NCBI GenBank assembly: GCA_003152315.1
Contig: PLZV01000019.1
Location: forward strand, 1 to 51,556
Length of the DNA stretch: 51,556 bases
Direction of reading: 5' to 3'
DNA from: Verrucomicrobiota bacterium
Lineage (GTDB): Bacteria; Verrucomicrobiota; Verrucomicrobiia; Palsa-1439
Shown: positions 1 through 51,556 of the stretch, piece by piece
Layout: each line of letters begins with the position of its first letter
Position numbering within the stretch: the stretch's first letter is position 1
Notes under the pieces: generated by a model
The model's input: only the letters and a program-made list of their open reading frames with translations
Databases searched by the model: none
What the model was told of the DNA's origin: nothing
Translations under genes and position numbers: made by a program

Positions 1-107
1 ACCAAGCGCGCTTTCAGAGATGACGCTGAACATTGGCCGACCTGCCGGAGCTTTCCTTTTGCGTCGTCATTCTTAGCGAAACGAAGAATCTGGTTCGCAT
101 TCAGGCT

Positions 108-134
108 AGACCCTTCGCTTCGCTCAGGGTGACA
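108..134. repeat. Dispersed repeat, TGTCACCCTGAGCGAAG type
   Basis: Read on the minus strand this is a version of the motif GTCATCCTGAGCGAAGTCGA, which recurs at 24577-24606 and 24690-24719. It lies just upstream of the flavoprotein gene. The rest of 1-193 shows no gene that I can support. Confidence 0.6.
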
Positions 135-193
135 GTATTCTGGGGCTATTCGCATTGACGTGGGGCGGGGCCGCTTTCATGCTTGTCTGATTC

Positions 194-1423
194 ATGAATT
201 CACGACGCGTCATGGTGGTGGGCGGGGGTGCGGCTGGTTTTTTTGCGGCGATCACTTGCGCGGAGGCGATGCCAACCGCGGAGGTGACGATCCTCGAGAA
301 GTCGGCGCAGTTTCTTTCCAAGGTGCGCATCTCCGGCGGGGGACGATGCAATGTGACGCACGCTTGTTTCGATGCGCGGGAGTTTGCGACGCGGTTCCCG
401 CGAGGGGAACGGGCGTTGATCGGGCCGTTCCAGCGATTTCAGGCGAGCGATACGGTCGCGTGGTTCAAGGAGCGGGGCGTGAAGCTCAAAACCGAGAGCG
501 ATGGGCGAATGTTTCCCACCAGCGACTCGTCAGAGACAATCATCGATTGCCTCGTCGGCGCGGCGAAGGCGGCGGGTGTGAAGCTCGTGGCGCATTGCGG
601 GGTGGAGAGTGTGGTGAAGGGCGCGAAAAGCGGATTCGACCTGACATTGGCGAATGGCGAGACGCAGGCGTGTGATCGGTTGCTGTTGGCGACGGGCGGG
701 TGCCGCACGGCGGCGGCAGGACAATTGGCGGTTTCGCTCGGGCATAGTTTGGAAACGCCGGTGCCGTCGTTGTTCACGTTCCACTCGGTAGCGGCGTGGT
801 TGCGTGATTTGGCAGGGATTTCGGTTGAGTCGGTGGAGGCGTCCGTGCCGGGCACGCGCTTGCGAGAACGGGGCGCGCTGCTGGTGACGCACACGGGATT
901 GAGCGGGCCGGTGATTCTGCGACTCTCGGCGTGGGGCGCGCGGACACTGCATGATTGCGACTACAAGTTTGCACTGCATTTGAACTGGTTACCGCACCTC
1001 GGCGCCGAGGTGATTGCGGCAGAGTTGAACGCGCGGCGCGAGCAACAGCCGGCCAAGCTGGTCATCAACACGCCGATTGCTCCCCTACCCGCCCGGCTCT
1101 GGGAACGCCTGGTTGTGACGGCGGGCGTCGAACCGGACATGCGCTGGTCGCGGTTGACCCGCGCGGCCCAACACCGGCTGATCCAGCAGTTGATCCGCAC
1201 GGAAACGACGGTGACCGGCAAGAGCCTGAACAAGGACGAGTTTGTCACCTGCGGTGGGGTGTGTTTGCGCGAGGTGAATTTCAAGACGATGGAGAGCCGG
1301 ATCTGTCCGGGCCTCTACTTCGCTGGCGAGTTGCTGGACATTGACGGGATCACCGGCGGCTTCAATTTCCAGTCGGCCTGGACGACTGGCTGGCTGGCCG
1401 GGCGGGCGCTGGCTGGCGATTGA
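194..1423 (+). CDS. NAD(P)/FAD-dependent oxidoreductase, BaiN/HI0933 (YhiN) family
   Basis: A 409-residue flavoprotein, the usual length for the family. The N-terminus has the dinucleotide-binding motif GGGAAG at residues 10-15, then an acidic residue at the end of strand 2 (ILEKS). The family signature SGGGRCNVT is at about 47-55. The C-terminus carries the FAD-contacting FAGELLDIDGITGGFN block followed by the SAWTTGW segment. Members are cytoplasmic FAD proteins of poorly defined substrate; BaiN of gut clostridia reduces bile-acid intermediates, but that role cannot be assumed here. The ATG at 194 places the Rossmann motif immediately after the start, as expected. It stands alone, with the FHA gene 177 bp downstream after a hairpin repeat. 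The family call is secure and the substrate unknown. Confidence 0.9.
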   Translation: MNSRRVMVVGGGAAGFFAAITCAEAMPTAEVTILEKSAQFLSKVRISGGGRCNVTHACFDAREFATRFPRGERALIGPFQRFQASDTVAWFKERGVKLKTESDGRMFPTSDSSETIIDCLVGAAKAAGVKLVAHCGVESVVKGAKSGFDLTLANGETQACDRLLLATGGCRTAAAGQLAVSLGHSLETPVPSLFTFHSVAAWLRDLAGISVESVEASVPGTRLRERGALLVTHTGLSGPVILRLSAWGARTLHDCDYKFALHLNWLPHLGAEVIAAELNARREQQPAKLVINTPIAPLPARLWERLVVTAGVEPDMRWSRLTRAAQHRLIQQLIRTETTVTGKSLNKDEFVTCGGVCLREVNFKTMESRICPGLYFAGELLDIDGITGGFNFQSAWTTGWLAGRALAGD

Positions 1424-1457
1424 AAGGCAGTGGTGAAGCGCGACACGGAAACGACGC

Positions 1458-1488
1458 GGCGGGATACCTGAACGACAGGCATCCCGCC
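1458..1488. repeat. Palindromic repeat / possible terminator hairpin
   Basis: Arms GGCGGGAT (1458-1465) and ATCCCGCC (1481-1488) pair perfectly, and an inner CCTG/CAGG extends the stem. There is no T-tract, so it reads more like a dispersed REP-type palindrome than a classical intrinsic terminator, although it sits 35 bp after the flavoprotein stop codon. Confidence 0.5.
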
Positions 1489-1599
1489 CTACAATACGGA
1501 GCTGGTGTTGGAGAGGAGTGAAAAATCAAAATTGACTTGGTTGAAGCTAGCAAGCATCATGCGGGACGGTTTTAGCTAGCTGCGCACGGAGATCACTGA

Positions 1600-2106
1600 A
1601 TGCCGAAATTGCACATCCTGTCAGGTCAGTTGGAGGGGAAGGTATTTGACCTGCTCGAAGAACGCGTGACCATTGGCCGCGGATTGGACAACGTGGTGCG
1701 GATGGAAGACGGCACGATGTCGCACCACCATGCGATGTTCGTTCTCGAAAAAGACGGCTACAAGCTCCGCGATCTCAACTCGACCAACGGCACGCGCGTC
1801 AACGGCATGCGCATCACCGAGTCGAAGCTCAACAATGGCGACGCGGTCCGCATGGGCTCCGTCGAGATGCGGTACGAGTCCGACATCAAGAAAGCCAGCC
1901 AGCCGCTGCCGCCGACGCAAACCGGCGTGGACATCACCCAGGTTGGCAAAGGCGGCGGCCCGCCGCCGGCGTTCGGCTCTTCCTCGCCGTTCGGCCGCAA
2001 GAAAGCTGGCGGCGCCAATGTCTGGATGTGGGTGGTGCTGGGACTCGGCGCGGTCGCCATCGTGGTCCTCGGCTGGTTCGTCTACAAATTCTTCCAACTG
2101 AGCTAG
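1600..2106 (+). CDS. FHA-domain protein with C-terminal membrane anchor
   Basis: A 168-residue protein. Residues 1-95 form a forkhead-associated domain, a phosphothreonine-binding module. The hallmark residues are visible: GRG at 26-28, SHHHA at 41-45 and LNSTNGTRVNG at 59-69. A proline/glycine-rich linker (about 100-138) follows. A single hydrophobic segment at about 141-162 (WMWVVLGLGAVAIVVLGWFV) ends in the short tail YKFFQLS, so the FHA domain should face the cytoplasm from a tail-anchored position. No kinase gene is adjacent. A diverged copy of the 3' end, with the tail reading YKYFQL, lies at 5722-5770, which shows that this locus took part in a duplication with the hemB 3' end. Confidence 0.85.
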   Translation: MPKLHILSGQLEGKVFDLLEERVTIGRGLDNVVRMEDGTMSHHHAMFVLEKDGYKLRDLNSTNGTRVNGMRITESKLNNGDAVRMGSVEMRYESDIKKASQPLPPTQTGVDITQVGKGGGPPPAFGSSSPFGRKKAGGANVWMWVVLGLGAVAIVVLGWFVYKFFQLS

Positions 2107-2111
2107 GGTCG

Positions 2112-2270
2112 TCAGCGCGCCGATGATTTGTCGCGGAGCGAGCTCAAGAGGCGCTGCTCCTTGGCTTTGCGGTCGGTTTTCGGCCATTGGCCACGGGCTT
2201 CGACTTCGCGGAGCGCAGCCATCAAGGTCTCGACACGCTCCTCCGAGGTTTGCCGCAGACGACAGCGGCG
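2112..2270 (-). pseudogene. Remnant C-terminus of an unidentified gene
   Basis: The minus strand is open for about 52 codons ending at a TGA at 2112-2114. Its composition is protein-like: charged and helical, with REVEARGQWPKTDRKAKEQR in the middle. Upstream the frame is closed by a TAG and no start is apparent. It converges on the FHA gene and seems to be the tail of a deleted gene. I do not recognise the family. It could be a chance open frame. Confidence 0.3.
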
Positions 2271-2400
2271 TCTCGTCTAACTCGGCTTGCGGAGGTTCCG
2301 CCGAATGGTTTCGTCGAGGTGCAGGTTCATTGGTGAAATTGCAACACGATGACGGCAAGGACGGAAGTGGAATTGGGGTTACGTCTCAACGGACTGACGA

Positions 2401-2481
2401 AACTAATCCTTCAGCCACTTGGCGGCTGGTTGGGCCCAGTAGGTGAGGATGATGTCGGCGCCGGAGCGGCGGAAGCCGGTG
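2401..2481 (-). repeat. hemB 3'-end copy 1 (81 bp, exact)
   Basis: Base-for-base identical to 8622-8702, which is the last 26 codons of hemB including the stop, plus two bases beyond it. It is in the same orientation as hemB. The match breaks abruptly at both edges: base 2400 versus 8621, and base 2482 versus 8703. It forms the left border of the FRG/HigBA module. The exact identity suggests recent duplication or gene conversion. Confidence 0.9.
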
Positions 2482-2625
2482 TGCAACGAACTGAATCTGT
2501 CCCGCGTACAGGGTTGTCCCGAAGAGCGACTAACAACAAACGAGCCGACCCCCTTCCGGTTGTCTGCCACTTCACACTTGTTCTACTCTGACGGGGAGCT
2601 ACAATCCGTGGGGGGGGGAGTCCCT

Positions 2626-3519
2626 ATGGAAGACACATCTGGCTCATACGAGACTTTCGAACTTAAGTCTTTCTCTGACTTCGTCACGCTAATCGAGGTG
2701 GCATCGGAGATGCGAAAGGAAGAAGGTTCAAACGCGATCCCTTTATTCCGCGGACAGCCTGTTGATGAACCCCTCTTGCCAAGAATTGCACGAGACCACA
2801 ACCTCCGCAAGAAATACGATGATATGTCTACGTTTCCATTCCTTGAAACGGAGGCACGGATTCTGGATGAATTCAAGCGGCGCTCGCGGCCATATCTTGA
2901 TTATGAGCCGGACTCCGAGTGGGATTGGCTCTCCTTGGCACAGCATCACGGACTGCCAACTCGGTTGCTTGACTGGACTGAAAACCCGCTTGTAGCACTC
3001 TATTTCGCACTGAATAAGTCCAAAGCAGCTGGGATTGTCTGGATGTTGACGGCCGACGATGACGTTGTGGTGAAGCCGGTAAAACAGAACGATCCATACG
3101 ATCAAGAGAGGACAAAGCTATTTCGCCCCAATATAGTCTCTCCTCGAATCATCGCTCAGAGCGGCTGGTTTTCGCTTCACAAGTACATGAAACACACTGA
3201 CGGGTTTCTGGTCCTTGAAAAGTTAGGGTCATATCGTAGTGGACTAACGAAGATTATCGTTTCGGACGAGCCCACTACCGTGTTAAAGCACCTGGACGCA
3301 TGTGGCATGAATGCCTCAACACTCTTCCCTGGACTCGACGGGCTGTGCGACTTTCTGAAATGGCAAGACTCCGCTAGGAATCGTCGTCCTTTTCTGATGC
3401 CGAGAGCGATTGGCGAACCGGACCCCGATCCGCCCCCAACTCTGCGGGAGAGACTTGAAAAACGAGGTATTGTCAAATCAGATGGCAGTCGTGCGCGCAC
3501 CGCTCGAAACCGTCGCTGA
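2626..3519 (+). CDS. FRG-domain protein
   Basis: A 297-residue protein if started at the ATG at 2626, which follows a G-rich ribosome site (GGGGGGAG). The frame is open back to 2443, but that stretch lies in the hemB-derived repeat and its flank and is unlikely to be coding. The FRG signature is clear: FRGQ at 41-44, then LAQHHGLPTRLLDWT with PLVALYFAL at about 104-129. FRG domains are of unknown biochemistry and often occur in mobile or defence gene sets (family knowledge). The C-terminal 40 residues are proline- and arginine-rich. Base composition is AT-richer than in flanking hemB or flavoprotein DNA, consistent with acquisition. It is followed 54 bp downstream by the next plus-strand gene. 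Confidence 0.85.
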   Translation: MEDTSGSYETFELKSFSDFVTLIEVASEMRKEEGSNAIPLFRGQPVDEPLLPRIARDHNLRKKYDDMSTFPFLETEARILDEFKRRSRPYLDYEPDSEWDWLSLAQHHGLPTRLLDWTENPLVALYFALNKSKAAGIVWMLTADDDVVVKPVKQNDPYDQERTKLFRPNIVSPRIIAQSGWFSLHKYMKHTDGFLVLEKLGSYRSGLTKIIVSDEPTTVLKHLDACGMNASTLFPGLDGLCDFLKWQDSARNRRPFLMPRAIGEPDPDPPPTLRERLEKRGIVKSDGSRARTARNRR

Positions 3520-3573
3520 CGTGTTTTCCTATTCGCTCGATTTTGTGGAGATTCTAAGGCACCGGTAGGCATA

Positions 3574-3867
3574 ATGAAGAAGCGGAAGCAAGCGCAGATG
3601 ATACAGCCTGTCCCACCTTTTGAACGTGGGCAGACTTTAGGAGAAATTCTTGCGAAATGGCGTTCTTGGTATCCTTTTACCTTGAACAACTCCCTGAAGG
3701 ATCGTCGGCAACGTAAACATGTTGAAGAAGGTCTTGTCACGGCCAGGAAGCTTGAGGAGCTTCTGGAATTGTCAATGTTTGCTTACCAGCCCATTGTGAA
3801 GCTTTGCCGGAGGTCAAACAAAAATGCGAGGACGATCCTGTGGCACGCGCCGCATGGGGCAGGCTAA
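3574..3867 (+). CDS. Hypothetical protein, probable 5' part of a frameshifted gene
   Basis: A 97-codon frame starting at ATG 3574. The first 70 residues look genuine: charged and helical, with HVEEGLVTARKLEELLELSM. The last 27 residues overlap the next frame and look arbitrary. The following frame (3804-4544) has no good start or ribosome site and begins in mid-protein style, so one longer gene broken by a single-base shift near 3780-3805 is likely. I recognise no family. It lies in the AT-rich FRG module, in the same direction as the FRG gene. Confidence 0.4.
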   Translation: MKKRKQAQMIQPVPPFERGQTLGEILAKWRSWYPFTLNNSLKDRRQRKHVEEGLVTARKLEELLELSMFAYQPIVKLCRRSNKNARTILWHAPHGAG

Positions 3868-4544
3868 GAAAAGCCCGGCGTGTGGTATCGGCACAGAATG
3901 ACATCGCATCGGAATTGGAGACAATTCAAGAAACGGCATTAGACATGCCTGAATTTGCAATAGAAGGCTTATTGGAAGTCGCAAGCAACGCGATTCAAGT
4001 GCTTGAATCAGTATGCGCACAATATCCCGCCTGTGCGAAGGCATCGGCACGAAACCGCAAAGCATGGCCGGTCATGGCTTCGCGATCTCGCAGCGAGCTT
4101 TTGGCAATTCAAGGGCGTCTTCGCGTACTGCAAGTTGGTGAAGATGCCGAAGGGCTTGCCGACGTGAAAGTCTCTGGATCGACAGCGCGATGCTACGCGG
4201 AAGCGGTTTATGAAACTCTTTCCGAGAACAGAGAACTACACGTTTTGATACAGAGACTCTACGAAGACCCCGACTTCCAAGGCACATCAGTCAACGCGCC
4301 GAAGTGGGCAATTGATTGTGCAGCGTTGCCGACATTCAACAGCAAGAACTTTAAGGCATGGTGGGGAGTAGCGGAAGTCATGTTGAGAGACCAATGCGCG
4401 GACTTGGTTCACCGACCAGAGTGGGCGAACACGACAAGGCACAGCGTTTGCCGAAATGACTTTGGGGAGTTGCGAATCGGAACAGCACAAACGCGCATCC
4501 TTGGAGCAATCAAAGACGCCCTCCACAACCTTGCCGCTAAGTAA
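3804..4544 (+). CDS. Hypothetical protein, probable 3' part of the same gene
   Basis: A 246-codon frame whose only early start is TTG at 3804, inside the previous frame, with no ribosome site. The reading frame is already open and protein-like upstream of the TTG. This supports a frameshifted single gene of about 320 residues rather than two overlapping genes. The protein is mostly helical and soluble, with two tryptophan-rich spots near the C-terminus (FKAWWGVAEVM). No domain is recognised. Its position behind the FRG gene and ahead of a toxin-antitoxin pair suggests an accessory or defence setting (inference). A sequencing error is an alternative to a real lesion. Confidence 0.55.
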   Translation: MPEVKQKCEDDPVARAAWGRLRKARRVVSAQNDIASELETIQETALDMPEFAIEGLLEVASNAIQVLESVCAQYPACAKASARNRKAWPVMASRSRSELLAIQGRLRVLQVGEDAEGLADVKVSGSTARCYAEAVYETLSENRELHVLIQRLYEDPDFQGTSVNAPKWAIDCAALPTFNSKNFKAWWGVAEVMLRDQCADLVHRPEWANTTRHSVCRNDFGELRIGTAQTRILGAIKDALHNLAAK

Positions 4545-4705
4545 ATTGGTTTTTTCTGCCGTTTTTTTCCGTTGGCGGAAACACACAGAAGAAAACTGCT
4601 TTACCTTTGTTCTAGTAGTCTCGCTCCGTTGAAAGAACCAAAAATAAAAGAACGGAAGAAATGGCAAACTTCCGCCAGTTGGTTACGTACCGGAGATGGG
4701 CAATC

Positions 4706-4843
4706 ATGACGAAAACCGTATTGCGGCTAATCAGATCAATCATCGAACGGGTGGCTGACGATCCGCTGCGTCTTTGTATAGTGTTGGGATTCATCGTAAT
4801 CACGTTCGCAATGTATTTGATGTACTTGCTCGCACGTCATTAA
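4706..4843 (+). CDS. Small single-pass membrane protein (hypothetical)
   Basis: A 45-residue frame: an amphipathic basic N-terminus (MTKTVLRLIRSIIERV) and then one membrane segment (LCIVLGFIVITFAMYLMYLL). GGAG lies about 10 bp before the ATG at 4706; an upstream ATG at 4661 would add 15 residues. No family is recognised and the length makes the call uncertain. It lies between the hypothetical gene and the antitoxin, in the same direction as the FRG gene. Confidence 0.35.
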   Translation: MTKTVLRLIRSIIERVADDPLRLCIVLGFIVITFAMYLMYLLARH

Positions 4844-4947
4844 GCCGTCAGTTGCTGCGGCCTTCCGTAAAGGAAACTCCGCTGCCTGCAGTCGATTACG
4901 TCGTGGATGAGGGGCTCCGTAGCGTCGGACTGGCGGCGATCCGAAAA

Positions 4948-5238
4948 TCAGGCCGCCACTAATTCGATCTTGAGCTTGCGGCCCAATACTCGTGCGGCTT
5001 TGCCGAGTGTGGACAAGGTAACGGAGGGATTGGAGGTGTCCAGCAAGCGATCGACTGCCGCCCGGCTCGTGTGCATTCGTCCGGCCATGGCCTTTTTGGA
5101 CAGGCTCTGCGATTTCATCAGCTTTTCCAACTGCAACGCGACCGCACGCTTGGCGGCCTTGAGTTCCACTTCTTCGAGAATCCCCTCTTCCTTGAGGAAA
5201 TCGTCGAAACTGCTTCCCCGGTATTTGTTTTTATTCAT
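4948..5238 (-). CDS. HTH antitoxin, HigA/XRE type
   Basis: A 96-residue protein from the ATG at 5238, chosen because it overlaps the toxin stop by 8 bp and follows a purine-rich stretch. The helix-turn-helix (about residues 45-85) contains QSLSKKAMAGRMHTSRAAVDRLL. An acidic N-terminal segment (SSFDDFLKEEGILEEVE) is typical of antitoxins that wrap their toxin. It is the second gene of the pair, matching the toxin-first order of HigBA modules. It presumably neutralises the HigB-like protein and represses the shared promoter at 5596-5621. Confidence 0.8.
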   Translation of the reverse strand: MNKNKYRGSSFDDFLKEEGILEEVELKAAKRAVALQLEKLMKSQSLSKKAMAGRMHTSRAAVDRLLDTSNPSVTLSTLGKAARVLGRKLKIELVAA

Positions 5239-5584
5239 GGCCACTCCCGTATAAAGCCTTTCGTTTCTTCGCCAACCGCAGATCTTCCAACGGCGTTTTT
5301 CGGTCCTTCTTGATGAAGCCGTGTAACAGAACAATCTCTTCATCCACTATGACGAACAACGTTCGCGCGATCCGGTTCTTCAACCGTGACCGAATTTCCC
5401 AAATCCCGTCGCCGAGGTTGTCCACCAGCGGCTTTCCAATCGGCCACGCAAACTGTACCGTCTTAATGTCCTCGCCGATGATCTTCTTCTCTTCTTTCGG
5501 CAGGTTTTTCAACCAATCGCGGACCGGCTCGTTGCCGGCCTGGGTTTTGAAGAAAACCACGTGCAAAGGGCGTTCAGCTTTCAT
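5231..5584 (-). CDS. HigB/Gp49-like RelE-superfamily toxin
   Basis: A 117-residue protein of the phage Gp49-like/HigB family. These are ribosome-dependent or related mRNA endoribonucleases of the RelE fold (family knowledge). Recognisable pieces are VFFKTQAGNEPVRDWLKNLP near the N-terminus, GDGIWEIRSR in the centre, and the C-terminal strand ARTLFVIVDEEIVLLHGFIKK followed by a helix containing DLRLAKKRK. It is translationally coupled to the downstream antitoxin. The promoter and a palindromic operator lie immediately upstream. It sits in the module bounded by hemB 3'-end copies, as expected for a mobile stabilisation cassette. Confidence 0.85.
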   Translation of the reverse strand: MKAERPLHVVFFKTQAGNEPVRDWLKNLPKEEKKIIGEDIKTVQFAWPIGKPLVDNLGDGIWEIRSRLKNRIARTLFVIVDEEIVLLHGFIKKDRKTPLEDLRLAKKRKALYGSGHE

Positions 5585-5595
5585 TCATGCCCTAA

Positions 5596-5621
5596 TGTAC
5601 CAAAAATGGTACAGTTGTCAA
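5596..5621 (-). promoter_or_regulatory. Toxin-antitoxin promoter with palindromic operator
   Basis: On the minus strand a perfect -35 TTGACA (5616-5621) is followed by the inverted repeat TGTACCA-TTTT-TGGTACA (5596-5613) and a weak -10 (TACATT) 16 bp from the -35. The operator therefore lies in the promoter spacer, 12 bp before the toxin ATG. This is the classic autoregulation layout for an HTH antitoxin. Confidence 0.65.
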
Positions 5622-5660
5622 CCTGATTGCGGCCAAGAGTTCAAGATTGCAGGAAAAATC

Positions 5661-5719
5661 ATTCCTTCAACCATTTGGCGGCTGGTTGGGCCCAGTAGGT
5701 GAGGATGATGTCGGCACCG
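5661..5719 (-). repeat. hemB 3'-end copy 2 (diverged)
   Basis: The minus strand encodes GADIILTYWAQPAAKWLKE and then TGA. This is the hemB C-terminus with E for the final D and several silent changes, so it comes from a different or older hemB allele than copies 1 and 3. It stops abruptly at 5719, where FHA-tail sequence begins. Confidence 0.85.
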
Positions 5720-5721
5720 TT

Positions 5722-5770
5722 TTTGTGCTCGGCTGGTTCGTCTACAAATACTTCCAACTCGGCCAGGGCG
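5722..5770 (+). pseudogene. FHA-gene 3'-end fragment
   Basis: The plus strand reads VLGWFVYKYFQL, matching the membrane-anchor tail of the FHA gene (2060-2106), but the stop codon is lost. It is joined directly to hemB tail copy 2, giving the order hemB-tail then FHA-tail. That is the reverse of the order in the intact locus and is the junction expected from a tandem duplication or a circular intermediate. Confidence 0.75.
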
Positions 5771-6121
5771 CTGATCGCCGTCGTCGCGATCTTTTGTATC
5801 CGGCTGACGAAGCACGGTTGTTGAGGCCGGTGTTAGGGCCGCTCCTCTTGTGAAACTTTAACGTCCCCGAACAGAGTTTATGAAACCTGCCCATCTTGAG
5901 CCAACCTTGGAAACCCCGAATTCGATGGACGGGAGGGTTGATTCACTGATATTCTCCGCAACGTAAGAAGCAGCGAGTTGACGTGCTGTCAGTGCCAGTC
6001 CGTCCCGGGATGCGGAGCGATTTTGAGACAGCCATCTCAAATCTTCGGGAGGCGATTGTGCCATGTTCGCGCAACGAGCGGTAAACTATACCCTCACGCC
6101 CCCTACCTCGATTTCCCCAAG
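5771..6121. other. Spacer without a supported gene
   Basis: This stretch lies between the FHA fragment and the AraC gene. Short frames on both strands lack ribosome sites and family motifs. I see no promoter or repeat that I can support. Confidence 0.5.
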
Positions 6122-7144
6122 ATGACGGACCAACCGTCCCGCTCGCCACGGGTGGCAGAAGTCGAACCCTCGGAGCTTTTCGCCTTCAAGGAGTGTCAGG
6201 ATCTGTTCCGTAAACGGCTGCGCGAGCCGATGCTCGGACTTATTCCCCAACTGACCGGCCTGCGCCTCCACGTCTTGTGGCATCGCCCGCTGGACTTCCA
6301 GGGACCCGGTGAAATGCCCGTCTTGTGTCCGATGGCGCGCCAACGAGCGGGCGCGAATGGCCGGCGGCCCCGGTACTGCGCGTCCTGCTTGCAGCGTCGT
6401 TGGAAATCCGCCTTGTCCCCGGCCAACCAAGGCCGGCGGTTCATCGGGTCGTGTGGCGCCACCAACTTCTGCGCCCGCCTTCAGGTGGATAAGGTCTGCC
6501 CGCTCACGCTGGTCTTGCAGGCGAGGGTGGCGTCTCGTTCTCCTTCATCCCCCAGGGTCAGCCACGGGAGAAACACCCGGTTCTGGGCGAGGCACGACGG
6601 GGAACCCGTTTCCCCCGCCGCCTTCCATCACGCGGTGACTTTGACGCGTCTGATCCTGCACGATTTGGAATCCACCGCCCGTGCTCGGATGGCCGGGAGC
6701 GGATTGGACAACGCCTTGCGGAGGTTGCACAACACTCGAACCGAGGCCGCGCGCCTGCGCGGGGAACTGCGCCATCGGTTGCCCGACCTCCCGGAATCCA
6801 CGGTCCAACCCGGTTTGGGAAGCCACGCCCAGAAGATCGTTGATGCGATGCTCGACTACGTGCATCAGCATTACCACCGCCCGATCAGCTTGGACGACCT
6901 GGCCTCGGCCATGAAGAGGAACGCCTCCTATCTCTCCGCCCTGTTCAGTCAAACCACCGGCGTGACCTTCCACCACTTCCTGGAAGAAGTTCGGCTCTCC
7001 AAGGCCAGGGAGTTGCTCCGCGATCCTCGAAACCGCGTTGGCGAAGTGGCACGCGCGGCGGGCTATGCCAGCCCCGACGCCTTTCGTCATGCCTTCAAGG
7101 TCCATGAGGGCCTCTCGCCAGAGGCCTGGCGGGCCGGGCAATAA
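6122..7144 (+). CDS. AraC-family regulator with PocR-like sensor domain
   Basis: A 340-residue protein from the ATG at 6122. The frame is open further upstream, but those 48 codons look non-coding. Residues of about 25-150 resemble a PocR-type ligand domain: FKECQDLFRKR at the start, then CPMARQRAG with the pair CASC, and ending in the block GATNFCARLQVDKVCPLTLVL. The last 100 residues are a double helix-turn-helix AraC domain (IVDAMLDYVHQHYHRPISLDD near the start, AGYASPDAFRHAFKVHEGLSP near the end). It probably controls transcription in response to a small ligand or metal. No neighbouring enzyme identifies the target. Confidence 0.85.
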   Translation: MTDQPSRSPRVAEVEPSELFAFKECQDLFRKRLREPMLGLIPQLTGLRLHVLWHRPLDFQGPGEMPVLCPMARQRAGANGRRPRYCASCLQRRWKSALSPANQGRRFIGSCGATNFCARLQVDKVCPLTLVLQARVASRSPSSPRVSHGRNTRFWARHDGEPVSPAAFHHAVTLTRLILHDLESTARARMAGSGLDNALRRLHNTRTEAARLRGELRHRLPDLPESTVQPGLGSHAQKIVDAMLDYVHQHYHRPISLDDLASAMKRNASYLSALFSQTTGVTFHHFLEEVRLSKARELLRDPRNRVGEVARAAGYASPDAFRHAFKVHEGLSPEAWRAGQ

Positions 7145-7558
7145 GTTTGGTCGTTTATCGCCCAAAATCCAAAGAATTATCCGCTTTTCCAAAAACGTAT
7201 CCGTTGCGGAACCGCGGCATCGGTGGTGAAATAGCGCGCGTTTAAAAGACCCCGCCATGCGAGTTGGCGGAAGGTGATTCTTCCCACAGATTGTTTTTGC
7301 GGGGACGTAATAGGAAACGGCCAAGCTGCTTATTCAGGAGTTGGCCTTTAGAACATACATAGGAAAAAGTGTAATTTTTCGCCGAGGGCTTGTCCGAACA
7401 GGGCGCGGAAAATGACGGAAACAAAACAACGAACAACGAAAGGAAATTGAGCAATGTTTACGATATCGAAAGAATCGCAGTATTTACGGCCGCCTCACGA
7501 TGTGGGACGGTTGCGCCGGGGATATTCCGCCGCCAAAATCAAAATACAGGAGTTGGAA
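7145..7558. other. Leader region upstream of the PEP-CTERM gene
   Basis: This is about 410 bp of AT-richer spacer. It contains an inverted repeat with arms GGCCAA (7319-7324) and TTGGCC (7341-7346), and an A-rich stretch. The frame running into the PEP-CTERM gene is open from 7454, but no signal peptide would be at its end, so it is not called coding. No convincing sigma site is seen. Confidence 0.4.
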
Positions 7559-8266
7559 ATGAGAATGAGACCACGAATTGCAGCAATCGTGGTGGCCAGC
7601 GGCGTAATTCTTGGATGGAGCAGTCCGGGCTTCGCACAACAAATAGGCCCTGGGCCGCACTGGGTCGATACGGTCCCGACCGGAACCGTTTCGTTTCCCG
7701 GTATAGTGGATTTACAGATTGGCGGTATTTATGCGCAGTTTGAGGGTCCGACGACGGTGCAGTTGAGCGGCGCCATCGACGATTCCGCCTTCTTTCCGGG
7801 GCTTAGGCCCGTGGACGGCCACTTGGACGTTGTCGATACCGAAGTCACGACCATGAACATGGCAGGGACGAATGCTTCGACCGCCGGATGGACGCTTCTC
7901 GCCGGCACTAACTCGGGCCTTTCGCACCGAACGCTGGGCGCGATGGCCGAGTCAACGACGGATTCTGCAGTCGCCCAGAGCTTCTTCGACGTATTCTTTG
8001 AGATTCAAGGGACGCCGTGGGGTACCCTGCACAATGACACGCCCCTCTACATCGATGGGCTAACCCCCCAGCTTCCTCCGCCGATAGGGACCGTTTATAC
8101 GGTTGAAAATGCGCCAATCGCTCTTTACGACAGCAACGAGAATCTGGCTGTGTTTATCACGGCTGGAGACAAGATTGTCCCCGAACCCTCCACCTTCGCC
8201 CTCCTCGGCGTCGGTGCCATCGGCCTGCTGGCCAACGAGTGGCGGCGGCGAGGGGCAAAGGCGTAG
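7559..8266 (+). CDS. Secreted PEP-CTERM sorting-domain protein
   Basis: A 235-residue exported protein. The start at 7559 is chosen because AGGAG lies just upstream and it places a signal peptide at the N-terminus (IAAIVVASGVILGWSSPGFA, cleaved before QQ). The mature part is rich in Gly, Thr and Asp and has no recognised enzyme motif. The C-terminus is textbook PEP-CTERM: VPEPST, then the hydrophobic segment FALLGVGAIGLLAN and a basic tail EWRRRGAKA (about 207-235). Such proteins are processed by an exosortase at the inner membrane for surface or matrix display (family knowledge). No exosortase gene is in this window. Confidence 0.85.
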   Translation: MRMRPRIAAIVVASGVILGWSSPGFAQQIGPGPHWVDTVPTGTVSFPGIVDLQIGGIYAQFEGPTTVQLSGAIDDSAFFPGLRPVDGHLDVVDTEVTTMNMAGTNASTAGWTLLAGTNSGLSHRTLGAMAESTTDSAVAQSFFDVFFEIQGTPWGTLHNDTPLYIDGLTPQLPPPIGTVYTVENAPIALYDSNENLAVFITAGDKIVPEPSTFALLGVGAIGLLANEWRRRGAKA

Positions 8267-8298
8267 GGCATCCCAGCCAACCATCTGGCGAAACAATT

Positions 8299-8330
8299 GA
8301 GCCATCCGTGAGGGTGGCTCAGTTTGTTGT
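8299..8330 (+). terminator. Probable intrinsic terminator after the PEP-CTERM gene
   Basis: The stem GAGCCATCC / GGGTGGCTC (one G-T pair) has loop GTGA and is followed by the T-rich run AGTTTGTTGT, 32 bp after the stop codon. Confidence 0.6.
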
Positions 8331-8621
8331 ATGAAAGGGCCACCCGTTAGGCAATTGGTATTCATTCATTTTGTCGCCGCATTCTTGTCCAAAAGCTGGA
8401 GTTTCGCTCTGGCTTGCTGGAGTTGCCAGAGTGAAGGGGGTCGAGGCTTGAGGGCCTGTTGCCAAAATCGAAATCCGCCACGTTTGGTGTAGCGGTGCTC
8501 CGAGAGTTTTCGGAGCAAGCCCGGAATGAGAAGGGGGCGCTGTCGCACTTGGGTTCATGGCAGGCTGGCCCGTGCCCCACAACAAACACCGCGCAGGCTG
8601 AAGCCTGCGACTACAAACAGC
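8331..8621. other. Spacer between the PEP-CTERM gene and hemB, with a REP-like palindrome
   Basis: No gene is supported. The palindrome CGCAGGCT-GA-AGCCTGCG is at 8592-8609, immediately before the hemB terminal repeat. The same palindrome with a variable centre recurs at 24454-24471 and 50779-50796. Confidence 0.55.
8592..8609. repeat. REP-like palindrome, copy 1
   Basis: An 8-bp perfect stem CGCAGGCT/AGCCTGCG around GA, flanked by GACTACAA. It lies 13 bp from the hemB-tail repeat. Confidence 0.75.
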
Positions 8622-8702
8622 AACTAATCCTTCAGCCACTTGGCGGCTGGTTGGGCCCAGTAGGTGAGGATGATGTCGGCGCCGGAGCGGCGGAAGCCGG
8701 TG
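8622..8702 (-). repeat. hemB 3'-end, parental copy of the 81-bp repeat
   Basis: This is the terminal part of hemB that matches 2401-2481 exactly. Copies 1 and 3 flank 2482-8621 in direct orientation. Confidence 0.9.
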
Positions 8703-9637
8703 AGCATTTCGAGGACGGCTTGTTTTTCGTCGAGCCAGCCGTTTTGGGCGGCGGCTTTGAGCATGGCGTATTCGCCGCTGACGTTGTAGCAGGCGACGGG
8801 ATAGCGGAACTTCTCTTTCACGCGCCAGATGAGGTCCTGGTAGCCGAGTGCGGGCTTGACCATCACGATGTCGGCGCCTTCCTCGATATCGAGCGCGACT
8901 TCGCGCAGGGCTTCGTCGGCGTTGGCGTAATCCATCTGGTAGGTGCGGCGGTCGCCGAATTGCGGGGGCGACTCGGCGGCTTCGCGGAACGGGCCGTAGT
9001 AGGCCGAGGCGAATTTCGCGGCGTAACTCATGATCGGCGTGTCGGTGAAACCCGTTTCGTCCAGTGCGGCACGGATGGCGGCGACACGTCCGTCCATCAT
9101 GTCGCTCGGGGCGATGATGTCGGCACCGGCGGCGGCGTAAGCGACCGAGGATTTTGCGAGGAGACTGAGCGAGGCGTCGTTGTCGATTATGAATTCACGG
9201 GCGGGGACGCCCGCGCCACTAAGTTTTCGCGCCTTGCGGATGACGCCGCAATGGCCGTGGCTCATGTACTCGCAGAGGCACACGTCGCAAATGACGATGA
9301 GTTCGGGCAATTCTTTCTTCAAGGCGCGCACGGCCCTCGGCACAATGCCGTTCGCGGCGTAGGCGCCGCTCGCCTTGTCGTCTTTCTTATCGGGGATGCC
9401 GAACAAAATTACCGCCGGCACGCCGAGCTTTGCCGTGCGCTCGGATTCCTTCACGAGTTCATCGACGGAAAATTGGAACTGGCCGGGCATGGATTTGATT
9501 GGTTTACGAAGGCGCGAGCCTTCGCGGACGAACAGCGGCATGACGAGGTCGCTGACGGACAGTTCCGTCTCGCGCACCAGCGCGCGGAGCTGCGGGTTCT
9601 GGCGCAATCGGCGGGGGCGATAAATGGGAAAGCGCAT
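8624..9637 (-). CDS. hemB: Delta-aminolevulinic acid dehydratase (porphobilinogen synthase)
   Basis: A 337-residue cytoplasmic enzyme that condenses two 5-aminolevulinates to porphobilinogen in haem and corrinoid synthesis. Family features are clear: RPRRLRQNPQLRALVRET at the N-terminus, and the zinc-binding run DVCLCEYMSHGHCGV (about 118-132), which marks the Zn-dependent class. Both active-site lysine segments are present: SYAAKFASAYYGPFREA and VMVKPALGYQD. It lies 3 bp downstream of the HTH-PTS IIA gene and is probably cotranscribed with it. Its last 78 bp occur again at 2401-2481 (identical) and 5661-5719 (diverged). The intact gene is this one, because it alone continues to a full N-terminus. 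Confidence 0.97.
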   Translation of the reverse strand: MRFPIYRPRRLRQNPQLRALVRETELSVSDLVMPLFVREGSRLRKPIKSMPGQFQFSVDELVKESERTAKLGVPAVILFGIPDKKDDKASGAYAANGIVPRAVRALKKELPELIVICDVCLCEYMSHGHCGVIRKARKLSGAGVPAREFIIDNDASLSLLAKSSVAYAAAGADIIAPSDMMDGRVAAIRAALDETGFTDTPIMSYAAKFASAYYGPFREAAESPPQFGDRRTYQMDYANADEALREVALDIEEGADIVMVKPALGYQDLIWRVKEKFRYPVACYNVSGEYAMLKAAAQNGWLDEKQAVLEMLTGFRRSGADIILTYWAQPAAKWLKD

Positions 9638-9640
9638 GGC

Positions 9641-10336
9641 TTAGTGGGGGACGAGGCGTTCTTCCGCTTCGCGAATCAGGGCAATGATGTCGTCGGGCAA
9701 CTTCGTGGCCATCAACTTGGCGCGGAAGTCCGCGTTGTTCACGAGGCGCGCGAGTCGCGAGAGCAGTTGCAAGTGCTGGCGGACGTTCGGCGCGCAGAGC
9801 AGGAAGAAATGATAGACGGGTTTGCCGTCAAGCGCGCCGAAGTCGATGCCCTGGTTGTGCCGTCCGTAGGCGAGGACGGGGGTGTCGACGAGGCCGACGA
9901 GGGCGTTGCGGGCGTGCGGGATGGCGACGCCTTCGGTGACGCAGGTGGGGCACAAATCTTCGCGCGCTCGGAGGGCCTGGAAGAGCGTTTCGAAAAGGCG
10001 TTCCTCGTGCGGGTCGAGCACCAGCACGCACAACTCGCGCAAGATGCCGTTCTTGTCGGATGCCGTGAGGTTGAGGTTGATGCGGGCGGGCGTGATGACG
10101 TTGGCGACGGTCAGCGCCGCGGGCAGGCCTGTGGCTTCAGGGGAAAGTTGTTGTTGGTCGGCTGGCGTCGTGGCGCGGTTGACCAGCCACGAGGCGACGG
10201 AGCTGCGCTGGAAGCGCCATTGGCGCGCGAGTTTTTGCGCGGGGATCTGGCCTTCTTGCGCCATGCGGGTGACGGTTTTCTCGCTCAAGCGGAGATAATC
10301 GGCGACCTCCTTGAGCGTCATGATGTCGGTTTCCAT
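9641..10336 (-). CDS. HTH - PTS EIIA(Ntr-like) fusion regulator
   Basis: A 231-residue protein starting at METDIMTLKEV (10336); a longer start at 10375 would add a non-conserved stretch. Residues 5-50 are a MerR/excisionase-type HTH: LKEVADYLRLSEKTVTRMAQE and then a QWRFQRSSVASWL wing. From about 75 it is a PTS EIIA type-2 domain. The phosphoacceptor histidine lies in GVAIPHAR, and the core continues through PVYHFFLLCAP. The combination suggests a DNA-binding or targeting module controlled by PTS-type phosphorylation rather than a sugar transporter. It directly precedes hemB with a 3-bp gap, so the operon could link haem synthesis to phosphotransfer state (inference). The window also holds an HPr-domain protein (47278-47907). 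Confidence 0.85.
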   Translation of the reverse strand: METDIMTLKEVADYLRLSEKTVTRMAQEGQIPAQKLARQWRFQRSSVASWLVNRATTPADQQQLSPEATGLPAALTVANVITPARINLNLTASDKNGILRELCVLVLDPHEERLFETLFQALRAREDLCPTCVTEGVAIPHARNALVGLVDTPVLAYGRHNQGIDFGALDGKPVYHFFLLCAPNVRQHLQLLSRLARLVNNADFRAKLMATKLPDDIIALIREAEERLVPH

Positions 10337-10398
10337 AGGCGGGAGAATAGTACGGTGCGGGTGGGCGTTGCGCAAGCGACGAAACAGGTGAATCGCGC

Positions 10399-10418
10399 GG
10401 CCACGACGGAGCGTGGCC
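10399..10418. repeat. Hairpin between lexA and the HTH-PTS gene
   Basis: A perfect 7-bp stem GGCCACG/CGTGGCC with loop ACGGAG, just after the lexA stop codon. It could act as a weak terminator for lexA, but there is no T-run. Confidence 0.45.
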
Positions 10419-10421
10419 CTC

Positions 10422-11042
10422 CTAGAATTTCCGCTCGTAACTGCGGATCACGCCGATGACTTTGCCCACGATGCGCGTGTCGCCCGCGACGGCGATCGGT
10501 TCGTAGCGGGGATTGGCGGGCTGGAGCCAGAGTTTGTTGTCGCGGCGATGGAGGCGCTTGACGGTGGATTCGCCATCGACCAGCGCGACGACGATCTCGC
10601 CTACCTCGGCGTGGGGCTGTGCGCGCACGACCACCAGATCGTCCTCACAGATTCCCGCCTCAATCATCGAATCGCCGTGGACTTTGAGGGCAAAGACCTT
10701 CTGGCCCGCGAACTCTTCGCTGAGATCGAGCGTGCCCTCGATGTTTTCCTCGGCGAGGAGCGGTCCGCCGGCGGGGACGCGGCCGAGGATGGGCATGGGC
10801 GGGAATTGGGCGCGGAGGAGTTTGGACCAGTTACTGGGAACGAGGCCGCGTGATTTGCCGGGTTGTTTCCGGATGTAACCTTTGGTTTCCAGTGCGTGGA
10901 GATGATCGCGGGCGGTTCCCGTGGAACGATAGCTGAAGGCGCGGCAGATTTCGCGGACGGTGGGCGGTGAGCCGCTTTTGCGGATGCTGTCGAGGATGTA
11001 GGTGAGCAGCTTTTGCTGCGGTGGTGTGAGCGATTCTTGCAT
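10422..11042 (-). CDS. lexA: LexA repressor (SOS regulator, autoprotease)
   Basis: A 206-residue protein from the ATG at 11042. An in-frame ATG at 11063 lies inside the palindromic operator and is rejected. The N-terminal winged HTH (about 1-65) contains SGSPPTVREICRAFSYRSTG. The cleavage bond Ala91-Gly92 sits in VPAGGP, and the catalytic pair is Ser125 (HGDSM) and Lys162 (TVKRL). All key S24 residues are present, so it should undergo RecA-stimulated self-cleavage and derepress DNA-repair genes. The 20-bp palindrome 11 bp upstream is probably its own binding site. A hairpin lies at its 3' end. Confidence 0.95.
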   Translation of the reverse strand: MQESLTPPQQKLLTYILDSIRKSGSPPTVREICRAFSYRSTGTARDHLHALETKGYIRKQPGKSRGLVPSNWSKLLRAQFPPMPILGRVPAGGPLLAEENIEGTLDLSEEFAGQKVFALKVHGDSMIEAGICEDDLVVVRAQPHAEVGEIVVALVDGESTVKRLHRRDNKLWLQPANPRYEPIAVAGDTRIVGKVIGVIRSYERKF

Positions 11043-11053
11043 GGAAGAGGTGA

Positions 11054-11073
11054 TACCACACAAATGTGTGGTA
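11054..11073 (-). promoter_or_regulatory. Candidate LexA box upstream of lexA
   Basis: A palindrome with 9-bp arms TACCACACA and TGTGTGGTA around two bases, placed 11 bp before the chosen lexA start. Its position fits negative autoregulation. It does not match the classical E. coli CTGT-N8-ACAG or Bacillus GAAC-N4-GTTC boxes. Confidence 0.6.
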
Positions 11074-11101
11074 TGGCAAGAGAAAAAGATGAAGGAAAAT
11101 C

Positions 11102-11184
11102 GACGCTCATAGAGCGCCGCTACAACGGAAATCGGCGCTCCCTTCGGTCCGACTCAGGGCAGGCGCCGAGCGCCGCTACAACGG
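11102..11184. repeat. Two GCGCCGCTACAACGG palindromic repeats
   Basis: Copies at about 11102-11127 (containing GCTCATAGAGC) and 11162-11184 share the 3' part GCGCCGCTACAACGG. A related hairpin, GGCGGTC-ATA-GACCGCC followed by GCTACAG, lies at 11735-11758. These look like a REP-type family in spacers. Confidence 0.55.
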
Positions 11185-11189
11185 CGTGG

Positions 11190-11546
11190 TTAGGCGGCGG
11201 CGAGGGCGCCGTTGATGGCGCGGTCCAGTTCGCACACGTCGAAGGGCTTTTCGACGAAGCCGCGGGCGCCGGCCTGGCGAGCTTCGGTTTCGGTGGTGCG
11301 GCTGCCGGTGACGATGACGACCTTTGATTCGGGGCTGCTTTTGGACAGGAGGGTTGTGCAGGTGAGACCATCCATGAGCGGCATGCGGACATCCATCATG
11401 ACCAATTCGGGATGCATGCTGGCGCACTTGGCGATGGCGTCCTGACCGTTGGTTGCGTAGCCGATCACCTCGTGGCCGAGATGTTCGAGCACGAGACGGA
11501 GCGCGAACCGAACGGAGTCAGTATCATCTGCTATCAAGATCTTCAT
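11190..11546 (-). CDS. Single-domain response regulator (CheY-like receiver)
   Basis: 118 residues, a receiver domain and nothing else. The acidic pair is ADD (residues 6-8), the phosphoacceptor is Asp52 (MMDVRMP), the switch Thr80 is in VIVTGS, and Lys100 is in VEKPF. With no output domain it must act through a partner protein, as CheY or Spo0F do. No histidine kinase gene is adjacent. The nearest is the hybrid kinase at 42935, so the partner is unknown. Confidence 0.92.
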   Translation of the reverse strand: MKILIADDTDSVRFALRLVLEHLGHEVIGYATNGQDAIAKCASMHPELVMMDVRMPLMDGLTCTTLLSKSSPESKVVIVTGSRTTETEARQAGARGFVEKPFDVCELDRAINGALAAA

Positions 11547-11826
11547 TGTAGCATTAGTTTAGCACTGGCCATGCCATCGCCTCCAAAGGCAGGGAAAACG
11601 GGGATTTCAAGGCATGTGGTGCCAAGAATAGTTCAAAAGTGGCCAGTCTTGCGATATGTTGGTAGTGGCAAGCGGCGTTGGCGGCGCGCTGTAAGTGGCG
11701 CGTTTACCTCGTAAACAAAGATAAGGCGACGGACGGCGGTCATAGACCGCCGCTACAGAGCAGAATCATAAGTGTTTGTGGTGCAGTATATAATGCATTC
11801 AAACACGGTTATCCTCAAAAATGCCA
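11547..11826. other. Spacer with palindromic repeat
   Basis: Apart from the hairpin at 11735-11758 (arms GGCGGTC/GACCGCC) I see no gene. The region separates the divergent receiver gene and the BrnT-like toxin gene. Confidence 0.5.
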
Positions 11827-11855
11827 TTGACACTGGTGTAAACACATTGTACATA
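11827..11855 (+). promoter_or_regulatory. Candidate promoter of the BrnT/BrnA-like pair
   Basis: A consensus -35 TTGACA (11827-11832), a 17-bp spacer and a weak -10 TACATA (11850-11855) lie 22 bp before the toxin start codon. Confidence 0.45.
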
Positions 11856-11877
11856 CAGGATAGATACAGGCGAACAA

Positions 11878-12162
11878 ATGGAATTCGATTGGTCAGATCC
11901 GCCGTTTAGCCCGAAGAATACACCGACGACCCGTGAAATCGAAGAGTCATTTGAAGATCCGCTGGGGATTCGATTGTTTCCCGATTCGGGTCGGTTCGCG
12001 AAGGAATCGCGGGCGTTTTGCCTTGGGCGGACGCTGACGGGTCGGGGTGTTTTCAGTGTGTACCGCTCGGATGGCAAACAGGTGCGGGTGATTGGGGCGC
12101 GTGCGATGAGTGAGGAAGAGGAATACTTCTACGACAGGAAGGTGTCGGAGTGGACATCATAG
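11878..12162 (+). CDS. BrnT-like ribonuclease toxin
   Basis: 94 residues with the layout of BrnT, a RelE-fold ribonuclease: an N-terminal strand MEFDWSDPPFS, a helix ending in ESFEDPLGIRLFPD, then ESRAFCLGRTLTGRGVFSVY, VRVIGARAMSEEEEYFYD and a short tail. BrnT normally begins with a phrase of the type F-x-WD followed by an HGVSFEEA-like helix. Here that helix is diverged (TTREIEESFED), so the call rests on overall pattern. AGGCGAACAA before the ATG gives a reasonable ribosome site. The antitoxin-like gene follows after a 58-bp spacer containing a perfect palindrome. Confidence 0.65.
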   Translation: MEFDWSDPPFSPKNTPTTREIEESFEDPLGIRLFPDSGRFAKESRAFCLGRTLTGRGVFSVYRSDGKQVRVIGARAMSEEEEYFYDRKVSEWTS

Positions 12163-12182
12163 ATGGATGTCATTTCCACAGG

Positions 12183-12200
12183 CCCCGAAAGCTTTCGGGG
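12183..12200. promoter_or_regulatory. Perfect 18-bp palindrome between toxin and antitoxin genes
   Basis: CCCCGAAAGCTTTCGGGG is fully self-complementary and ends 20 bp before the antitoxin start, just upstream of its GGAGG ribosome site. In RNA it would form a strong hairpin that could affect toxin/antitoxin stoichiometry. It may instead be a dispersed palindrome. Confidence 0.5.
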
Positions 12201-12220
12201 TGCCACCGGAGGTTGCACTT

Positions 12221-12499
12221 ATGGACGTCGTAACCGTATGGGAAGAAATACCGCAGTTTGCGTGCGAGCATGATGAGGCGAGGTTCTGGGTCGCCCATCG
12301 CATCGACGCGAAGCTGATGGAGGAATCCATCATCAACGCCGACCAGGCGGAGTCGACCACAATCACCCTACGGATCGACCCGCGAATGCTGGCGCGAATC
12401 AAACGGCTGGCGCGGTCGCGATACCTTAATTACCAATCTATGATAAAGCAGTGGATTAGTGAGAGGATGGAAAACGAACTGCGAGGGCGAGATAGGTGA
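12221..12499 (+). CDS. BrnA-like ribbon-helix-helix antitoxin
   Basis: 92 residues from the ATG at 12221, selected because GGAGG lies 8 bp upstream; the open frame extends back to 12110 without a ribosome site. The N-terminal half (WEEIPQFACEHDEARFWVAHR) has the toxin-binding pattern of BrnA/CopG-type antitoxins. The C-terminal half is a ribbon-helix-helix domain: STTITLRIDPRMLARIKRLA followed by NYQSMIKQWISERM. It should form a dimer that binds the operator and neutralises the upstream BrnT-like protein. A second, diverged copy of its C-terminal helix lies directly downstream (12541-12627). Confidence 0.7.
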   Translation: MDVVTVWEEIPQFACEHDEARFWVAHRIDAKLMEESIINADQAESTTITLRIDPRMLARIKRLARSRYLNYQSMIKQWISERMENELRGRDR

Positions 12500-12540
12500 T
12501 AAATTGCCGCAAAAACAACGTTGCGGCGTCTCGTATCGCC

Positions 12541-12627
12541 AGTGCGACACTCGGCTACCAGAGTATGATCAAGCAATGGGTCAGCGAACGGATGGAATCC
12601 GAACTGCGGGATCGAGGCACACGATGA
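12541..12627 (+). pseudogene. Duplicated C-terminal fragment of the antitoxin gene
   Basis: The frame reads GYQSMIKQWVSERMESELRD, then a few residues and TGA. This matches the end of the BrnA-like protein (NYQSMIKQWISERMENELRG) with many silent differences. There is no start or N-terminal half. Its stop codon overlaps the ATG of the first pseudopilin gene (ATGA at 12624-12627). Confidence 0.75.
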
Positions 12628-13088
12628 GAACGCGCCATTTGTCCAGTCGCTCCGGCTTTTCGCTCGTTGAACTGCTTGCGGTGATGACCATCATTGGCAT
12701 CCTGGCCGGCCTGATTATTGGCGCCTCGCATTATGCTTATCAAAAAGAAAGGAGATCGAGTGCTACGGGAAGAATCGCCGCCTTGGAAGCGAAGCTGGAT
12801 GACTTCAAGGCGGACAATGGCTACTACCCGAAGCAAGCCGCCCCCGGTCCCGGTAGTTCAACGGTCTTGTACAACGCGCTTTACGGGGTGACTACCAGCA
12901 AGAAGTATTTTACCGCTTTCACTCCGTATGAGATCTCCAACGGAAAAGTCATCGATCCTTTCGGCAATGAGTATCAGTACGTCTGTCCCGGCGTTCACAA
13001 TCCGGCGACCTATGATCTTTGGAGCAACGGATCGGATGGCATTAACGGAACGCCTGATGACATCTCAAACTGGCAGTCGAGTAATTAA
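12624..13088 (+). CDS. Type II secretion-like pseudopilin (GspG type), first
   Basis: 154 residues. The prepilin signal is clear: a basic leader MRTRHLSSRSG, the processing site before FSLVE, then the hydrophobic helix LLAVMTIIGILAGLIIGA. The C-terminal half has the GspG-like calcium-loop region: DPFGNEYQYV, then SNGSDGINGTPDDISNW. It is likely to be cleaved and methylated by a prepilin peptidase (not in this window) and assembled in a periplasmic pseudopilus. The ATG overlaps the stop of the antitoxin fragment. It opens a run of six same-strand genes that continues into the Verru_Chthon cassette. Confidence 0.88.
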   Translation: MRTRHLSSRSGFSLVELLAVMTIIGILAGLIIGASHYAYQKERRSSATGRIAALEAKLDDFKADNGYYPKQAAPGPGSSTVLYNALYGVTTSKKYFTAFTPYEISNGKVIDPFGNEYQYVCPGVHNPATYDLWSNGSDGINGTPDDISNWQSSN

Positions 13089-13098
13089 GAGGAACACT

Positions 13099-13695
13099 AT
13101 GAAAAAGAATTCATCATCCAACCGTGGCTTCACCATGATTGAGCTTTTGACCGTGATTGCGATTATCGGAATACTGGCGGGGTTGCTTTTTCCCGCCATT
13201 AGCACGGCCATGAAGAAGGCGAAAATCGCCAAGGCACAGGTTGAGATTCACGCCATCGAAACGGCTTGGAAAGCGTATTTAAATGAATACGGCCAGTGGC
13301 CGGTTATTATTAATGGCCCGGCGGTCCGTTACTTAAAGGTCACGGGTCTTAATGCTGATTCAACCAGCTCCAAGGGTCTGCAGACTACAATTGACACGAC
13401 CGCGCTTCTTTTAGGACTGGCCACCACCCCCGGACTCCCCATCGGCGCCTACGACTCCCAGGCAAGCAACCCGAAGCTCGTTCAGTTCATCAATTTGAAA
13501 AGGGACACTGATACAGGCGAATTGCATGATCCCTGGGGACACACGTACAAGTTCCTTTTTGATACGAGCTATAACAACCAAATCGCCAACAATTATCTCG
13601 GCACCGTTGCCAACCCCATTCCGCGAAACGTTATTGTGTGGTCGAGCGGGCCTGACGGGAGTGACAACAACGCCGACGACATACGGAGTTGGTAA
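13099..13695 (+). CDS. GspG-type pseudopilin, second
   Basis: 198 residues starting at ATG 13099 after AGAGGAACACT. The leader MKKNSSSNRG is followed by FTMIELLTVIAIIGILAGLL, the class III prepilin signature with Glu5. The C-terminus again carries DPWGHTYKFLFD and SSGPDGSDNNADDIRSW, paralogous to the previous gene but with a longer central region (about 65-135). Its stop overlaps the start of the next gene (TAATG at 13693-13697). The two GspG-like proteins may be major pseudopilins for different filaments or partners in one. Confidence 0.88.
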   Translation: MKKNSSSNRGFTMIELLTVIAIIGILAGLLFPAISTAMKKAKIAKAQVEIHAIETAWKAYLNEYGQWPVIINGPAVRYLKVTGLNADSTSSKGLQTTIDTTALLLGLATTPGLPIGAYDSQASNPKLVQFINLKRDTDTGELHDPWGHTYKFLFDTSYNNQIANNYLGTVANPIPRNVIVWSSGPDGSDNNADDIRSW

Positions 13696-14159
13696 TGAAA
13701 AAAGAGGGCGCATTCACCCTGATTGAGATGATCGCGGTGATTGTCATCATCGGTATTATCGTGGCCGTCGGAATCCCGGCCATGAGCGGCCTGACCCGAT
13801 CCGCAGGGTTACAGGGAGGCGTGCGCCAAATTGGCAATGCGGCGGCACTCACGCGTCAGTTTGCCATTACGCATCGCACGGTGGCCGAACTTCGAATCAT
13901 GCAAACCGGCTTCAGTGTCTTTACCAATAATGTACCGGTGGATAAATGGAACAATCTCCCGATAGGCGTCGTCGTAGATAATGGGGGAGTTACCACCAGC
14001 ATCCTATTCAAGCCAACCGGTGGTCTCGTGGCCAAGATTGATCAGTACATCGTCGTGCGGGAGGGAGTGACCAACAGTTTTGCGGCGCTCGTCGCCACCA
14101 ATAGCAATATGTCCACCGTAACCGTCAATGCCGTCCTCGGCCGGGTATCGTACCCATGA
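13695..14159 (+). CDS. Prepilin-type protein, Verru_Chthon cassette D-like
   Basis: 154 residues from the ATG at 13695. The leader MKKEGA is followed by FTLIEMIAVIVIIGIIVAVG and then PAMSGLTRSAGLQGG. The rest is a small beta-rich domain. Its position and size match the D member of the four-gene Verru_Chthon cassette described in TIGRFAMs for Verrucomicrobia and relatives; letter assignment is by order and motif and is tentative. The stop overlaps the next start (ATGA at 14156-14159). Confidence 0.75.
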   Translation: MKKEGAFTLIEMIAVIVIIGIIVAVGIPAMSGLTRSAGLQGGVRQIGNAAALTRQFAITHRTVAELRIMQTGFSVFTNNVPVDKWNNLPIGVVVDNGGVTTSILFKPTGGLVAKIDQYIVVREGVTNSFAALVATNSNMSTVTVNAVLGRVSYP

Positions 14160-14638
14160 AGAAGCAACGACTCTTGCGCAAACCCCTCCGGGCAACGGAC
14201 GCATTCTCCCTCATTGAGGTGGTGCTGGCGCTCTCGATAGTTGCGATCGGTTTGATCACAATTATGGGGTTGTTCCCACAGGCCCTCACTTCAGGAAAAA
14301 ACGCAGTCGATGATTCGATTTGTGGCATGATCGCCGAGGACACGATTGCCGCAAGGAAGATTGATATTCAAACAGGCAAATCGACGATACTTGCTCCTAT
14401 AATTCAGCCTCGTTGGTTTACGGCCAACGGGACGGAAATCTTTGTGCCGCCCGATCTTCCCTCCAACGCCACATTTCAGGTTGTTATCACGGCCACGCCC
14501 GTGCCCGGGCTGCCGAATAATGTTAATGTGGAAAGCACGCAAATCCAGATTTTTTGGCCCTGGCTAACCCCCAACCTTACGAAAGCAATACCACCGCCGA
14601 ACACCAATACTTTCTATACCGAGATCACGAAATTTTAA
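14156..14638 (+). CDS. Prepilin-type protein, Verru_Chthon cassette B-like
   Basis: 160 residues. The leader is long and basic (MKKQRLLRKPLRATDA), and then FSLIEVVLALSIVAIGLITI is a GspI/PilV-like prepilin signature. GLFPQALTSGKNAVDDS follows, the phrase that marks this cassette member. The remainder is rich in Pro and Thr. It is translationally coupled on both sides (ATGA upstream, TAATG downstream). It is probably a minor pseudopilin at the filament tip. Confidence 0.75.
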   Translation: MKKQRLLRKPLRATDAFSLIEVVLALSIVAIGLITIMGLFPQALTSGKNAVDDSICGMIAEDTIAARKIDIQTGKSTILAPIIQPRWFTANGTEIFVPPDLPSNATFQVVITATPVPGLPNNVNVESTQIQIFWPWLTPNLTKAIPPPNTNTFYTEITKF

Positions 14639-15444
14639 TGAAACAGGCCCAAAAAGCTTTATTGGCGGGTTCTTCCGAGGGTGGATTCACACTCCTCGAA
14701 CTGATGGCATCCATGACGATTCTGCTGATCATGGTTGGTTTTCTGGGGGTCGCTTTCAATACCGCTTCCGTCGCGTGGCGACAGGGAGAACACGACGTCG
14801 ACCGCACGCAAGCGGCCCGGTCCACGGTTGACCTGATAGCGCGCGACCTGAGCCAGGCCCTCGTTTCGGCGAACGTCCAATTCTACGGCAACACCAACAG
14901 CCTGGCGTTTGTCGCTCCCGTGAACGATGACCCCAATGCTGCGGATTTGTCAAAGGTCGCGTACGTATTGAACTGGAACGATCCGAGTCTTCCGGCGGCC
15001 CAACAAAACCTGCCTCCGTTCAGGCTGCTCCGCCTTTTGACGACAACCACCAACGCAGCATGGGATGTCTATTTACATCCTGGCAATTGGCCAACCACCG
15101 CGGAATTCACCAGTATTGTCTGCGACACCGTCATGAATTTTACTTTGACCTATTATTACACGAATGGAACTATCACAACTGCCAGCCCCCTCACCTCTTT
15201 TTGGAACTCCACGCCAAACCCCAATATGTGGGTAGATCCTGTATTAGGCACGCTCGTACCGAATGCAGGGGATGGGATGATGACCAACATGCCGCCTGCG
15301 TTCATCAACATTCACCTGGAAGTTGTGGATTCCCGAACGGCCACGCTATTGCGCACACTTCCCAACGCATCGGCCGCCTACATCAACCTTACCAATCGAG
15401 CTGTTCGCGCCTACGATGCTTACGTGAAGATTCCCCAGCGATGA
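14638..15444 (+). CDS. Prepilin-type protein, Verru_Chthon cassette C-like (GspJ-like)
   Basis: 268 residues from ATG 14638, overlapping the previous stop. The signal FTLLELMASMTILLIMVGFL has Glu5. The next segment AWRQGEHDVDRTQAARSTVD and DLIARDLSQAL is typical of GspJ-like and cassette C proteins. The C-terminal 200 residues are beta-rich, with many Asn and Thr. It is coupled to the large downstream gene by ATGA at 15441-15444. Confidence 0.78.
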   Translation: MKQAQKALLAGSSEGGFTLLELMASMTILLIMVGFLGVAFNTASVAWRQGEHDVDRTQAARSTVDLIARDLSQALVSANVQFYGNTNSLAFVAPVNDDPNAADLSKVAYVLNWNDPSLPAAQQNLPPFRLLRLLTTTTNAAWDVYLHPGNWPTTAEFTSIVCDTVMNFTLTYYYTNGTITTASPLTSFWNSTPNPNMWVDPVLGTLVPNAGDGMMTNMPPAFINIHLEVVDSRTATLLRTLPNASAAYINLTNRAVRAYDAYVKIPQR

Positions 15445-17834
15445 AAACACAACGTCATCAGAATGAGAGCGGCATCGCGTTGATCCTCACACTGACGATC
15501 CTGGCCGTGGTCCTCATCCTGTTGCTGGCCTTCATGACCAGCATGCGGACGGAACGAATAGCCGCCAAGGCTTTCAATGACCAGAGCAAAGCCAAGGCGT
15601 TCGCCGAAGGGGCCGTCGACGAGGCCCTGGCGTTGCTGCAAAGCTCCATGACGAACATTACGGTCAACTCTTCCTATATCACGGCACCCGGTGTCGTTTA
15701 CACATGGAGTGCCGGCGCTTGGAACCCGACATTCCTATATACGTCGGGCTCGGGCGTTAGCTTTGGCAATTCCATTCTGGGAACCTACTCCCCTACCACC
15801 CCGATCCAAGTCGGTTGGCAAAGAGTCTTCAGCACCGGGGTCAATCCCGAGCTCGTTGGGCGTTTTGCGTACTGGATCGACGATGAATCCACGAAGGTAA
15901 ACCTAAACACGGCACAGTTGCGCGCCAATGATCCCGCTGGCTACACACCCGCAGCGATTGATTTGTTGCAGCTATTCCAGGGCGCTGGTGATCCTTCTCC
16001 CGCCGTCGAGGCGAATGCCATCATTAATTACACGACAAGCACCCGTCCGCTCGATACGATTGAAAGCATCAAGCTAACGCAACCGGTCATCGCGAATGCT
16101 CCCAGCATCAGCGCCAATTCATTCTCCAATAGCGAGTTTTTTGTCACCGCCAACGCGACATCGCCCGACCTGACGCCGTGGGGGACGAAGAGATTGAACT
16201 TGACCAGTCTTTTGGGGCAAAATCCGACGAAGGCGCAAAAAATCGCCGCAGTGGGCACAATAACGACTGCCTTGTCTGATACCAATCTCGCCCTTTGGTA
16301 CGGCGGCGTGCAAACATTCGCAACCAAGTACAATCTGCAGCCAACTGAGATACAGCAGATTGCGGCGAACATTGTCGACTATATCACCAAAGATAACATA
16401 CCCACGGATTCGTCAGCCGCGACGCCCAGTTGGAACGACATGACAGCGCCTGCCTTCCTCGGTCTGAAACAAACCCCGTATCTCAATGAGTTGGTGATCT
16501 CCAACACGTTTGTTTTGACGACTGACCCCATCCTGGCCACAACGGACGGCACGCTAACAATCAATAGCACCGTTACCGCCGAACTTTGGTATATGTACAC
16601 CAACAGCGCGGGTTGGACTGCTCCCTTAGGCACCTCCGTTTTGGTGGGGGGTATTCCGAACATTACTCTCAACGGGGGGGTCGTTTCGGCTTTCGCACCC
16701 GGCGGAGGCACGGCCACGATTAGCCCGGTCACCAGTATACCAGCCGGTCCCGGTACGATCGCCGGCACGTACGTGACCGTTGTAGTACCCCTCCCAACGA
16801 CTACAATTCTTGTTCCAGACACGAGCGTACCAATACACGCGACGCTCAATCCCGGTACAATCACCGCTCTTTTGACCAGTCCCCTCGGGGGACGAATGGA
16901 CTACGCCCAGATTCCAATGGGGCCGGCTCTTCTTAATCAAACTCTTGGGTCGGTTACCGTTGCCAGTCCCACTCTCAGCCTCGTTTGGCAATCTCAGTGC
17001 AACGATCCGCGTGTAAAGCCAATCAGTAATACTTGGCGACAAATCCGTAACCTACAACTCAATACGCTGGGGCTTGCAAACTCACCACTCGATATGGCGG
17101 GAGGCAACGGCACGGGCACGATACCGGGCGACAATGGCGCCACACCGGGTGTTGATATTTCCTGCCACGTCGTTTCAACGCCCACACGCCAGCGTGGAAC
17201 GATGTTGCCGAGCGAGCTGGCTTATATCCATACCGGTATCCCGTGGCGTACGTTCTACCTGGAGCCCCAACCCGCCGCTGAAAGTGGTCTTGTCCCGGAT
17301 TGGCTGGCGGTCGATCTGTTTTCAGCCACTGATATTACGAATGTGGCCGGTCGAGTGAACATCAATGTCCTGAATGGCGATGCCGCTTCTGCGCCACGTA
17401 TTCTGCCGCTGATTGCGTTGCTCGGAGGCAGCCCGCTCATAGCGAACAACATCTATAATTACACGCTGGATCCTCCCCCCCCTCCTACCGTACCCGCATT
17501 CGTTCCAGCCGCCGACAAATACTTCACGACGGCGGGTCAGGTGTGCGAGGTGACCGGCCTTGCCGACGTTCCGGGCCCTTCCAAGTCAGTGCGCGAAGCT
17601 CTGGCCCAGAGCATTGTCAATCTGGTTACACCGCGTTCGGACACATTTACGATTTGGGCAATGGCGCAGGGGATTAAGAAGGTACAACCGCCGCTAAAGA
17701 ACTTTATACCGGGCACGGATCTTATTACCGGCGAAGTCGCTATTCAGGCCATCGTGCAGCGGTACGAAGATCCGTCCACATTCCCGGCAACTGTGCGGTT
17801 CCGAACCCTCTACTACCGTTATATTTACCAATAG
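15441..17834 (+). CDS. Verru_Chthon cassette A-like protein (GspK-like, large)
   Basis: 797 residues. The N-terminal membrane helix is of prepilin/GspK type but with a glycine/isoleucine context (ESGIALILTLTILAVVLILL). It is followed by SMRTERIAAKAFNDQSKAKA, a phrase characteristic of the cassette A and GspK families. A long extracytoplasmic region follows with DDESTKVNLNTAQLRA near 140, as in GspK where minor pseudopilins cap the pseudopilus. It is the last gene of the coupled run 12624-17834. The cassette is known only by co-occurrence; a role in a type II-like secretion or adhesion filament is inference. Confidence 0.8.
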   Translation: MKTQRHQNESGIALILTLTILAVVLILLLAFMTSMRTERIAAKAFNDQSKAKAFAEGAVDEALALLQSSMTNITVNSSYITAPGVVYTWSAGAWNPTFLYTSGSGVSFGNSILGTYSPTTPIQVGWQRVFSTGVNPELVGRFAYWIDDESTKVNLNTAQLRANDPAGYTPAAIDLLQLFQGAGDPSPAVEANAIINYTTSTRPLDTIESIKLTQPVIANAPSISANSFSNSEFFVTANATSPDLTPWGTKRLNLTSLLGQNPTKAQKIAAVGTITTALSDTNLALWYGGVQTFATKYNLQPTEIQQIAANIVDYITKDNIPTDSSAATPSWNDMTAPAFLGLKQTPYLNELVISNTFVLTTDPILATTDGTLTINSTVTAELWYMYTNSAGWTAPLGTSVLVGGIPNITLNGGVVSAFAPGGGTATISPVTSIPAGPGTIAGTYVTVVVPLPTTTILVPDTSVPIHATLNPGTITALLTSPLGGRMDYAQIPMGPALLNQTLGSVTVASPTLSLVWQSQCNDPRVKPISNTWRQIRNLQLNTLGLANSPLDMAGGNGTGTIPGDNGATPGVDISCHVVSTPTRQRGTMLPSELAYIHTGIPWRTFYLEPQPAAESGLVPDWLAVDLFSATDITNVAGRVNINVLNGDAASAPRILPLIALLGGSPLIANNIYNYTLDPPPPPTVPAFVPAADKYFTTAGQVCEVTGLADVPGPSKSVREALAQSIVNLVTPRSDTFTIWAMAQGIKKVQPPLKNFIPGTDLITGEVAIQAIVQRYEDPSTFPATVRFRTLYYRYIYQ

Positions 17835-17939
17835 AATCGATTTCACAAAGGGCGCAGAAGCGGGGCGGAAAATGGCTCGACATGGGTGTGGGGGCGTGAT
17901 AGACAAAGGGTTTGCGGGAAACGACGCGAGGAGAGTTAC

Positions 17940-19343
17940 ATGAGAATTTTGCGAGTTATTATTGCATCCATCGTTCTACTGGCCTTGGCCGATCCCTTTG
18001 GCAGGGCCAGCGCGGCTTCGCTGACTCCACTGTGGACATTTACTGGCGGCACGGATGGCGCCAACCCAGAACCGACTTTGGTCCAGGGCAGCGACAGCAA
18101 CTTTTACGGGACAACCTCCTCGGGGAGCGCGCATGGGCGTGGCACGGTTTTCCGGCTTTCCCCGGCGGGTGTGCTGACGAACCTCCACGTCTTCGGCGGC
18201 ACCAATGACGGCGGCGCTCCGGTGGCCGGGATGATTTTCGGCGTTGACAGTAATCTTTATGGGACCACCTCGACTGGAGGATCGAACAATCTTGGCGGGG
18301 TATTCCGGATGAACTCGGGGGGAACCCTGACACCACTTTGGCAATTCAGCGGTGGCCCGGACGGCGGCAGCCCACTGGGGGAGCTGGTTCAGGGCTTTGA
18401 CGGGAATTTCTATGGGACGACTTCAGCTGGTGGGTCGAACCACGTGGGCACTGTTTTCTCAATCACGTCCAGCGGGACGCTGGCGACGCTGTGGCAGTTC
18501 AGCGGTGGCAGTGATGGCAGCCAGCCGGGCGCGGGGCTGGTCCAGGGAATCGATAGCAATTTTTACGGGACGACATTTGCCGGCGGGACCAACAGCAGTT
18601 CGGGCACGATATTCAAAATCACCTCGGCCGGAGCGCTGACGACACTGCACCGCTTTACGGGGAGTGCCACCGACGGTGCTTTTCCCGATGCCAGCTTGTT
18701 GCAAGGTAGCGACAATAATTTTTACGGAACAACGTTCGCTGGCGGATTGAGCGGCAACGGCGTTGTTTTCAAGATCACCCCGGGCGGAACTTACTCGAAC
18801 CTCTATCGCTTTACTGGAAGCGCGGACGGCGCCAACCCGGAGGCACCGGTCATCCAGGGCACCGACGGCAATTTCTACGGGACGACTTCCGATGGCGGGA
18901 CAAACTTCCTTGGCAACGTGTTTAGGCTCACTCAGTCCGGGACGCTGACTGCGTTGTGGCAATTCACCGGCAGTCCGGACGGTGAATTTCCCGAGGCAGG
19001 ATTGCTTCAGGCCAGTGACGGGAATTTCTATGGGACGACTTTCGATGGTGGGACGAATGCCAATGGAGTGGTGTTCAAACTAGTCGCGCCGGCTGCGACC
19101 CCAACCAATACGCTTACCCAAATCACGGCGATCCAGATCGTCGGCACGGACATCGTCATCACTCTGCCGTCCGTCTCCGGCGAGACGTATCAATTGCAGG
19201 TTAGCGCCCTGATGTCGCCGACGAACTGGTCCAATGTTGGTGGCGCCGTAGTATCGGGCACGGGTAGTCCCGTGACTTTGACCAACGTGGGCGGCGCTTT
19301 GCTGATACCACAGCACTTCTATCGGGTTGACATCTTCCCGTAA
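17940..19343 (+). CDS. Secreted GloVer-repeat protein
   Basis: 467 residues from the ATG at 17940, preceded by GAGGAGAG. A signal peptide covers about 1-26 (VIIASIVLLALADPFGRASA). Seven tandem repeats of about 50 residues follow, each with a hydrophobic start (LTxLWxFxG), a DGxxPxAxLxQG turn, the GNFYGTT core and a GTVFKIT-like strand. This is the GloVer/TIGR03803 repeat, which probably folds as a beta-propeller. The last 80 residues form a different beta module ending FYRVDIFP, the same type of C-terminal module as in the nuclease-like protein at 25223. It is exported, probably cell-surface; the ligand is unknown. It lies 105 bp after the cassette. Confidence 0.85.
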   Translation: MRILRVIIASIVLLALADPFGRASAASLTPLWTFTGGTDGANPEPTLVQGSDSNFYGTTSSGSAHGRGTVFRLSPAGVLTNLHVFGGTNDGGAPVAGMIFGVDSNLYGTTSTGGSNNLGGVFRMNSGGTLTPLWQFSGGPDGGSPLGELVQGFDGNFYGTTSAGGSNHVGTVFSITSSGTLATLWQFSGGSDGSQPGAGLVQGIDSNFYGTTFAGGTNSSSGTIFKITSAGALTTLHRFTGSATDGAFPDASLLQGSDNNFYGTTFAGGLSGNGVVFKITPGGTYSNLYRFTGSADGANPEAPVIQGTDGNFYGTTSDGGTNFLGNVFRLTQSGTLTALWQFTGSPDGEFPEAGLLQASDGNFYGTTFDGGTNANGVVFKLVAPAATPTNTLTQITAIQIVGTDIVITLPSVSGETYQLQVSALMSPTNWSNVGGAVVSGTGSPVTLTNVGGALLIPQHFYRVDIFP

Positions 19344-20044
19344 TCGCCCTCTGGGTTAGAGTATTTCCGGTATTTGTACAATTGAGTTAGGCCTCGACCT
19401 CAGAGTCGAGGTAAACCTCCGGCTGCTTATCGGAAGGCGATTCTTTTGCTGGGCAGGCAGTCCCGATTTGGGTATAATCCGTGCAGTATGGCTGACAAGC
19501 GAGAGATAGTGCGGAACCCGTCCGTCTTCGCCAAGGCTTCCGCCGTCGCACTTCATGCTATGGCGGACACGTCGACGCGACTCGCTGCTGTACGCAGCTC
19601 GGTTTACTCGCTACGCTCGGTTGGCTCCGCTCAGTCCCCTGAGCTCGGTTGCTCCGGCGGCACGTCCTCGGCGCGTCTCGCTCCGCTGGTGCTACGCTCG
19701 GCTTTCGGGCGTCGGCACAACGCGACGCCTTTTGCCACGGGAAGACGGCGTGTGGGTTTGCCGCAAACAACAGCGGCGTGTCGTCAGACTCCGCTTCGTC
19801 CAACTCGGCTCCGGTGCTACCCCCACACCTCGAAACTGCGAGACGAACCCGGTTGTTGAGCGACAGGTGTAAAGGGTTGTCGTGCTGTGGGTTGCGGTGG
19901 ATGGTTCGATGAGGGTATCCGGGAGTGGGGCCCTTGAAGGCGGTGTGTCAGGGGACGCGGCGAGCGACGTTCGGCGATGGTTAACGACGTGTAAGAATCA
20001 TACCGTAATGGGAAAAACCGGAAAAAATTGAGACGACATTCGGG
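19344..20044. other. Repeat-rich spacer without a supported gene
   Basis: Frames of 60-137 codons exist here on both strands but have arginine/serine-rich, low-complexity translations typical of GC-rich non-coding DNA. A small hairpin CCTCGAC/GTCGAGG is near 19393-19412. A CGCCAAGGCTT-type repeat lies near 19527, related to sequence near 46660 and 49430. Confidence 0.5.
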
Positions 20045-20051
20045 GTGTTTG

Positions 20052-20121
20052 CCCCGATCTCGGAATCGGGGTTGACTCCCGATCTCAAAATCGGGGTTGA
20101 CTCCCGATCTCGGAATCGGGG
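20052..20121. repeat. Three dyads with a 25-bp period upstream of the HTH-MBL gene
   Basis: CCCGAT-N6-ATCGGG dyads start at 20053, 20078 and 20103, exactly 25 bp apart and separated by the shared GTTGACT. The third ends 13 bp before the start codon at 20135. A single longer version (arms GCCTGCCCCGAT/ATCGGGGCAGGC) is at 50822-50851, so the motif also occurs as a dispersed palindrome. Confidence 0.8.
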
Positions 20122-20134
20122 TAAAGTTAGCGCC

Positions 20135-20980
20135 ATGATTTTAATTCCGTTGGAAGATAATTTTAGCGATATCCTGGGGAAGGCGCAGCGGGGGCTGAAC
20201 CTTTCGGGGAGTGGACTGGCGGAACGCGCGGGGGTGTCGCTGGCGGAGGTGCAGGCGGTGCGGGGTGGCGCGGTGGATGAGGCGGTGTTGCGGAAGCTGG
20301 CGGGGGCGCTGGAGCTGGGGGCGGAGGCGTTGGTGGCGATGGCGCGGGGGGCGTGGCGTCCGCGGGACCCGGGGACGGTGGGGGGGTTGGCGTGTTTCAA
20401 TACGCCGTTCGATGACATGACGGTGAACGCGTATCTGGTGTACGACGCGGGGACGGGGCAGGCGGCGGCGTTCGATACGGGGGCGGACTGCGATGGGATG
20501 GTGGAATTCGCGCGGGAGAAGCGGCTGGTGGTGGGGATGATTTTGTTGACGCATGCGCATACGGACCATGTGTATGACCTGGATCGGTTGAAGGCGGCGA
20601 CGGGGGCGAAGGCGTATGTGAGCGGGCGGGAGACGTTGGCGGGGGCGGGGGCATTCGCGGAGGGGAAGACGTTTGCGGTGGGGGGGTTGAAGATCGAGAC
20701 GCGGCGGACGAGCGGGCATGCGCGCGGGGGGACGACGTTCGTGGTGACGGGCCTGGCGCGGCGGTTAGCGGTGGTGGGCGATGCGCTGTTTGCGGGTTCG
20801 ATGGGCGGGGGGTTGGTGGATTATGGCGAGGCGCTGCGGACGAATCGCGAGGGCATTTTTACGCTGCCCGATGAGACGATCATCTGTCCCGGGCATGGGC
20901 CGTTGAGCACGGTCGGCGAGGAGAAGCGGCACAATGCGTTTTTTCCGGAGTTTCAGCAACAAGACAGCCAGCAACAATGA
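20135..20980 (+). CDS. HTH - metallo-beta-lactamase-fold fusion (glyoxalase II-like)
   Basis: 281 residues from ATG 20135. Residues 8-72 form an XRE-type HTH (GLAERAGVSLAEVQAVRGG). From about 85 the protein is an MBL-fold hydrolase: THAHTDH at 139-145 is the zinc motif, with the further metal ligands in SGHARGG, GDALFAG and PGHGPLS. The hydrolase half resembles glyoxalase II or related thioester hydrolases; the fused HTH suggests it also binds DNA or senses a metabolite. Three 25-bp-spaced dyads directly upstream are candidate operators. Codons are extremely G-rich (many GGG and GCG) compared with neighbours. The FecR-domain gene follows closely. Confidence 0.85.
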   Translation: MILIPLEDNFSDILGKAQRGLNLSGSGLAERAGVSLAEVQAVRGGAVDEAVLRKLAGALELGAEALVAMARGAWRPRDPGTVGGLACFNTPFDDMTVNAYLVYDAGTGQAAAFDTGADCDGMVEFAREKRLVVGMILLTHAHTDHVYDLDRLKAATGAKAYVSGRETLAGAGAFAEGKTFAVGGLKIETRRTSGHARGGTTFVVTGLARRLAVVGDALFAGSMGGGLVDYGEALRTNREGIFTLPDETIICPGHGPLSTVGEEKRHNAFFPEFQQQDSQQQ

Positions 20981-21025
20981 GCGATGGCAGTTCCCCTTGA
21001 CATGTTATGTGAGCCTCGCCAGAAT

Positions 21026-21820
21026 ATGTTCCCGATGCGATTTCAGAAATTCCTTCTGGCGTTGCTGCTGCCGTGGGCGGGCGCAACGCTCGCCGTAGCC
21101 GCGGCGCCGTTGAGCAGCGCGCGGGTGACGGAAGCGAAACACGATGTGCTTTACAAGGGCGAGACCGCCGGGGAACGCGCCGCCAAGCTCGATGACGTGG
21201 TCCGCGGCGCGGATGTGCTGCGCACGGGCGAGCGGTCGCTGGCTGAGATCGAGTTTGATGACAAGACCATCACGCGGCTCGGTTCGAAGAGCGTGTTTAG
21301 TTTCAGCGCCGAGGCGCGGGAGTTTAACGTCGATAAAGGGCTGGCGTTGATTTGCATGCCGAAGGGCGCGGGTGGCGGGCGCATTGTTACCGCGGCGATC
21401 ACCGCGGGGATCGAAGGCACGACGGTGCTGGTATTGGGGACGGGCAAGATTATTTTTCTGGAGGGTTTCGGCACGATCTCCACGCGCGATGGAAAGCAAT
21501 CGGCGGCGATTCACGGCGGCCAGATTGCGCTGCTGCAGAACGGCGTGCTCAAGATCTACGACGTGCTTCTCGATCCGTTGTTGAAAGGGCGGTTCATCAA
21601 GGGTCGACCGCAGCCGCTGCCGACCTGGGCCGCGATCACGGAAGTCAACGACCAGCAACAGGACGATTTGAAACGGGGCAAGAAGTCGGTCGCGAAGGGT
21701 GGCGGCGCTCCGGGCAAACCGCCAGACGTGGGCGATCCCGCCTATCGCAATGAAGGCATGATAGGCATCCTGCTCAACGGTAATCCTGCCAAAGGAGGAG
21801 AGTCGCCCTTTAGCCACTAA
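21026..21820 (+). CDS. FecR-domain secreted protein
   Basis: 264 residues if started at 21026 (MFPMRFQKF); the start could be nine bases later. A signal peptide FLLALLLPWAGATLAVAAA ends near residue 24. Residues of about 35-170 fit the FecR/OmpA-associated periplasmic domain: EAKHDVLYKGETAGERAAKL, DVLRTGERSLAEIEFDD and SVFSFS, then a turn-rich VTAAITAGIEGTTVLV. The C-terminus is Pro/Gly-rich with TWAAITEVNDQQQDDL. Such proteins bind surface components in the periplasm or outer membrane. The next gene begins with no spacer (TAA then ATG), so an operon with the outer-membrane protein is likely. Confidence 0.82.
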   Translation: MFPMRFQKFLLALLLPWAGATLAVAAAPLSSARVTEAKHDVLYKGETAGERAAKLDDVVRGADVLRTGERSLAEIEFDDKTITRLGSKSVFSFSAEAREFNVDKGLALICMPKGAGGGRIVTAAITAGIEGTTVLVLGTGKIIFLEGFGTISTRDGKQSAAIHGGQIALLQNGVLKIYDVLLDPLLKGRFIKGRPQPLPTWAAITEVNDQQQDDLKRGKKSVAKGGGAPGKPPDVGDPAYRNEGMIGILLNGNPAKGGESPFSH

Positions 21821-22753
21821 ATGATCGCAAGCCGCTATTTGTTTTCAAGCATGCTGGCTGCCATTGTCGGGTTCTCCGCCACAACGCTTCGGGCCCAGCA
21901 GCCTCCGTCGCCTTTGGAACCGATGCCCCCGCCGGCGACTCAATCAACCGTTACAGAGTCGGCGGCCGATACGACCGACGAAGATGAATTGGGCGAGGTC
22001 CTTTTTCTGCAGGGTCCCGCGCGCCCGAAGTTGTTCAAGGTAAGTAGTGACACGCAGCATCTGTTCACCTCCAACCTCCTGCTGCTGCCGGACCTCAAAC
22101 CGCAGCTCAAGGCCGAGCAAGACTCGCTGTTGCTCCAGACATTCGGGCTCAGTTTCTCACCGTAGTTGGTGGACAAGCTCACGTCGACGGTTTTTCTTCG
22201 CCAGCAGATGGCGCAATATTCCGCCCACGATGAAGATGATTTCGACGCGCAAACGGCCGGCTTGCAACTGAGCTATCCGGTGCAGGACTGGTTTGATTGT
22301 TACGCCGGCTTCTCGGCTGGCCGGATGTTCCTGCAGAAACATGATAACGAATTTTACAAGGCATACGACGCGCAATTCGGCGTCTGGCGGACTCAGCCCT
22401 TATGTTCGCGCGCGTCCGTATTTTTTGGCTACCAGTACGATTGGGTGCCGGCCAGCCCGTCAGAGCTGTCGCGGGCGGATAATTCTCTCTACGTGGGCGC
22501 AAACGCGGCGCTCCTGCAGAAGCTCAACGCGCAACTCCTTTATCGGCTCAGTTTTCAGGACTACAACCACTTTTCGGGAATACATCGGAGCGACCGCAAT
22601 CAGCTGGTGACTTTCGCTTTGAATTACGCTTTCAACGACTATGTCAGCATCCACGCGTTCACTGACTACGGCCATAACGACTCGAATTTCAACCCGTCTC
22701 CTTCAGCAGTACGGAGTATGAACGGCAGGTTGCCGCCACCCGCACCCAGTTGA
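21821..22753 (+). pseudogene. Outer-membrane beta-barrel protein gene, broken
   Basis: Two in-frame pieces: 114 codons (21821-22165) ending in TAG, and 195 codons (22166-22753) continuing in the same frame with no new ribosome site. The first piece has a signal peptide (LFSSMLAAIVGFSATTLRAQ) and a proline-rich linker. The second alternates hydrophobic and aromatic residues in strands (SASVFFGYQYDW-like, NAQLLYRLSFQDYNHFSG, VTFALNYAFNDYVSIHAF) as in outer-membrane porin-like barrels. The last strands are missing: after about 22690 the frame runs into sequence of another gene. The amber codon could be a sequencing error, but the 3' truncation is independent evidence of decay. Confidence 0.65.
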
Positions 22754-22839
22754 ATGATGAAGCATTCACAACAGCCTGGTCGGAAGGACGCGGAATGGGT
22801 ACCGAGCAGGCCATTGCGTACGCGCTGGCAAAGCCTTAA
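22690..22839 (+). pseudogene. C-terminal fragment of a kinase/adenylate-cyclase-type regulator
   Basis: In a different frame from the barrel, the DNA reads STEYERQVAATRTQLNDEAF and TAWSEGRGMGTEQAIAYALA before TAA at 22837-22839. This resembles the conserved tail of large ATPase/TPR regulators and Ser/Thr kinases (pattern AFAAAWAEGRALTLEQAVAYAL). Only the tail is present, fused to the barrel gene at about 22690. It is a deletion or recombination scar. Confidence 0.55.
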
Positions 22840-22959
22840 ACAAGATAAGTGAACCGGTGCCGGGGAAGACAACCCTGAACACCAAACCGCGTGTTCGACG
22901 GGGCCGCCCTTTCGCTGCAAGGCAATAACAATCCGGGTTGGGCAACTCTTCACCGTCAC

Positions 22960-23040
22960 TGACGCCCTGGCACGGTGACCAACACCCGCGCCCGCTACTA
23001 CCGCGTTGCGACTGGTGCCGTAACAAGGTCAGTCCCCATC
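22960..23040 (+). pseudogene. Fragment of a YYRV-type secreted-protein C-terminus
   Basis: The plus strand reads TNTRARYYRVATG, like the C-terminal signature in the secreted proteins at 17940 and 25223 (FYRVDIFP, ARYYRVRLVP). The frame before it is interrupted. The rest of 22840-23112 has no supported gene. Confidence 0.4.
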
Positions 23041-23112
23041 GTTCGCCCGGTGCGTACCTGGCACCAAATTCTGACCGCGACAGACGACTCGCCCCAATGT
23101 CGTTTCCGTGCC

Positions 23113-23211
23113 AAACGAACCGGATTGAAATTCTCACCCTCTTGCTCCGCATCCAATTCCACCTCAACACGTTATCCCCTGTTTTCATGCTAAAATCAAT
23201 CCCGTTCGTTT
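23113..23211 (-). repeat. Structured inverted repeat, copy C
   Basis: The arms AAACGAACCGGATTGA (23113-23128) and TCAATCCCGTTCGTTT (23196-23211) pair over 16 bp with one mismatch across a 67-bp interior. The outer flanks CGTTTCCGTGCC (left) and CGCAGAAACACATG (right) match the flanks of copy B and, in reverse, of copy A. Confidence 0.75.
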
Positions 23212-23238
23212 CGCAGAAACACATGTTTTTCACGTCCC

Positions 23239-24219
23239 TCATCCCCGCGATAATTGCATCGTCACCGGCGGCGGAACCTCCTCGCCCTCCCGCCGTCGCT
23301 GCAACCTCTCCAGCTGGTTCATCGCCCGATACAATTGCCGCTCCAACGCGCTCTCATATCGCAAAATCTTGTCCAGCACCGCCGCCGCCGGCAACACGTT
23401 CGCCAACTGCTGCGCCGTTTCCTCCTTGTCCTCCCGTTCCTCGTTCTGGTCGTTCAACACTTCGTACCCCGCCAGCCTCCTCTCGATATATTGCACCACC
23501 GCCCGCTGATGGTTCTCCTTCGATACCTCGGGACTCAACCCGTCCTTATTCGCCAAATATCTCTCGCGATACCCCAAGAGTTCCCGCGTCAGGTGATTCG
23601 GCGCATTGATGAATCGCTTCAGCAACTGCTCATAAGTCGCCTCCGTCAATTCACCCTCGCGCTCCACGTCCGTGCGGACCGACCGCAATACCGCCTTCAG
23701 GTAATCCAGCCCCTGCGTCGATTTCTCCATCTGCACCGCCGCGTCATGCATCTTGTCCAGAAACATCCAGAGCGGCAACGGCGCGCGGTCCGCCCGACGC
23801 CGCAGCCCGCCGTCCACGCTCAACACGATCTCCCCCGTCTCCGCCATCAACACCCGCCGCAACCGCCACTGCGCCGTCACGATCCGGTCCACCAGCATTT
23901 CCTCCACCGACCCCACCGGCGCCAGGCACTGCCAGCACTGCTCCCGCAAAGCCCGGAACTCATTCTCATGCTCCTGGATCCGCAACCCCCGTACCACCAC
24001 TTCCGTCGAGAGAATCCCATGCTTCACCGCATTCATCCGCGAAACCGCCTTCCCCTTCGCCGTCCGCGGCCCCGTCGACCGCAGCGTGTTCCTTCGATTC
24101 GCCGAAAAGACTTTCTCAGACACCGTGTAATTGACCACCTTCTTACTCGTCCGCGTAGAATGGGCGTCCCGCCCGTTTTTGATCGGTTCGGCTGTGGGAG
24201 TGACATCTTGGGGGATCAT
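23239..24219 (-). CDS. Uncharacterised paralogue-pair protein (STGPRT/NAVKHG family), copy 1
   Basis: 326 residues from MIPQDVTPT, the start conserved with the copy at 49529; an upstream ATG at 24231 is not conserved. The most conserved block is ANRRNTLRSTGPRTAKGKAV followed by SRMNAVKHGILSTEVVV, basic and probably nucleic-acid-binding (inference). After it come long helices: EEMLVDRIVTAQWRLRRVLM, then SVDGGLRRRADRAPLPLWMF. The C-terminus is a charged coiled helix ending LERLQRRREGEEV. Similar proteins of unknown function are, from memory, frequent and multicopy in Verrucomicrobia, Acidobacteria and Planctomycetes. Promoter and 3' structure are shared with copy 2, so gene and flanks move or are conserved as a unit. 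No function is proposed. Confidence 0.8.
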   Translation of the reverse strand: MIPQDVTPTAEPIKNGRDAHSTRTSKKVVNYTVSEKVFSANRRNTLRSTGPRTAKGKAVSRMNAVKHGILSTEVVVRGLRIQEHENEFRALREQCWQCLAPVGSVEEMLVDRIVTAQWRLRRVLMAETGEIVLSVDGGLRRRADRAPLPLWMFLDKMHDAAVQMEKSTQGLDYLKAVLRSVRTDVEREGELTEATYEQLLKRFINAPNHLTRELLGYRERYLANKDGLSPEVSKENHQRAVVQYIERRLAGYEVLNDQNEEREDKEETAQQLANVLPAAAVLDKILRYESALERQLYRAMNQLERLQRRREGEEVPPPVTMQLSRG

Positions 24220-24321
24220 GACTCTGTCCATCCTTTTGTAGGTTACCCACCTTTCGATTGTAGAAGTATAGCAACCGTCCTCCCAGCCAATCGCTTCTTC
24301 CGGTTAGTGAACATGCCCCGC

Positions 24322-24350
24322 ACTATACCACTATCGTAATACGATGTCTA
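24322..24350 (-). promoter_or_regulatory. Conserved promoter of the paralogue element, copy 1
   Basis: On the minus strand: -35 TAGACA (24345-24350), a 17-bp spacer and -10 TATAGT (24322-24327). The same hexamers and spacing occur at 50697-50725, and TGGACA/TATGGT with 17 bp at 41042-41070. Confidence 0.75.
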
Positions 24351-24453
24351 GAAGAAATATTAATACCCGATTAATAATTCTCATTTCCGGCTTGACGAAG
24401 GGTCCGGCCGGCCCGCACCAGAGACAACTAAAGGAGAAGAGGCACCTGTAGCC

Positions 24454-24471
24454 GCAGGCTTTAGCCTGCGT
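24454..24471. repeat. REP-like palindrome, copy 2
   Basis: CGCAGGCT-TT-AGCCTGCG, flanked by GTAGC and TTGTAG. It has the same stem as 8592-8609 and 50779-50796 with a different centre. Confidence 0.75.
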
Positions 24472-24576
24472 TGTAGCCACGGCGTGCCGCCATTCGGCGG
24501 CATCCACGGTTCCGAGACCGGGACTCTGTCGGCGTGTTTCGCTTGCCACCGCTCCCGCCTCCATCCAATCCCCCGG

Positions 24577-24606
24577 ACCGTCATCCTGAGCGAAGTCGAA
24601 GGGTCT
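24577..24606. repeat. Dispersed repeat CATCCTGAGCGAAGTCGAAG
   Basis: The 30-bp unit at 24577-24606 recurs with one change at 24690-24719, and a shorter inverted version lies at 108-134. The stretch 24373-24800 otherwise shows no gene. Confidence 0.75.
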
Positions 24607-24689
24607 AGCCCGCCCACCAGAGAAACCCAAGAGCAACCAGATACCGCCAGTCTGAGCTAAGTCGCAACCACCGCCTCAATATTCCCCGC

Positions 24690-24719
24690 ACCGTCATCCT
24701 GAGCGAAGTCGAAGGATCT
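24690..24719. repeat. Dispersed repeat CATCCTGAGCGAAGTCGAAG, second copy
   Basis: Same unit as 24577-24606, ending GGATCT instead of GGGTCT. The two copies are direct repeats 113 bp apart. Confidence 0.75.
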
Positions 24720-24801
24720 CTGTCGTGTTCCGGTCGTTCTGCGAGAAGCTTTCCGCTGTCCGCTCTCGCCCCTCTCCCCTCTCGCTTCGCCCTTCCCCGA
24801 A

Positions 24802-24876
24802 ACCCTCCGGCACCGGCGCCCCGAACCGATCAGCCACCTTCTTCATATCAGCAGTTAGGGTATAGCGGCCGCACAT
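24802..24876 (-). pseudogene. SRAP (YedK/HMCES-like) N-terminal fragment 1
   Basis: The minus strand from 24876 reads MCGRYTLTADMKKVADRFGA and a few more residues, then diverges into low-complexity sequence. MCGRY with catalytic Cys2 is the hallmark of SRAP proteins, which crosslink to abasic sites in single-stranded DNA. Only about 25 of some 220 residues remain. A second fragment is at 33071. Confidence 0.65.
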
Positions 24877-25073
24877 GCTACCGTCATAATAATCGCAGCC
24901 GAGTTCGAGGGCAACATTCATACCCGCAGGGTAAGCTATCGGCTGACGTCACGGCGACAATGGGGCGACACTGGCGGCCAGTCGTTCTGCCGTCCCAGTC
25001 CGTTTCTTTTTTATGACTTGTCTTGGAATTGATTGGGCTGGCCCCCCCCCCGGGGTCACATCTCTATTTTCTA
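24877..25073. other. Spacer, no gene seen
   Basis: Contains a run of ten cytosines near 25042 and the motif GGGGTCACATCT (25054-25065). The latter is seen in inverted form at about 39572-39583 (AGATGTGACCCC). Confidence 0.45.
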
Positions 25074-25219
25074 CTATTGGTTATTGCGGCGGATGTGGCT
25101 GGTGCGGCCGCTTTCGTAAATGGTTCGGATGGGAATACTGACAATCCTGTGACCGGCGCGCGCTGCCTGGATTAACATCTCGGTTTCGGTCTCGAAACGC
25201 GCGGTTGAGAGCCGCAAAT
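25074..25219 (-). pseudogene. Glycosyltransferase family 2 C-terminal fragment
   Basis: The minus strand reads STARFETETEMLIQAARAGH and RIVSIPIRTIYESGRTSHIR before TAG at 25074-25076. This is the conserved end of dolichol-phosphate-mannose-synthase-like GT2 enzymes. The fragment begins immediately after the stop codon of the upstream secreted nuclease-like gene, in another frame, so the join is a rearrangement point. Confidence 0.65.
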
Positions 25220-25222
25220 CTT

Positions 25223-28200
25223 TCAGGGCACGAGACGGACGCGGTAGTAGCGGGCGGGCACGCTTATCGCGCCACCAACATCCAGATAATTCGTAGTGGT
25301 GCCCACGGTGTTAGTGACGCCGAAGATGTCGGCGAAGCCGTTGGTGGCATAACCGCCGCCCGGATTGCCGTTGGTCACCTGCAAGGCGTTCGTCTTGCCG
25401 GCCCCCATCGTCCAGCTAACCAGGACGTCCGTGCCTTGCGTCGTGATGGAGGTGATGCGAAAGGCCGACGCGCTGTTGGTCGGGTCGGTGCCGGCGAGGA
25501 ACTCCGCCAGATTGTTCAGGCCATCGCCATCGGCATCGACACCGGCGGCGGCGGCCGGATTGGTCGTGCTGCCGAAGTACTGAATCTGCCAGCTTTGAAA
25601 TGCCGTCCACACGGTAATGTAACCCGGCTTCGTGTTGGTGCTGACCCCGGCCGGTCCGCTGACAATCAAAGTGACCGGGTAGATGCCGGCGGCATAGGTG
25701 TGGACGACGCTGTTGGTCGTAATATTGGTCGTACTGCTGTCACCGAAATCCCAGAACCAGTTGCTGATCGTGCCGGTGGAATTGTCATTGAATGTGACCG
25801 TCAGCGGCTCGGTGCCCGTGATCGGGCTGCCGGTGAAGTCGGCCACCGGCGGGTTCGTGATATTTGTGCAGCAGAATGCGTCCTGAATGGACACCGTGTC
25901 GACATACCAACCATTGCCAATCGTGCTTGCCCCGCCCGTCACGCTGCCCTGAACTTTCAGGTTATCAATTCGCCAGGTACCGCCCGACGCTGTGGCGCTG
26001 TATCCGTAAAGGCGGAAGTAGATCGTGCCCGTCAGGTTTGAGAGTGTCAGCGGGAAACTGTTTGCGCCCGAGGCAATCACCGTATGCGCTGTTTGCTGGG
26101 CGCTGGTGTATATCCCGGATGAAAAATTCACGGTTTGGCTGATTTGCACCGTGAAGTTCGCCGGGCCACTGCCGGAACGTTGGTCGTCAAAGCTGAGGCT
26201 CGACAAGTTGGCCACGGAGCCGTTCGTTACGACGAGCGAAAAGGTAAAGCACGGCGTACTCGTCGTCGGTGGACCCGCCGTGGTCTGGAACCCGGTCGTG
26301 GCAATTGCCTGGCCGGTGCTGGGATTGCCGCCGAAGTACTGGATCGCGCCCGCATTCGAAGTCGTAACCGGGCTGGCGGAAATGTTCGTCATGACCACAG
26401 TCGGATTTGGTGTGGACCCGTCGAAATTCCAGTACGCCAGCGTACCCGACGATGTCACCGATCCGGGGGTGTTACCCGCCGCGCACCGCCAGCGCAGTTG
26501 AACGTTCTGGCCCGCCGCTGTCGCGGGCAGGTTCACAACCGTTGTGGCGAAAGCGCCGGAGTTTCCGCTCCACGCCTGCCGTCCGGCCAACGGGTTGCTG
26601 AAGTCGCCACTGAGTGTCGTATTGTAACCCCCGCTCACGAATGAGCCACCAGCCGCGACGATATCCGTGTATGAACCACCGCCAATCGCAATTTCAAGGA
26701 CGCCGCCGTCATAGCCAATCGAGTTATTGGTCGTGCTCGCGGCCAGGCTATAGTTTTGCCGGAACGTCAGCCGAGCCACACTGCTGTTGATCGAGATCGA
26801 AGGCGTGTCGAGTTCATTGACACCCACGCTGCTCGGATCGGGCGAGAACGCGGCGTTGGGCGCCGTGTCCGCCACTGCAGTGGACGTTACCCAATTGGAT
26901 TGCGCGCCGGTGGCTGATGTTGTCCAGCTGGCCGGCAAGGCTGGCACTGTGACGGCGTCAAAGTTCTGCGTGAAAACGTTGGTGGAGAGCCCGACCGGAA
27001 TGGTGTAACTGATGGTACCGAGATTTGCTGCTCCATCCTGCAATGCAAGAATCGCAGTGATTGCGCCGCCGCACGTGCCGCCGGCGGTGAAGCTAAACGC
27101 CTGGGACACCGGTGTGCCATTGGTCGAAACGACACCGTATGTTTGCGGATTGCTGGGCAGGTTCACGTCGCCGGTTCCCAACAGCGTCGCCACCAGGTTG
27201 GTCGTGTCGGCCGTGCCGGTATTCTTGACGGAGAGATTGACGGTCACCGTCTCGCCCGGATCCACCACGCCGTTACCGGGTGTGCAGCTCTCAGCGGACA
27301 ACGTCAAGCCGTTGGTGATGATCACGGGGAACGTGCTTTCGACGAGGAGGCTCACCGGACGCGTGGTGCTGCCGGCCCCGTTCGTTGTGTTGGTGAAAAC
27401 GACCGTGTCCGAATAACCACCGGCGGTCAGGCCGGTGGCACTGGCATTGATCGATACGGTGACGGTGACATCCGAACCGGGCGCGATCGTGCCGGCGGTG
27501 GACGAGAGCGTCACCCAACTGGCGCTCTTGCTGGCGCTCCAGGTGAGGTTGGAGTTGCCGGAGTTGCTCAGGTCGTAAGTCTGGTTCGTGGGGCTGAACG
27601 GGCCGCCCACGTGGCCCAAACTGGACAAACCACCCGCGGGGCTCACTGCCAGCAAAGCCCCCGACGCGAGTTGTACGGGTACTGCAAAGTCTTTCACCAC
27701 GGCCATGTGTTGCATACCGTTGGCGCTGTCAGAATCACCGAATTGAACCGGGGGAACGTCGCTCAAGGGTGTGTAGACCCGCGAGTCAAACACCAGTCCG
27801 TTGGGGAACGTGTTCGAAGGGAACACCACGGCCGTGAAGGCATTGGTCATCGAGTAGCTCTCCAGCACGTAGTCGTGAGGATGGTTGCGATTGATACTGG
27901 TGTCTGAGTTTCCCAGATTATCGACTGGAATGGGAGAATCGCTCACAAGAGCCGACAAGGTCGTAATCGCCGCTTCCGTGCGGGTATCCGTGTTGAAATC
28001 GCCGGCCACGATAATCCACGCATTACTGGGGAAGTTTGCCTGGATAAGCGTCGTGAGGTTGCCGGCCTCCGTGGCGCGCGCACCGGCGGAGCTGGTGAGT
28101 AGATGCACGCTGACGAGATAGAGATCGTTTGTTCCAGGCAGGTGGATTTGTGCCCAAGCGAAACCGCGGTTGCCTACTTGCGTGTCAACCCACGAGCCCG

Positions 28201-28561
28201 ACGCCACGATTGGATAACGGCTGATGATTCCGTTGGGGATGTCGCCGCTGCTCGTGTAGGGCTCGCGGAAATAGACAAAGGTAGTGCCGAAGGTGCTGTC
28301 GATCATCTCCCGAAAAGCCGCCGTCGTATTATTGCCGGCGCCGTTCGTGCTGGCGTAGTTGAATTCCTGAATTGCGACGATGTCCGGCTTCAACCCCTCG
28401 AAGATGTCCAAACCCGGCGTCAAGTAGCTCTGGTTGTTACCGGAGGAAATGTTGGCGCCCACCACGCGGACTACCACGTTGGACTGGGCCAAGGCCGTGA
28501 TTGCGCACAGGCCGAAGCCCGTCGCTGCGATCCAGATACTACAATATCTTCTGATTTTCAT
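25223..28561 (-). CDS. Secreted multidomain endonuclease/exonuclease/phosphatase-family protein
   Basis: 1112 residues from the ATG at 28561, chosen because a signal peptide then starts at once (IWIAATGFGLCAITALAQ). The first 300 residues are an EEP (DNase I-like) domain with intact residues: an Asn near VVGANISSGN, the metal Glu in IVAIQEFN, His in VSVHLLT, Asp/Asn in VAGDFNTD, HPHDYV and a C-terminal His in GMQHMAVV. A BACON-like beta domain follows (about 315-415: WSASKSASWVTLSSTAGTI), then a CARDB-like domain (430-520), beta-sandwich regions, and a PKD domain (about 940-1030: FNDNSTGTISNWFWDFGDSS). The end has LNNLAEFLAGTDPTNSASAF and the YYRV module. It is probably an extracellular nuclease for nutrient scavenging. 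Phosphodiesterase activity on another substrate is possible. Confidence 0.87.
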   Translation of the reverse strand: MKIRRYCSIWIAATGFGLCAITALAQSNVVVRVVGANISSGNNQSYLTPGLDIFEGLKPDIVAIQEFNYASTNGAGNNTTAAFREMIDSTFGTTFVYFREPYTSSGDIPNGIISRYPIVASGSWVDTQVGNRGFAWAQIHLPGTNDLYLVSVHLLTSSAGARATEAGNLTTLIQANFPSNAWIIVAGDFNTDTRTEAAITTLSALVSDSPIPVDNLGNSDTSINRNHPHDYVLESYSMTNAFTAVVFPSNTFPNGLVFDSRVYTPLSDVPPVQFGDSDSANGMQHMAVVKDFAVPVQLASGALLAVSPAGGLSSLGHVGGPFSPTNQTYDLSNSGNSNLTWSASKSASWVTLSSTAGTIAPGSDVTVTVSINASATGLTAGGYSDTVVFTNTTNGAGSTTRPVSLLVESTFPVIITNGLTLSAESCTPGNGVVDPGETVTVNLSVKNTGTADTTNLVATLLGTGDVNLPSNPQTYGVVSTNGTPVSQAFSFTAGGTCGGAITAILALQDGAANLGTISYTIPVGLSTNVFTQNFDAVTVPALPASWTTSATGAQSNWVTSTAVADTAPNAAFSPDPSSVGVNELDTPSISINSSVARLTFRQNYSLAASTTNNSIGYDGGVLEIAIGGGSYTDIVAAGGSFVSGGYNTTLSGDFSNPLAGRQAWSGNSGAFATTVVNLPATAAGQNVQLRWRCAAGNTPGSVTSSGTLAYWNFDGSTPNPTVVMTNISASPVTTSNAGAIQYFGGNPSTGQAIATTGFQTTAGPPTTSTPCFTFSLVVTNGSVANLSSLSFDDQRSGSGPANFTVQISQTVNFSSGIYTSAQQTAHTVIASGANSFPLTLSNLTGTIYFRLYGYSATASGGTWRIDNLKVQGSVTGGASTIGNGWYVDTVSIQDAFCCTNITNPPVADFTGSPITGTEPLTVTFNDNSTGTISNWFWDFGDSSTTNITTNSVVHTYAAGIYPVTLIVSGPAGVSTNTKPGYITVWTAFQSWQIQYFGSTTNPAAAAGVDADGDGLNNLAEFLAGTDPTNSASAFRITSITTQGTDVLVSWTMGAGKTNALQVTNGNPGGGYATNGFADIFGVTNTVGTTTNYLDVGGAISVPARYYRVRLVP

Positions 28562-28675
28562 AATGGCCGACATGGGCGCACAAACAGTCAAGTTTTTTTA
28601 CCACAGGTTTGAGCCATCCCGCAAGCCTTTTCTGCATTGGCCTTCAGAATCATCACTATCTGGCATGTCGGATAG

Positions 28676-29446
28676 TCACAACCGCTGGACCGTCAGACCG
28701 CCATCGACCATGATGACCTGGCCGGTGGAATACGGAAGATCACCACGCGCCAACGAGGCCACGGCTTTGCCAACATCCTCGGGAGTGCCCCAGCGACGCT
28801 GGATTGCCAATCCTTCGCCAAAAAGTTTGTCATACTTCTCTTTGACGCCAGCAGTCATGTCGGTTTTGATGACCCCTGGACGGACTTCGTAGACGGGGAT
28901 ATTAAATTCACCAAGCCGCGCCGCCCAGAGTTGTGTGGCCATCGCCACACCCGCCTTGGAAATGCAGTATTCACCGCGGTTCACCGACGCGACCGTCGCG
29001 GAGATCGAGGACACGTTGACAATGCACCCGGCGAAGGTCGCATCCCCCTTTTTCTGTTCGACCATCCACTTCGCGACGGCCTGCGTGAGAAAATACGGGC
29101 CCTGCAAGTTCGTGCGGAGCACGTGCTCGAAACTTTCTTCGGTCGCTTCCAGGATGTCGCGGCGTTCCTTCGGCGCGATCCCGGCATTGTTGACCAATAC
29201 GTCCAATCGTCCGAAGCGTTGGCGAACGGCCGCCAGCATTTCGTCGCGCGCGTCACGCCGGGCCACATCGCATTTGCCGTACAGCACTTCGGCGCCCAGC
29301 GACCGTAGTGTCTTCAAGGGATCGGCCACTGCGCTTTCGTCGCGAACCCCACAAACAGCCAGATTGAGATCTTCCCGCGCCAGGGCTTGCGCGATGCCGA
29401 ACCCGATGCCGCGCGTCCCGCCGGTGACCAAAGCGACACGTTTCAT
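28676..29446 (-). CDS. SDR-family oxidoreductase (KduD/FabG-like)
   Basis: 256 residues with a classical short-chain dehydrogenase fold: TGGTRGIG cofactor motif at 8-15, VLVNNAG at about 84-90, catalytic Ser in NVSSIS and YxxxK in EYCISKAG. PGVIKTDMT and VIMVDGG complete the family. It is NAD(P)-dependent. As the last gene of the uronate operon, 1 bp after the Gfo/Idh/MocA gene, a KduD-type role (2-keto-3-deoxygluconate 5-dehydrogenase) is reasonable but inferred from context only. Annotation as 3-oxoacyl-ACP reductase would be an over-call. Confidence 0.9.
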   Translation of the reverse strand: MKRVALVTGGTRGIGFGIAQALAREDLNLAVCGVRDESAVADPLKTLRSLGAEVLYGKCDVARRDARDEMLAAVRQRFGRLDVLVNNAGIAPKERRDILEATEESFEHVLRTNLQGPYFLTQAVAKWMVEQKKGDATFAGCIVNVSSISATVASVNRGEYCISKAGVAMATQLWAARLGEFNIPVYEVRPGVIKTDMTAGVKEKYDKLFGEGLAIQRRWGTPEDVGKAVASLARGDLPYSTGQVIMVDGGLTVQRL

Positions 29447-29447
29447 A

Positions 29448-30608
29448 TCAGGCCTTCAAATGTGGGATCGAAACCCACGCCCGTTTCTGCCACGACTCGA
29501 TACCTTTCTCGGCCAACTGCACGCCCTTGGCGCCTTCCAGCAGTGTCCAGGGGAACGGCTCGTCTTTCACCACATGGCGAAGGAACAACTCCCACTGAAT
29601 CTTGAACGCATTGTCAAACGGCTGATGATGCGGTACCTGTTGCCACCCGTCGTGGAAGTTGATGGGGCTGTCGATGTCGGGATTCCACGTCGGGCGCGGC
29701 GTACCACCGTACGATTGCACCCAGCAGTGGCGCAGCCCCGCAACCGCGCTGCCTTTCGTGCCGTCCACTTGCAGCGTCAATAAATCGTCGCGGCGCACCC
29801 GCACACACCACGATGAATTGAAGTGTGCGATGACGCCGCCCTCCAATTCAAACGTGGAGTACGCGGAATCATCGGCGGTGCACTTGTACGGCTTGCCGTT
29901 CTCGTCCCACCGTTGTGGGATGTGGGTCGCGCCCAGGCAGGAGACGGCTTGGACGTTGCCAAACAGATTGTCGAGCACGTACCGGAAATGGCAGAGCATA
30001 TCGATGATGAGACCGCCGCCGTCTTCCTTGCGGTAGTTCCAGGACGGGCGCTGCGACGCAATGGTGTCGCCTTCAAACACCCAATAGCCGAATTCGCCGC
30101 GTACGGAAAGAATCTCGCCGAAGAACCCGCTGTCGCGGAGCATTTTCAACTTGAGCAAACCGGGCAGCCAGAGTTTGTCCTGCACGACGCCATTTTTGAG
30201 CCTGGCTTTCTTCGCTCGCGTGTACAGATCGTAGGCGTCGGCGGTGGTCGTCGCCGTCGGTTTTTCGCAATAGATGTGCTTCTTGGCTTCGATGGCCTTT
30301 CTCACGGCTTCGACGCGACGCTCCGTGGTTTGGGAATCGAAGAAGATCGTGTTGTGCTTGTCCGCGAGCGCCTCATCGAGATCGGTCGTCCAGCGCTTCA
30401 CACCGGCTTGCGCTGCCAGTCGTTCGAGCTTGGCGGCGTTGCGCCCCACCAGCATAGGGTCGGGCATGATGACCTCTTGATCACTGATCTTGACGCCGCC
30501 CTGTTTGATGATGGCCATGATCGAGCGCAGGAGATGCTGGTTCGTCCCCATCCGGCCGGTGACACCGCTCATGATGACGCCGACTTTGTGAATCTTGGCG
30601 GTTTCCAT
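29448..30608 (-). CDS. Gfo/Idh/MocA-family oxidoreductase
   Basis: 386 residues. The N-terminal Rossmann part starts KVGVIMSGVTGRMG and has the family EKP motif in HIYCEKPT (about 118-125), where the lysine is catalytic. The C-terminal part is the alpha/beta substrate domain (DGGGLIIDMLCHFRYVLDNL with the conserved His). The N-terminus is a little unusual, with an insertion after the nucleotide motif (LLRSIMAIIKQGGVKISDQE). It probably oxidises or epimerises a sugar or uronate derivative in the cytoplasm. It is the fourth gene of the operon, 13 bp after the cupin gene and 1 bp before the SDR gene. Confidence 0.9.
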   Translation of the reverse strand: METAKIHKVGVIMSGVTGRMGTNQHLLRSIMAIIKQGGVKISDQEVIMPDPMLVGRNAAKLERLAAQAGVKRWTTDLDEALADKHNTIFFDSQTTERRVEAVRKAIEAKKHIYCEKPTATTTADAYDLYTRAKKARLKNGVVQDKLWLPGLLKLKMLRDSGFFGEILSVRGEFGYWVFEGDTIASQRPSWNYRKEDGGGLIIDMLCHFRYVLDNLFGNVQAVSCLGATHIPQRWDENGKPYKCTADDSAYSTFELEGGVIAHFNSSWCVRVRRDDLLTLQVDGTKGSAVAGLRHCWVQSYGGTPRPTWNPDIDSPINFHDGWQQVPHHQPFDNAFKIQWELFLRHVVKDEPFPWTLLEGAKGVQLAEKGIESWQKRAWVSIPHLKA

Positions 30609-30621
30609 AGTCTGGGCTTCC

Positions 30622-31071
30622 TTACGCCTTCGGTTTCTCAGTGCACTGCGGCCGCGCGCCGGCCGGCAGCGGTGGCGCTTCCACGCCCGCCTTCGGTAAC
30701 GTCCCGTCCAATTCCTGACGCCAATGGGCGACGTCGCCGGCCGGACCGTAGCAGTAAATCATCCGCAACGGTTTGTCGCCGATGTTGGTGAGTTGATGAA
30801 AGACGCGTGGCGGAATGAAGACCGCCTGGCCGGTGGTTACAGTCTGGCGTTCATCGCCCAGACACATCTCACCGGTGCCTTCCACGACGAAGTAGATTTC
30901 CTCCTGCTCCTGATTGTGCCAGGGCACCTGGCCGCCATTGGGTTCGAGCGTGACGTTGCCCATGCAGAAATTCTTCGCCTGGATCGGCGACGCACCCCCG
31001 ACGACGTTCTGCGTCCGGCGGCGGGCTGGATACGTGCGACCAGAAATCTTGTTGAGGTCGGCAATGATCAT
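30622..31071 (-). CDS. Cupin-domain protein, possibly KdgF-like
   Basis: 149 residues from the ATG at 31071, after GGGGGGAT and overlapping the GH88 stop (ATGA). Single cupin domain: metal ligands in VPWHNQEQEEIYFVVEGTGE and the second motif PPRVFHQLTN. KdgF proteins are small cupins that help open unsaturated uronates released by lyases and GH88-type hydrolases. Translational coupling to the GH88 gene makes that role plausible (inference). A sugar isomerase or mannose-6-phosphate isomerase-like cupin is the alternative. Confidence 0.85.
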   Translation of the reverse strand: MIIADLNKISGRTYPARRRTQNVVGGASPIQAKNFCMGNVTLEPNGGQVPWHNQEQEEIYFVVEGTGEMCLGDERQTVTTGQAVFIPPRVFHQLTNIGDKPLRMIYCYGPAGDVAHWRQELDGTLPKAGVEAPPLPAGARPQCTEKPKA

Positions 31072-32408
31072 ATAATCCCCCCATAAAACGTTGGATATGG
31101 TCCGCGATCCATCATCCGCTGCACGTATAGCGCAACTTCGCGGGCGTGATAATCGCCCCACATGCTCGACTCGCCGCAGGGCACCTTGCACCCACGCGGA
31201 ATGTAGTCCCAGCCGTTTGGACGATGGTAGACGCTGTGGAGAATCAGCCCTTGGTGCCTCGGATCCGTGCTCAGGTACGGCTCGTCGAACAACGTGTTAA
31301 GAATGGTTAATCCGGCTTGCCAGTACTGTTTGCCGTTCTTGCCGAGGTAATGGCCGAGCCGGAGCAGACCTTGCGAGGCGATCGCAGCGGCAGAACTATC
31401 TACCGGTTCAAATTCATTGAATGGGTCGGCGGGTCGGTCGAGATAATCCCCGAGTCTATGCAGTTGCGGCGCCCCCGTGTCCCAATACGGGATGCCATCG
31501 GTCGGGGTGTTCTCGATGTAGAAATCACAGGTTGCGCGGGCCGCTCTTTCGAATAATGCCCGATGTCGCTGCTCGCCGATGGCGTCGAGGAATTCCAGTT
31601 GCTCGGCGAACCCGCACATCGCCCAGGCCAGTCCCCGCGTCCATGTCGTAAACGGGGAGTAGCCCTGCTGTGAATTCGGGCATCGGAAGCTACCGTCATT
31701 GATATTGAAGATCGCCTCGTGTGCGACGCGTCCGCGCACGTCAAACGCGTCGCGACCCTTGCCGTAATAAATCGAGTACGTCGCGGTTGCGTGCGCATGA
31801 TCGAGCAACCGGTCCAGTAGCGAGATTCTCCTGTCACCCTCGTCCATCAACACGTGCCCCAGTTGATGAGCCACCGCCAGCACGCGGAGCGAACGAATCG
31901 TGTCCACGAACAACGAATGGGGACCATTGAACGAATAGATATACCCACCGTCACGAAGCTTCGTCCACCGCCCGGCCTGGACTGCGCCCGAGCACTTCAA
32001 CGCCAGTTCGTAGAAGCTGCGTTCCCAGGCGTTCTCCGCGATGCGGCCTTCGTTCATCAACCGCAACAGATTCCCGTAGGTGCTGACGTTGTTGAACCCG
32101 TGGTCGTGCACGCCGGTGTGCGTGACGTGGCTCGCCATCACCCGCACTGTTTTCTCGCGGCCAATCCGAAGATACCGCTTGTCGCCCGTGGCATCGAACT
32201 GGAGGATCGCTGAACCGTACTGAAACCCCTGTGTCCACTCCGTCCACCCGCGCGCGGTGTACTGACCGCGCACCGTGAACACAGGCGAACCTTTGGAAGT
32301 GTCGTAGTGCTTCTCGATGGCGGCGATCCTGGCCGCCGACAACCGCCACAGGCGGTTGATTCTCCCGCTGAGGTGCGAGGGCCGAAGCGCGTGGTTGATC
32401 TTGAGCAT
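31068..32408 (-). CDS. Glycoside hydrolase family 88 (unsaturated glucuronyl/rhamnogalacturonyl hydrolase)
   Basis: 446 residues, full length. The (alpha/alpha)6 barrel signatures are present: DHGFNNVSTYGNLLRL in the first third and FTTWTRGLAWAMCGFAEQ in the middle. EFEPVDSSAAAIASQGLLRL, with the conserved Asp, lies in the last third. GH88 enzymes hydrate the 4,5-double bond of unsaturated uronic acids at the end of lyase-generated oligosaccharides. There is no signal peptide, so it acts inside the cell on imported oligosaccharides. It is the second gene of the operon, 4 bp after the regulator. The lyase-like protein at 38711 could supply substrate (inference). Confidence 0.92.
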   Translation of the reverse strand: MLKINHALRPSHLSGRINRLWRLSAARIAAIEKHYDTSKGSPVFTVRGQYTARGWTEWTQGFQYGSAILQFDATGDKRYLRIGREKTVRVMASHVTHTGVHDHGFNNVSTYGNLLRLMNEGRIAENAWERSFYELALKCSGAVQAGRWTKLRDGGYIYSFNGPHSLFVDTIRSLRVLAVAHQLGHVLMDEGDRRISLLDRLLDHAHATATYSIYYGKGRDAFDVRGRVAHEAIFNINDGSFRCPNSQQGYSPFTTWTRGLAWAMCGFAEQLEFLDAIGEQRHRALFERAARATCDFYIENTPTDGIPYWDTGAPQLHRLGDYLDRPADPFNEFEPVDSSAAAIASQGLLRLGHYLGKNGKQYWQAGLTILNTLFDEPYLSTDPRHQGLILHSVYHRPNGWDYIPRGCKVPCGESSMWGDYHAREVALYVQRMMDRGPYPTFYGGII

Positions 32409-32412
32409 GGCG

Positions 32413-32955
32413 CTAGAAGCGCTTCCCCTTGCGCAGGTGCAGGACTATGATCTGGCAATTGTCCAGCGCATGGTACGTATGGTGCAGGATCGCGTCGAAC
32501 TGGATCGCCTCACCGGTCTTGAGTTCGTATCGCTCGTGCGGCAACTCAATCGACAGCCTGCCGGCCAGTACCCAACACACCTCGTAGTCATCGCGATGAA
32601 TCTCCGGGCGCGACACTTTCGCCCCCTTCGGGGCGGCCCCAAAAAGGGCACGCACGTTACCGTATTGGATCCCGCGAAATACAAACTCACCGCCCACATG
32701 CGAAGCTTCGGTGGCGCGCTGCGCGGTGCGCGCCTCCGCCAGGGCCAACATCTCCGTGGCGTTCATGCCGAACACGCGGCTTAACCGGAATAAGGTCTCA
32801 AGTTCCGCGCTGGTTTGGTTGCGTTCCAGCTTGGAGATGACCGCCGGGGAGATACCGGAGCGGGTCGAGACATCCTGAATGGTTAACTCATCTCGTCGGC
32901 GCAACTCGCGCAAGAACGAGAAGTCATAAGTCTGCGGTTTGCTTTGTTTGTGCAT
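32413..32955 (-). CDS. XRE - cupin transcriptional regulator
   Basis: 180 residues. The N-terminal HTH (about 14-70) contains TIQDVSTRSGISPAVISKLE. The C-terminal half is a cupin ligand domain with HRDDYEVCWVLAGRLSIELP and ILHHTYHALDN. HTH-cupin proteins repress or activate sugar and amino-acid catabolic operons on ligand binding. It is the first gene of the operon with GH88, so local control by an unsaturated-uronate product is likely (inference). The palindrome TCCTTA-N4-TAAGGA at 32965-32980, just downstream of the predicted transcription start, is its probable operator. Confidence 0.88.
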   Translation of the reverse strand: MHKQSKPQTYDFSFLRELRRRDELTIQDVSTRSGISPAVISKLERNQTSAELETLFRLSRVFGMNATEMLALAEARTAQRATEASHVGGEFVFRGIQYGNVRALFGAAPKGAKVSRPEIHRDDYEVCWVLAGRLSIELPHERYELKTGEAIQFDAILHHTYHALDNCQIIVLHLRKGKRF

Positions 32956-32964
32956 CGATATATT

Positions 32965-33016
32965 TCCTTAACAGTAAGGATATGGTAATAATAGACTGTC
33001 TACGAAATTTTTTCAA
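32965..33016 (-). promoter_or_regulatory. Promoter and operator of the uronate operon
   Basis: On the minus strand: -35 TTGAAA (33011-33016), a 17-bp spacer and -10 TATTAT (32988-32993). The inverted repeat TCCTTA-CTGT-TAAGGA (32965-32980) covers the predicted start site, 9 bp before the regulator ATG. This is a repressor layout. Confidence 0.65.
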
Positions 33017-33070
33017 GCACAAATTCGCGGGATGGAAGAAGACAGAAAGACACCCGTTGTTATCTGCGTC

Positions 33071-33190
33071 ATGTGTGGTCGCTACACCCTCGCCACTGAC
33101 TTGAAAAAAGTGGCTGACCGTTTCGGGCGCACCGATGCCCGGTGATGAATGGGCGTCGTGTAACCCGACACGCTACAACATCGCATTGTA
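33071..33190 (+). pseudogene. SRAP (YedK/HMCES-like) fragment 2
   Basis: The plus strand from 33071 reads MCGRYTLATDLKKVADRFGR and a few residues, then TGA TGA. In another frame TRYNIA follows near 33165, matching the next conserved SRAP motif. It is a decayed N-terminal piece of the same family as 24802-24876 but not the same sequence. Confidence 0.65.
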
Positions 33191-33198
33191 AGGTACGA

Positions 33199-33813
33199 TC
33201 AATAACCGGGGGCGGGCCGCTGAATCTGCTTTAGCTCAAGCTCCGTAACTCGTGCGCGAAGTTCCTCCAATTGCGCCTGGTAGATAGCCGGGATCTCTAT
33301 CTCATGGATGTTCTTGATACGTCGATCCAGTGAAAGGCATAGGGCTTTTAAGTCTATAATGTCTTGCTGCTCTTGCGTCAACTCGCCACCGGGCCCATTT
33401 GGTGGAGGAAAGACGCGGTCTTCAAGTTTCTTTACCTTTTGCTTGAGTTCTGATTGGTCTTCTTTAATCGCCACGAACTTAGCGTCCAACTGTTCTGCTG
33501 TCACAGGGTCTTTCCGCGTTTTTTCATTCATCATCGCATCTCCAGTAAGCATTGCAGCGGAAATAACAAGGATCGTTGCAATTGCAAATTTGGTTATTCT
33601 TTCCCTCTTGTTCCTGCTCTTTTGAATTTGGACTCGCTGTAGAGTAACTTGCGCCTCCCATTGTTCTTGTTCTATGTCGAGGTGCGGTTCGCGCGAAGCG
33701 TCTTCAACTCGCTTGTTAGCTAGATCAGTAATGTATGTAGAAATGACTGGTTCGATAAGGACAGCAAGAAGCGCAAGGAGGTTTCCCGCAACGGCCCAAT
33801 GTAGAAGATTCAT
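33199..33813 (-). CDS. Membrane protein with coiled coil (hypothetical)
   Basis: 204 residues. There are two hydrophobic segments, at about 5-25 (WAVAGNLLALLAVLIEPVIS) and 75-93 (FAIATILVISAAMLTGDAMM), with a charged helix between them. A long coiled coil follows (about 100-135, AIKEDQSELKQKVKKLEDRV) and another near the C-terminus (LEELRARVTELELKQI). No family is recognised. Composition is AT-richer than in neighbouring core genes, which suggests an accessory origin. It stands alone between the SRAP fragment and the tRNA. Confidence 0.65.
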   Translation of the reverse strand: MNLLHWAVAGNLLALLAVLIEPVISTYITDLANKRVEDASREPHLDIEQEQWEAQVTLQRVQIQKSRNKRERITKFAIATILVISAAMLTGDAMMNEKTRKDPVTAEQLDAKFVAIKEDQSELKQKVKKLEDRVFPPPNGPGGELTQEQQDIIDLKALCLSLDRRIKNIHEIEIPAIYQAQLEELRARVTELELKQIQRPAPGY

Positions 33814-34085
33814 TAGTATGCGACCCTGCTTTTACGCTCAACCCATTTCAGGATTTCATTATGAAGCACTTACCAATGAGATGCAATTCTCGCCCGGCTT
33901 GGTGCGTGACCGAACACTCGGTTGGGCACGCTTCTTTGCGTTGGACTGTGTGCAACCTAATCAAGAGAGGTCACTGGTAATCGTGTCTCAAACCGCCTCG
34001 TGGCATGGGGCCATGTTATGACTGTGCTATGAAATCACCCTTCTAGAGCGCACAGACGCCCCGCACACCCTTTATTTTATTGAGT

Positions 34086-34161
34086 TGGCGGCCCCAACGG
34101 GATTCGAACCCGTGTACCCAGATTGAGAATCTGATGTCCTAGGCCTCTAGACGATGGGGCC
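34086..34161 (-). tRNA. tRNA-Glu (anticodon CUC)
   Basis: A 76-nt cloverleaf on the minus strand. The acceptor stem is GGCCCCA paired with TGGGGCC. The D arm GTCTAGAGGCCTAGGAC is typical of tRNA-Glu. Anticodon stem TCAGA/TCTGG holds loop TTCTCAA, giving CUC. The T arm CGGGTTCGAATCCCG is canonical. The 3' CCA is encoded. I see no integrase gene or repeat of its 3' end nearby. The spacer 33814-34085 shows no gene. Confidence 0.93.
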
Positions 34162-34216
34162 ACGCCATGACCGAAGTCAAATTGTGGGCACCAGAATACC
34201 GAAGGATGCGCCGAAA

Positions 34217-35557
34217 TCAAGCGCTTTGGCGCAGCCGCGTCAGCAACTTCTCGTGAATGCCGTCGAACTTGCCGTTGGAGAAAACCGCTACCACATCACG
34301 GTCGAGGAGATTCGGGACGAGGCGGTTGACGATCGCGTCGGCATTGGGCGAATATTCGGCCATCTTGCCATGGCTGCGGAGCTGCGCGATGATCGCGTCG
34401 GGATTCAAGCGCTCGTTCTCGTGAAGTTCCTGCAGCCGGTCCACGCGCGAAATAAACACGCCGTCGGCCAGCGAGAGCGACTCGGTCAACTCATGCTGGA
34501 AGACATTGCGGCGCGTTGTGTTGCTGCGCGGCTCGAACAGCGCCCACAATCTCCGGTGCGGATACTTCTCGCGGATGGCGCGAATCGTCTCGGCAATGGC
34601 GGTCGGGTGATGCGCGAAATCATCGAGCACCGTGACGCCCGCCTCTTCCCCGCGCACCTCCATGCGCCGCTTGACGCCCGTGAATGTGGAGAACCCGCGC
34701 TGGATCTGCTCGCGCGACAGGCCCAATTCACCCGCGCACATCGCAACGGCGGCGGCATTGTATTGATTGTGTTCCCCCGCGAGCGGCACGACGAAACCCT
34801 CGGCATCGGCTTTCGTGAAAAAGCGCAGATGACAGTGCGCTCCGTGAACAACCTCACGGACATTGGCGTCCTCTCCGTTGGCAATAATCAGCCCCCGTCG
34901 CGGCACGATCGCGACGAGTTGGCGAAACGCACGCTTGACCGCCGCGAGGTCGGGAAAAATATCGGCGTGATCGTATTCGATGTTGTTGAGGATGACCGTG
35001 TCGGGCTGGTAGTGAACGAATTTACTGCGCTTGTCGAAGAACGCCGTATCGTATTCATCGCCTTCGACGAGGAAGTGTTTCCCCTGCCCCGTTCGCGCGC
35101 CACAGGCGAAATTGTTGGGAAGGCCGCCGATCAGGAAGCCCGGCGCCAGGCCCGCCGACTCCATGATCCAGGCGAGCAGCGAGGTCGACGTCGTCTTGCC
35201 ATGCGTGCCCGCGATCACCACCGAGTGTTTGCCAGGGAGGAAGCGGTCGCGCACCAGTTCGGGCAGCGAGCAGATATTGAGACGTTCATCGAGGGCCCGC
35301 TCGATTTCCGGGTTGCCGCGCTTCATCGCATTACCGATCACGATGAGATCGGGCTGGTGGTCGAGATTCGATTCGCCATGGCCGGGTATAATGCGGATGC
35401 CGTGGGCTTCGAGGAAGGTGGACATTGGCGGATAGATGTTCTCGTCGCTGCCGGTGACCACAAAGCCGAGTTCGCGGCACAACGCGGCGACAGACGCCAT
35501 CGCGCTGCCACAAACACCCACAAAATGGATGGTGTTGACCTCCTTCGCAAACATCAC
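34217..35557 (-). CDS. mpl: UDP-MurNAc:L-Ala-gamma-D-Glu-meso-Dap ligase (murein tripeptide ligase)
   Basis: 446 residues. The N-terminal domain begins IHFVGVCGSAMASVAALCRE, closer to Mpl than to MurC. The central domain has the ATP loop GTHGKTTS (about 118-125), VEGDEYDTAFFD and NNIEYDHADIF. The C-terminal domain has DDFAHHPTAI. The enzyme reattaches recycled tripeptide to UDP-MurNAc in cell-wall recycling in the cytoplasm. Two ATGs stand in tandem at the start (35557, 35554). It diverges from the glycosylase gene with only 30 bp between starts, so the promoters must overlap. MurC is the alternative, but the N-terminal motif and lack of other mur genes argue for Mpl. Confidence 0.9.
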   Translation of the reverse strand: MMFAKEVNTIHFVGVCGSAMASVAALCRELGFVVTGSDENIYPPMSTFLEAHGIRIIPGHGESNLDHQPDLIVIGNAMKRGNPEIERALDERLNICSLPELVRDRFLPGKHSVVIAGTHGKTTSTSLLAWIMESAGLAPGFLIGGLPNNFACGARTGQGKHFLVEGDEYDTAFFDKRSKFVHYQPDTVILNNIEYDHADIFPDLAAVKRAFRQLVAIVPRRGLIIANGEDANVREVVHGAHCHLRFFTKADAEGFVVPLAGEHNQYNAAAVAMCAGELGLSREQIQRGFSTFTGVKRRMEVRGEEAGVTVLDDFAHHPTAIAETIRAIREKYPHRRLWALFEPRSNTTRRNVFQHELTESLSLADGVFISRVDRLQELHENERLNPDAIIAQLRSHGKMAEYSPNADAIVNRLVPNLLDRDVVAVFSNGKFDGIHEKLLTRLRQSA

Positions 35558-35587
35558 TAGGGTTCCCCGCGCCAGCTTGTAGCAGAA

Positions 35588-36466
35588 ATGCCGAACTTAA
35601 TCAACGTTTCTGATTTTGCCCTCGCCAGTACGGTGGAATGCGGGCAGGCTTTTCGCTGGTCACGGACGGCGGACTGTTGGTTTGAGGGCGTCGTGGAGCG
35701 GCGGGTGATCCGGCTGCGGCAGCACCCCCAGTCCGTGGAATGGGAATCGCGCCCGAACGCTGACAAGAAAGTCGTGGCGCGGTATCTGGCGCTCGATGTT
35801 TCATTGCCGGAGATCCTCGCGACATTTCCCAACGACCCACTCTTGCGCCAGGCGGTGAAAGACCACCACGGCTTGCGCGTCATCCGCCAGGAACCGTGGG
35901 AATGTCTCGCCTCGTTCATTGCCAGCTCGTCAAAACAGATTGTGCAGATTCGGCAGATCGTAGACTTGCTGGCGCGACGCTTCGGCGAGCCGGTCAGCGA
36001 CACTCATCGCGCCTTCCCGACCGTTGCGGCCGTCGCTCGTGCAACGCATCAACAACTCTGGGACTGCAAACTGGGTTTTCGCGCCAAGAACCTGCTGGCG
36101 GCGGCGCGCTTGATCGATAGCGGGAAACTCGATCTCGAGGCGTTGTCATCGCTGGAATACGGCCAGGCGCTGGAGGAGTTGATCAAATTGCCCGGCGTGG
36201 GAGAGAAAATCGCCAACTGCACACTGCTTTTCGCGTGCGGGTTCGACCAGGCCTTCCCGATTGACGTGTGGATCGAGCGGGCGCTGCGACGAATCTATTT
36301 CGACGGCAAGAAGCGTGTGGCGGCTCGTGAACTTCGGGAATTTGCGCACACACACTTCGGCCCGTACGCCGGCTGGGCGCAACAGTATCTATTTTTCAGT
36401 GAGCGGTCGTTGGCCCAGCAGCGCCCGCGCCGTCGCCAGGCGCTGCTCGATGCCGGCGCGAAGTGA
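35588..36466 (+). CDS. OGG1-like 8-oxoguanine DNA glycosylase/AP lyase
   Basis: 292 residues. The N-terminal half has LASTVECGQAFRW, the OGG1-type damage-binding region. The helix-hairpin-helix is LPGVGEKIANC (about 202-212), with the Schiff-base lysine in GEK, and the catalytic aspartate follows in FPIDVW. The enzyme removes oxidised guanine opposite C and nicks the strand. It is nearer in length and layout to OGG1/AlkA-superfamily glycosylases than to MutM. Its last 78 bp overlap the 3' end of the convergent C39-TPR gene (36389-36466), and both frames look real to the end. Confidence 0.88.
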   Translation: MPNLINVSDFALASTVECGQAFRWSRTADCWFEGVVERRVIRLRQHPQSVEWESRPNADKKVVARYLALDVSLPEILATFPNDPLLRQAVKDHHGLRVIRQEPWECLASFIASSSKQIVQIRQIVDLLARRFGEPVSDTHRAFPTVAAVARATHQQLWDCKLGFRAKNLLAAARLIDSGKLDLEALSSLEYGQALEELIKLPGVGEKIANCTLLFACGFDQAFPIDVWIERALRRIYFDGKKRVAARELREFAHTHFGPYAGWAQQYLFFSERSLAQQRPRRRQALLDAGAK

Positions 36467-37420
36467 GGCCTGGCGCTCGGTCGTCGCCGCCAATGCGGAG
36501 TCGAAGGCAGCGATGGCGGCCGGCAGTTTGCCCTGCTTGAGGTAAATGTTCCCGAGGGTATCGAGGTAGTACGCCTGGCGCGACGGCCGCAAGGTGGCGG
36601 CTTGCTGGCACAAACTTGCTGCCTGATCGAGATTGCTGCCGATCTCCGAGTACGTGTAGGCGAGATTGTTCATGGCGTCCGCATTCTGCGCGTCGAGTTC
36701 CACGGCGCGCACGAATGCCCCGGCGGCTTCGCGCAACCGCCGCTGCTTGAGCAGCACGTTCCCAAGGTTCATGCGAAAGTAGGAGTTCTCGGGATGCAAC
36801 TGCGTGGTCGCGACGTAGTGCTCGGTCGCCGCTTCCAGCAGGCCGGCGCGTTCGAAGTACAGGCCGAGGTCATTGTGCTCCTCCGCCGACAGACGCCACG
36901 TCGCCTTCTCCGGCGGACACACCAGCAGCGTCCAATTCCCTGTGCGGTCCCAGCGCCTTTGAAAATCCTCGACGCGCATCTCGTAACGCGATCGCGTGTC
37001 GGAATGCACGGTCACGACCTGCCGGAACTTGTCCCAGCCGAGCACCACGAAGTAATGCGGTTGATCCCCGAATTTCCCGAGCACGAGCAGCGGAACGCCG
37101 GCGTCCAGCTTCTGGCGAAGGTCGTCGAGCGAGCCGCGATACTGGCGCACCCACAGGTTGAAGCGGCGCGCGTAATCGCCGAGTTCGCTGGTGAGCGTGC
37201 CGCCGATGTCGGGCAGATAAATCGCGCTGGCGATTTCGTCCTGGGAAACGGGGTGGCCGTAGTAATTCGCCAGCATCGCCAGCGCGGCAGGACCGCAATA
37301 GTTTGGCTTCTGGGCGATGAAGGGAACATCGAGGATGTCGTCGGCTGCCAAGGTGAAGGACGCGGCGGACAGGAAGACAAAGAAACGTATCAACCGAAGA
37401 GAATGGCGAGTTTTGAACAT
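36389..37420 (-). CDS. Exported C39-like cysteine peptidase with TPR repeats
   Basis: 343 residues. A signal peptide (LIRFFVFLSAASFTLA) precedes a C39-like papain-fold domain: the catalytic Cys is in QKPNYCGPAALAMLANYY (about 36-53) and the His in QPHYFVVLGWD (about 120-130). From about 180 there are four TPR motifs (NDLGLYFERAGLLEAATEHY, MNLGNVLLKQRRLREAAGAF, MNNLAYTYSEIGSNLDQAAS, LDTLGNIYLKQGKLPAAIAA). The protein is probably periplasmic and processes or binds peptides. Its ATG overlaps the DciA-like gene stop (TGATG), so they are cotranscribed. The 3' end overlaps the convergent glycosylase gene by 78 bp. Confidence 0.87.
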   Translation of the reverse strand: MFKTRHSLRLIRFFVFLSAASFTLAADDILDVPFIAQKPNYCGPAALAMLANYYGHPVSQDEIASAIYLPDIGGTLTSELGDYARRFNLWVRQYRGSLDDLRQKLDAGVPLLVLGKFGDQPHYFVVLGWDKFRQVVTVHSDTRSRYEMRVEDFQRRWDRTGNWTLLVCPPEKATWRLSAEEHNDLGLYFERAGLLEAATEHYVATTQLHPENSYFRMNLGNVLLKQRRLREAAGAFVRAVELDAQNADAMNNLAYTYSEIGSNLDQAASLCQQAATLRPSRQAYYLDTLGNIYLKQGKLPAAIAAFDSALAATTERQASLRAGIEQRLATARALLGQRPLTEK

Positions 37421-37785
37421 CAGCCGATGCGGAAAGAAATGTCGCGAACAACTTTCTTACCGAGACGTTCCTGCACTTTTTGAAGAATGAGCGGCTTGGA
37501 GTAGCGGGTGATTTCCTGCAGCCACATGGGGTGATCGCAGGCGACGACGAGCAGACCGTTGCGGAGGCTGACCGGCTGCGCGTGGCGCGCGATGTCGCTA
37601 CCCACGATGGTGGGCCAGAGGTAGAAAACTTGTGATTGCTGGAGCCGCTCTTCGAGGCCCAGTTGCTTCATCACGAGCGGGACGAGTTGGTTCGCGGGGC
37701 TCGCCGACTTGTGGCCATGCGCGTCGGTATAGCCGAAGTTTGGCCGCCATTCGTGAAGGACCCTGGCTCGCAACGCGGGCGTCAT
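37420..37785 (-). CDS. DUF721/DciA-like protein
   Basis: 121 residues. The family core is in the second half: FYLWPTIVGSDIARHAQPVS, then GLLVVACDHPMWLQEI and a basic tail LILQKVQERLGKKVV. DciA loads the replicative helicase DnaB in bacteria that lack DnaC/DnaI (family knowledge). The N-terminal 40 residues are a variable basic lead. It overlaps the ferredoxin gene upstream by 4 bp (ATGA, 37782-37785) and the C39 gene downstream by 1 bp, so the three are one operon. Confidence 0.82.
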   Translation of the reverse strand: MTPALRARVLHEWRPNFGYTDAHGHKSASPANQLVPLVMKQLGLEERLQQSQVFYLWPTIVGSDIARHAQPVSLRNGLLVVACDHPMWLQEITRYSKPLILQKVQERLGKKVVRDISFRIG

Positions 37786-38066
37786 TGCGCCTGCGGCTGC
37801 GGAGAGGGTTGGGCGGGGGACACGGCGGCGGCTTCCACGCCATCGCTGCCGATGGCCTCGACAGGGCAGCCTTCCATCGCTTCTTTGCAGAGGACCTCCT
37901 CGTCGGGCGAGGTCGGCTGCTTGTAGACATAGCTATAGCCACCGTCTTCGTTGCGCGTGAAATTGTCCGGGGCCGTTTCGCGGCACAGATCACAGTCGAT
38001 ACACTGGTCGTCCACGTAGAACTTGCCAGGCACGTTTTCCGGATACCGATTTACAAATACAGCCAT
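37782..38066 (-). CDS. 4Fe-4S ferredoxin (single cluster)
   Basis: 94 residues from MAVFVNRYPEN (38066); the frame allows three more codons, but GTGGGGAA sits well for the later start. Cluster ligands are CxxCxxC at 22-28 (CIDCDLC) and a fourth Cys in MEGCP at about 60, as in single-cluster low-potential ferredoxins. The C-terminal 20 residues are a Pro/Ala/Gln tail. It carries electrons for unknown partners. It is the first gene of the operon with the DciA-like and C39-TPR genes. Confidence 0.87.
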   Translation of the reverse strand: MAVFVNRYPENVPGKFYVDDQCIDCDLCRETAPDNFTRNEDGGYSYVYKQPTSPDEEVLCKEAMEGCPVEAIGSDGVEAAAVSPAQPSPQPQAQ

Positions 38067-38187
38067 GTTCCCCACTCTCCGTTAGCGTCGTAATTATAGC
38101 AGAGGAGAAGGTTGATTCAACAAGAAGTTTGGGCTTGTCGCGGCAAAACCCCCTCACTACCGTGCTCGCTATCTGCCACTTGTGAAA

Positions 38188-38700
38188 ATGACGATTCGAT
38201 TTTTAGATTCCGGTGATCTTACGGCTTACAGGGATTTGCGCCTCGTAGCGCTTCAGGAGTCGCCGACAGCATTCGGTTCCAGCCACATTGAAGAGGTTGA
38301 TCTACCTCTGACGGAGTTTGCCGTCCGATTGCGACTGCCTGATAAACCGGACAACGGCATATTCGGCGCGTTTGTGGATGGCAAAGGATTGGTCGGCATC
38401 CTCGGTTTCGCCAGGGAATACCGGGTGAAGCGGGCGCACATCGCGTCCATTGGGGGCATGTATGTCTCTCCCGAGTTCCGCGGCCAGGGGTTCGGTGCGG
38501 CTCTCGTCGATGAGATCATTGCGCACGCGCGAAGGCTGGGCTCTGTCCGGCAGATTGTTCTCTCGGTCACCGCGAGCAATGTGGTCGCCGGCGCGCTCTA
38601 CCGTTCCCGTGGATTCGAGCGTATCGGCCTGGAACGGGACGCACTGTGCATTGACGGCAAGTACTTCGATGAGGAGCAAATGGCGCTCTACTTGAAGTAG
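38188..38700 (+). CDS. GNAT-family N-acetyltransferase
   Basis: 170 residues from ATG 38188; a GTG six bases earlier is possible. The fold is typical: RFLDSGDLTAYRDLRLVALQ at the start, GGMYVSPEFRGQGFGAALVD (about 90-109) as the acetyl-CoA motif A with RGQGFG, then LSVTASNVVAGALYRSRGFE. It transfers acetyl groups to an unknown amine; ribosomal-protein alanine acetylation or antibiotic modification cannot be told apart. The polysaccharide lyase-like gene follows by 10 bp in the same direction. Confidence 0.88.
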   Translation: MTIRFLDSGDLTAYRDLRLVALQESPTAFGSSHIEEVDLPLTEFAVRLRLPDKPDNGIFGAFVDGKGLVGILGFAREYRVKRAHIASIGGMYVSPEFRGQGFGAALVDEIIAHARRLGSVRQIVLSVTASNVVAGALYRSRGFERIGLERDALCIDGKYFDEEQMALYLK

Positions 38701-38710
38701 GAATGGTTAC

Positions 38711-39520
38711 ATGAAACGGGCAATAACAGGGTGCGCAATTCTTCTGGCGGTTGTGGTCGGCGTTTACTTCGCGGCATTTTACCGGCCGGGTCCTGTCGAG
38801 ATTCGGGACGATTTTGAGAAGGGGTTCAGTCCGCTTTGGAGTTGGGAAAGGCCGCATGAGGACGCGGCCAGGATTCTGCCGGATCCCGTGCGCCCGGGCA
38901 ACCATGCGGCCGTCTTCTTCCTCAACCGGAACGATCCTCTCGTCCACGACGCGAAACGGGTGGAGATGGGGTTGGGGTGTGTTGGACTGGGAGAAGCCTA
39001 TCGCTATGCGTTTGAAACCTATTTACCGAATGACTACGCGCCAGACCCCTCGGGAGACAACATCGTCCAGTGGCATGACATGCCGGACTTCGTCCTGGGC
39101 GAATCCTGGAGAAGTCCGTCCCTCAAGCTCATGATCCGTGATGGTCGGTGGGTGCTCTCGCATCGCTGGTCCTCCGCGAAGGTGAACCGGTTTCTCTGGG
39201 AAAAGGAGGCACGAGACACGGGTGAGGAAATCGATCTCGGACACGCGGAGACCGGCAACTGGGTTCGCTGGGAGTTTCGGGTGCTTTGGGCGTGGGATAC
39301 CGGGGGACGTCTCCAGATCCTGCGTGATGGACAGAGCGTATATAGGAAGCAAATGCCGACGGCGTATCGTGATTGGCGAGGCCCGTATTTCAAAATGGGC
39401 ATGTACAAGCCCGACTGGAGCGGCAATCCCGGCCTGTCTTCCGTCAACGAGCGGCACATCTACTTCGACAACGTGGAGGTCAAACGAATCCCGGCGGCGG
39501 AAGTCTTTGCCGACAAATAG
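38711..39520 (+). CDS. Polysaccharide lyase-like secreted protein (heparin-lyase-I-like fold)
   Basis: 269 residues. A short signal or anchor segment (AITGCAILLAVVVGVYFAAF) is followed by a beta-jelly-roll pattern. It contains DNIVQWHDMPDF (about 115-126), SPSLKLMIRDGRWVLSHRW, GNWVRWEFRVLWAWDTGGRL, DGQSVYRKQMP and then DWRGPYFKMGMYKPDW. This order fits the Pfam Polysacc_lyase family (heparinase I-like and related glucuronan/alginate lyases). It is probably outside the cytoplasm, cutting uronic-acid polysaccharides to unsaturated products that the GH88 operon could use (inference). Substrate cannot be read from the sequence. Confidence 0.78.
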   Translation: MKRAITGCAILLAVVVGVYFAAFYRPGPVEIRDDFEKGFSPLWSWERPHEDAARILPDPVRPGNHAAVFFLNRNDPLVHDAKRVEMGLGCVGLGEAYRYAFETYLPNDYAPDPSGDNIVQWHDMPDFVLGESWRSPSLKLMIRDGRWVLSHRWSSAKVNRFLWEKEARDTGEEIDLGHAETGNWVRWEFRVLWAWDTGGRLQILRDGQSVYRKQMPTAYRDWRGPYFKMGMYKPDWSGNPGLSSVNERHIYFDNVEVKRIPAAEVFADK

Positions 39521-39603
39521 GGGTGACACGCCATCATGAACAGCGAACTTACCCCTTTACCGAAGACAAAAAGATGTGACCCCATTTTCCCTTTCAATAG
39601 TCG
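39521..39603. other. Short convergent spacer
   Basis: Between the lyase-like gene and the convergent DUF4062 gene. It contains GGGGTGACAC near 39521 and AGATGTGACCCC near 39572, an imperfect inverted pair. The second matches in inverted form the motif near 25054. Confidence 0.35.
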
Positions 39604-40797
39604 TTAAAAAAGCTCCGAGAGCAGTTTGTCGGTTTCTGTAGTGATCTTGCGGAATGCTACCGCATCTTCGATTACGGAATCGAGAAGGGCGATGGCTCTC
39701 GTCTTGGCCTTGTTGAAACTGCCTGTTAGGCGAGGTAGCTTGATAAGACTATCTCGAAAACCTGCCATTGAATTTTGATACCCCTCTAGCTGGTGTAGGA
39801 GTCGCTGAACTTGCTCATGTGTCGGGCGAGTGTTTTCTTTGTTGCTACCCTGAAAATCCGTTATCATCGCTGCTGCTTTTCCTAGCGACTCAACTCCTTC
39901 CTTAAATGCGTTCTTAAGAACAGGCAATTCGGGCTGCATTCTCGCGCAAAAATCGTCTAAGTCTTGGGCTGAAGCATTCGCTACACGTTTCGCAGCTTTA
40001 ATATCAATTGGCTGTTTAGCGGTGATAGCGGTCATTTCTTCCGTTCGGGCGTTTGTTTTCAAGGTCAGGTCATTCATTACGGCAGTGATTCGGTCGGCAC
40101 TATCGGCTGCTTTCATAAGGCTCGAGTTGCCTATCTCGATATAGTCTAGAAAACCAAGCTCGTCTGAGGTCTGTTCTGGAATGCCAGATAACGAGACGGG
40201 TGAAGGTTCAACTTCTATGGCTCGGTTATTACCAGTCGTTGTAGTGGCGGGCGCATCCCCCATTCTTTTCTTCCATTCTTGAACCACCCTGCTGAGGTGA
40301 AGGCGGAGCAACTGTGAAAACTCGTCGGGAGCGCTAAAGTTCCAGTAGAGGGAGCCCATCTTGCCAAGTTTCTCTCGAAAGCTATTGACTTGTCCGAGTT
40401 GAATAATGTCGATCTTGGTTGGAGAGATGGGCGCATCTTTGAAATAGAACATGATGGTTAAGGTGTCGGGGTGCTCGCGGTGACGGCTATATGCGCGCTC
40501 GAATTCCTCGGTTGTTCCAGAACCGCTACGTCCAGTGGGCGTACCAAACCGGCTCCACATGATTCCAATGAAGATGTCGTGGTCGTCTGGTATTTGCTTG
40601 TTGATGACAGCTTGTGGATCAGCGGCGACATCTGGATAGGCGTGGGTTTCCCACTTCACAAGTTCCAGTCGTATCCCTAGGGTCTTGCTCCACGTTATGT
40701 TCAACTCTCTAATGATTTCTTCGAGAAGCGATCTTTCTTCGCTCACATCTGCGGGTGAGGCGACAAACACTTGAAGAATGGTTTGATTCAGCGGCAT
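39604..40797 (-). CDS. DUF4062 (TIR-like) protein with helical C-terminal domain
   Basis: 397 residues from ATG 40797 after GAGGACACC. Residues 1-110 match DUF4062: LQVFVASPADVSEERSLLEE, then LVKWETHAYPD, DHDIFIGIMWSRFGTPTGR and SGTTEEFERAY, a Rossmann-like fold related to TIR domains. A Thr/Pro linker near 190-215 is followed by a helical region of about 180 residues (SADRITAVMNDLTLKTNART-type helices) with no recognised repeat. DUF4062 and TIR-like domains are common N-terminal parts of defence proteins, where they sense or consume nucleotides. Here no NTPase follows, so the second half could be the sensor. Base composition is visibly AT-richer than in the flanking lyase and waaA genes, consistent with recent acquisition. 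Confidence 0.8.
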   Translation of the reverse strand: MPLNQTILQVFVASPADVSEERSLLEEIIRELNITWSKTLGIRLELVKWETHAYPDVAADPQAVINKQIPDDHDIFIGIMWSRFGTPTGRSGSGTTEEFERAYSRHREHPDTLTIMFYFKDAPISPTKIDIIQLGQVNSFREKLGKMGSLYWNFSAPDEFSQLLRLHLSRVVQEWKKRMGDAPATTTTGNNRAIEVEPSPVSLSGIPEQTSDELGFLDYIEIGNSSLMKAADSADRITAVMNDLTLKTNARTEEMTAITAKQPIDIKAAKRVANASAQDLDDFCARMQPELPVLKNAFKEGVESLGKAAAMITDFQGSNKENTRPTHEQVQRLLHQLEGYQNSMAGFRDSLIKLPRLTGSFNKAKTRAIALLDSVIEDAVAFRKITTETDKLLSELF

Positions 40798-41041
40798 GGT
40801 GTCCTCATTTTATGGGTAAAAGCGGGTGGGTTCATTTTTCGTAATCATAGTGAGTCGAGGGTGCGCCAAGTTCGCCGCAACCTCTTGTCGCTTGCCAGCC
40901 GATAGCTGATTCTGTAGACGCCATAGCGCATGTCGCCGGGTGTTTGCAAGGCGAATTGTTCACAGGCCAGCTAACGGACAGCCCGGGCGGCTTCGACAAA
41001 CCCAGGATGACAGGTGCGGAATCGGGTACTGATATTTCTTC

Positions 41042-41070
41042 TGGACATCGTATTGCGATAATGGTATGGT
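41042..41070 (+). promoter_or_regulatory. Conserved promoter of the paralogue element, copy 3
   Basis: -35 TGGACA, a 17-bp spacer (TCGTATTGCGATAATGG) and -10 TATGGT. Spacing and spacer sequence match copies 1 and 2, but there is no gene downstream. Confidence 0.65.
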
Positions 41071-41157
41071 GCGGGCATGTTCTCTAGGCGTGAGAATATG
41101 AGAGTGAGTTGCAACCAACCCCCACCCTCCTGCTTCGGTCAAGGCACGCAAAACAGC

Positions 41158-41191
41158 GGCGCGAAACCCTTCGGGCTTCGCGCCCTACAAT
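41158..41191. repeat. Dispersed palindrome GGCGCGAAACCC...CGCGCC
   Basis: A 34-bp unit with near-perfect arms GGCGCGAAACCC and GGGCTTCGCGCC around TTC, ending CTACAAT. It recurs in inverse orientation, with one change, at 50569-50602. Confidence 0.75.
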
Positions 41192-41273
41192 CGGACCAGC
41201 GAACAAGCGCGACAAGATGGCGCAGTTTCGTCGCTTCAGGGGAGAGAAAGCCCCCCCCATATACGTTTCTGCG

Positions 41274-41371
41274 AAACGAACCCACCGTTTTGCGATGATT
41301 CTTTTGATGTAACCACCAATGAGTACGGCAGTTGCGATGGAAACTCGTCAAAGAAATCGGTGGGTTCGTTT
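41274..41371 (+). repeat. Structured inverted repeat, copy A
   Basis: The 14-bp arms AAACGAACCCACCG (41274-41287) and CGGTGGGTTCGTTT (41358-41371) are perfectly complementary across a 70-bp interior. The interior shares TTGATGTAACC and AGTTGC with copy B at the same offsets. In copy B the inner arm bases are CCCGAAT/ATTCGGG instead of CCCACCG/CGGTGGG, a compensatory difference. Confidence 0.8.
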
Positions 41372-41419
41372 TGGAAAACGAACCCAATTTTAGGGGGTTT
41401 CGACGTGCTTTTACAACGA

Positions 41420-42739
41420 TTATCCCGATTTTTTGAGCGCCTTTTCGATCAGGTCGACGCAGCGGGTGGTGGCGCCGACGTTGGCCTGGATGACGCGGTG
41501 GGCGGTGGCGGCGATGGCTTGGCGGCGGTCGGGGTTTTCCAAAAGTTCCTCCACGGCGCGGCGCAGGGCGTCGCCGTCGGGGACCTGGACGCAGGCACCT
41601 GCGGCGATGAACTGGCGGGCGATGGCGCGGAAGTTCTGCATGTTGGGCCCGAAGATGACGGGATGACCGCTGGCGGCGGCTTCGACGATGTTCTGGCCGC
41701 CCTGCCCCACGAGGCTCTTGCCGACAAAGATGACCGTCGCGACCTTGTAAAACCATTTCAGTTCGCCCGTGGTGTTGACGATGAGGCAATCGTAGGGTTT
41801 GGCGGTCTGCTCGAGGTGCGAGTTGATCTCGGAGCGGAGCACGAATTTGATTTGTTTGCGGCGGGCAAGGTCCGCGACCTCGCGCGTGCGTTCGACGTGG
41901 CGCGGGACGAGGACGAGGAACAGGCGCGGGAATCTTACCTGCAGATCCGTGAAGACATTGAAGAGGATTTCCTCCTCGCCGGGGTGGGTGCTCCCCGCGA
42001 CCAGGATTGGTTGCGCCGGCGAGATGCTAATTTGCTTGAGCAATTGGACGGGATCGACGTTCTGCACATCGGCATGGGGCATGGAGACATCGTACTTCAT
42101 GTTGCCCGTCATGTGGACGCGGCCGCGGGGCACGCCGAGAGCTGCGAAGTTGTCGGCATCCTCCGGGCTTTGCGCGCAGACCAGGGAGAGGTTGTTGAAA
42201 ACCTCGGAGGAAAGTCCGCCCAGACGTTTGTAGCGCCGCTCGGAACGGAGGGACATGCGGCCGTTCACGAGAAACAAGGGCACGCCGCGGCGCGCGGCCA
42301 TCCAGATGTGGTTGGGCCACAACTCGGATTCCATGAGGACGATGAAGTCGGGCCGGATCAAGTTGTAGGCGCGGCGGACGGCCCAGGGGAAATCCTGCGG
42401 AAAGTAGAGCAGCTCGACTTCCTGCGGCAGGCGTTCGTAAGCGAGCGCGTAGCCCGTCGAAGTCGTGGTGGTCACGACGATGCGCAGGTCGGGAAACTTG
42501 CGCTGCAACGCGCCAATGAACAGGAGCGCGACGTTTACTTCGCCCACGCTCACCGCCTGGATCCAGCAGCGCGGTTCTTTCCTGGGAGCGAGTCGTTCAC
42601 GCAAGTCTGCGGAATAAAAACCGAAGCGTTGCCAGAAGTTCTCCCGGTACTTGCCGCGCTTCCACATTTTGTAGAGGAACAAGGGGCTCAACAGCACAAA
42701 GCCCAACGAGTACAATATTGTGTACAGAAGCCGAATCAC
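41420..42739 (-). CDS. waaA: 3-deoxy-D-manno-octulosonic acid (Kdo) transferase
   Basis: 439 residues from a GTG at 42739 (VIRLLYTILYSLGF). The frame is open far upstream, but that part is unlike the family. An N-terminal membrane segment anchors the GT30 enzyme on the cytoplasmic face. Recognisable blocks are CWIQAVSVGEVNVALLFIGA, TTTTSTGYALAYERLP, FIVLMESELWPNHIW with the catalytic Glu, NGRMSLRS, GNMKYDV, VAGSTHPGEEEI and LVGQGGQNIVEAAASGHPVI. It adds Kdo to lipid A precursor, indicating a lipopolysaccharide-bearing outer membrane. It diverges from the hybrid kinase gene; the shared upstream spacer is 42740-42934. Confidence 0.93.
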   Translation of the reverse strand: MIRLLYTILYSLGFVLLSPLFLYKMWKRGKYRENFWQRFGFYSADLRERLAPRKEPRCWIQAVSVGEVNVALLFIGALQRKFPDLRIVVTTTTSTGYALAYERLPQEVELLYFPQDFPWAVRRAYNLIRPDFIVLMESELWPNHIWMAARRGVPLFLVNGRMSLRSERRYKRLGGLSSEVFNNLSLVCAQSPEDADNFAALGVPRGRVHMTGNMKYDVSMPHADVQNVDPVQLLKQISISPAQPILVAGSTHPGEEEILFNVFTDLQVRFPRLFLVLVPRHVERTREVADLARRKQIKFVLRSEINSHLEQTAKPYDCLIVNTTGELKWFYKVATVIFVGKSLVGQGGQNIVEAAASGHPVIFGPNMQNFRAIARQFIAAGACVQVPDGDALRRAVEELLENPDRRQAIAATAHRVIQANVGATTRCVDLIEKALKKSG

Positions 42740-42934
42740 GGGGGGACAATAGCGAAATCGTCGCACGGTTGCGAACGCGATATTCCTACCAAATTCAGGT
42801 TCAATCTCCAGAAGCTCTCCCAGCGGACAAAATGGCACTGTTTCAAGCGCATCGGAGGGGCAAAAAAACACACCGAATTGGCCGAAATCACCCAGTTTCC
42901 GGTGTGGCACACGAGTTGCGCAATAAACAGGTTG

Positions 42935-45900
42935 ATGAACCGTGCCTCTACCCACACGCTCGAGCCGGTAGGCGCCGAGAACGGCCGGACAGAGGCGCAC
43001 TTTCGCTCACTGATTGAAAACACCACCGACATCATCACCATCCTGGAGGCTGACGGCAACATCCGCTACGAAAGCCCGTCCATCGAGCGCATTCTCGGCT
43101 ACAAGCCAGAGGAATTGATTGGGCGTAATGTTTTCGAGTTAATCCACCCTGACGATGTTGCCAGAATCCAAAAGATTTTTACCGAGGGCCTGATCCGGGC
43201 CGGCCGCATCGAATCCGGCGAGTATCGGTTCCGCCACAAGGACGGTTCATGGCGAGTTTTTGAAGGGATCGGTAAGAGCCTTCTTGAGGATCCCACCGTC
43301 CGGGGAGTCATCGTCAACTCCCGCGACATCACGGAGCGCAAGCGGATGGATAATGCGTTGCACAAGGTGCAGCAACAGCAACGCGCGCTTCTCGACAACA
43401 TTCCCGACCTGGCCTGGGTCAAAGACACACAGAGCCGATACATCGCCGCCAATGAAGCGTTCGCCGAGGCCCTGGGTTGCACGCCCGAAGAAATGGTCGG
43501 CAAGACCGATTTCGATTTTGTGCCTCGCGACCTGGCGGAACACTATACTGCCGACGACAAACAAGTGATGGAGCTGCGTCAGCGCAAGTACATCGAAGAA
43601 CCTTTTGTAGACGCCGCGGGGAACCGCATCTGGGTTGAAACAATCAAGTCCGCGGTCTTGAACGATCAGGGAGAGGTTGCCGGGACGACCGGTGTCGCCC
43701 GCGATATCACCAAGCGCAAGCAAATGGATCAAGCGCTGCGCACAAGCGAAGAGCGGTACCGGACCCTGTTCGAGACGATGCGGGAAGGATTCGCCTTGTG
43801 CGAGATCATCTGGGATGCGGACGGCAAGCCTTGTGATTACCGTTATTTAGATGTTAACCCGGCGTTTGAGAAGATCCTGGGCGTCACGCGCAGTCAGACG
43901 ATCGGCAAGACAGTGCGAGAAATCTTCCCGCAAGTGGAGGAGTATTGGATCGATATCTACGGCAAGGTCGCCCTCACCAGCCAGCCCACTCGATTTGAGC
44001 ATTATTTGCGCGCCGTGGACAAACACTTTGAGGTGGCTGCCTTCAGCCCGAAACGCGGCCAGTTTGCCGCGATCTTCTCGGACGTAACCGGGCGCAAGCA
44101 AAACGAGGAACGCCTCCGCCTCCAAAGCACGGCCCTGGAGGCCGCCGCAATCGGCATCGCCCTCACCGACAGCAAGGGAACGATCCTCTGGGTCAACCCG
44201 GCCTTCACGAAGTTGACCGGCTACACCGTCGCGGAAGCCATCGGCCAAAATATGCGGCTGCTGAAGTCGGGCAAGCACGATGAAGGTTTTTATCGCAACC
44301 TTTGGGAGACGGTGAATTCAGGCAAGGTCTGGCAGGGCGACATAATCAACCGCCGCAAAGACGGCAGCCTCTATGATGAAGGGATGACGATCACGCCCGT
44401 GCGCGACGAGCGCGGTGAAAGCACCTACTTCATCGCGATGAAGCAAGACATCACGGACCGCAAGCAGGCGGAAACGTCGCTGCGCGAGAGTGAAGAATTG
44501 TTCCGCTCGCTGAGCGTTTCCTCACCGCTGGGTATCTTTCTCACCGACATCCAGGGCCGATTGACATACGCCAACCCCCGCTGCCGTGAACTCTACGGCT
44601 TCACGCTGATGGAGAGCCAGAACGATGGGTGGACGCAATTCATCCATGTCGATGACCGCGAATGGGTCACCCGGCAATGGCAGGTATTCATCACCGACGG
44701 GATCGATTATTCCTGTGAGTATCGCGTCTGCCATCGCAATGGTAACGTCCTGTGCGTCCATGTGCGTGCCGGCCGCATGCAGTCAGAGCGCGGTGAGTCG
44801 ACGGGCTTCGTCGGGACCATCGAGGATGTTACGCTCCGCAAACGGTCAGAAGACGATCTGCGGGAAAGCAAACAGAAACTGGAGCACGCGCTGGAAGAGT
44901 TGCAGGAGGCCCAACAGCAAGTCATCCAGCAAGAACGCCTGCGGGCGCTGGGCACCATGGCCAGCGGCATTGCCCACGATTTTAACAACGCCCTGGCCGC
45001 CATCCTCGGCTTCACCGAACTCTTGATCTATCGTCCTGAAACCCTTGCCGACAAGGAAAAGACACTGCGCTTTCTCCAGATGATGAACACCGCGGCCAAG
45101 GATGCGGGCAACGTCGTCAACCGTCTGCGTGAGTTTTACCGCCAGCGCGAGGAAGGCGAAGTTTTTGTCCCGGTCGATCTCAACCGCCTCGCGGAAGACG
45201 CTGTCTCCCTCACCCAGCCGAAATGGAAGAACCAAGCGGAGGCCAACGGTATCGCCATTCACGTGGCCACCGAATTGGGCAACATTCCAACGGTCGACGG
45301 CAACGCCGCCGACCTGCGCGAGGCGCTCACTAACCTCATTTTTAACGCCGTTGACGCCATGCCCCAAGGCGGGACGATTACGTTACGCACCCGGCTCAAC
45401 AACTCCCGCGTCATTCTTGAGGTCATCGACACTGGCACGGGCATGACCGATGAGGTCCGAACCCGTTGTCTCGAACCGTTCTTCACCACCAAAGGCGATC
45501 GCGGTACGGGCCTTGGCCTGTCGATGGTCTACGGCATTCTCCAGCGCCACCAGGGCACCGTCGACATCCAATCGAAGCTGGGGAATGGTACGACATTCAT
45601 TCTTTCGTTGCCCATCGCCGTCAAACCACAACCGCCAAAGGAAACTGACTCCGCACCGTGCGTCCTTCGCCCGTTGCGTGTGCTGTTGGTGGATGACGAG
45701 GATCTTGTACGGCGAATTCTCAAAGAGTTTCTGCTGGGTGACAAGCACATCGTGGAGACCGCTGCCCACGGAAAGGAAGCCCTTGACAAATTCCAGCGCG
45801 CGGAGTTCGACGTCGTGATTCTTGACCGCGCGATGCCGGACATGAGCGGCGACCAAGTCGCTTTGTCCATCAAGCAACTCAAGCCAGAAACACCCATCAT

Positions 45901-46063
45901 CCTGCTCACCGGCTTCGGCTCCATGATGCAAGCCGCCGGCGAACAACCTCCTGGCGTGGATCTGGTTGTCAGTAAGCCCGTCACCATCCTCGGCCTGCGC
46001 GAAGCGGTGGCGAAGGTGGTCGCGAAGTATTCTCCCGCCACGCCCGCCGCGCTCAACGCGTGA
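42935..46063 (+). CDS. Hybrid sensor histidine kinase with five PAS domains
   Basis: 1042 residues from ATG 42935. The frame is open back to 41360, but that stretch is the antisense of waaA and is rejected. There are five PAS/PAC units of about 120 residues: 25-145, 148-268, 270-388, 390-515 and 515-640, each ending in a DIT-x-RK-type hinge. A coiled coil (LEHALEELQEAQQQVIQQER) precedes the HisKA domain with His681 in SGIAHDFNN. The ATPase domain has NLIFNAVDAMP, DTGTGM and GTGLGLSM. The C-terminal receiver has phosphoacceptor Asp964 (ILDRAMPD). There are no membrane segments, so it senses cytoplasmic redox, light or ligands. The response regulator gene converges just downstream. Confidence 0.93.
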   Translation: MNRASTHTLEPVGAENGRTEAHFRSLIENTTDIITILEADGNIRYESPSIERILGYKPEELIGRNVFELIHPDDVARIQKIFTEGLIRAGRIESGEYRFRHKDGSWRVFEGIGKSLLEDPTVRGVIVNSRDITERKRMDNALHKVQQQQRALLDNIPDLAWVKDTQSRYIAANEAFAEALGCTPEEMVGKTDFDFVPRDLAEHYTADDKQVMELRQRKYIEEPFVDAAGNRIWVETIKSAVLNDQGEVAGTTGVARDITKRKQMDQALRTSEERYRTLFETMREGFALCEIIWDADGKPCDYRYLDVNPAFEKILGVTRSQTIGKTVREIFPQVEEYWIDIYGKVALTSQPTRFEHYLRAVDKHFEVAAFSPKRGQFAAIFSDVTGRKQNEERLRLQSTALEAAAIGIALTDSKGTILWVNPAFTKLTGYTVAEAIGQNMRLLKSGKHDEGFYRNLWETVNSGKVWQGDIINRRKDGSLYDEGMTITPVRDERGESTYFIAMKQDITDRKQAETSLRESEELFRSLSVSSPLGIFLTDIQGRLTYANPRCRELYGFTLMESQNDGWTQFIHVDDREWVTRQWQVFITDGIDYSCEYRVCHRNGNVLCVHVRAGRMQSERGESTGFVGTIEDVTLRKRSEDDLRESKQKLEHALEELQEAQQQVIQQERLRALGTMASGIAHDFNNALAAILGFTELLIYRPETLADKEKTLRFLQMMNTAAKDAGNVVNRLREFYRQREEGEVFVPVDLNRLAEDAVSLTQPKWKNQAEANGIAIHVATELGNIPTVDGNAADLREALTNLIFNAVDAMPQGGTITLRTRLNNSRVILEVIDTGTGMTDEVRTRCLEPFFTTKGDRGTGLGLSMVYGILQRHQGTVDIQSKLGNGTTFILSLPIAVKPQPPKETDSAPCVLRPLRVLLVDDEDLVRRILKEFLLGDKHIVETAAHGKEALDKFQRAEFDVVILDRAMPDMSGDQVALSIKQLKPETPIILLTGFGSMMQAAGEQPPGVDLVVSKPVTILGLREAVAKVVAKYSPATPAALNA

Positions 46064-46100
46064 GGGTTTCCGTCCTTCTTTCCCGCGCGGCTGTCCGCCG

Positions 46101-46562
46101 CTACGGGTTCGCCTCCCGGGAAGCCCGCTCACGCATATCCCGGACAGCAAGGATGTACTGGTTCAGACGCTCTACATGGTCGGAGACGTGCGCCGTCTTA
46201 AACACCGCGCGAATGCGAATCAACAGTTCCTCCACCGCGAACGGTTTGCCCAGAAAATCATCAGCTCCCGCCTCCATGCATTCTTCGAGGCGACCCGCCG
46301 CCGTCAGGGACGTGATAATAATGACGGGGATGTTCCGAGTGTCCTTGCCCGCCCGGATCGCCTTGCAGAATGTCAGTCCATTCAACTTGGGCATGTTAAC
46401 GTCGAGCAGGATCAAATCCGGCATCAACGCCAGCGTCTTCTGCACCGCATCCTTGCCATCGACCGCCGTATAGACCAGCGTATTCTCGAGCACGAGAATG
46501 CTTTCCAATACCTCCCGCATCCCCGGATCGTCGTCGACCACCAAGACTTTTCGTTCGTTCAA
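46101..46562 (-). CDS. Response regulator (receiver with short C-terminal extension)
   Basis: 153 residues. Receiver: DDD at 10-12, phosphoacceptor Asp54 (ILLDVNMP), IITS and Lys in LGKPFA. The C-terminal 30 residues (HVERLNQYILAVRDMRERAS) form a helix but no known output domain. It is convergent with the hybrid kinase 38 bp away, so a functional pair is possible, though divergent partners are equally likely. The spacer 46563-46814 holds a CTTTAGCGACGGCGGATTC repeat and no gene. Confidence 0.9.
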   Translation of the reverse strand: MNERKVLVVDDDPGMREVLESILVLENTLVYTAVDGKDAVQKTLALMPDLILLDVNMPKLNGLTFCKAIRAGKDTRNIPVIIITSLTAAGRLEECMEAGADDFLGKPFAVEELLIRIRAVFKTAHVSDHVERLNQYILAVRDMRERASREANP

Positions 46563-46814
46563 ATGAATCCCCGCGCTCTCCAGTGCTTATACCGTCTCGC
46601 CGTCCCTCAAACAAGTTTTTCAAACCGAGCGGAGCGCGACTACCAGCCTCGCCAGCTTCTCCGCCATAGCTTTAGCGACGGCGGATTCCCCGTATGTCAA
46701 AGAACCGAGCGGACTATACACATCTCTTCAATGGCGTGTCCAGCAAAACTATCGATTGAAGATAATTGGGTGTTTCGCCGGCATATCTTCCTCCATCCTT
46801 CCAGAACTACCCGG

Positions 46815-47276
46815 CTACTTGGCGGGCGCGGCGGGTGGCGTCCACTCCTCCTTGTGACCGAAGCCGATTTGATTGTCGATCAACCGGATCCATGTGGTGT
46901 CGATTCGCCACATCGCGGTATTCACCAACTCTCGCGTCAGAATTGCGTTGGGCTGTTGTAGGAAGGGGAACCGCGCGCTGTAGATCTCCCACGCCTGCGC
47001 CCGCTCGGAAGCGCGGAGCGGGCGACAGATGCCGCGAAACTGGACGCCCCGGATCTCACGCCAGTGTTGACGGTCGAGTTGGATCGTGCCCGCGACGGAC
47101 GGATTTGCCAGCATCGCCTTCCCGTGACGTGTCGCCGGATCCGTCACCACCTGGAAACGCAACTCATCGTCGACGGCATAGAACAGCGCAGCCGCGTAGG
47201 GGCTGCCATCCGCTTCCATGACAGCCAGCGTCAGCACCTGGTGTTCGCGGAGGAACTTCAGCAATCGTTCGCGCAC
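46815..47276 (-). CDS. Pyridoxamine-5'-phosphate-oxidase-like FMN-binding split-barrel protein
   Basis: 153 residues. The split-barrel pattern of YhbP/PNPOx-like proteins is visible: LREHQVLTLAVMEADGSPYA at the start, then LRFQVVTDPATRHGKAMLAN and VAGTIQLDRQHWREIRGVQF, with a C-terminal WIRLIDNQIGFGHKEEW. The protein probably binds FMN or haem; the substrate is unknown. It follows the HPr-fusion gene by 1 bp in the same direction, so the two are cotranscribed. Confidence 0.82.
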   Translation of the reverse strand: MRERLLKFLREHQVLTLAVMEADGSPYAAALFYAVDDELRFQVVTDPATRHGKAMLANPSVAGTIQLDRQHWREIRGVQFRGICRPLRASERAQAWEIYSARFPFLQQPNAILTRELVNTAMWRIDTTWIRLIDNQIGFGHKEEWTPPAAPAK

Positions 47277-47277
47277 C

Positions 47278-47907
47278 TCAATCTTGCAATGCCTCGTTTG
47301 CCAGCGGCTGCTTTGTCAGCAATTCTGCAAGCATCTTCAACGCTTGCTTGGCTTGGGAGCCGGTGGCGATGAACTCCAGTGTGTCGCCGAGTATCGTTCC
47401 CACGGACAGCAAGCCGAGGATGGATCGCACGTTCATGTAGGGGCGTCCTTCCAGCACGAAATTGTAGTACAGCATGCCTTCCCGATGCACGTAAATGTCG
47501 CAATCGAACTTCGCAGCGAGACCGGCCACGGCGGAGGCAGGTCGCAGATGCAGCCCATCCTTGTTCTGAATGGTCACCAGCACTCTCTCGAAGCCGTTCC
47601 GCTCCAGGGATTCACTTTCCGCACGCCAGATGTGGGCGTACTTCTGGCACCATTCCTCGGCTGCTGAAGTCTTGCCAATGTCCCGACCCTCTTCCATGGA
47701 GCGAAGGAACTTGTGCTTCTCGATCTCCTGCCGCTGCGCTAGATTGTCCCTTCGTAGCTTCTCGTTCCGCCAGTCTTTGGCGTAATTCTGTACGAAATCG
47801 GCAATCGCCTCCTCAATGGTCACTTCGGTCCCGCGTCTTAGCGAAAGGTAATACTTGTGCTCCTCGATGGCTTTCAGCTCGGTGGCGGTGAGGTTGGTCC
47901 CGTTCAT
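47278..47907 (-). CDS. HPr-domain protein with duplicated N-terminal module
   Basis: 209 residues from MNGTNLTA. Residues of about 107-195 form an HPr-like domain with the phosphoacceptor His120 in GLHLRPASAVAGLA and the later segment NVRSILGLLSVG. The N-terminus holds two related units of about 33 residues (14-46 and 63-95) sharing HKxxLS-type, A..FVQNYAKDWR / A..WCQKYAHIWR sequence, an internal duplication I do not recognise as a named domain. The serine-46-type region (NVRSILGL) is present, so both HPr phosphorylation sites may exist. It may be a regulatory carrier acting with the HTH-PTS IIA protein at 9641 (inference). Confidence 0.82.
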   Translation of the reverse strand: MNGTNLTATELKAIEEHKYYLSLRRGTEVTIEEAIADFVQNYAKDWRNEKLRRDNLAQRQEIEKHKFLRSMEEGRDIGKTSAAEEWCQKYAHIWRAESESLERNGFERVLVTIQNKDGLHLRPASAVAGLAAKFDCDIYVHREGMLYYNFVLEGRPYMNVRSILGLLSVGTILGDTLEFIATGSQAKQALKMLAELLTKQPLANEALQD

Positions 47908-48010
47908 TTTCAATCCCCCGGCTTACTCCGAATCCACAGCGATACCCACTGGCCTGAAAAGACCCGGAAACTCAATCGGCACACACATGATCTGGTCAGT
48001 CCTGCGCCGA

Positions 48011-48436
48011 TCAGGCCAGTTTCTTCAAAGTGTCTGTCGCTTTCTTGGCGTCCTCAGCAGTGTCGAGCGCCAGATAGCAGACGAATTTCGTCCCGACCCC
48101 GGCCGCCGAAAGACCACGCAGATTGATGCCCGCCCCGGACAACGCCTTCGCCATCTTCGCGCCCAAGCCCGGCTTGTCTATTCCCTCGATCCGCAAGGAG
48201 TGCAGGCTGCCGGTCCTCAGAAAACCTGCGGCCTCGGCGGCCTTCACCTGCTTCGCCCCTTTCAAAGGGGTGACGAACACGACACCCTTGCCGGGTCGCT
48301 CGGGCGCCCGACGAGCGATGACGAATTCCAAATTGGATCCCGCCGCCGTCAGCGCTGCCAACTTTTCCGCCAGGCCGCCTACCCGGTCCTTAATGCTTAC
48401 CGCCCACACATCCACCGGGGTCACTTTAAGTTTCAT
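48011..48436 (-). CDS. ACT-domain protein (two ACT modules)
   Basis: 141 residues in two similar halves. First half: VWAVSIKDRVGGLAEKLAAL and EFVIARRAPE. Second half: LRIEGIDKPGLGAKMAKALS and GINLRGLSAAGVG. ACT modules bind amino acids or related small ligands. There is no enzymatic domain, so it is a stand-alone sensor or regulator. An A/G-rich ribosome site (AGGAGGGCGG) precedes the ATG. Confidence 0.87.
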   Translation of the reverse strand: MKLKVTPVDVWAVSIKDRVGGLAEKLAALTAAGSNLEFVIARRAPERPGKGVVFVTPLKGAKQVKAAEAAGFLRTGSLHSLRIEGIDKPGLGAKMAKALSGAGINLRGLSAAGVGTKFVCYLALDTAEDAKKATDTLKKLA

Positions 48437-48496
48437 AACCGCCCTCCTCCTGGTTGGTTTCGTATTCTCCCGCGATCAGCTCTTGTCTATCGACGT

Positions 48497-48940
48497 CTAC
48501 CGCGCCAAATGTGATTGCGATTTCCACACCCTCCCCAGTATCTGCAGCGTTTCGGGTTGGAGCGTCTTCTCGATCAGGGGAAACACCGTCCGCTCCTCCT
48601 CACTGAAGTGGGCGCGACAGGCGTCCAGCGCCACCTTCAGTTGGGTGCGGGCTTTTTGAAGATCCTTGATCGCTTCCACTTTTTTCAGAAGCACATCAAT
48701 TTCCTGATGATCGTGGTGCAAACGGGTCAGGTGGTTTTTCTGATGGAGGATATGATCCAGGGCGATATATGCCAAATCCGTTTCCGCCCCCCCGTGGTCG
48801 TGAAGCGGTGCTTCCAGCAGACGGCACAACAACCCGATCTCTTCCACGGTCTTGACGCCGGGCAACGCGTGTTCCACCTGGTCGAACAGCATCAGGAACA
48901 CGCGGTGCTCGGCCACTAACCCATCGATAATCGTCATCAA
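48497..48940 (-). CDS. Hemerythrin-like domain protein
   Basis: 147 residues, all helical, with the di-iron ligand set of the hemerythrin HHE family: VAEHRVFLMLFDQVEH, LHDHGGAETDLAY, LTRLHHDHQEI and AHFSEEERTVFPLIE. It may bind oxygen or nitric oxide or store iron. Same strand as the ACT and HPr genes, but separated by 60 bp. Confidence 0.87.
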   Translation of the reverse strand: MMTIIDGLVAEHRVFLMLFDQVEHALPGVKTVEEIGLLCRLLEAPLHDHGGAETDLAYIALDHILHQKNHLTRLHHDHQEIDVLLKKVEAIKDLQKARTQLKVALDACRAHFSEEERTVFPLIEKTLQPETLQILGRVWKSQSHLAR

Positions 48941-48991
48941 ATCAATCCCAATCGTCGCGCCCGCTAACTCAACTCTGGCACTCGGGGCGCA

Positions 48992-49216
48992 CTACTGCTT
49001 CTGCGCTGCCTTGAGCTTTTTCCAACGCGCCCGCTGGGCGGCAGCGATTCTCGCACGGCCTGCCTTGGAGAATCTCGGCTTGCGTCGGCCCGTCGTAAAG
49101 ACCGTCGTCCGAATTCCGCCGAGCGCCTTGACCGCGATATCGATCTGGCCCAGTTCGGCGGCAACCGCCAGCCGCCGTTCGCGCAACAGCTTCACCGCAT
49201 CTGTGTAAATTTTCAT
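48992..49216 (-). CDS. Small basic protein (hypothetical)
   Basis: 74 residues after GGCGAGGCAATC. The N-terminus MKIYTDAVKLLRERRLAVAA is a helix. The C-terminus KPRFSKAGRARIAAAQRARW followed by KKLKAAQKQ is strongly basic and resembles a short motif seen at the end of many small proteins in these phyla (from memory). It is a possible nucleic-acid-binding protein. No function is claimed. Confidence 0.65.
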   Translation of the reverse strand: MKIYTDAVKLLRERRLAVAAELGQIDIAVKALGGIRTTVFTTGRRKPRFSKAGRARIAAAQRARWKKLKAAQKQ

Positions 49217-49304
49217 GATTGCCTCGCCTTGTTGGTTGTCCCATCTCCCGCGCCCCTGATGCTAACTCGCCGCCGCTGATTGTCAATTCCTCCGTTTTCC
49301 GGCC
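49217..49304. other. Spacer before the inverted-repeat structure
   Basis: The gene-poor stretch 49217-49528 consists of this spacer, the structured repeat 49305-49401, its right flank, and a CGCCAAAGCCTTGGCGACGG repeat near 49436. No gene is seen. Confidence 0.45.
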
Positions 49305-49401
49305 AAACGAACCCGAATCACTTTTCCAGAAGTTCATTTGCAACTCTCATATGGATACAGGGTTACATCAATAGTCGCATCACTATAATTCGGGTTCGTT
49401 T
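49305..49401 (-). repeat. Structured inverted repeat, copy B
   Basis: Perfect 14-bp arms AAACGAACCCGAAT (49305-49318) and ATTCGGGTTCGTTT (49388-49401) around 69 bp. On the minus strand the interior contains TTGATGTAACC and AGTTGC at the same distances from the arm as in copy A. Confidence 0.8.
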
Positions 49402-49528
49402 CGCAGAAACACATGTTTCGAGGTCCTCCTCATCCGCCAAAGCCTTGGCGACGGCGGATTCCTTTTCCCTCCCTTAAACGTTGGATGTTGGAAGTTGAGC
49501 GTTCAGTGTTCATCCTTTCACTCCCCCT

Positions 49529-50542
49529 TCATCCCCGCGATAACTGCATCGTCACCGGCGGGGGAACGTCCTCACCCTCGCGCCGACGCTGCAACCGCTC
49601 GAGCTGGTTCATCGCCCGATACAGCTGCCGCTCCAATGCATTTTCATACCGCAAAATCTTGTCCAGCACCGGCGCGGATGGCAACACATTCGCCAACTGC
49701 CGCGCCGTTTCCTCCTTGTCCTCTCGGTCCTCGCTCCGGCTGCTCAATTCCTCATACTCAGCCAGTTTCCTCTCGATGTACTGCAGTACCGCCCGCCGAT
49801 GATTGTCCTTCAACTCTTCGGGACTCAACCCATCGGCGTTCGCCGTCATCCTCTCGCGATACCCCAAAAAGTTCCGCGTCAGGTAATTCGGTTCGTTGAT
49901 AAATCGCCTCAGCAACTGATCACAAGCAGCCTGCGTCAATTCACCGTCCCGCTCCACGTCCTCGCGGACCGACCTCACGACCGCCCTCAGGTAATCCAGC
50001 CCCTGCGTCGACTTCTCCATCTGCACCGCCGCGTCATGCAACTGGTCCACGAATATCCCCAGCGGCAGCGGCGCGCGGTCCGCCCGACGCCGCAACCCGC
50101 CGTCCACGCTCAACACGATCTCCCCCGTCTCCGCCATCAACGCCCGCCGCAACCGCCACTGCGCCGTCACGATCCGGTCCACGAGCATTTCCTCCATCGG
50201 CCCCTTCGGTGCCAGGCTCCTCCAGCACCGCTCCCGCAACCCCCGAAACTCTTCCTCATGCTCCTGGATTCGCAACCCCTTCACCACCACCTCCGTCGAA
50301 AGAATCCCGTGTTTCACCGCATTCATCCGCGTAACCGCCTTCCCTTCCGGCGTGCGCGGCCCCGTGGACCTCCGCGCATTCCTCCGATTCGAAGCCCTTG
50401 ATTTCTCGGACGCCGTATAGGTCCTGCCGCGTGTCTCTTTTCGCGGCGAAACAGCAACTTGGCCTTCGTAGCGTCCTCGCGAAGTAGGCTCCGCAGTTTG
50501 CTTCACTAACTCCGTGGTGGGGTTGACATCATTGGGAATCAT
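49529..50542 (-). CDS. Uncharacterised paralogue-pair protein (STGPRT/NAVKHG family), copy 2
   Basis: 337 residues from MIPNDVNPTTE. It is paralogous over its whole length to the protein at 23239-24219, with the N-terminal 45 residues most diverged (extra RGRYEGQVAVSPRKETRGRT). It keeps SNRRNARRSTGPRTPEGKAV, SRMNAVKHGILSTEVVV, EEMLVDRIVTAQWRLRRALM and SVDGGLRRRADRAPLPLGIF. The C-terminal LERLQRRREGEDVPPPVTMQ is almost unchanged. Such near-complete conservation between two loci, including promoter and 3' structure, argues that both are expressed or were recently duplicated. No catalytic motif is recognised. Confidence 0.8.
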   Translation of the reverse strand: MIPNDVNPTTELVKQTAEPTSRGRYEGQVAVSPRKETRGRTYTASEKSRASNRRNARRSTGPRTPEGKAVTRMNAVKHGILSTEVVVKGLRIQEHEEEFRGLRERCWRSLAPKGPMEEMLVDRIVTAQWRLRRALMAETGEIVLSVDGGLRRRADRAPLPLGIFVDQLHDAAVQMEKSTQGLDYLRAVVRSVREDVERDGELTQAACDQLLRRFINEPNYLTRNFLGYRERMTANADGLSPEELKDNHRRAVLQYIERKLAEYEELSSRSEDREDKEETARQLANVLPSAPVLDKILRYENALERQLYRAMNQLERLQRRREGEDVPPPVTMQLSRG

Positions 50543-50568
50543 GACTCTGGCCTTTCTCTAGGGTTTTG

Positions 50569-50602
50569 ATTGTAGGGCGCGAAGCCCGAAGGGTTTCGTG
50601 CC
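50569..50602. repeat. Dispersed palindrome, inverse copy of 41158-41191
   Basis: ATTGTAGGGCGCGAAGCCC followed by GAAGGGTTTCGTGCC. One base differs in the arm compared with 41158-41191. It lies in the leader of the copy 2 paralogue gene. Confidence 0.75.
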
Positions 50603-50696
50603 GTGGGTGTTGCCCTCCGCCATGGGCAGATAAAAACGCGGTTGCCCCTCCACCCAACCGCATCTCCATCTTCTCCCAGGAAGAGAACATGCTCGT

Positions 50697-50725
50697 ACTA
50701 TACAGCTATCGCAATCCGATGTCTA
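50697..50725 (-). promoter_or_regulatory. Conserved promoter of the paralogue element, copy 2
   Basis: On the minus strand: -35 TAGACA (50720-50725), a 17-bp spacer and -10 TATAGT (50697-50702). The hexamers and spacing are identical to 24322-24350. Confidence 0.75.
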
Positions 50726-50778
50726 GAAGAAATATCGCTACCCGATTCCCTGCCTGTCACCCCGGGTTCGGTTGTAGT

Positions 50779-50796
50779 CGCAGGCTTCAGCCTGCG
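50779..50796. repeat. REP-like palindrome, copy 3
   Basis: CGCAGGCT-TC-AGCCTGCG, preceded by GTTGTAGT. Same stem as 8592-8609 and 24454-24471. Confidence 0.75.
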
Positions 50797-50821
50797 TTTG
50801 CGCCTCCCGCCGTATTGTCGG

Positions 50822-50851
50822 GCCTGCCCCGATTTCGAGATCGGGGCAGGC
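50822..50851. repeat. Palindrome GCCTGCCCCGAT...ATCGGGGCAGGC
   Basis: A 12-bp perfect stem around TTCGAG. The inner part matches the three dyads at 20052-20121. Confidence 0.7.
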
Positions 50852-51246
50852 GGCCCGCTTGCCGTCGTTCTCGCCCAGCTCCCCAATCTGTCACCACGCG
50901 CCTTCGCCCACCTGCTCGTCATGACGACCTGCGAGTAAATTCCTCTCCCCTTGGGGGAGAGGAGCCCTGTTGGGTATTGCACAAAGGCAAATCCATGTGA
51001 TTCGCAGCTCATTTCAGCGAATTGCATGCCAATAGAACACAGGCACACAGAGCTAGAACAGAACATTTTTCATCCGGCGCAACCCGTTTTTAGGATGGGT
51101 ACTTAACTAACTTAGCTGTGATCGTAATCGTGGGCTGGGATTGACCGGCCATAAAGTCCTCTTCTCAAGTGCCGAAATTGCCAGGTCCGAAAACCGTCCA
51201 GCGCACGGAGAGCGTTGCGGAGGCAACCCGTAATGGCTATTATCCG
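50852..51246. other. Spacer without a supported gene
   Basis: It contains a CTCTCCCC-type inverted pair near 50943-50966. Short frames here lack ribosome sites and recognisable sequence. Confidence 0.45.
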
Positions 51247-51556
51247 ATGAACTCCAAAAGGCGCGGCCTTGTACTTACCATGATTGATGGCACACCAGAT
51301 TCAGCCGAAGTGCAGGGGGCTGAAAAGAAGCGCTGGCGAATGCAGCGCGGGATCTTGTGCGCGGCGTGCCTGCTCGTCATCGGCCTATACGCGTATACGG
51401 CGCAGTCGGGCCTTCTTGCATCGAACAGTCTGGATCCTGCCGATGCTTACTACAATCTGCTTGTCCGCGGCTTCCGCGCCGGCCAGCTCAACCTGAAAAT
51501 CGACGTGCCCGGCTTTGCGCAGCTTGCCAACCCCTACGATCCGGCGGCTCATGCTC
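51247..51556 (+). CDS. Membrane protein, N-terminal part (runs off the window)
   Basis: 103 codons from ATG 51247 without a stop. The cytoplasmic N-terminus is about 35 residues. The first membrane segment follows (GILCAACLLVIGLYAYTAQ), and then DPADAYYNLLVRGFRAGQLN and LKIDVPGFAQLANPYDPAAH. The last two blocks are, from memory, the start of a family of large polytopic membrane proteins of glycosyltransferase-39-like type common in these genomes. The enzymatic part is outside the window, so function is open. Confidence 0.65.
   Translation, partial: MNSKRRGLVLTMIDGTPDSAEVQGAEKKRWRMQRGILCAACLLVIGLYAYTAQSGLLASNSLDPADAYYNLLVRGFRAGQLNLKIDVPGFAQLANPYDPAAHA

Follow-up and report, generated by a model that had tools for sequence, protein, structure and literature searches.

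The three loci of the window (the whole stretch of DNA that was analysed, 51,556 nucleotides) are members of a family of ∼150 promoter-plus-hairpin units that are dispersed in the genome. Judged from sequence comparison between related species, the hairpin module seems to be exchanged between these units over evolutionary time. The reading that is tentatively preferred here, with somewhat less than even confidence, is a REPIN-like module system of which the partner gene encodes the helical STGPRT protein.

Each unit contains, in this order, an operator palindrome, a sigma70-like promoter, an unconserved stretch and an inverted-repeat module of 134 bp (Table 1). A sequence-only reading of the window had proposed three loci with the same ordered parts, and all of these parts could be found where it had placed them. 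The copy number of three was too low, as a covariance-model search identified at least 149 hairpin modules in the 4.89-Mb genome (G000). The same search gave at least 86 modules in G002, 42 in G001 and none in 36 other relatives. The hairpin modules of G000 are both high-copy and dispersed, the pattern by which REPINs are judged. In favor of the preferred reading, a promoter was present at most 400 bp upstream of 105 of the 126 testable hairpins, compared with 4, 2, and 0 in the control sets; some promoters are followed by tandem hairpin modules.

The gene-less copy in the window had been regarded as an internally deleted or non-autonomous derivative. Gene-less units are the norm, and the genome contains four gene copies, three of which are inside a unit, while the fourth (C36) has a single arm and no visible left block. 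The derivation itself is supported, since the leader of gene-less unit 2 is related to that of unit 3 (41010-41192 versus 50757-50568, BLAST E 3e-16, so that the proposed similarity of the gene-less locus at 41000-41395 is significant) and, in G020, a genome from another family of the class, some gene-less units (L231 and L233) contain sequence that resembles, by eye, gene remnants with internal deletions.

Table 1. Location of the parts of the three units in the window.
Feature	Position	Strand	Basis
Unit 1, left end	24372-24322	-	coordinates counted by hand from sequence
Unit 1, O1-like palindrome AATCG-N5-TAATA	24372-24358	-	sequence and family profile
Unit 1, -35 TAGACA	24350-24345	-	sequence
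Unit 1, O2 palindrome CATCG-N5-CGATA	24346-24332	-	sequence
Unit 1, -10 TATAGT	24327-24322	-	sequence
Unit 1, gene for 330-aa helical protein with STGPRT...MNAVKHG block	24231-23239	-	
Unit 1, hairpin module, GGATT-type arms, left arm GAACGGGATT	23094-23228	-	covariance model E 3.0e-16; folding z -4.6
Unit 2 (gene-less), left end	41020-41070	+	conserved at orthologous G002 site
Unit 2, O1	41020-41034	+	
Unit 2, -35 TGGACA	41042-41047	+	
Unit 2, O2	41046-41060	+	
Unit 2, -10 TATGGT	41065-41070	+	
Unit 2, leader and cargo	41071-41255	+	related to leader of gene-bearing unit
Unit 2, cargo palindrome with GTAG end	41158-41184	+	stem computed, GTAG end by eye
Unit 2, hairpin module, CACCG-type arms and third arm copy (tail)	41257-41390	+	covariance model E 9.8e-24; folding z -5.3
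Unit 3, left end	50747-50697	-	
Unit 3, O1	50747-50733	-	
Unit 3, -35 TAGACA	50725-50720	-	
Unit 3, O2	50721-50707	-	
Unit 3, -10 TATAGT	ending 50697	-	
Unit 3, gene for 337-aa helical protein	50542-49529	-	
Unit 3, hairpin module, CGAATT-type arms	49286-49418	-	covariance model E 4.8e-17; folding z -4.4

The left block carries palindromes of the type TATCG-N5-CGATA, which are located upstream of the -35 (O1), between the -35 and the -10 (O2), or at both positions. The sigma70-like promoter with a spacer of 17 bp between -35 and -10, described before, is present in all three window units, and the left block could also be recovered in unit 1 by BLAST (24372-24305, E 8.5e-17). The units are presumably transcribed. 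No conservation of the cargo between promoter and hairpin could be observed in the family profile.

The hairpin module has a length of ∼134-170 bp and contains two AAACGAACC arms in a fixed geometry. Each arm comprises 14 bp, nine positions of which are nearly fixed and five variable. The distance from arm start to arm start was 87-89 bp in all 61 first-collected right ends, and in a looser scan, with both strands counted, the spacing agreed within 1 bp in 220 of 225 cases; the inverted repeat had previously been estimated at roughly 98 bp. The proposed covariation of the arms was confirmed: at the five variable positions 111, 111, 111, 109, and 101 of 113 units form Watson-Crick pairs, compared with 79, 58, 46, 42, and 57 after shuffling. 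These counts were made without selecting right ends for inner complementarity, and for 73 of the 113 units the locus had been retrieved with a model in which the arm pairs are themselves included; in the 17 units obtained by a plain 10-mer search, the pairs numbered 17, 16, 17, 17, and 15. G-U pairs were almost missing (0, 1, 0, 0, and 3) and pairing was near background from position six onward, which disfavors an RNA-level hairpin as the sole cause of the arm pairing. Genome G020 contains 12 pairs of arm copies that are direct and not inverted, 107-109 bp apart, which also supports the preferred reading. A known RNA family was rejected as identity of the hairpin, as no curated Rfam match was obtained: at the gathering threshold the window gave tRNA only, and the best weak match, in unit 2, had an E of 0.38.

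The arm core is the 9-mer AAACRAASS, and this word is linked to the gene of the helical protein across genomes. Of 26 loci, 23 have it no more than 600 bp 3' of the gene (17 no more than 150 bp) and one has it before the gene, which favors the preferred reading; this count excludes L204, where the gene runs off the contig, and L206, L215, L224, L225, L226, L229, and L231-L233, which are fragments or the same gene as L223. Among 141 genomes of the class, the motif was present in all seven with the full protein and in one of the 134 others, again in line with the preferred reading. The same contrast could be observed within genera: in g2, protein and motif are both present in G009 and both missing in G003, and in g10 both are present in G013 and G020 and neither in G028 and G052. 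In the Chloroflexota genome G144 (5.2 Mb) the 14-mer motif occurs a single time, behind the gene as judged by position, and likewise once, behind the gene, in G132. Two results count against the preferred reading. Three distant, partial proteobacterial relatives are without the arm word, and distant genomes mostly have a single arm and no dispersed copies, so that binding could be purely autoregulatory. That the protein would always be accompanied by the promoter block and the inverted repeat could be upheld in part: outside the genus this promoter block is missing from the loci of the protein and there is often a single arm, which nevertheless keeps its place behind the gene. A KTSC gene was noticed by eye directly upstream in five distant loci, and KTSC was confirmed in the four that were tested.

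The proteins of units 1 and 3 are 77% identical. The dN/dS of their genes is 0.30, and values of 0.25-0.55 were obtained across 21 gene pairs, which is in favor of the preferred reading; the protein is under purifying selection. The basic conserved block that had been described is present in its N-terminal part. At the Pfam and NCBIfam cut-offs neither a family nor a transposase domain could be assigned to the protein, in agreement with the earlier statement that no transposase is visible. PHROG gave no match for the protein at E 0.1, and PADLOC only a weak MTase_II match for one homolog (E 0.016). The predicted structure is all-helical with modest confidence (pLDDT 64.7, pTM 0.40), and a known fold was rejected, as Foldseek against the PDB yielded none at E 1e-3. 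The lack of a detectable catalytic domain counts against the preferred reading. A phage or plasmid origin is disfavored, as no relative was found among viral contigs, plasmids, or phages.

The exchange of modules was deduced from orthologous sites in draft assemblies. A recent movement of whole units is not supported: 30 of 52 distinct G002 units (33 rows) are at sites orthologous to G000 units, four of the 52 having been fetched as orthologous sites, and it is the hairpin module that turns over instead. Removal of four rows (L159/L363, both L043/L334 rows, and L074/L132) left 29 pairs; the L159/L363 and L043/L334 rows, which had the higher flank identity, were dropped because the G002 unit matched twice or more and the true orthologue was uncertain. 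In these 29 pairs the promoter class agrees in all 29 (14.7 expected), whereas the hairpin type agrees in seven (8.2 expected, p 0.80), or in eight of 33 when all rows are counted by hand, which indicates turnover of the module at sites where promoter and location are retained. Unit 2 has a CACCG-type module in G000 and a GGATT-type module at the orthologous G002 site, and at two orthologous sites one species has a module where the other has a lone arm. Module type and promoter class are independent (chi-square p 0.83), and the cargo differs between the modules with the highest similarity (up to 91%). Against the preferred reading, four of the seven pairs with an anchor on each side keep their hairpin type, and in 10 of the 29 pairs the modules can still be recognised as similar (≥0.71). 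In its favor, 28 of the 29 pairs have a paralogous module that is more similar than the orthologous one. Against it, the promoters were also closer to a paralogue in 27 of 29 and the non-coding flanks are almost at background (0.58 versus 0.56), so that drift could account for some of the contrast.

Of nine anchored sites, six have a unit or at least the promoter in G002 and three have none. One of these, L017, is the sole empty site bracketed by both flanks; its junctions are ragged and not at the unit ends, and no target-site duplication was visible there. No unit was seen at L056 and L090, which are not bracketed. In G001, one flank only of the L017 counterpart could be aligned, and no unit was detected at four anchored sites. 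The empty sites thus do not show transposition of whole units, and the interpretation of the loci as one mobile unit is partly supported.

The conserved promoter class and position, next to non-coding DNA that is near background, would also fit a host-useful regulon of ∼150 non-coding RNA genes with one operator, in which the hairpin is a shared 3' processing or protein-binding element. The common operator palindrome agrees with this, and the resemblance of modules to paralogues rather than orthologues would follow from homogenisation within species by gene conversion, which is a possible source of module turnover. We consider such a regulon unlikely, as the cargo is unconserved, the near-absence of G-U pairs gives no sign of RNA-level pairing, and one word behind one gene family across phyla is left without an account. 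In addition, with flanks at background, ∼30 bp on the left and ∼60 bp on the right, partly shared around a variable middle, offer little homology for recombination.

In bacteria, dispersed hairpins of the REP type are mostly ascribed to Y1 transposases, and palindromes with a GTAG end are the expected partners of RAYTs. G000 contains 11 Y1_Tnp matches, and a hairpin is located at most 1.5 kb from four of them, compared with 1.14 expected (Poisson 0.029). This counts against the preferred reading, as the modules may be acted on in trans by a Y1 enzyme. The units could then be REPINs proper, with hairpins moved by one of the RAYT-like Y1 transposases of the genome and a helical protein that regulates or hitch-hikes; the arm geometry is REPIN-like as far as the available part of PMC3116915 describes it. 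This is distinctly unlikely, since the four near cases are 386-1119 bp apart and not immediate flanks, neither a GTAG nor a CGTC tag is conserved in the end profiles of the module, the palindromes with a GTAG end are, by eye, a separate family inside the cargo, and the arm word follows the gene of the helical protein. Improbable as well is that the protein merely autoregulates by binding its own 3' end (as DNA or RNA), with sites multiplied in the genus as decoys and no mobilisation. The single 14-mer behind the gene, seen for example in G132 and G144, the upstream KTSC gene and the basic N-terminal block of the modelled helical protein fit this reading, but module-type swapping at fixed sites, tandem modules behind one promoter and the G020 gene-remnant units are not explained.

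In the preferred REPIN-like system, transcription units, each with a separate promoter that bears operators, would carry the hairpin module as their 3' end. The helical STGPRT protein would recognise the arm core, the same word being present behind the stop codon of its gene, with AAACGAACCCA as candidate target, as DNA or RNA. From these sequence associations, we infer that the protein binds the arm word and that it, or a complex it recruits, may mobilise the modules. These would copy or recombine between units and take the place of the module already there, with no change in promoter, cargo, or chromosomal position; gene-less units would be served in trans. Turnover would thus be driven by the helical protein and not by ordinary recombination or a Y1 transposase. 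The broader proposition, that ∼150 fixed promoter chassis in one genome share a pool of hairpin modules which replace each other without a known recombinase, the driver being a family of helical proteins of unrecognised fold that bind DNA or RNA and whose word AAACRAASCCA is kept with the gene from Verrucomicrobiota to Chloroflexota, is doubtful. If true, it would represent a new protein-guided module turnover that works in the manner of REPIN-RAYT or integrons, with components unrelated to theirs. Here the word-bearing gene encodes a protein without catalytic signature, the repeats follow a regulated promoter that belongs to them, and the repeated end seems to be exchanged at conserved sites. 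As one short word is tied to one orphan gene family across phyla, protein-nucleic-acid recognition is directly testable and could assign a function to a protein family without domain name.

In the literature that was searched, including the available parts of PMC3733652 and PMC3116915, no described system was recognised as this one. The units resemble SINE-like elements copied from the 3' end in having a 5' promoter and a conserved 3' module that turns over; however, the promoter itself would not be copied in that way, and retroelement copying lost support, as the reverse transcriptase PF00078 is missing from G000 and G002 (one match in G001). Gene-less copies, terminal inverted arms and apparent internal deletions (G020) are shared with MITEs and other non-autonomous transposon derivatives, but here the gene is without transposase domain, no target duplication was visible at the single site examined, and many units keep their position between species.

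Like integrons and CALINs, the units combine a fixed promoter with exchangeable 3' elements that have a foldable end, at times two or three in tandem. The integron reading nevertheless lost support, as no integron integrase (TIGR02249) over cut-off was found in the three genus genomes; sub-cut-off tyrosine recombinases are present there as in all 14 control genomes. In contrast to integrons, the loci are dispersed and no cassette genes were recognised, and the arms AAACGAACC / GGTTCGTTT do not seem, by eye, to fit the attC boxes RYYYAAC / GTTRRRY.

According to PMC3116915, a REPIN has a pair of conserved ends in inverted orientation, a fixed distance apart around a spacer, and further copies of such an end are found beside the partner gene. 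The many dispersed extragenic hairpins described here share with REPIN/RAYT these inverted ends at fixed spacing and an end copy beside the partner gene. They differ in that the word-bearing gene is multicopy and encodes a helical protein without Y1 (HUH) domain, in the missing GTAG/CGTC tag and in the direct orientation of the G020 arms; here the hairpins are located behind a dedicated promoter, and modules replace each other at fixed sites.

The sequence-only reading had described an element of three loci in the window, and all of its parts could be identified at these loci when the sequence was read directly. The loci are real, and their number was set too low. When unit 2, the gene-less unit, was compared with the whole source genome (G000, a draft assembly of 4.89 Mb in 62 contigs) by DNA search, 143 matches were obtained. 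Its right block was found again at dozens of sites and its left block at about 20, and these matches were frequently paired, with 100-400 bp between them. Since the blocks recur throughout the genome, the three loci are the corner of a large family. Within the window, unit 2 and the leader of a gene-bearing unit have 183 bp in common. The gene for the all-helical protein (by its predicted fold) of the gene-bearing units is present in four copies in G000. Several contigs end close to a hairpin, so the draft may lack some of the copies.

Locations of the features in the window and in G000
Feature	Location	Strand	Remark
Unit 2, gene-less	window 41020-41390	+	
Neighbouring open frames of 114 and 195 aa	window 21821-22753		may be a single interrupted gene
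Small palindromes	window 41158-41184, 50568-50620		many units have such palindromes in their cargo; by eye, several carry a GTAG end
Repeat ttcgacttcgctcaggatgacgg, more than once	window 24380-24800		upstream of unit 1; parts also adjoin units 2 and 3 at their left ends
Fourth copy of the helical-protein gene	L005 (C36) 1000-2134		one arm behind; resembles distant homologues; no operator-promoter block visible by eye
Y1 matches 386-1119 bp from a hairpin	C61:75510, C49:25338, C18:2213, C33:131892		
Contigs ending within ~600 bp of a hairpin	C36:84, C56:228, C61:181266, C39:535		

For the hairpin module at the end of each unit, an alignment of 58 right ends (A1) was built and converted to a covariance model. 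With this model at least 149 copies were identified in G000, at least 86 in G002 and 42 in G001, the other two genomes of the genus, and none in 36 of the 39 genomes searched (own and relatives), so among these 39 the module is limited to the three genomes of the genus. One further listed match in G000 was the antisense of another; every other listed match there covered the whole model. The arms are 87, 88 or 89 bases apart in all 61 ends collected first, and a looser scan, counting both strands, placed 220 of 225 within one base of the mode.

Because the initial selection of right ends required complementary inner arms, pairing was recounted on 113 units chosen by their outer arms and promoter. 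At the five variable arm positions 111, 111, 111, 109 and 101 units showed Watson-Crick pairs (79, 58, 46, 42 and 57 in shuffles) and 0, 1, 0, 0 and 3 showed G-U pairs; from position six on, pairing was close to background. Since 73 of the 113 units were loci fetched by the covariance model, the count was also split by locus source, and the 17 units that a plain 10-mer search had supplied gave 17, 16, 17, 17 and 15 pairs. The arms fall into the types CACCG, GGATT, CGAWT and CAWWT. Folding of six example hairpins as RNA resulted in z = -2.7 to -5.3.

The promoter part of the units (the chassis) is conserved as well. The motif CTGGACAT-N13-15-GGTATAGT, with up to 4 mismatches, precedes 105 of the 126 hairpins with enough flank by no more than 400 bp; the same scan gave 4 on the downstream side, 2 for the opposite strand and 0 after the upstream DNA had been shuffled. 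The units are predicted to have sigma70-like promoter activity, with a median promoter-to-hairpin distance of 179 bp (range 95-400, the upper value being the limit of the test). Three of the 21 remaining hairpins belong to gene-bearing units with the promoter 1.1-1.3 kb upstream, several are the second or third hairpin behind a shared promoter, and some have no promoter. Two or three modules in tandem behind one promoter were observed at L139, L160, L077, L138, L144, L174, L035, L043, L098, L116 and L177. In a profile of 88 units conservation begins ~23 bp upstream of the -35 region and fades 35-60 bp past the second arm, and the stretch between promoter and hairpin is unconserved. The palindrome TATCG-N5-CGATA, called at 8 or more of its 10 positions, lies only upstream of the -35 region in 64 of 113 G000 units, only between -35 and -10 in 41; 4 units have it at both places and another 4 at neither. 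The loose pattern was not enriched across the window (20 against 15.6 expected); therefore, support for the palindrome comes from the family profile.

Sites in G002 and G001 were located through flanking proteins and then read. The kdtA site of unit 2 is also occupied in G002, where promoter and leader start align and the hairpin type differs. A unit or its promoter was present at six of nine anchored G002 sites; the other three, one of them bracketed by both flanks, showed neither, and four anchored G001 sites showed no unit. After 40 additional G002 loci had been fetched, comparison with the 113 G000 units gave 33 orthologous rows, representing 30 distinct units among 52 of G002. For four of the 52, the fetch had targeted orthologous sites; 29 of the 33 rows were kept. 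The promoter class was the same in 29/29 pairs (14.7 expected by shuffling) and the hairpin type in 7/29 (8.2 expected, p 0.80; 8/33 with no row dropped). The best paralogous module was closer than the orthologue in 28/29 (medians 0.785 and 0.625). Within G000 module type is independent of promoter class (chi-square p 0.83), the most alike modules (up to 91%) carry dissimilar cargo. Between species, two sites have a full module in one and a bare single arm in the other. It is concluded that, at a fixed chassis, one module replaces another, or modules come and go. Against replacement, promoters are likewise nearer a paralogue (27/29), ten pairs have modules still recognisably related (inner identity at least 0.71), non-coding flanks have diverged nearly to background (0.58 vs 0.56), and, in our reading, the type is kept in 4/7 pairs anchored on both sides. 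Gene conversion is a rival agent of this turnover.

The proteins of units 1 and 3 (330 and 337 aa) are 77% identical. The helical protein matched no family of Pfam or NCBIfam at cut-off and no PHROG, searches of IMG/VR, plasmids and phages found no relative, and PADLOC gave a single weak match, for one homologue only (MTase_II, E 0.016). An AlphaFold2 model from eight sequences was predicted all-helical with modest confidence (pLDDT 64.7, pTM 0.40), and Foldseek found no match to it at E 1e-3. Over 21 pairs among seven genes of G000 and G002 dN/dS was 0.25-0.55, therefore purifying selection acts on the gene. A relative is encoded at ten loci of genome_contigs, in Verrucomicrobia MAGs (4), Alphaproteobacteria (3, one Methyloceanibacter), Chloroflexota, Planctomycetota and one Absconditabacterales MAG. 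Judging by PLTX01000063.1 (isolate bog_1451), which probably belongs to G001, bog may be a habitat of the genus. By eye, a KTSC gene lies immediately upstream in five distant loci (G009, G013, G132, L200, L201); PF13619 was confirmed in 4/4 tested, and the two genes possibly form an operon.

Gene and word, the conserved arm core, are linked. For 26 loci the 3' side of the gene was usable. The 9-mer AAACRAASS, on either strand, follows the gene at 17 of these loci when 150 bp are considered, at 18 for 300 bp and at 23 for 600 bp, and it precedes the gene by at most 600 bp at 1; by our arithmetic ~1 in 26 is expected by chance. The three loci without it belong to proteobacterial relatives that are partial and the most distant of the set. 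The 14-mer form occurs once in the 5.2 Mb of the Chloroflexota genome, on the other strand and, judging by position, behind the gene. Eight of 141 genomes from the class have the protein (including G087, a weak partial match), and eight have the word TTGCSAAACRAASCCA: 7/7 full-protein genomes vs 1/134 others, the exception (G039) having a single copy apparently within coding sequence. A reversed control word was present in two genomes. By our arithmetic the hypergeometric p is ~4e-11, assuming independent genomes, which they are not (four genera); the contrast is also seen within genera g2 and g10. Several genomes have the word just once or, away from the gene, near chance level, and the inverted partner arm is a feature of the genus. 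G020 belongs to a different family of the class; in it, 12 pairs of word copies in direct orientation are spaced by 107-109 bp, with three more spacings (100, 101, 111) involving a third copy; five of the examined loci have a single exact copy. The pairs stand behind the gene, non-coding cargo or, by eye, apparent gene remnants without a middle (L231, L233). Because of these remnants, gene-less derivatives by internal deletion, as had been guessed for the window, seem to exist in G020.

Since no other signal in the data is as strong as this linkage, the helical protein is favoured as the factor that would recognise the word, and it may also drive module exchange. One rival is a REPIN system proper, in which a Y1 transposase would act on the hairpins. 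G000 has 11 Y1 transposase-domain matches, and 4 of them lie within 1.5 kb of a hairpin (1.14 expected, Poisson 0.029), which favours this rival somewhat and counts against the helical-protein reading. Two very similar 330-aa Y1 open frames were observed at L082 and L083 (C57, C49), and this element was probably recently active. The cargo palindromes with a GTAG end look like ordinary GTAG-type REPs and are possible partners of the Y1 transposases. A non-coding RNA regulon and pure autoregulation by the helical protein are further rivals to a role of this protein in module exchange.

A literature search, with most subscription journals outside its reach, returned nothing recognised as this system. 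The design resembles a dispersed integron, but lacks an integrase: none over cut-off was found in G000, G001 or G002. Reverse transcriptases were not detected in G000 and G002, and one was found in G001. The word-carrying gene differs from that of REPINs in having no Y1 domain, and the module carries no GTAG/CGTC tag, although GTAG repeats do occur in Verrucomicrobia according to PMC3733652. REPINs, as PMC3116915 describes them, have two conserved inverted ends at a fixed distance and a repeat end beside a gene; the module described here likewise has paired inverted ends at constant spacing and a repeat end next to a gene.

Follow-up and report, generated by a model that had tools for sequence, protein, structure and literature searches.

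A family of REPIN-like inverted-repeat elements downstream of promoter-like sequences in a peat-bog member of the Verrucomicrobiota

Inverted-repeat elements and their neighbours in the window

The window, the whole 51,556-nt stretch of DNA analysed here, comprises positions 1 to 51,556 of contig PLZV01000019.1 (assembly GCA_003152315.1) from a peat-bog bacterium of the Verrucomicrobiota. It holds three copies of a short, self-complementary DNA module that occurs in more than 100 copies, those of the nearest relatives included. One, designated copy A, is located at kdtA, and the other two follow genes for the paralogous proteins P0001 and P0002, both of which have an element-type promoter upstream and encode the conserved motif STGPRTxxGKAxxRMNAVKHG. 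The features are listed below (+, forward strand; -, reverse strand).

23113..23211, -: 99-bp element, arm haplotype GGATT, C-type interior
23239..24231, -: P0001, 330-aa protein of the STGPRTxxGKAxxRMNAVKHG family; element within about 30 nt after the stop codon
24322..24351, -: promoter-like sequence CTAGACATCGTATTACGATAGTGGTATAGT upstream of P0001
41041..41070, +: copy A promoter-like sequence CTGGACA-N17-TATGGT, reading toward the element (family weight matrix; 0.74 identity to its G002 orthologue)
41071..41264, +: copy A putative transcribed leader; the first part aligns with G002, the remainder does not
41265..41277, +: copy A small hairpin GTTTC-TGC-GAAAC, overlapping the first arm
41274..41371, +: copy A, 98-bp inverted-repeat element at the kdtA site, arm haplotype CACCG, D-type interior
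41274..41287, +: copy A arm 1, AAACGAACCCACCG
41288..41357, +: copy A interior, 70 nt, variable, with half-sites TTGATGTAAC and AGTTGC
41358..41371, +: copy A arm 2, CGGTGGGTTCGTTT
41376..41385, +: copy A third arm, AAACGAACCC, after TGGA; a tight hairpin with arm 2 is possible
49305..49401, -: 97-bp element, arm haplotype CGAAT
49529..50542, -: P0002, P0001 paralogue, 77% identical; element 127 nt after the stop
50697..50726, -: promoter-like sequence CTAGACATCGGATTGCGATAGCTGTATAGT upstream of P0002

The three copies had been reported in a first-pass annotation, whose coordinates (23113-23211, 41274-41371 and 49305-49401) were correct. As it described, the inner arms are complementary in copy A (CCCACCG/CGGTGGG) and in the 49305-49401 copy (CCCGAAT/ATTCGGG), and those of the 23113-23211 copy (CGGATTGA/TCAATCC) differ by one mismatch, which is C-C. 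The half-sites TTGATGTAAC (31-40) and AGTTGC (57-62) likewise lie at identical offsets in copy A (+) and the 49305 copy (-). The small hairpins said to flank the whole element exist as GTTTC-TGC-GAAAC, but on one side only. On the other side a third arm was found 4-5 nt beyond arm 2 in about half of the copies collected below (99/178). It has the same inner bases as arms 1 and 2 in 73 of these 99, making an alternative tight hairpin possible, and is absent from most class II copies.

Copy number, length and covarying arms

There were 132 matches to the pattern AAACGAACC-N70..90-GGTTCGTTT in G000, the 4.89-Mb genome that contains the window, and none to its backwards-read control, which agreed with the earlier judgement that these are not chance repeats. 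With each arm one base shorter, 142 matches were obtained in G000 and 73 in the congener G002. Arms of the AAACGAACC/GGTTCGTTT type gave no match in the congener G001 (Verrucomicrobia bacterium isolate bog_1451) or in 36 further relatives searched, and phylum-wide searches with two patterns, in 388 genomes each, returned only single chance-like matches outside the genus. The elements of G001 are of equal size and have AAACAAAGCC/GGCTTTGTTT arms. Further covarying copies are thus present in two congeners, where the arms still pair.

From the fetched G000 and G002 sequence, 178 oriented copies were collected, mostly intergenic and kilobases apart. Their length was 97, 98 or 99 bp in 79, 52 and 42 copies, respectively (173/178). 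This fixed length is kept despite a median difference between interiors of 55-59% of positions (about 30% between nearest neighbours). The palindromes almost certainly do not encode a short peptide; an open frame, seen by eye, crosses several D-type copies, but related copies had no codon periodicity (2008/1758/2048; 330/256/318; 855/720/716) and lengths of 97, 98 and 99 break the reading frame. In G002, five loci (L207, L264, L266, L272 and L293) hold truncated units that end in a single arm, GCGAAACGAACCCCCCAGTTAAG or similar. A lone AAACAAAGCCAA...TTGGCTTTGTTT palindrome within a longer palindrome in a Chitinophaga sp. MAG (L248:3218-3310) is probably unrelated.

Positions 2-7 of the arm were invariant on both sides in all 178 copies. 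Five inner-arm haplotypes (CACCG, GGATT, CATTT, CGAWT and CAAWT) occur within genomes, the left arm matching the right, and a tree of the interiors requires at least 43 changes of haplotype. Between species the arms occur as AAACGAACCC, AAACGAAGCC, AAACAAAGCC and AAACAAACCC, each with a matching partner. Covariation was computed on 34 distinct arm pairs, with shuffled and slid arms as controls. In this set 93.7% of cells paired (shuffled, 83.9%), double-change cells numbered 45 compared to 12.9 in shuffles, and the covariation score was 0.274 (shuffled, 0.103; slid, at most 0.058). Pairs 5 and 8 changed from G-C to A-T and from C-G to G-C with zero broken cells.

Arm covariation is therefore real, also between species, but it does not by itself prove selection for structure, as had been proposed from the compensatory changes. 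Mismatches at arm positions 2-14 comprised 2 G-T, 3 A-C and 40 others; they had no G-U excess on either strand, which counts against the reading we prefer below. The inner arms also switch as whole 5-base haplotypes, and template switching or conversion in palindromic DNA would yield such block changes (PMC8794818). Because G-U excess is lacking and changes come in blocks, compensation alone is no proof of RNA, and the block form is as compatible with template switching or conversion as with RNA selection.

The arms alone pair across all subfamilies, and the interiors have no consistent RNA structure. The earlier description of a conserved core on a long helix was for this reason too strong, although its pairing arms stand. 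A search of Rfam 15 gave no credible match for the window at the gathering score or for eight loci at a relaxed threshold. Both results count against the preferred reading.

Promoter-like sequences and conserved sites

Upstream of the elements lies a conserved sigma-70-like promoter, GATAATTTTGCTGGACA-N17-TATAGT (consensus gATaaTTtTgCTGGACAtgGtgTtccGggAggGGTATAGTcGG), unnoticed in the first-pass annotation. A leave-one-out weight matrix was run over 450 bp upstream, on the strand reading TTTCTGCG-AAACGAACC. This detected promoter-like sequence for 138 of 173 copies, confined to a single strand and side; the three controls (the opposite strand of the same side, and both strands of the other side) gave 0/173 each. 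The distance from promoter to element was 107-413 nt (median, 186 nt), and the leader between them is variable. In 40 of 140 cases the promoter is followed by GTTCTTTGA, which we call boxA-like because it presumably resembles the established consensus; of 27 exact cases, 22 had it at a fixed offset. Among 236 genomes of the class, the promoter and boxA pattern was found in the three congeners only. Leaders of many units (e.g., L101, L083 and L058) are filled by other repeat modules, such as CGCCTTCGCCAAGGCTACGGCGGACG and AACGCTCAACATCCAACG.

The fetched sequence contained 66 strong promoter sites. An arm followed in 55 by a first count, and 9 of the remaining 11 precede listed elements of the GGATT type or similar, outside that count's arm pattern. 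Two sites were without an element, one of them at window position 46743. Here (46697-46743, -) the promoter and boxA-like GTTCTTTGA are followed by a response-regulator-like gene. The one-sided promoter-like sequence points to transcription of the copies. An RNA reading, for which compensation alone was insufficient, thus gains support from the sequence upstream of most copies. It is very unlikely that the elements are bidirectional terminators or 3'-UTR stabilisers of neighbouring genes, as strong stems near some gene ends (e.g., kdtA) might suggest, because the loop is about 70 nt long, there is no adjoining T-run, and the elements have promoter-like sequence of their own that reads into them.

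Sites were compared between G000 and G002 by aligning the flanks of G002 elements to G000 and counting an element within 900 bp. Both genomes had an element at 31 of 35 syntenic anchors, which overstates the genome-wide share since the G000 stretches were chosen for holding elements; the agreement in direction, which is unbiased, was complete (31/31). The interiors at shared anchors mostly differed about as much as randomly paired ones and mostly belonged to unrelated subfamilies, and the arm haplotypes differed. Around window position 41274, orthology between the two genomes covers kdtA, the promoter and the beginning of the leader, but not the module: G000 has a D-type element with CACCG arms here, G002 a C-type element with GGATT arms. 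A search for empty sites in the fetched sequence of G000 and G002 found none.

That loci are conserved between species would also suit host regulatory leader RNAs, in which a 5' leader made up of promoter, boxA and palindrome would regulate the following gene through alternative arm1:arm2 and arm2:arm3 hairpins, similar to an attenuator or to the Brt RNAs of Bartonella. The third arm that matches arms 1 and 2 in 73/99 copies across a fixed 4-5 nt loop agrees with this, as does a co-directional neighbour gene in about two-thirds of cases (111 versus 43 by a crude gene caller; 16 versus 8 when codon phase was used). As gene calling was unreliable, orientation was judged mainly from the codon phase of substitutions. 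About one-third of the copies, however, including the one at kdtA in the window, face a convergent gene at its 3' end. In addition, the class II copies mostly do without the third arm, and no U-run stands right after the arm2:arm3 hairpin in the listed sequences. We consider leader RNAs an unlikely explanation. In the window, a single open frame (41360-46063, +) joins a kdtA-antisense stretch to a real multi-PAS hybrid histidine kinase, whose true start is probably near 43000.

A linked protein family and the nature of the units

An arm followed the stop codon in 14 of 14 close P0001 homologues from seven genomes, other genera and families included, at a distance of 15-220 bp and mostly preceded by TTTNTGCG. 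The linkage between the P0001 family and the element is strong. P0001 and P0002 matched no Pfam, NCBIfam or PHROG family, and P0001 has no recognised domain. Its predicted fold is helical with middling confidence (mean pLDDT 67); no transposase fold was found in it, and it had no PDB match at E 0.001. Lacking a recognised domain, a solved relative and a confident fold, P0001 is tied to a partner role by its linkage, from which we infer that a P0001-family protein is a candidate partner of the elements. There are only 4 P0001-type genes to about 140 copies, which counts against the preferred reading.

In terms of known repeats, the elements have the terminal inverted repeats and absence of coding capacity of MITEs, and the inverted conserved ends with a length-constrained, hairpin-forming variable spacer of REP/REPIN sequences. 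REPINs are REP doublets that form hairpins (Bertels and Rainey 2011, PMC3116915), and the likeness extends to two invariant inverted ends, a size of about 100 bp, many intergenic copies and common compensatory changes (PMC3116915). These likenesses could indicate an ordinary DNA-level REPIN or MITE moved by a Y1 transposase, for which the promoter and P0001 would be mere preferred neighbours and template switching would keep the arms matched. Y1_Tnp genes are present in all three congeners, several in G000 lie less than 1.5 kb from an element, and the arms do change block-wise. Against this, no GTAG or CGTC tag lies beside the arms (GTAG within 20 nt on the 5' side, 1/178; CTAC, 21, apparently TTCTAC variants of TTCTGC), G002 has 73 copies but one Y1 gene, three Y1 genes have unrelated terminal repeats of their own, and the promoter association is 138/173 versus 0. 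We judge this explanation to be quite improbable. The Y1 transposase was a weak candidate for the partner of the elements. The three Y1 genes with repeats of their own, at L208, L210 and L212, lie between inverted repeats GTCAAnGCTTGACTCTTGACA about 1 kb apart that are unrelated to the element arms.

With the GTAG tag absent and no matching RAYT found, we do not claim REPIN membership. The elements further differ from REPINs in the upstream promoter and boxA, the third arm, the linkage to a helical non-Y1 protein family, and the exchange of module type at conserved sites. The Correia repeat enclosed elements of Neisseria, likewise short and with inverted ends, carry or generate promoters and can be bound by RNase III when folded as hairpins (PMC2649163); here, in contrast, the promoter lies 107-413 nt beyond the inverted repeat, always on the same side, and covariation of the ends is seen across copies and species. 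The Brt RNAs come from intergenic genes that are restricted to one genus, occur in multiple copies beside other genes and have a stable predicted structure; they are nine highly similar RNAs of 194-203 nt upstream of HTH genes (PMC5387305), whereas the present family, known from sequence alone, has more than 100 copies with unrelated bodies and varied neighbours. Integron attC sites share the imperfect palindromes with matched variable arms, but the present copies form neither cassette arrays nor other closely spaced arrays. The element ends, we take it, do not fit the attC core consensus.

The elements are best read as a genus-level family of REPIN-like modules. Their copy number, fixed length, covarying arms, one-sided promoter-like sequence, linkage to P0001, and conserved place and direction with an exchanged module are all observed. 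On this basis we favour, at somewhat better than even, the reading that they are REPIN-like and make up the 3' part of dedicated transcription units, for which there is a candidate partner protein. Such a unit would consist of a sigma-70-like promoter, often a boxA-like antitermination signal, a variable leader, TTTCTGCG, arm 1, a variable body of about 70 nt and arm 2, closed in about half of the copies by the third arm; a larger form would have a P0001-family gene in place of the variable leader. The units are presumably transcribed, with the closing stem forming in the transcript or in single-stranded DNA, and may replicate, or once have replicated, as REPIN-like genomic elements. The small units may be derivatives of, or dependants on, the P0001-encoding form, and a helical P0001-type protein may recognise the TGCGAAAC-arm end (candidate target, TTTCTGCGAAACGAACCC). 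At an existing site the module would be replaced by other copies through conversion, template switching or re-insertion, and such replacement would keep both arms matched.

A bolder form of this reading, which we put forward tentatively and as rather doubtful, places fixed promoters before interchangeable RNA modules of about 98 nt. Promoter, place and direction would be kept, and the module with both its arms would move between roughly a hundred chromosomal sites, in an exchange possibly driven by a P0001-family protein that acts on the transcript or on the TGCGAAAC-arm end.

The family carries a caution, that covarying arms in repeats need not mean RNA selection. How perfect inverted repeats are kept up is a standing question for hairpins and RNA stems, and arms that switch jointly, together with module exchange at conserved sites, would, if confirmed, offer a direct test of how they stay perfect. 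If confirmed, REPIN-like repeats would here be the active end of more than 100 dedicated transcription units, not passive hairpins, and their partner protein would lie outside the known REP transposases.
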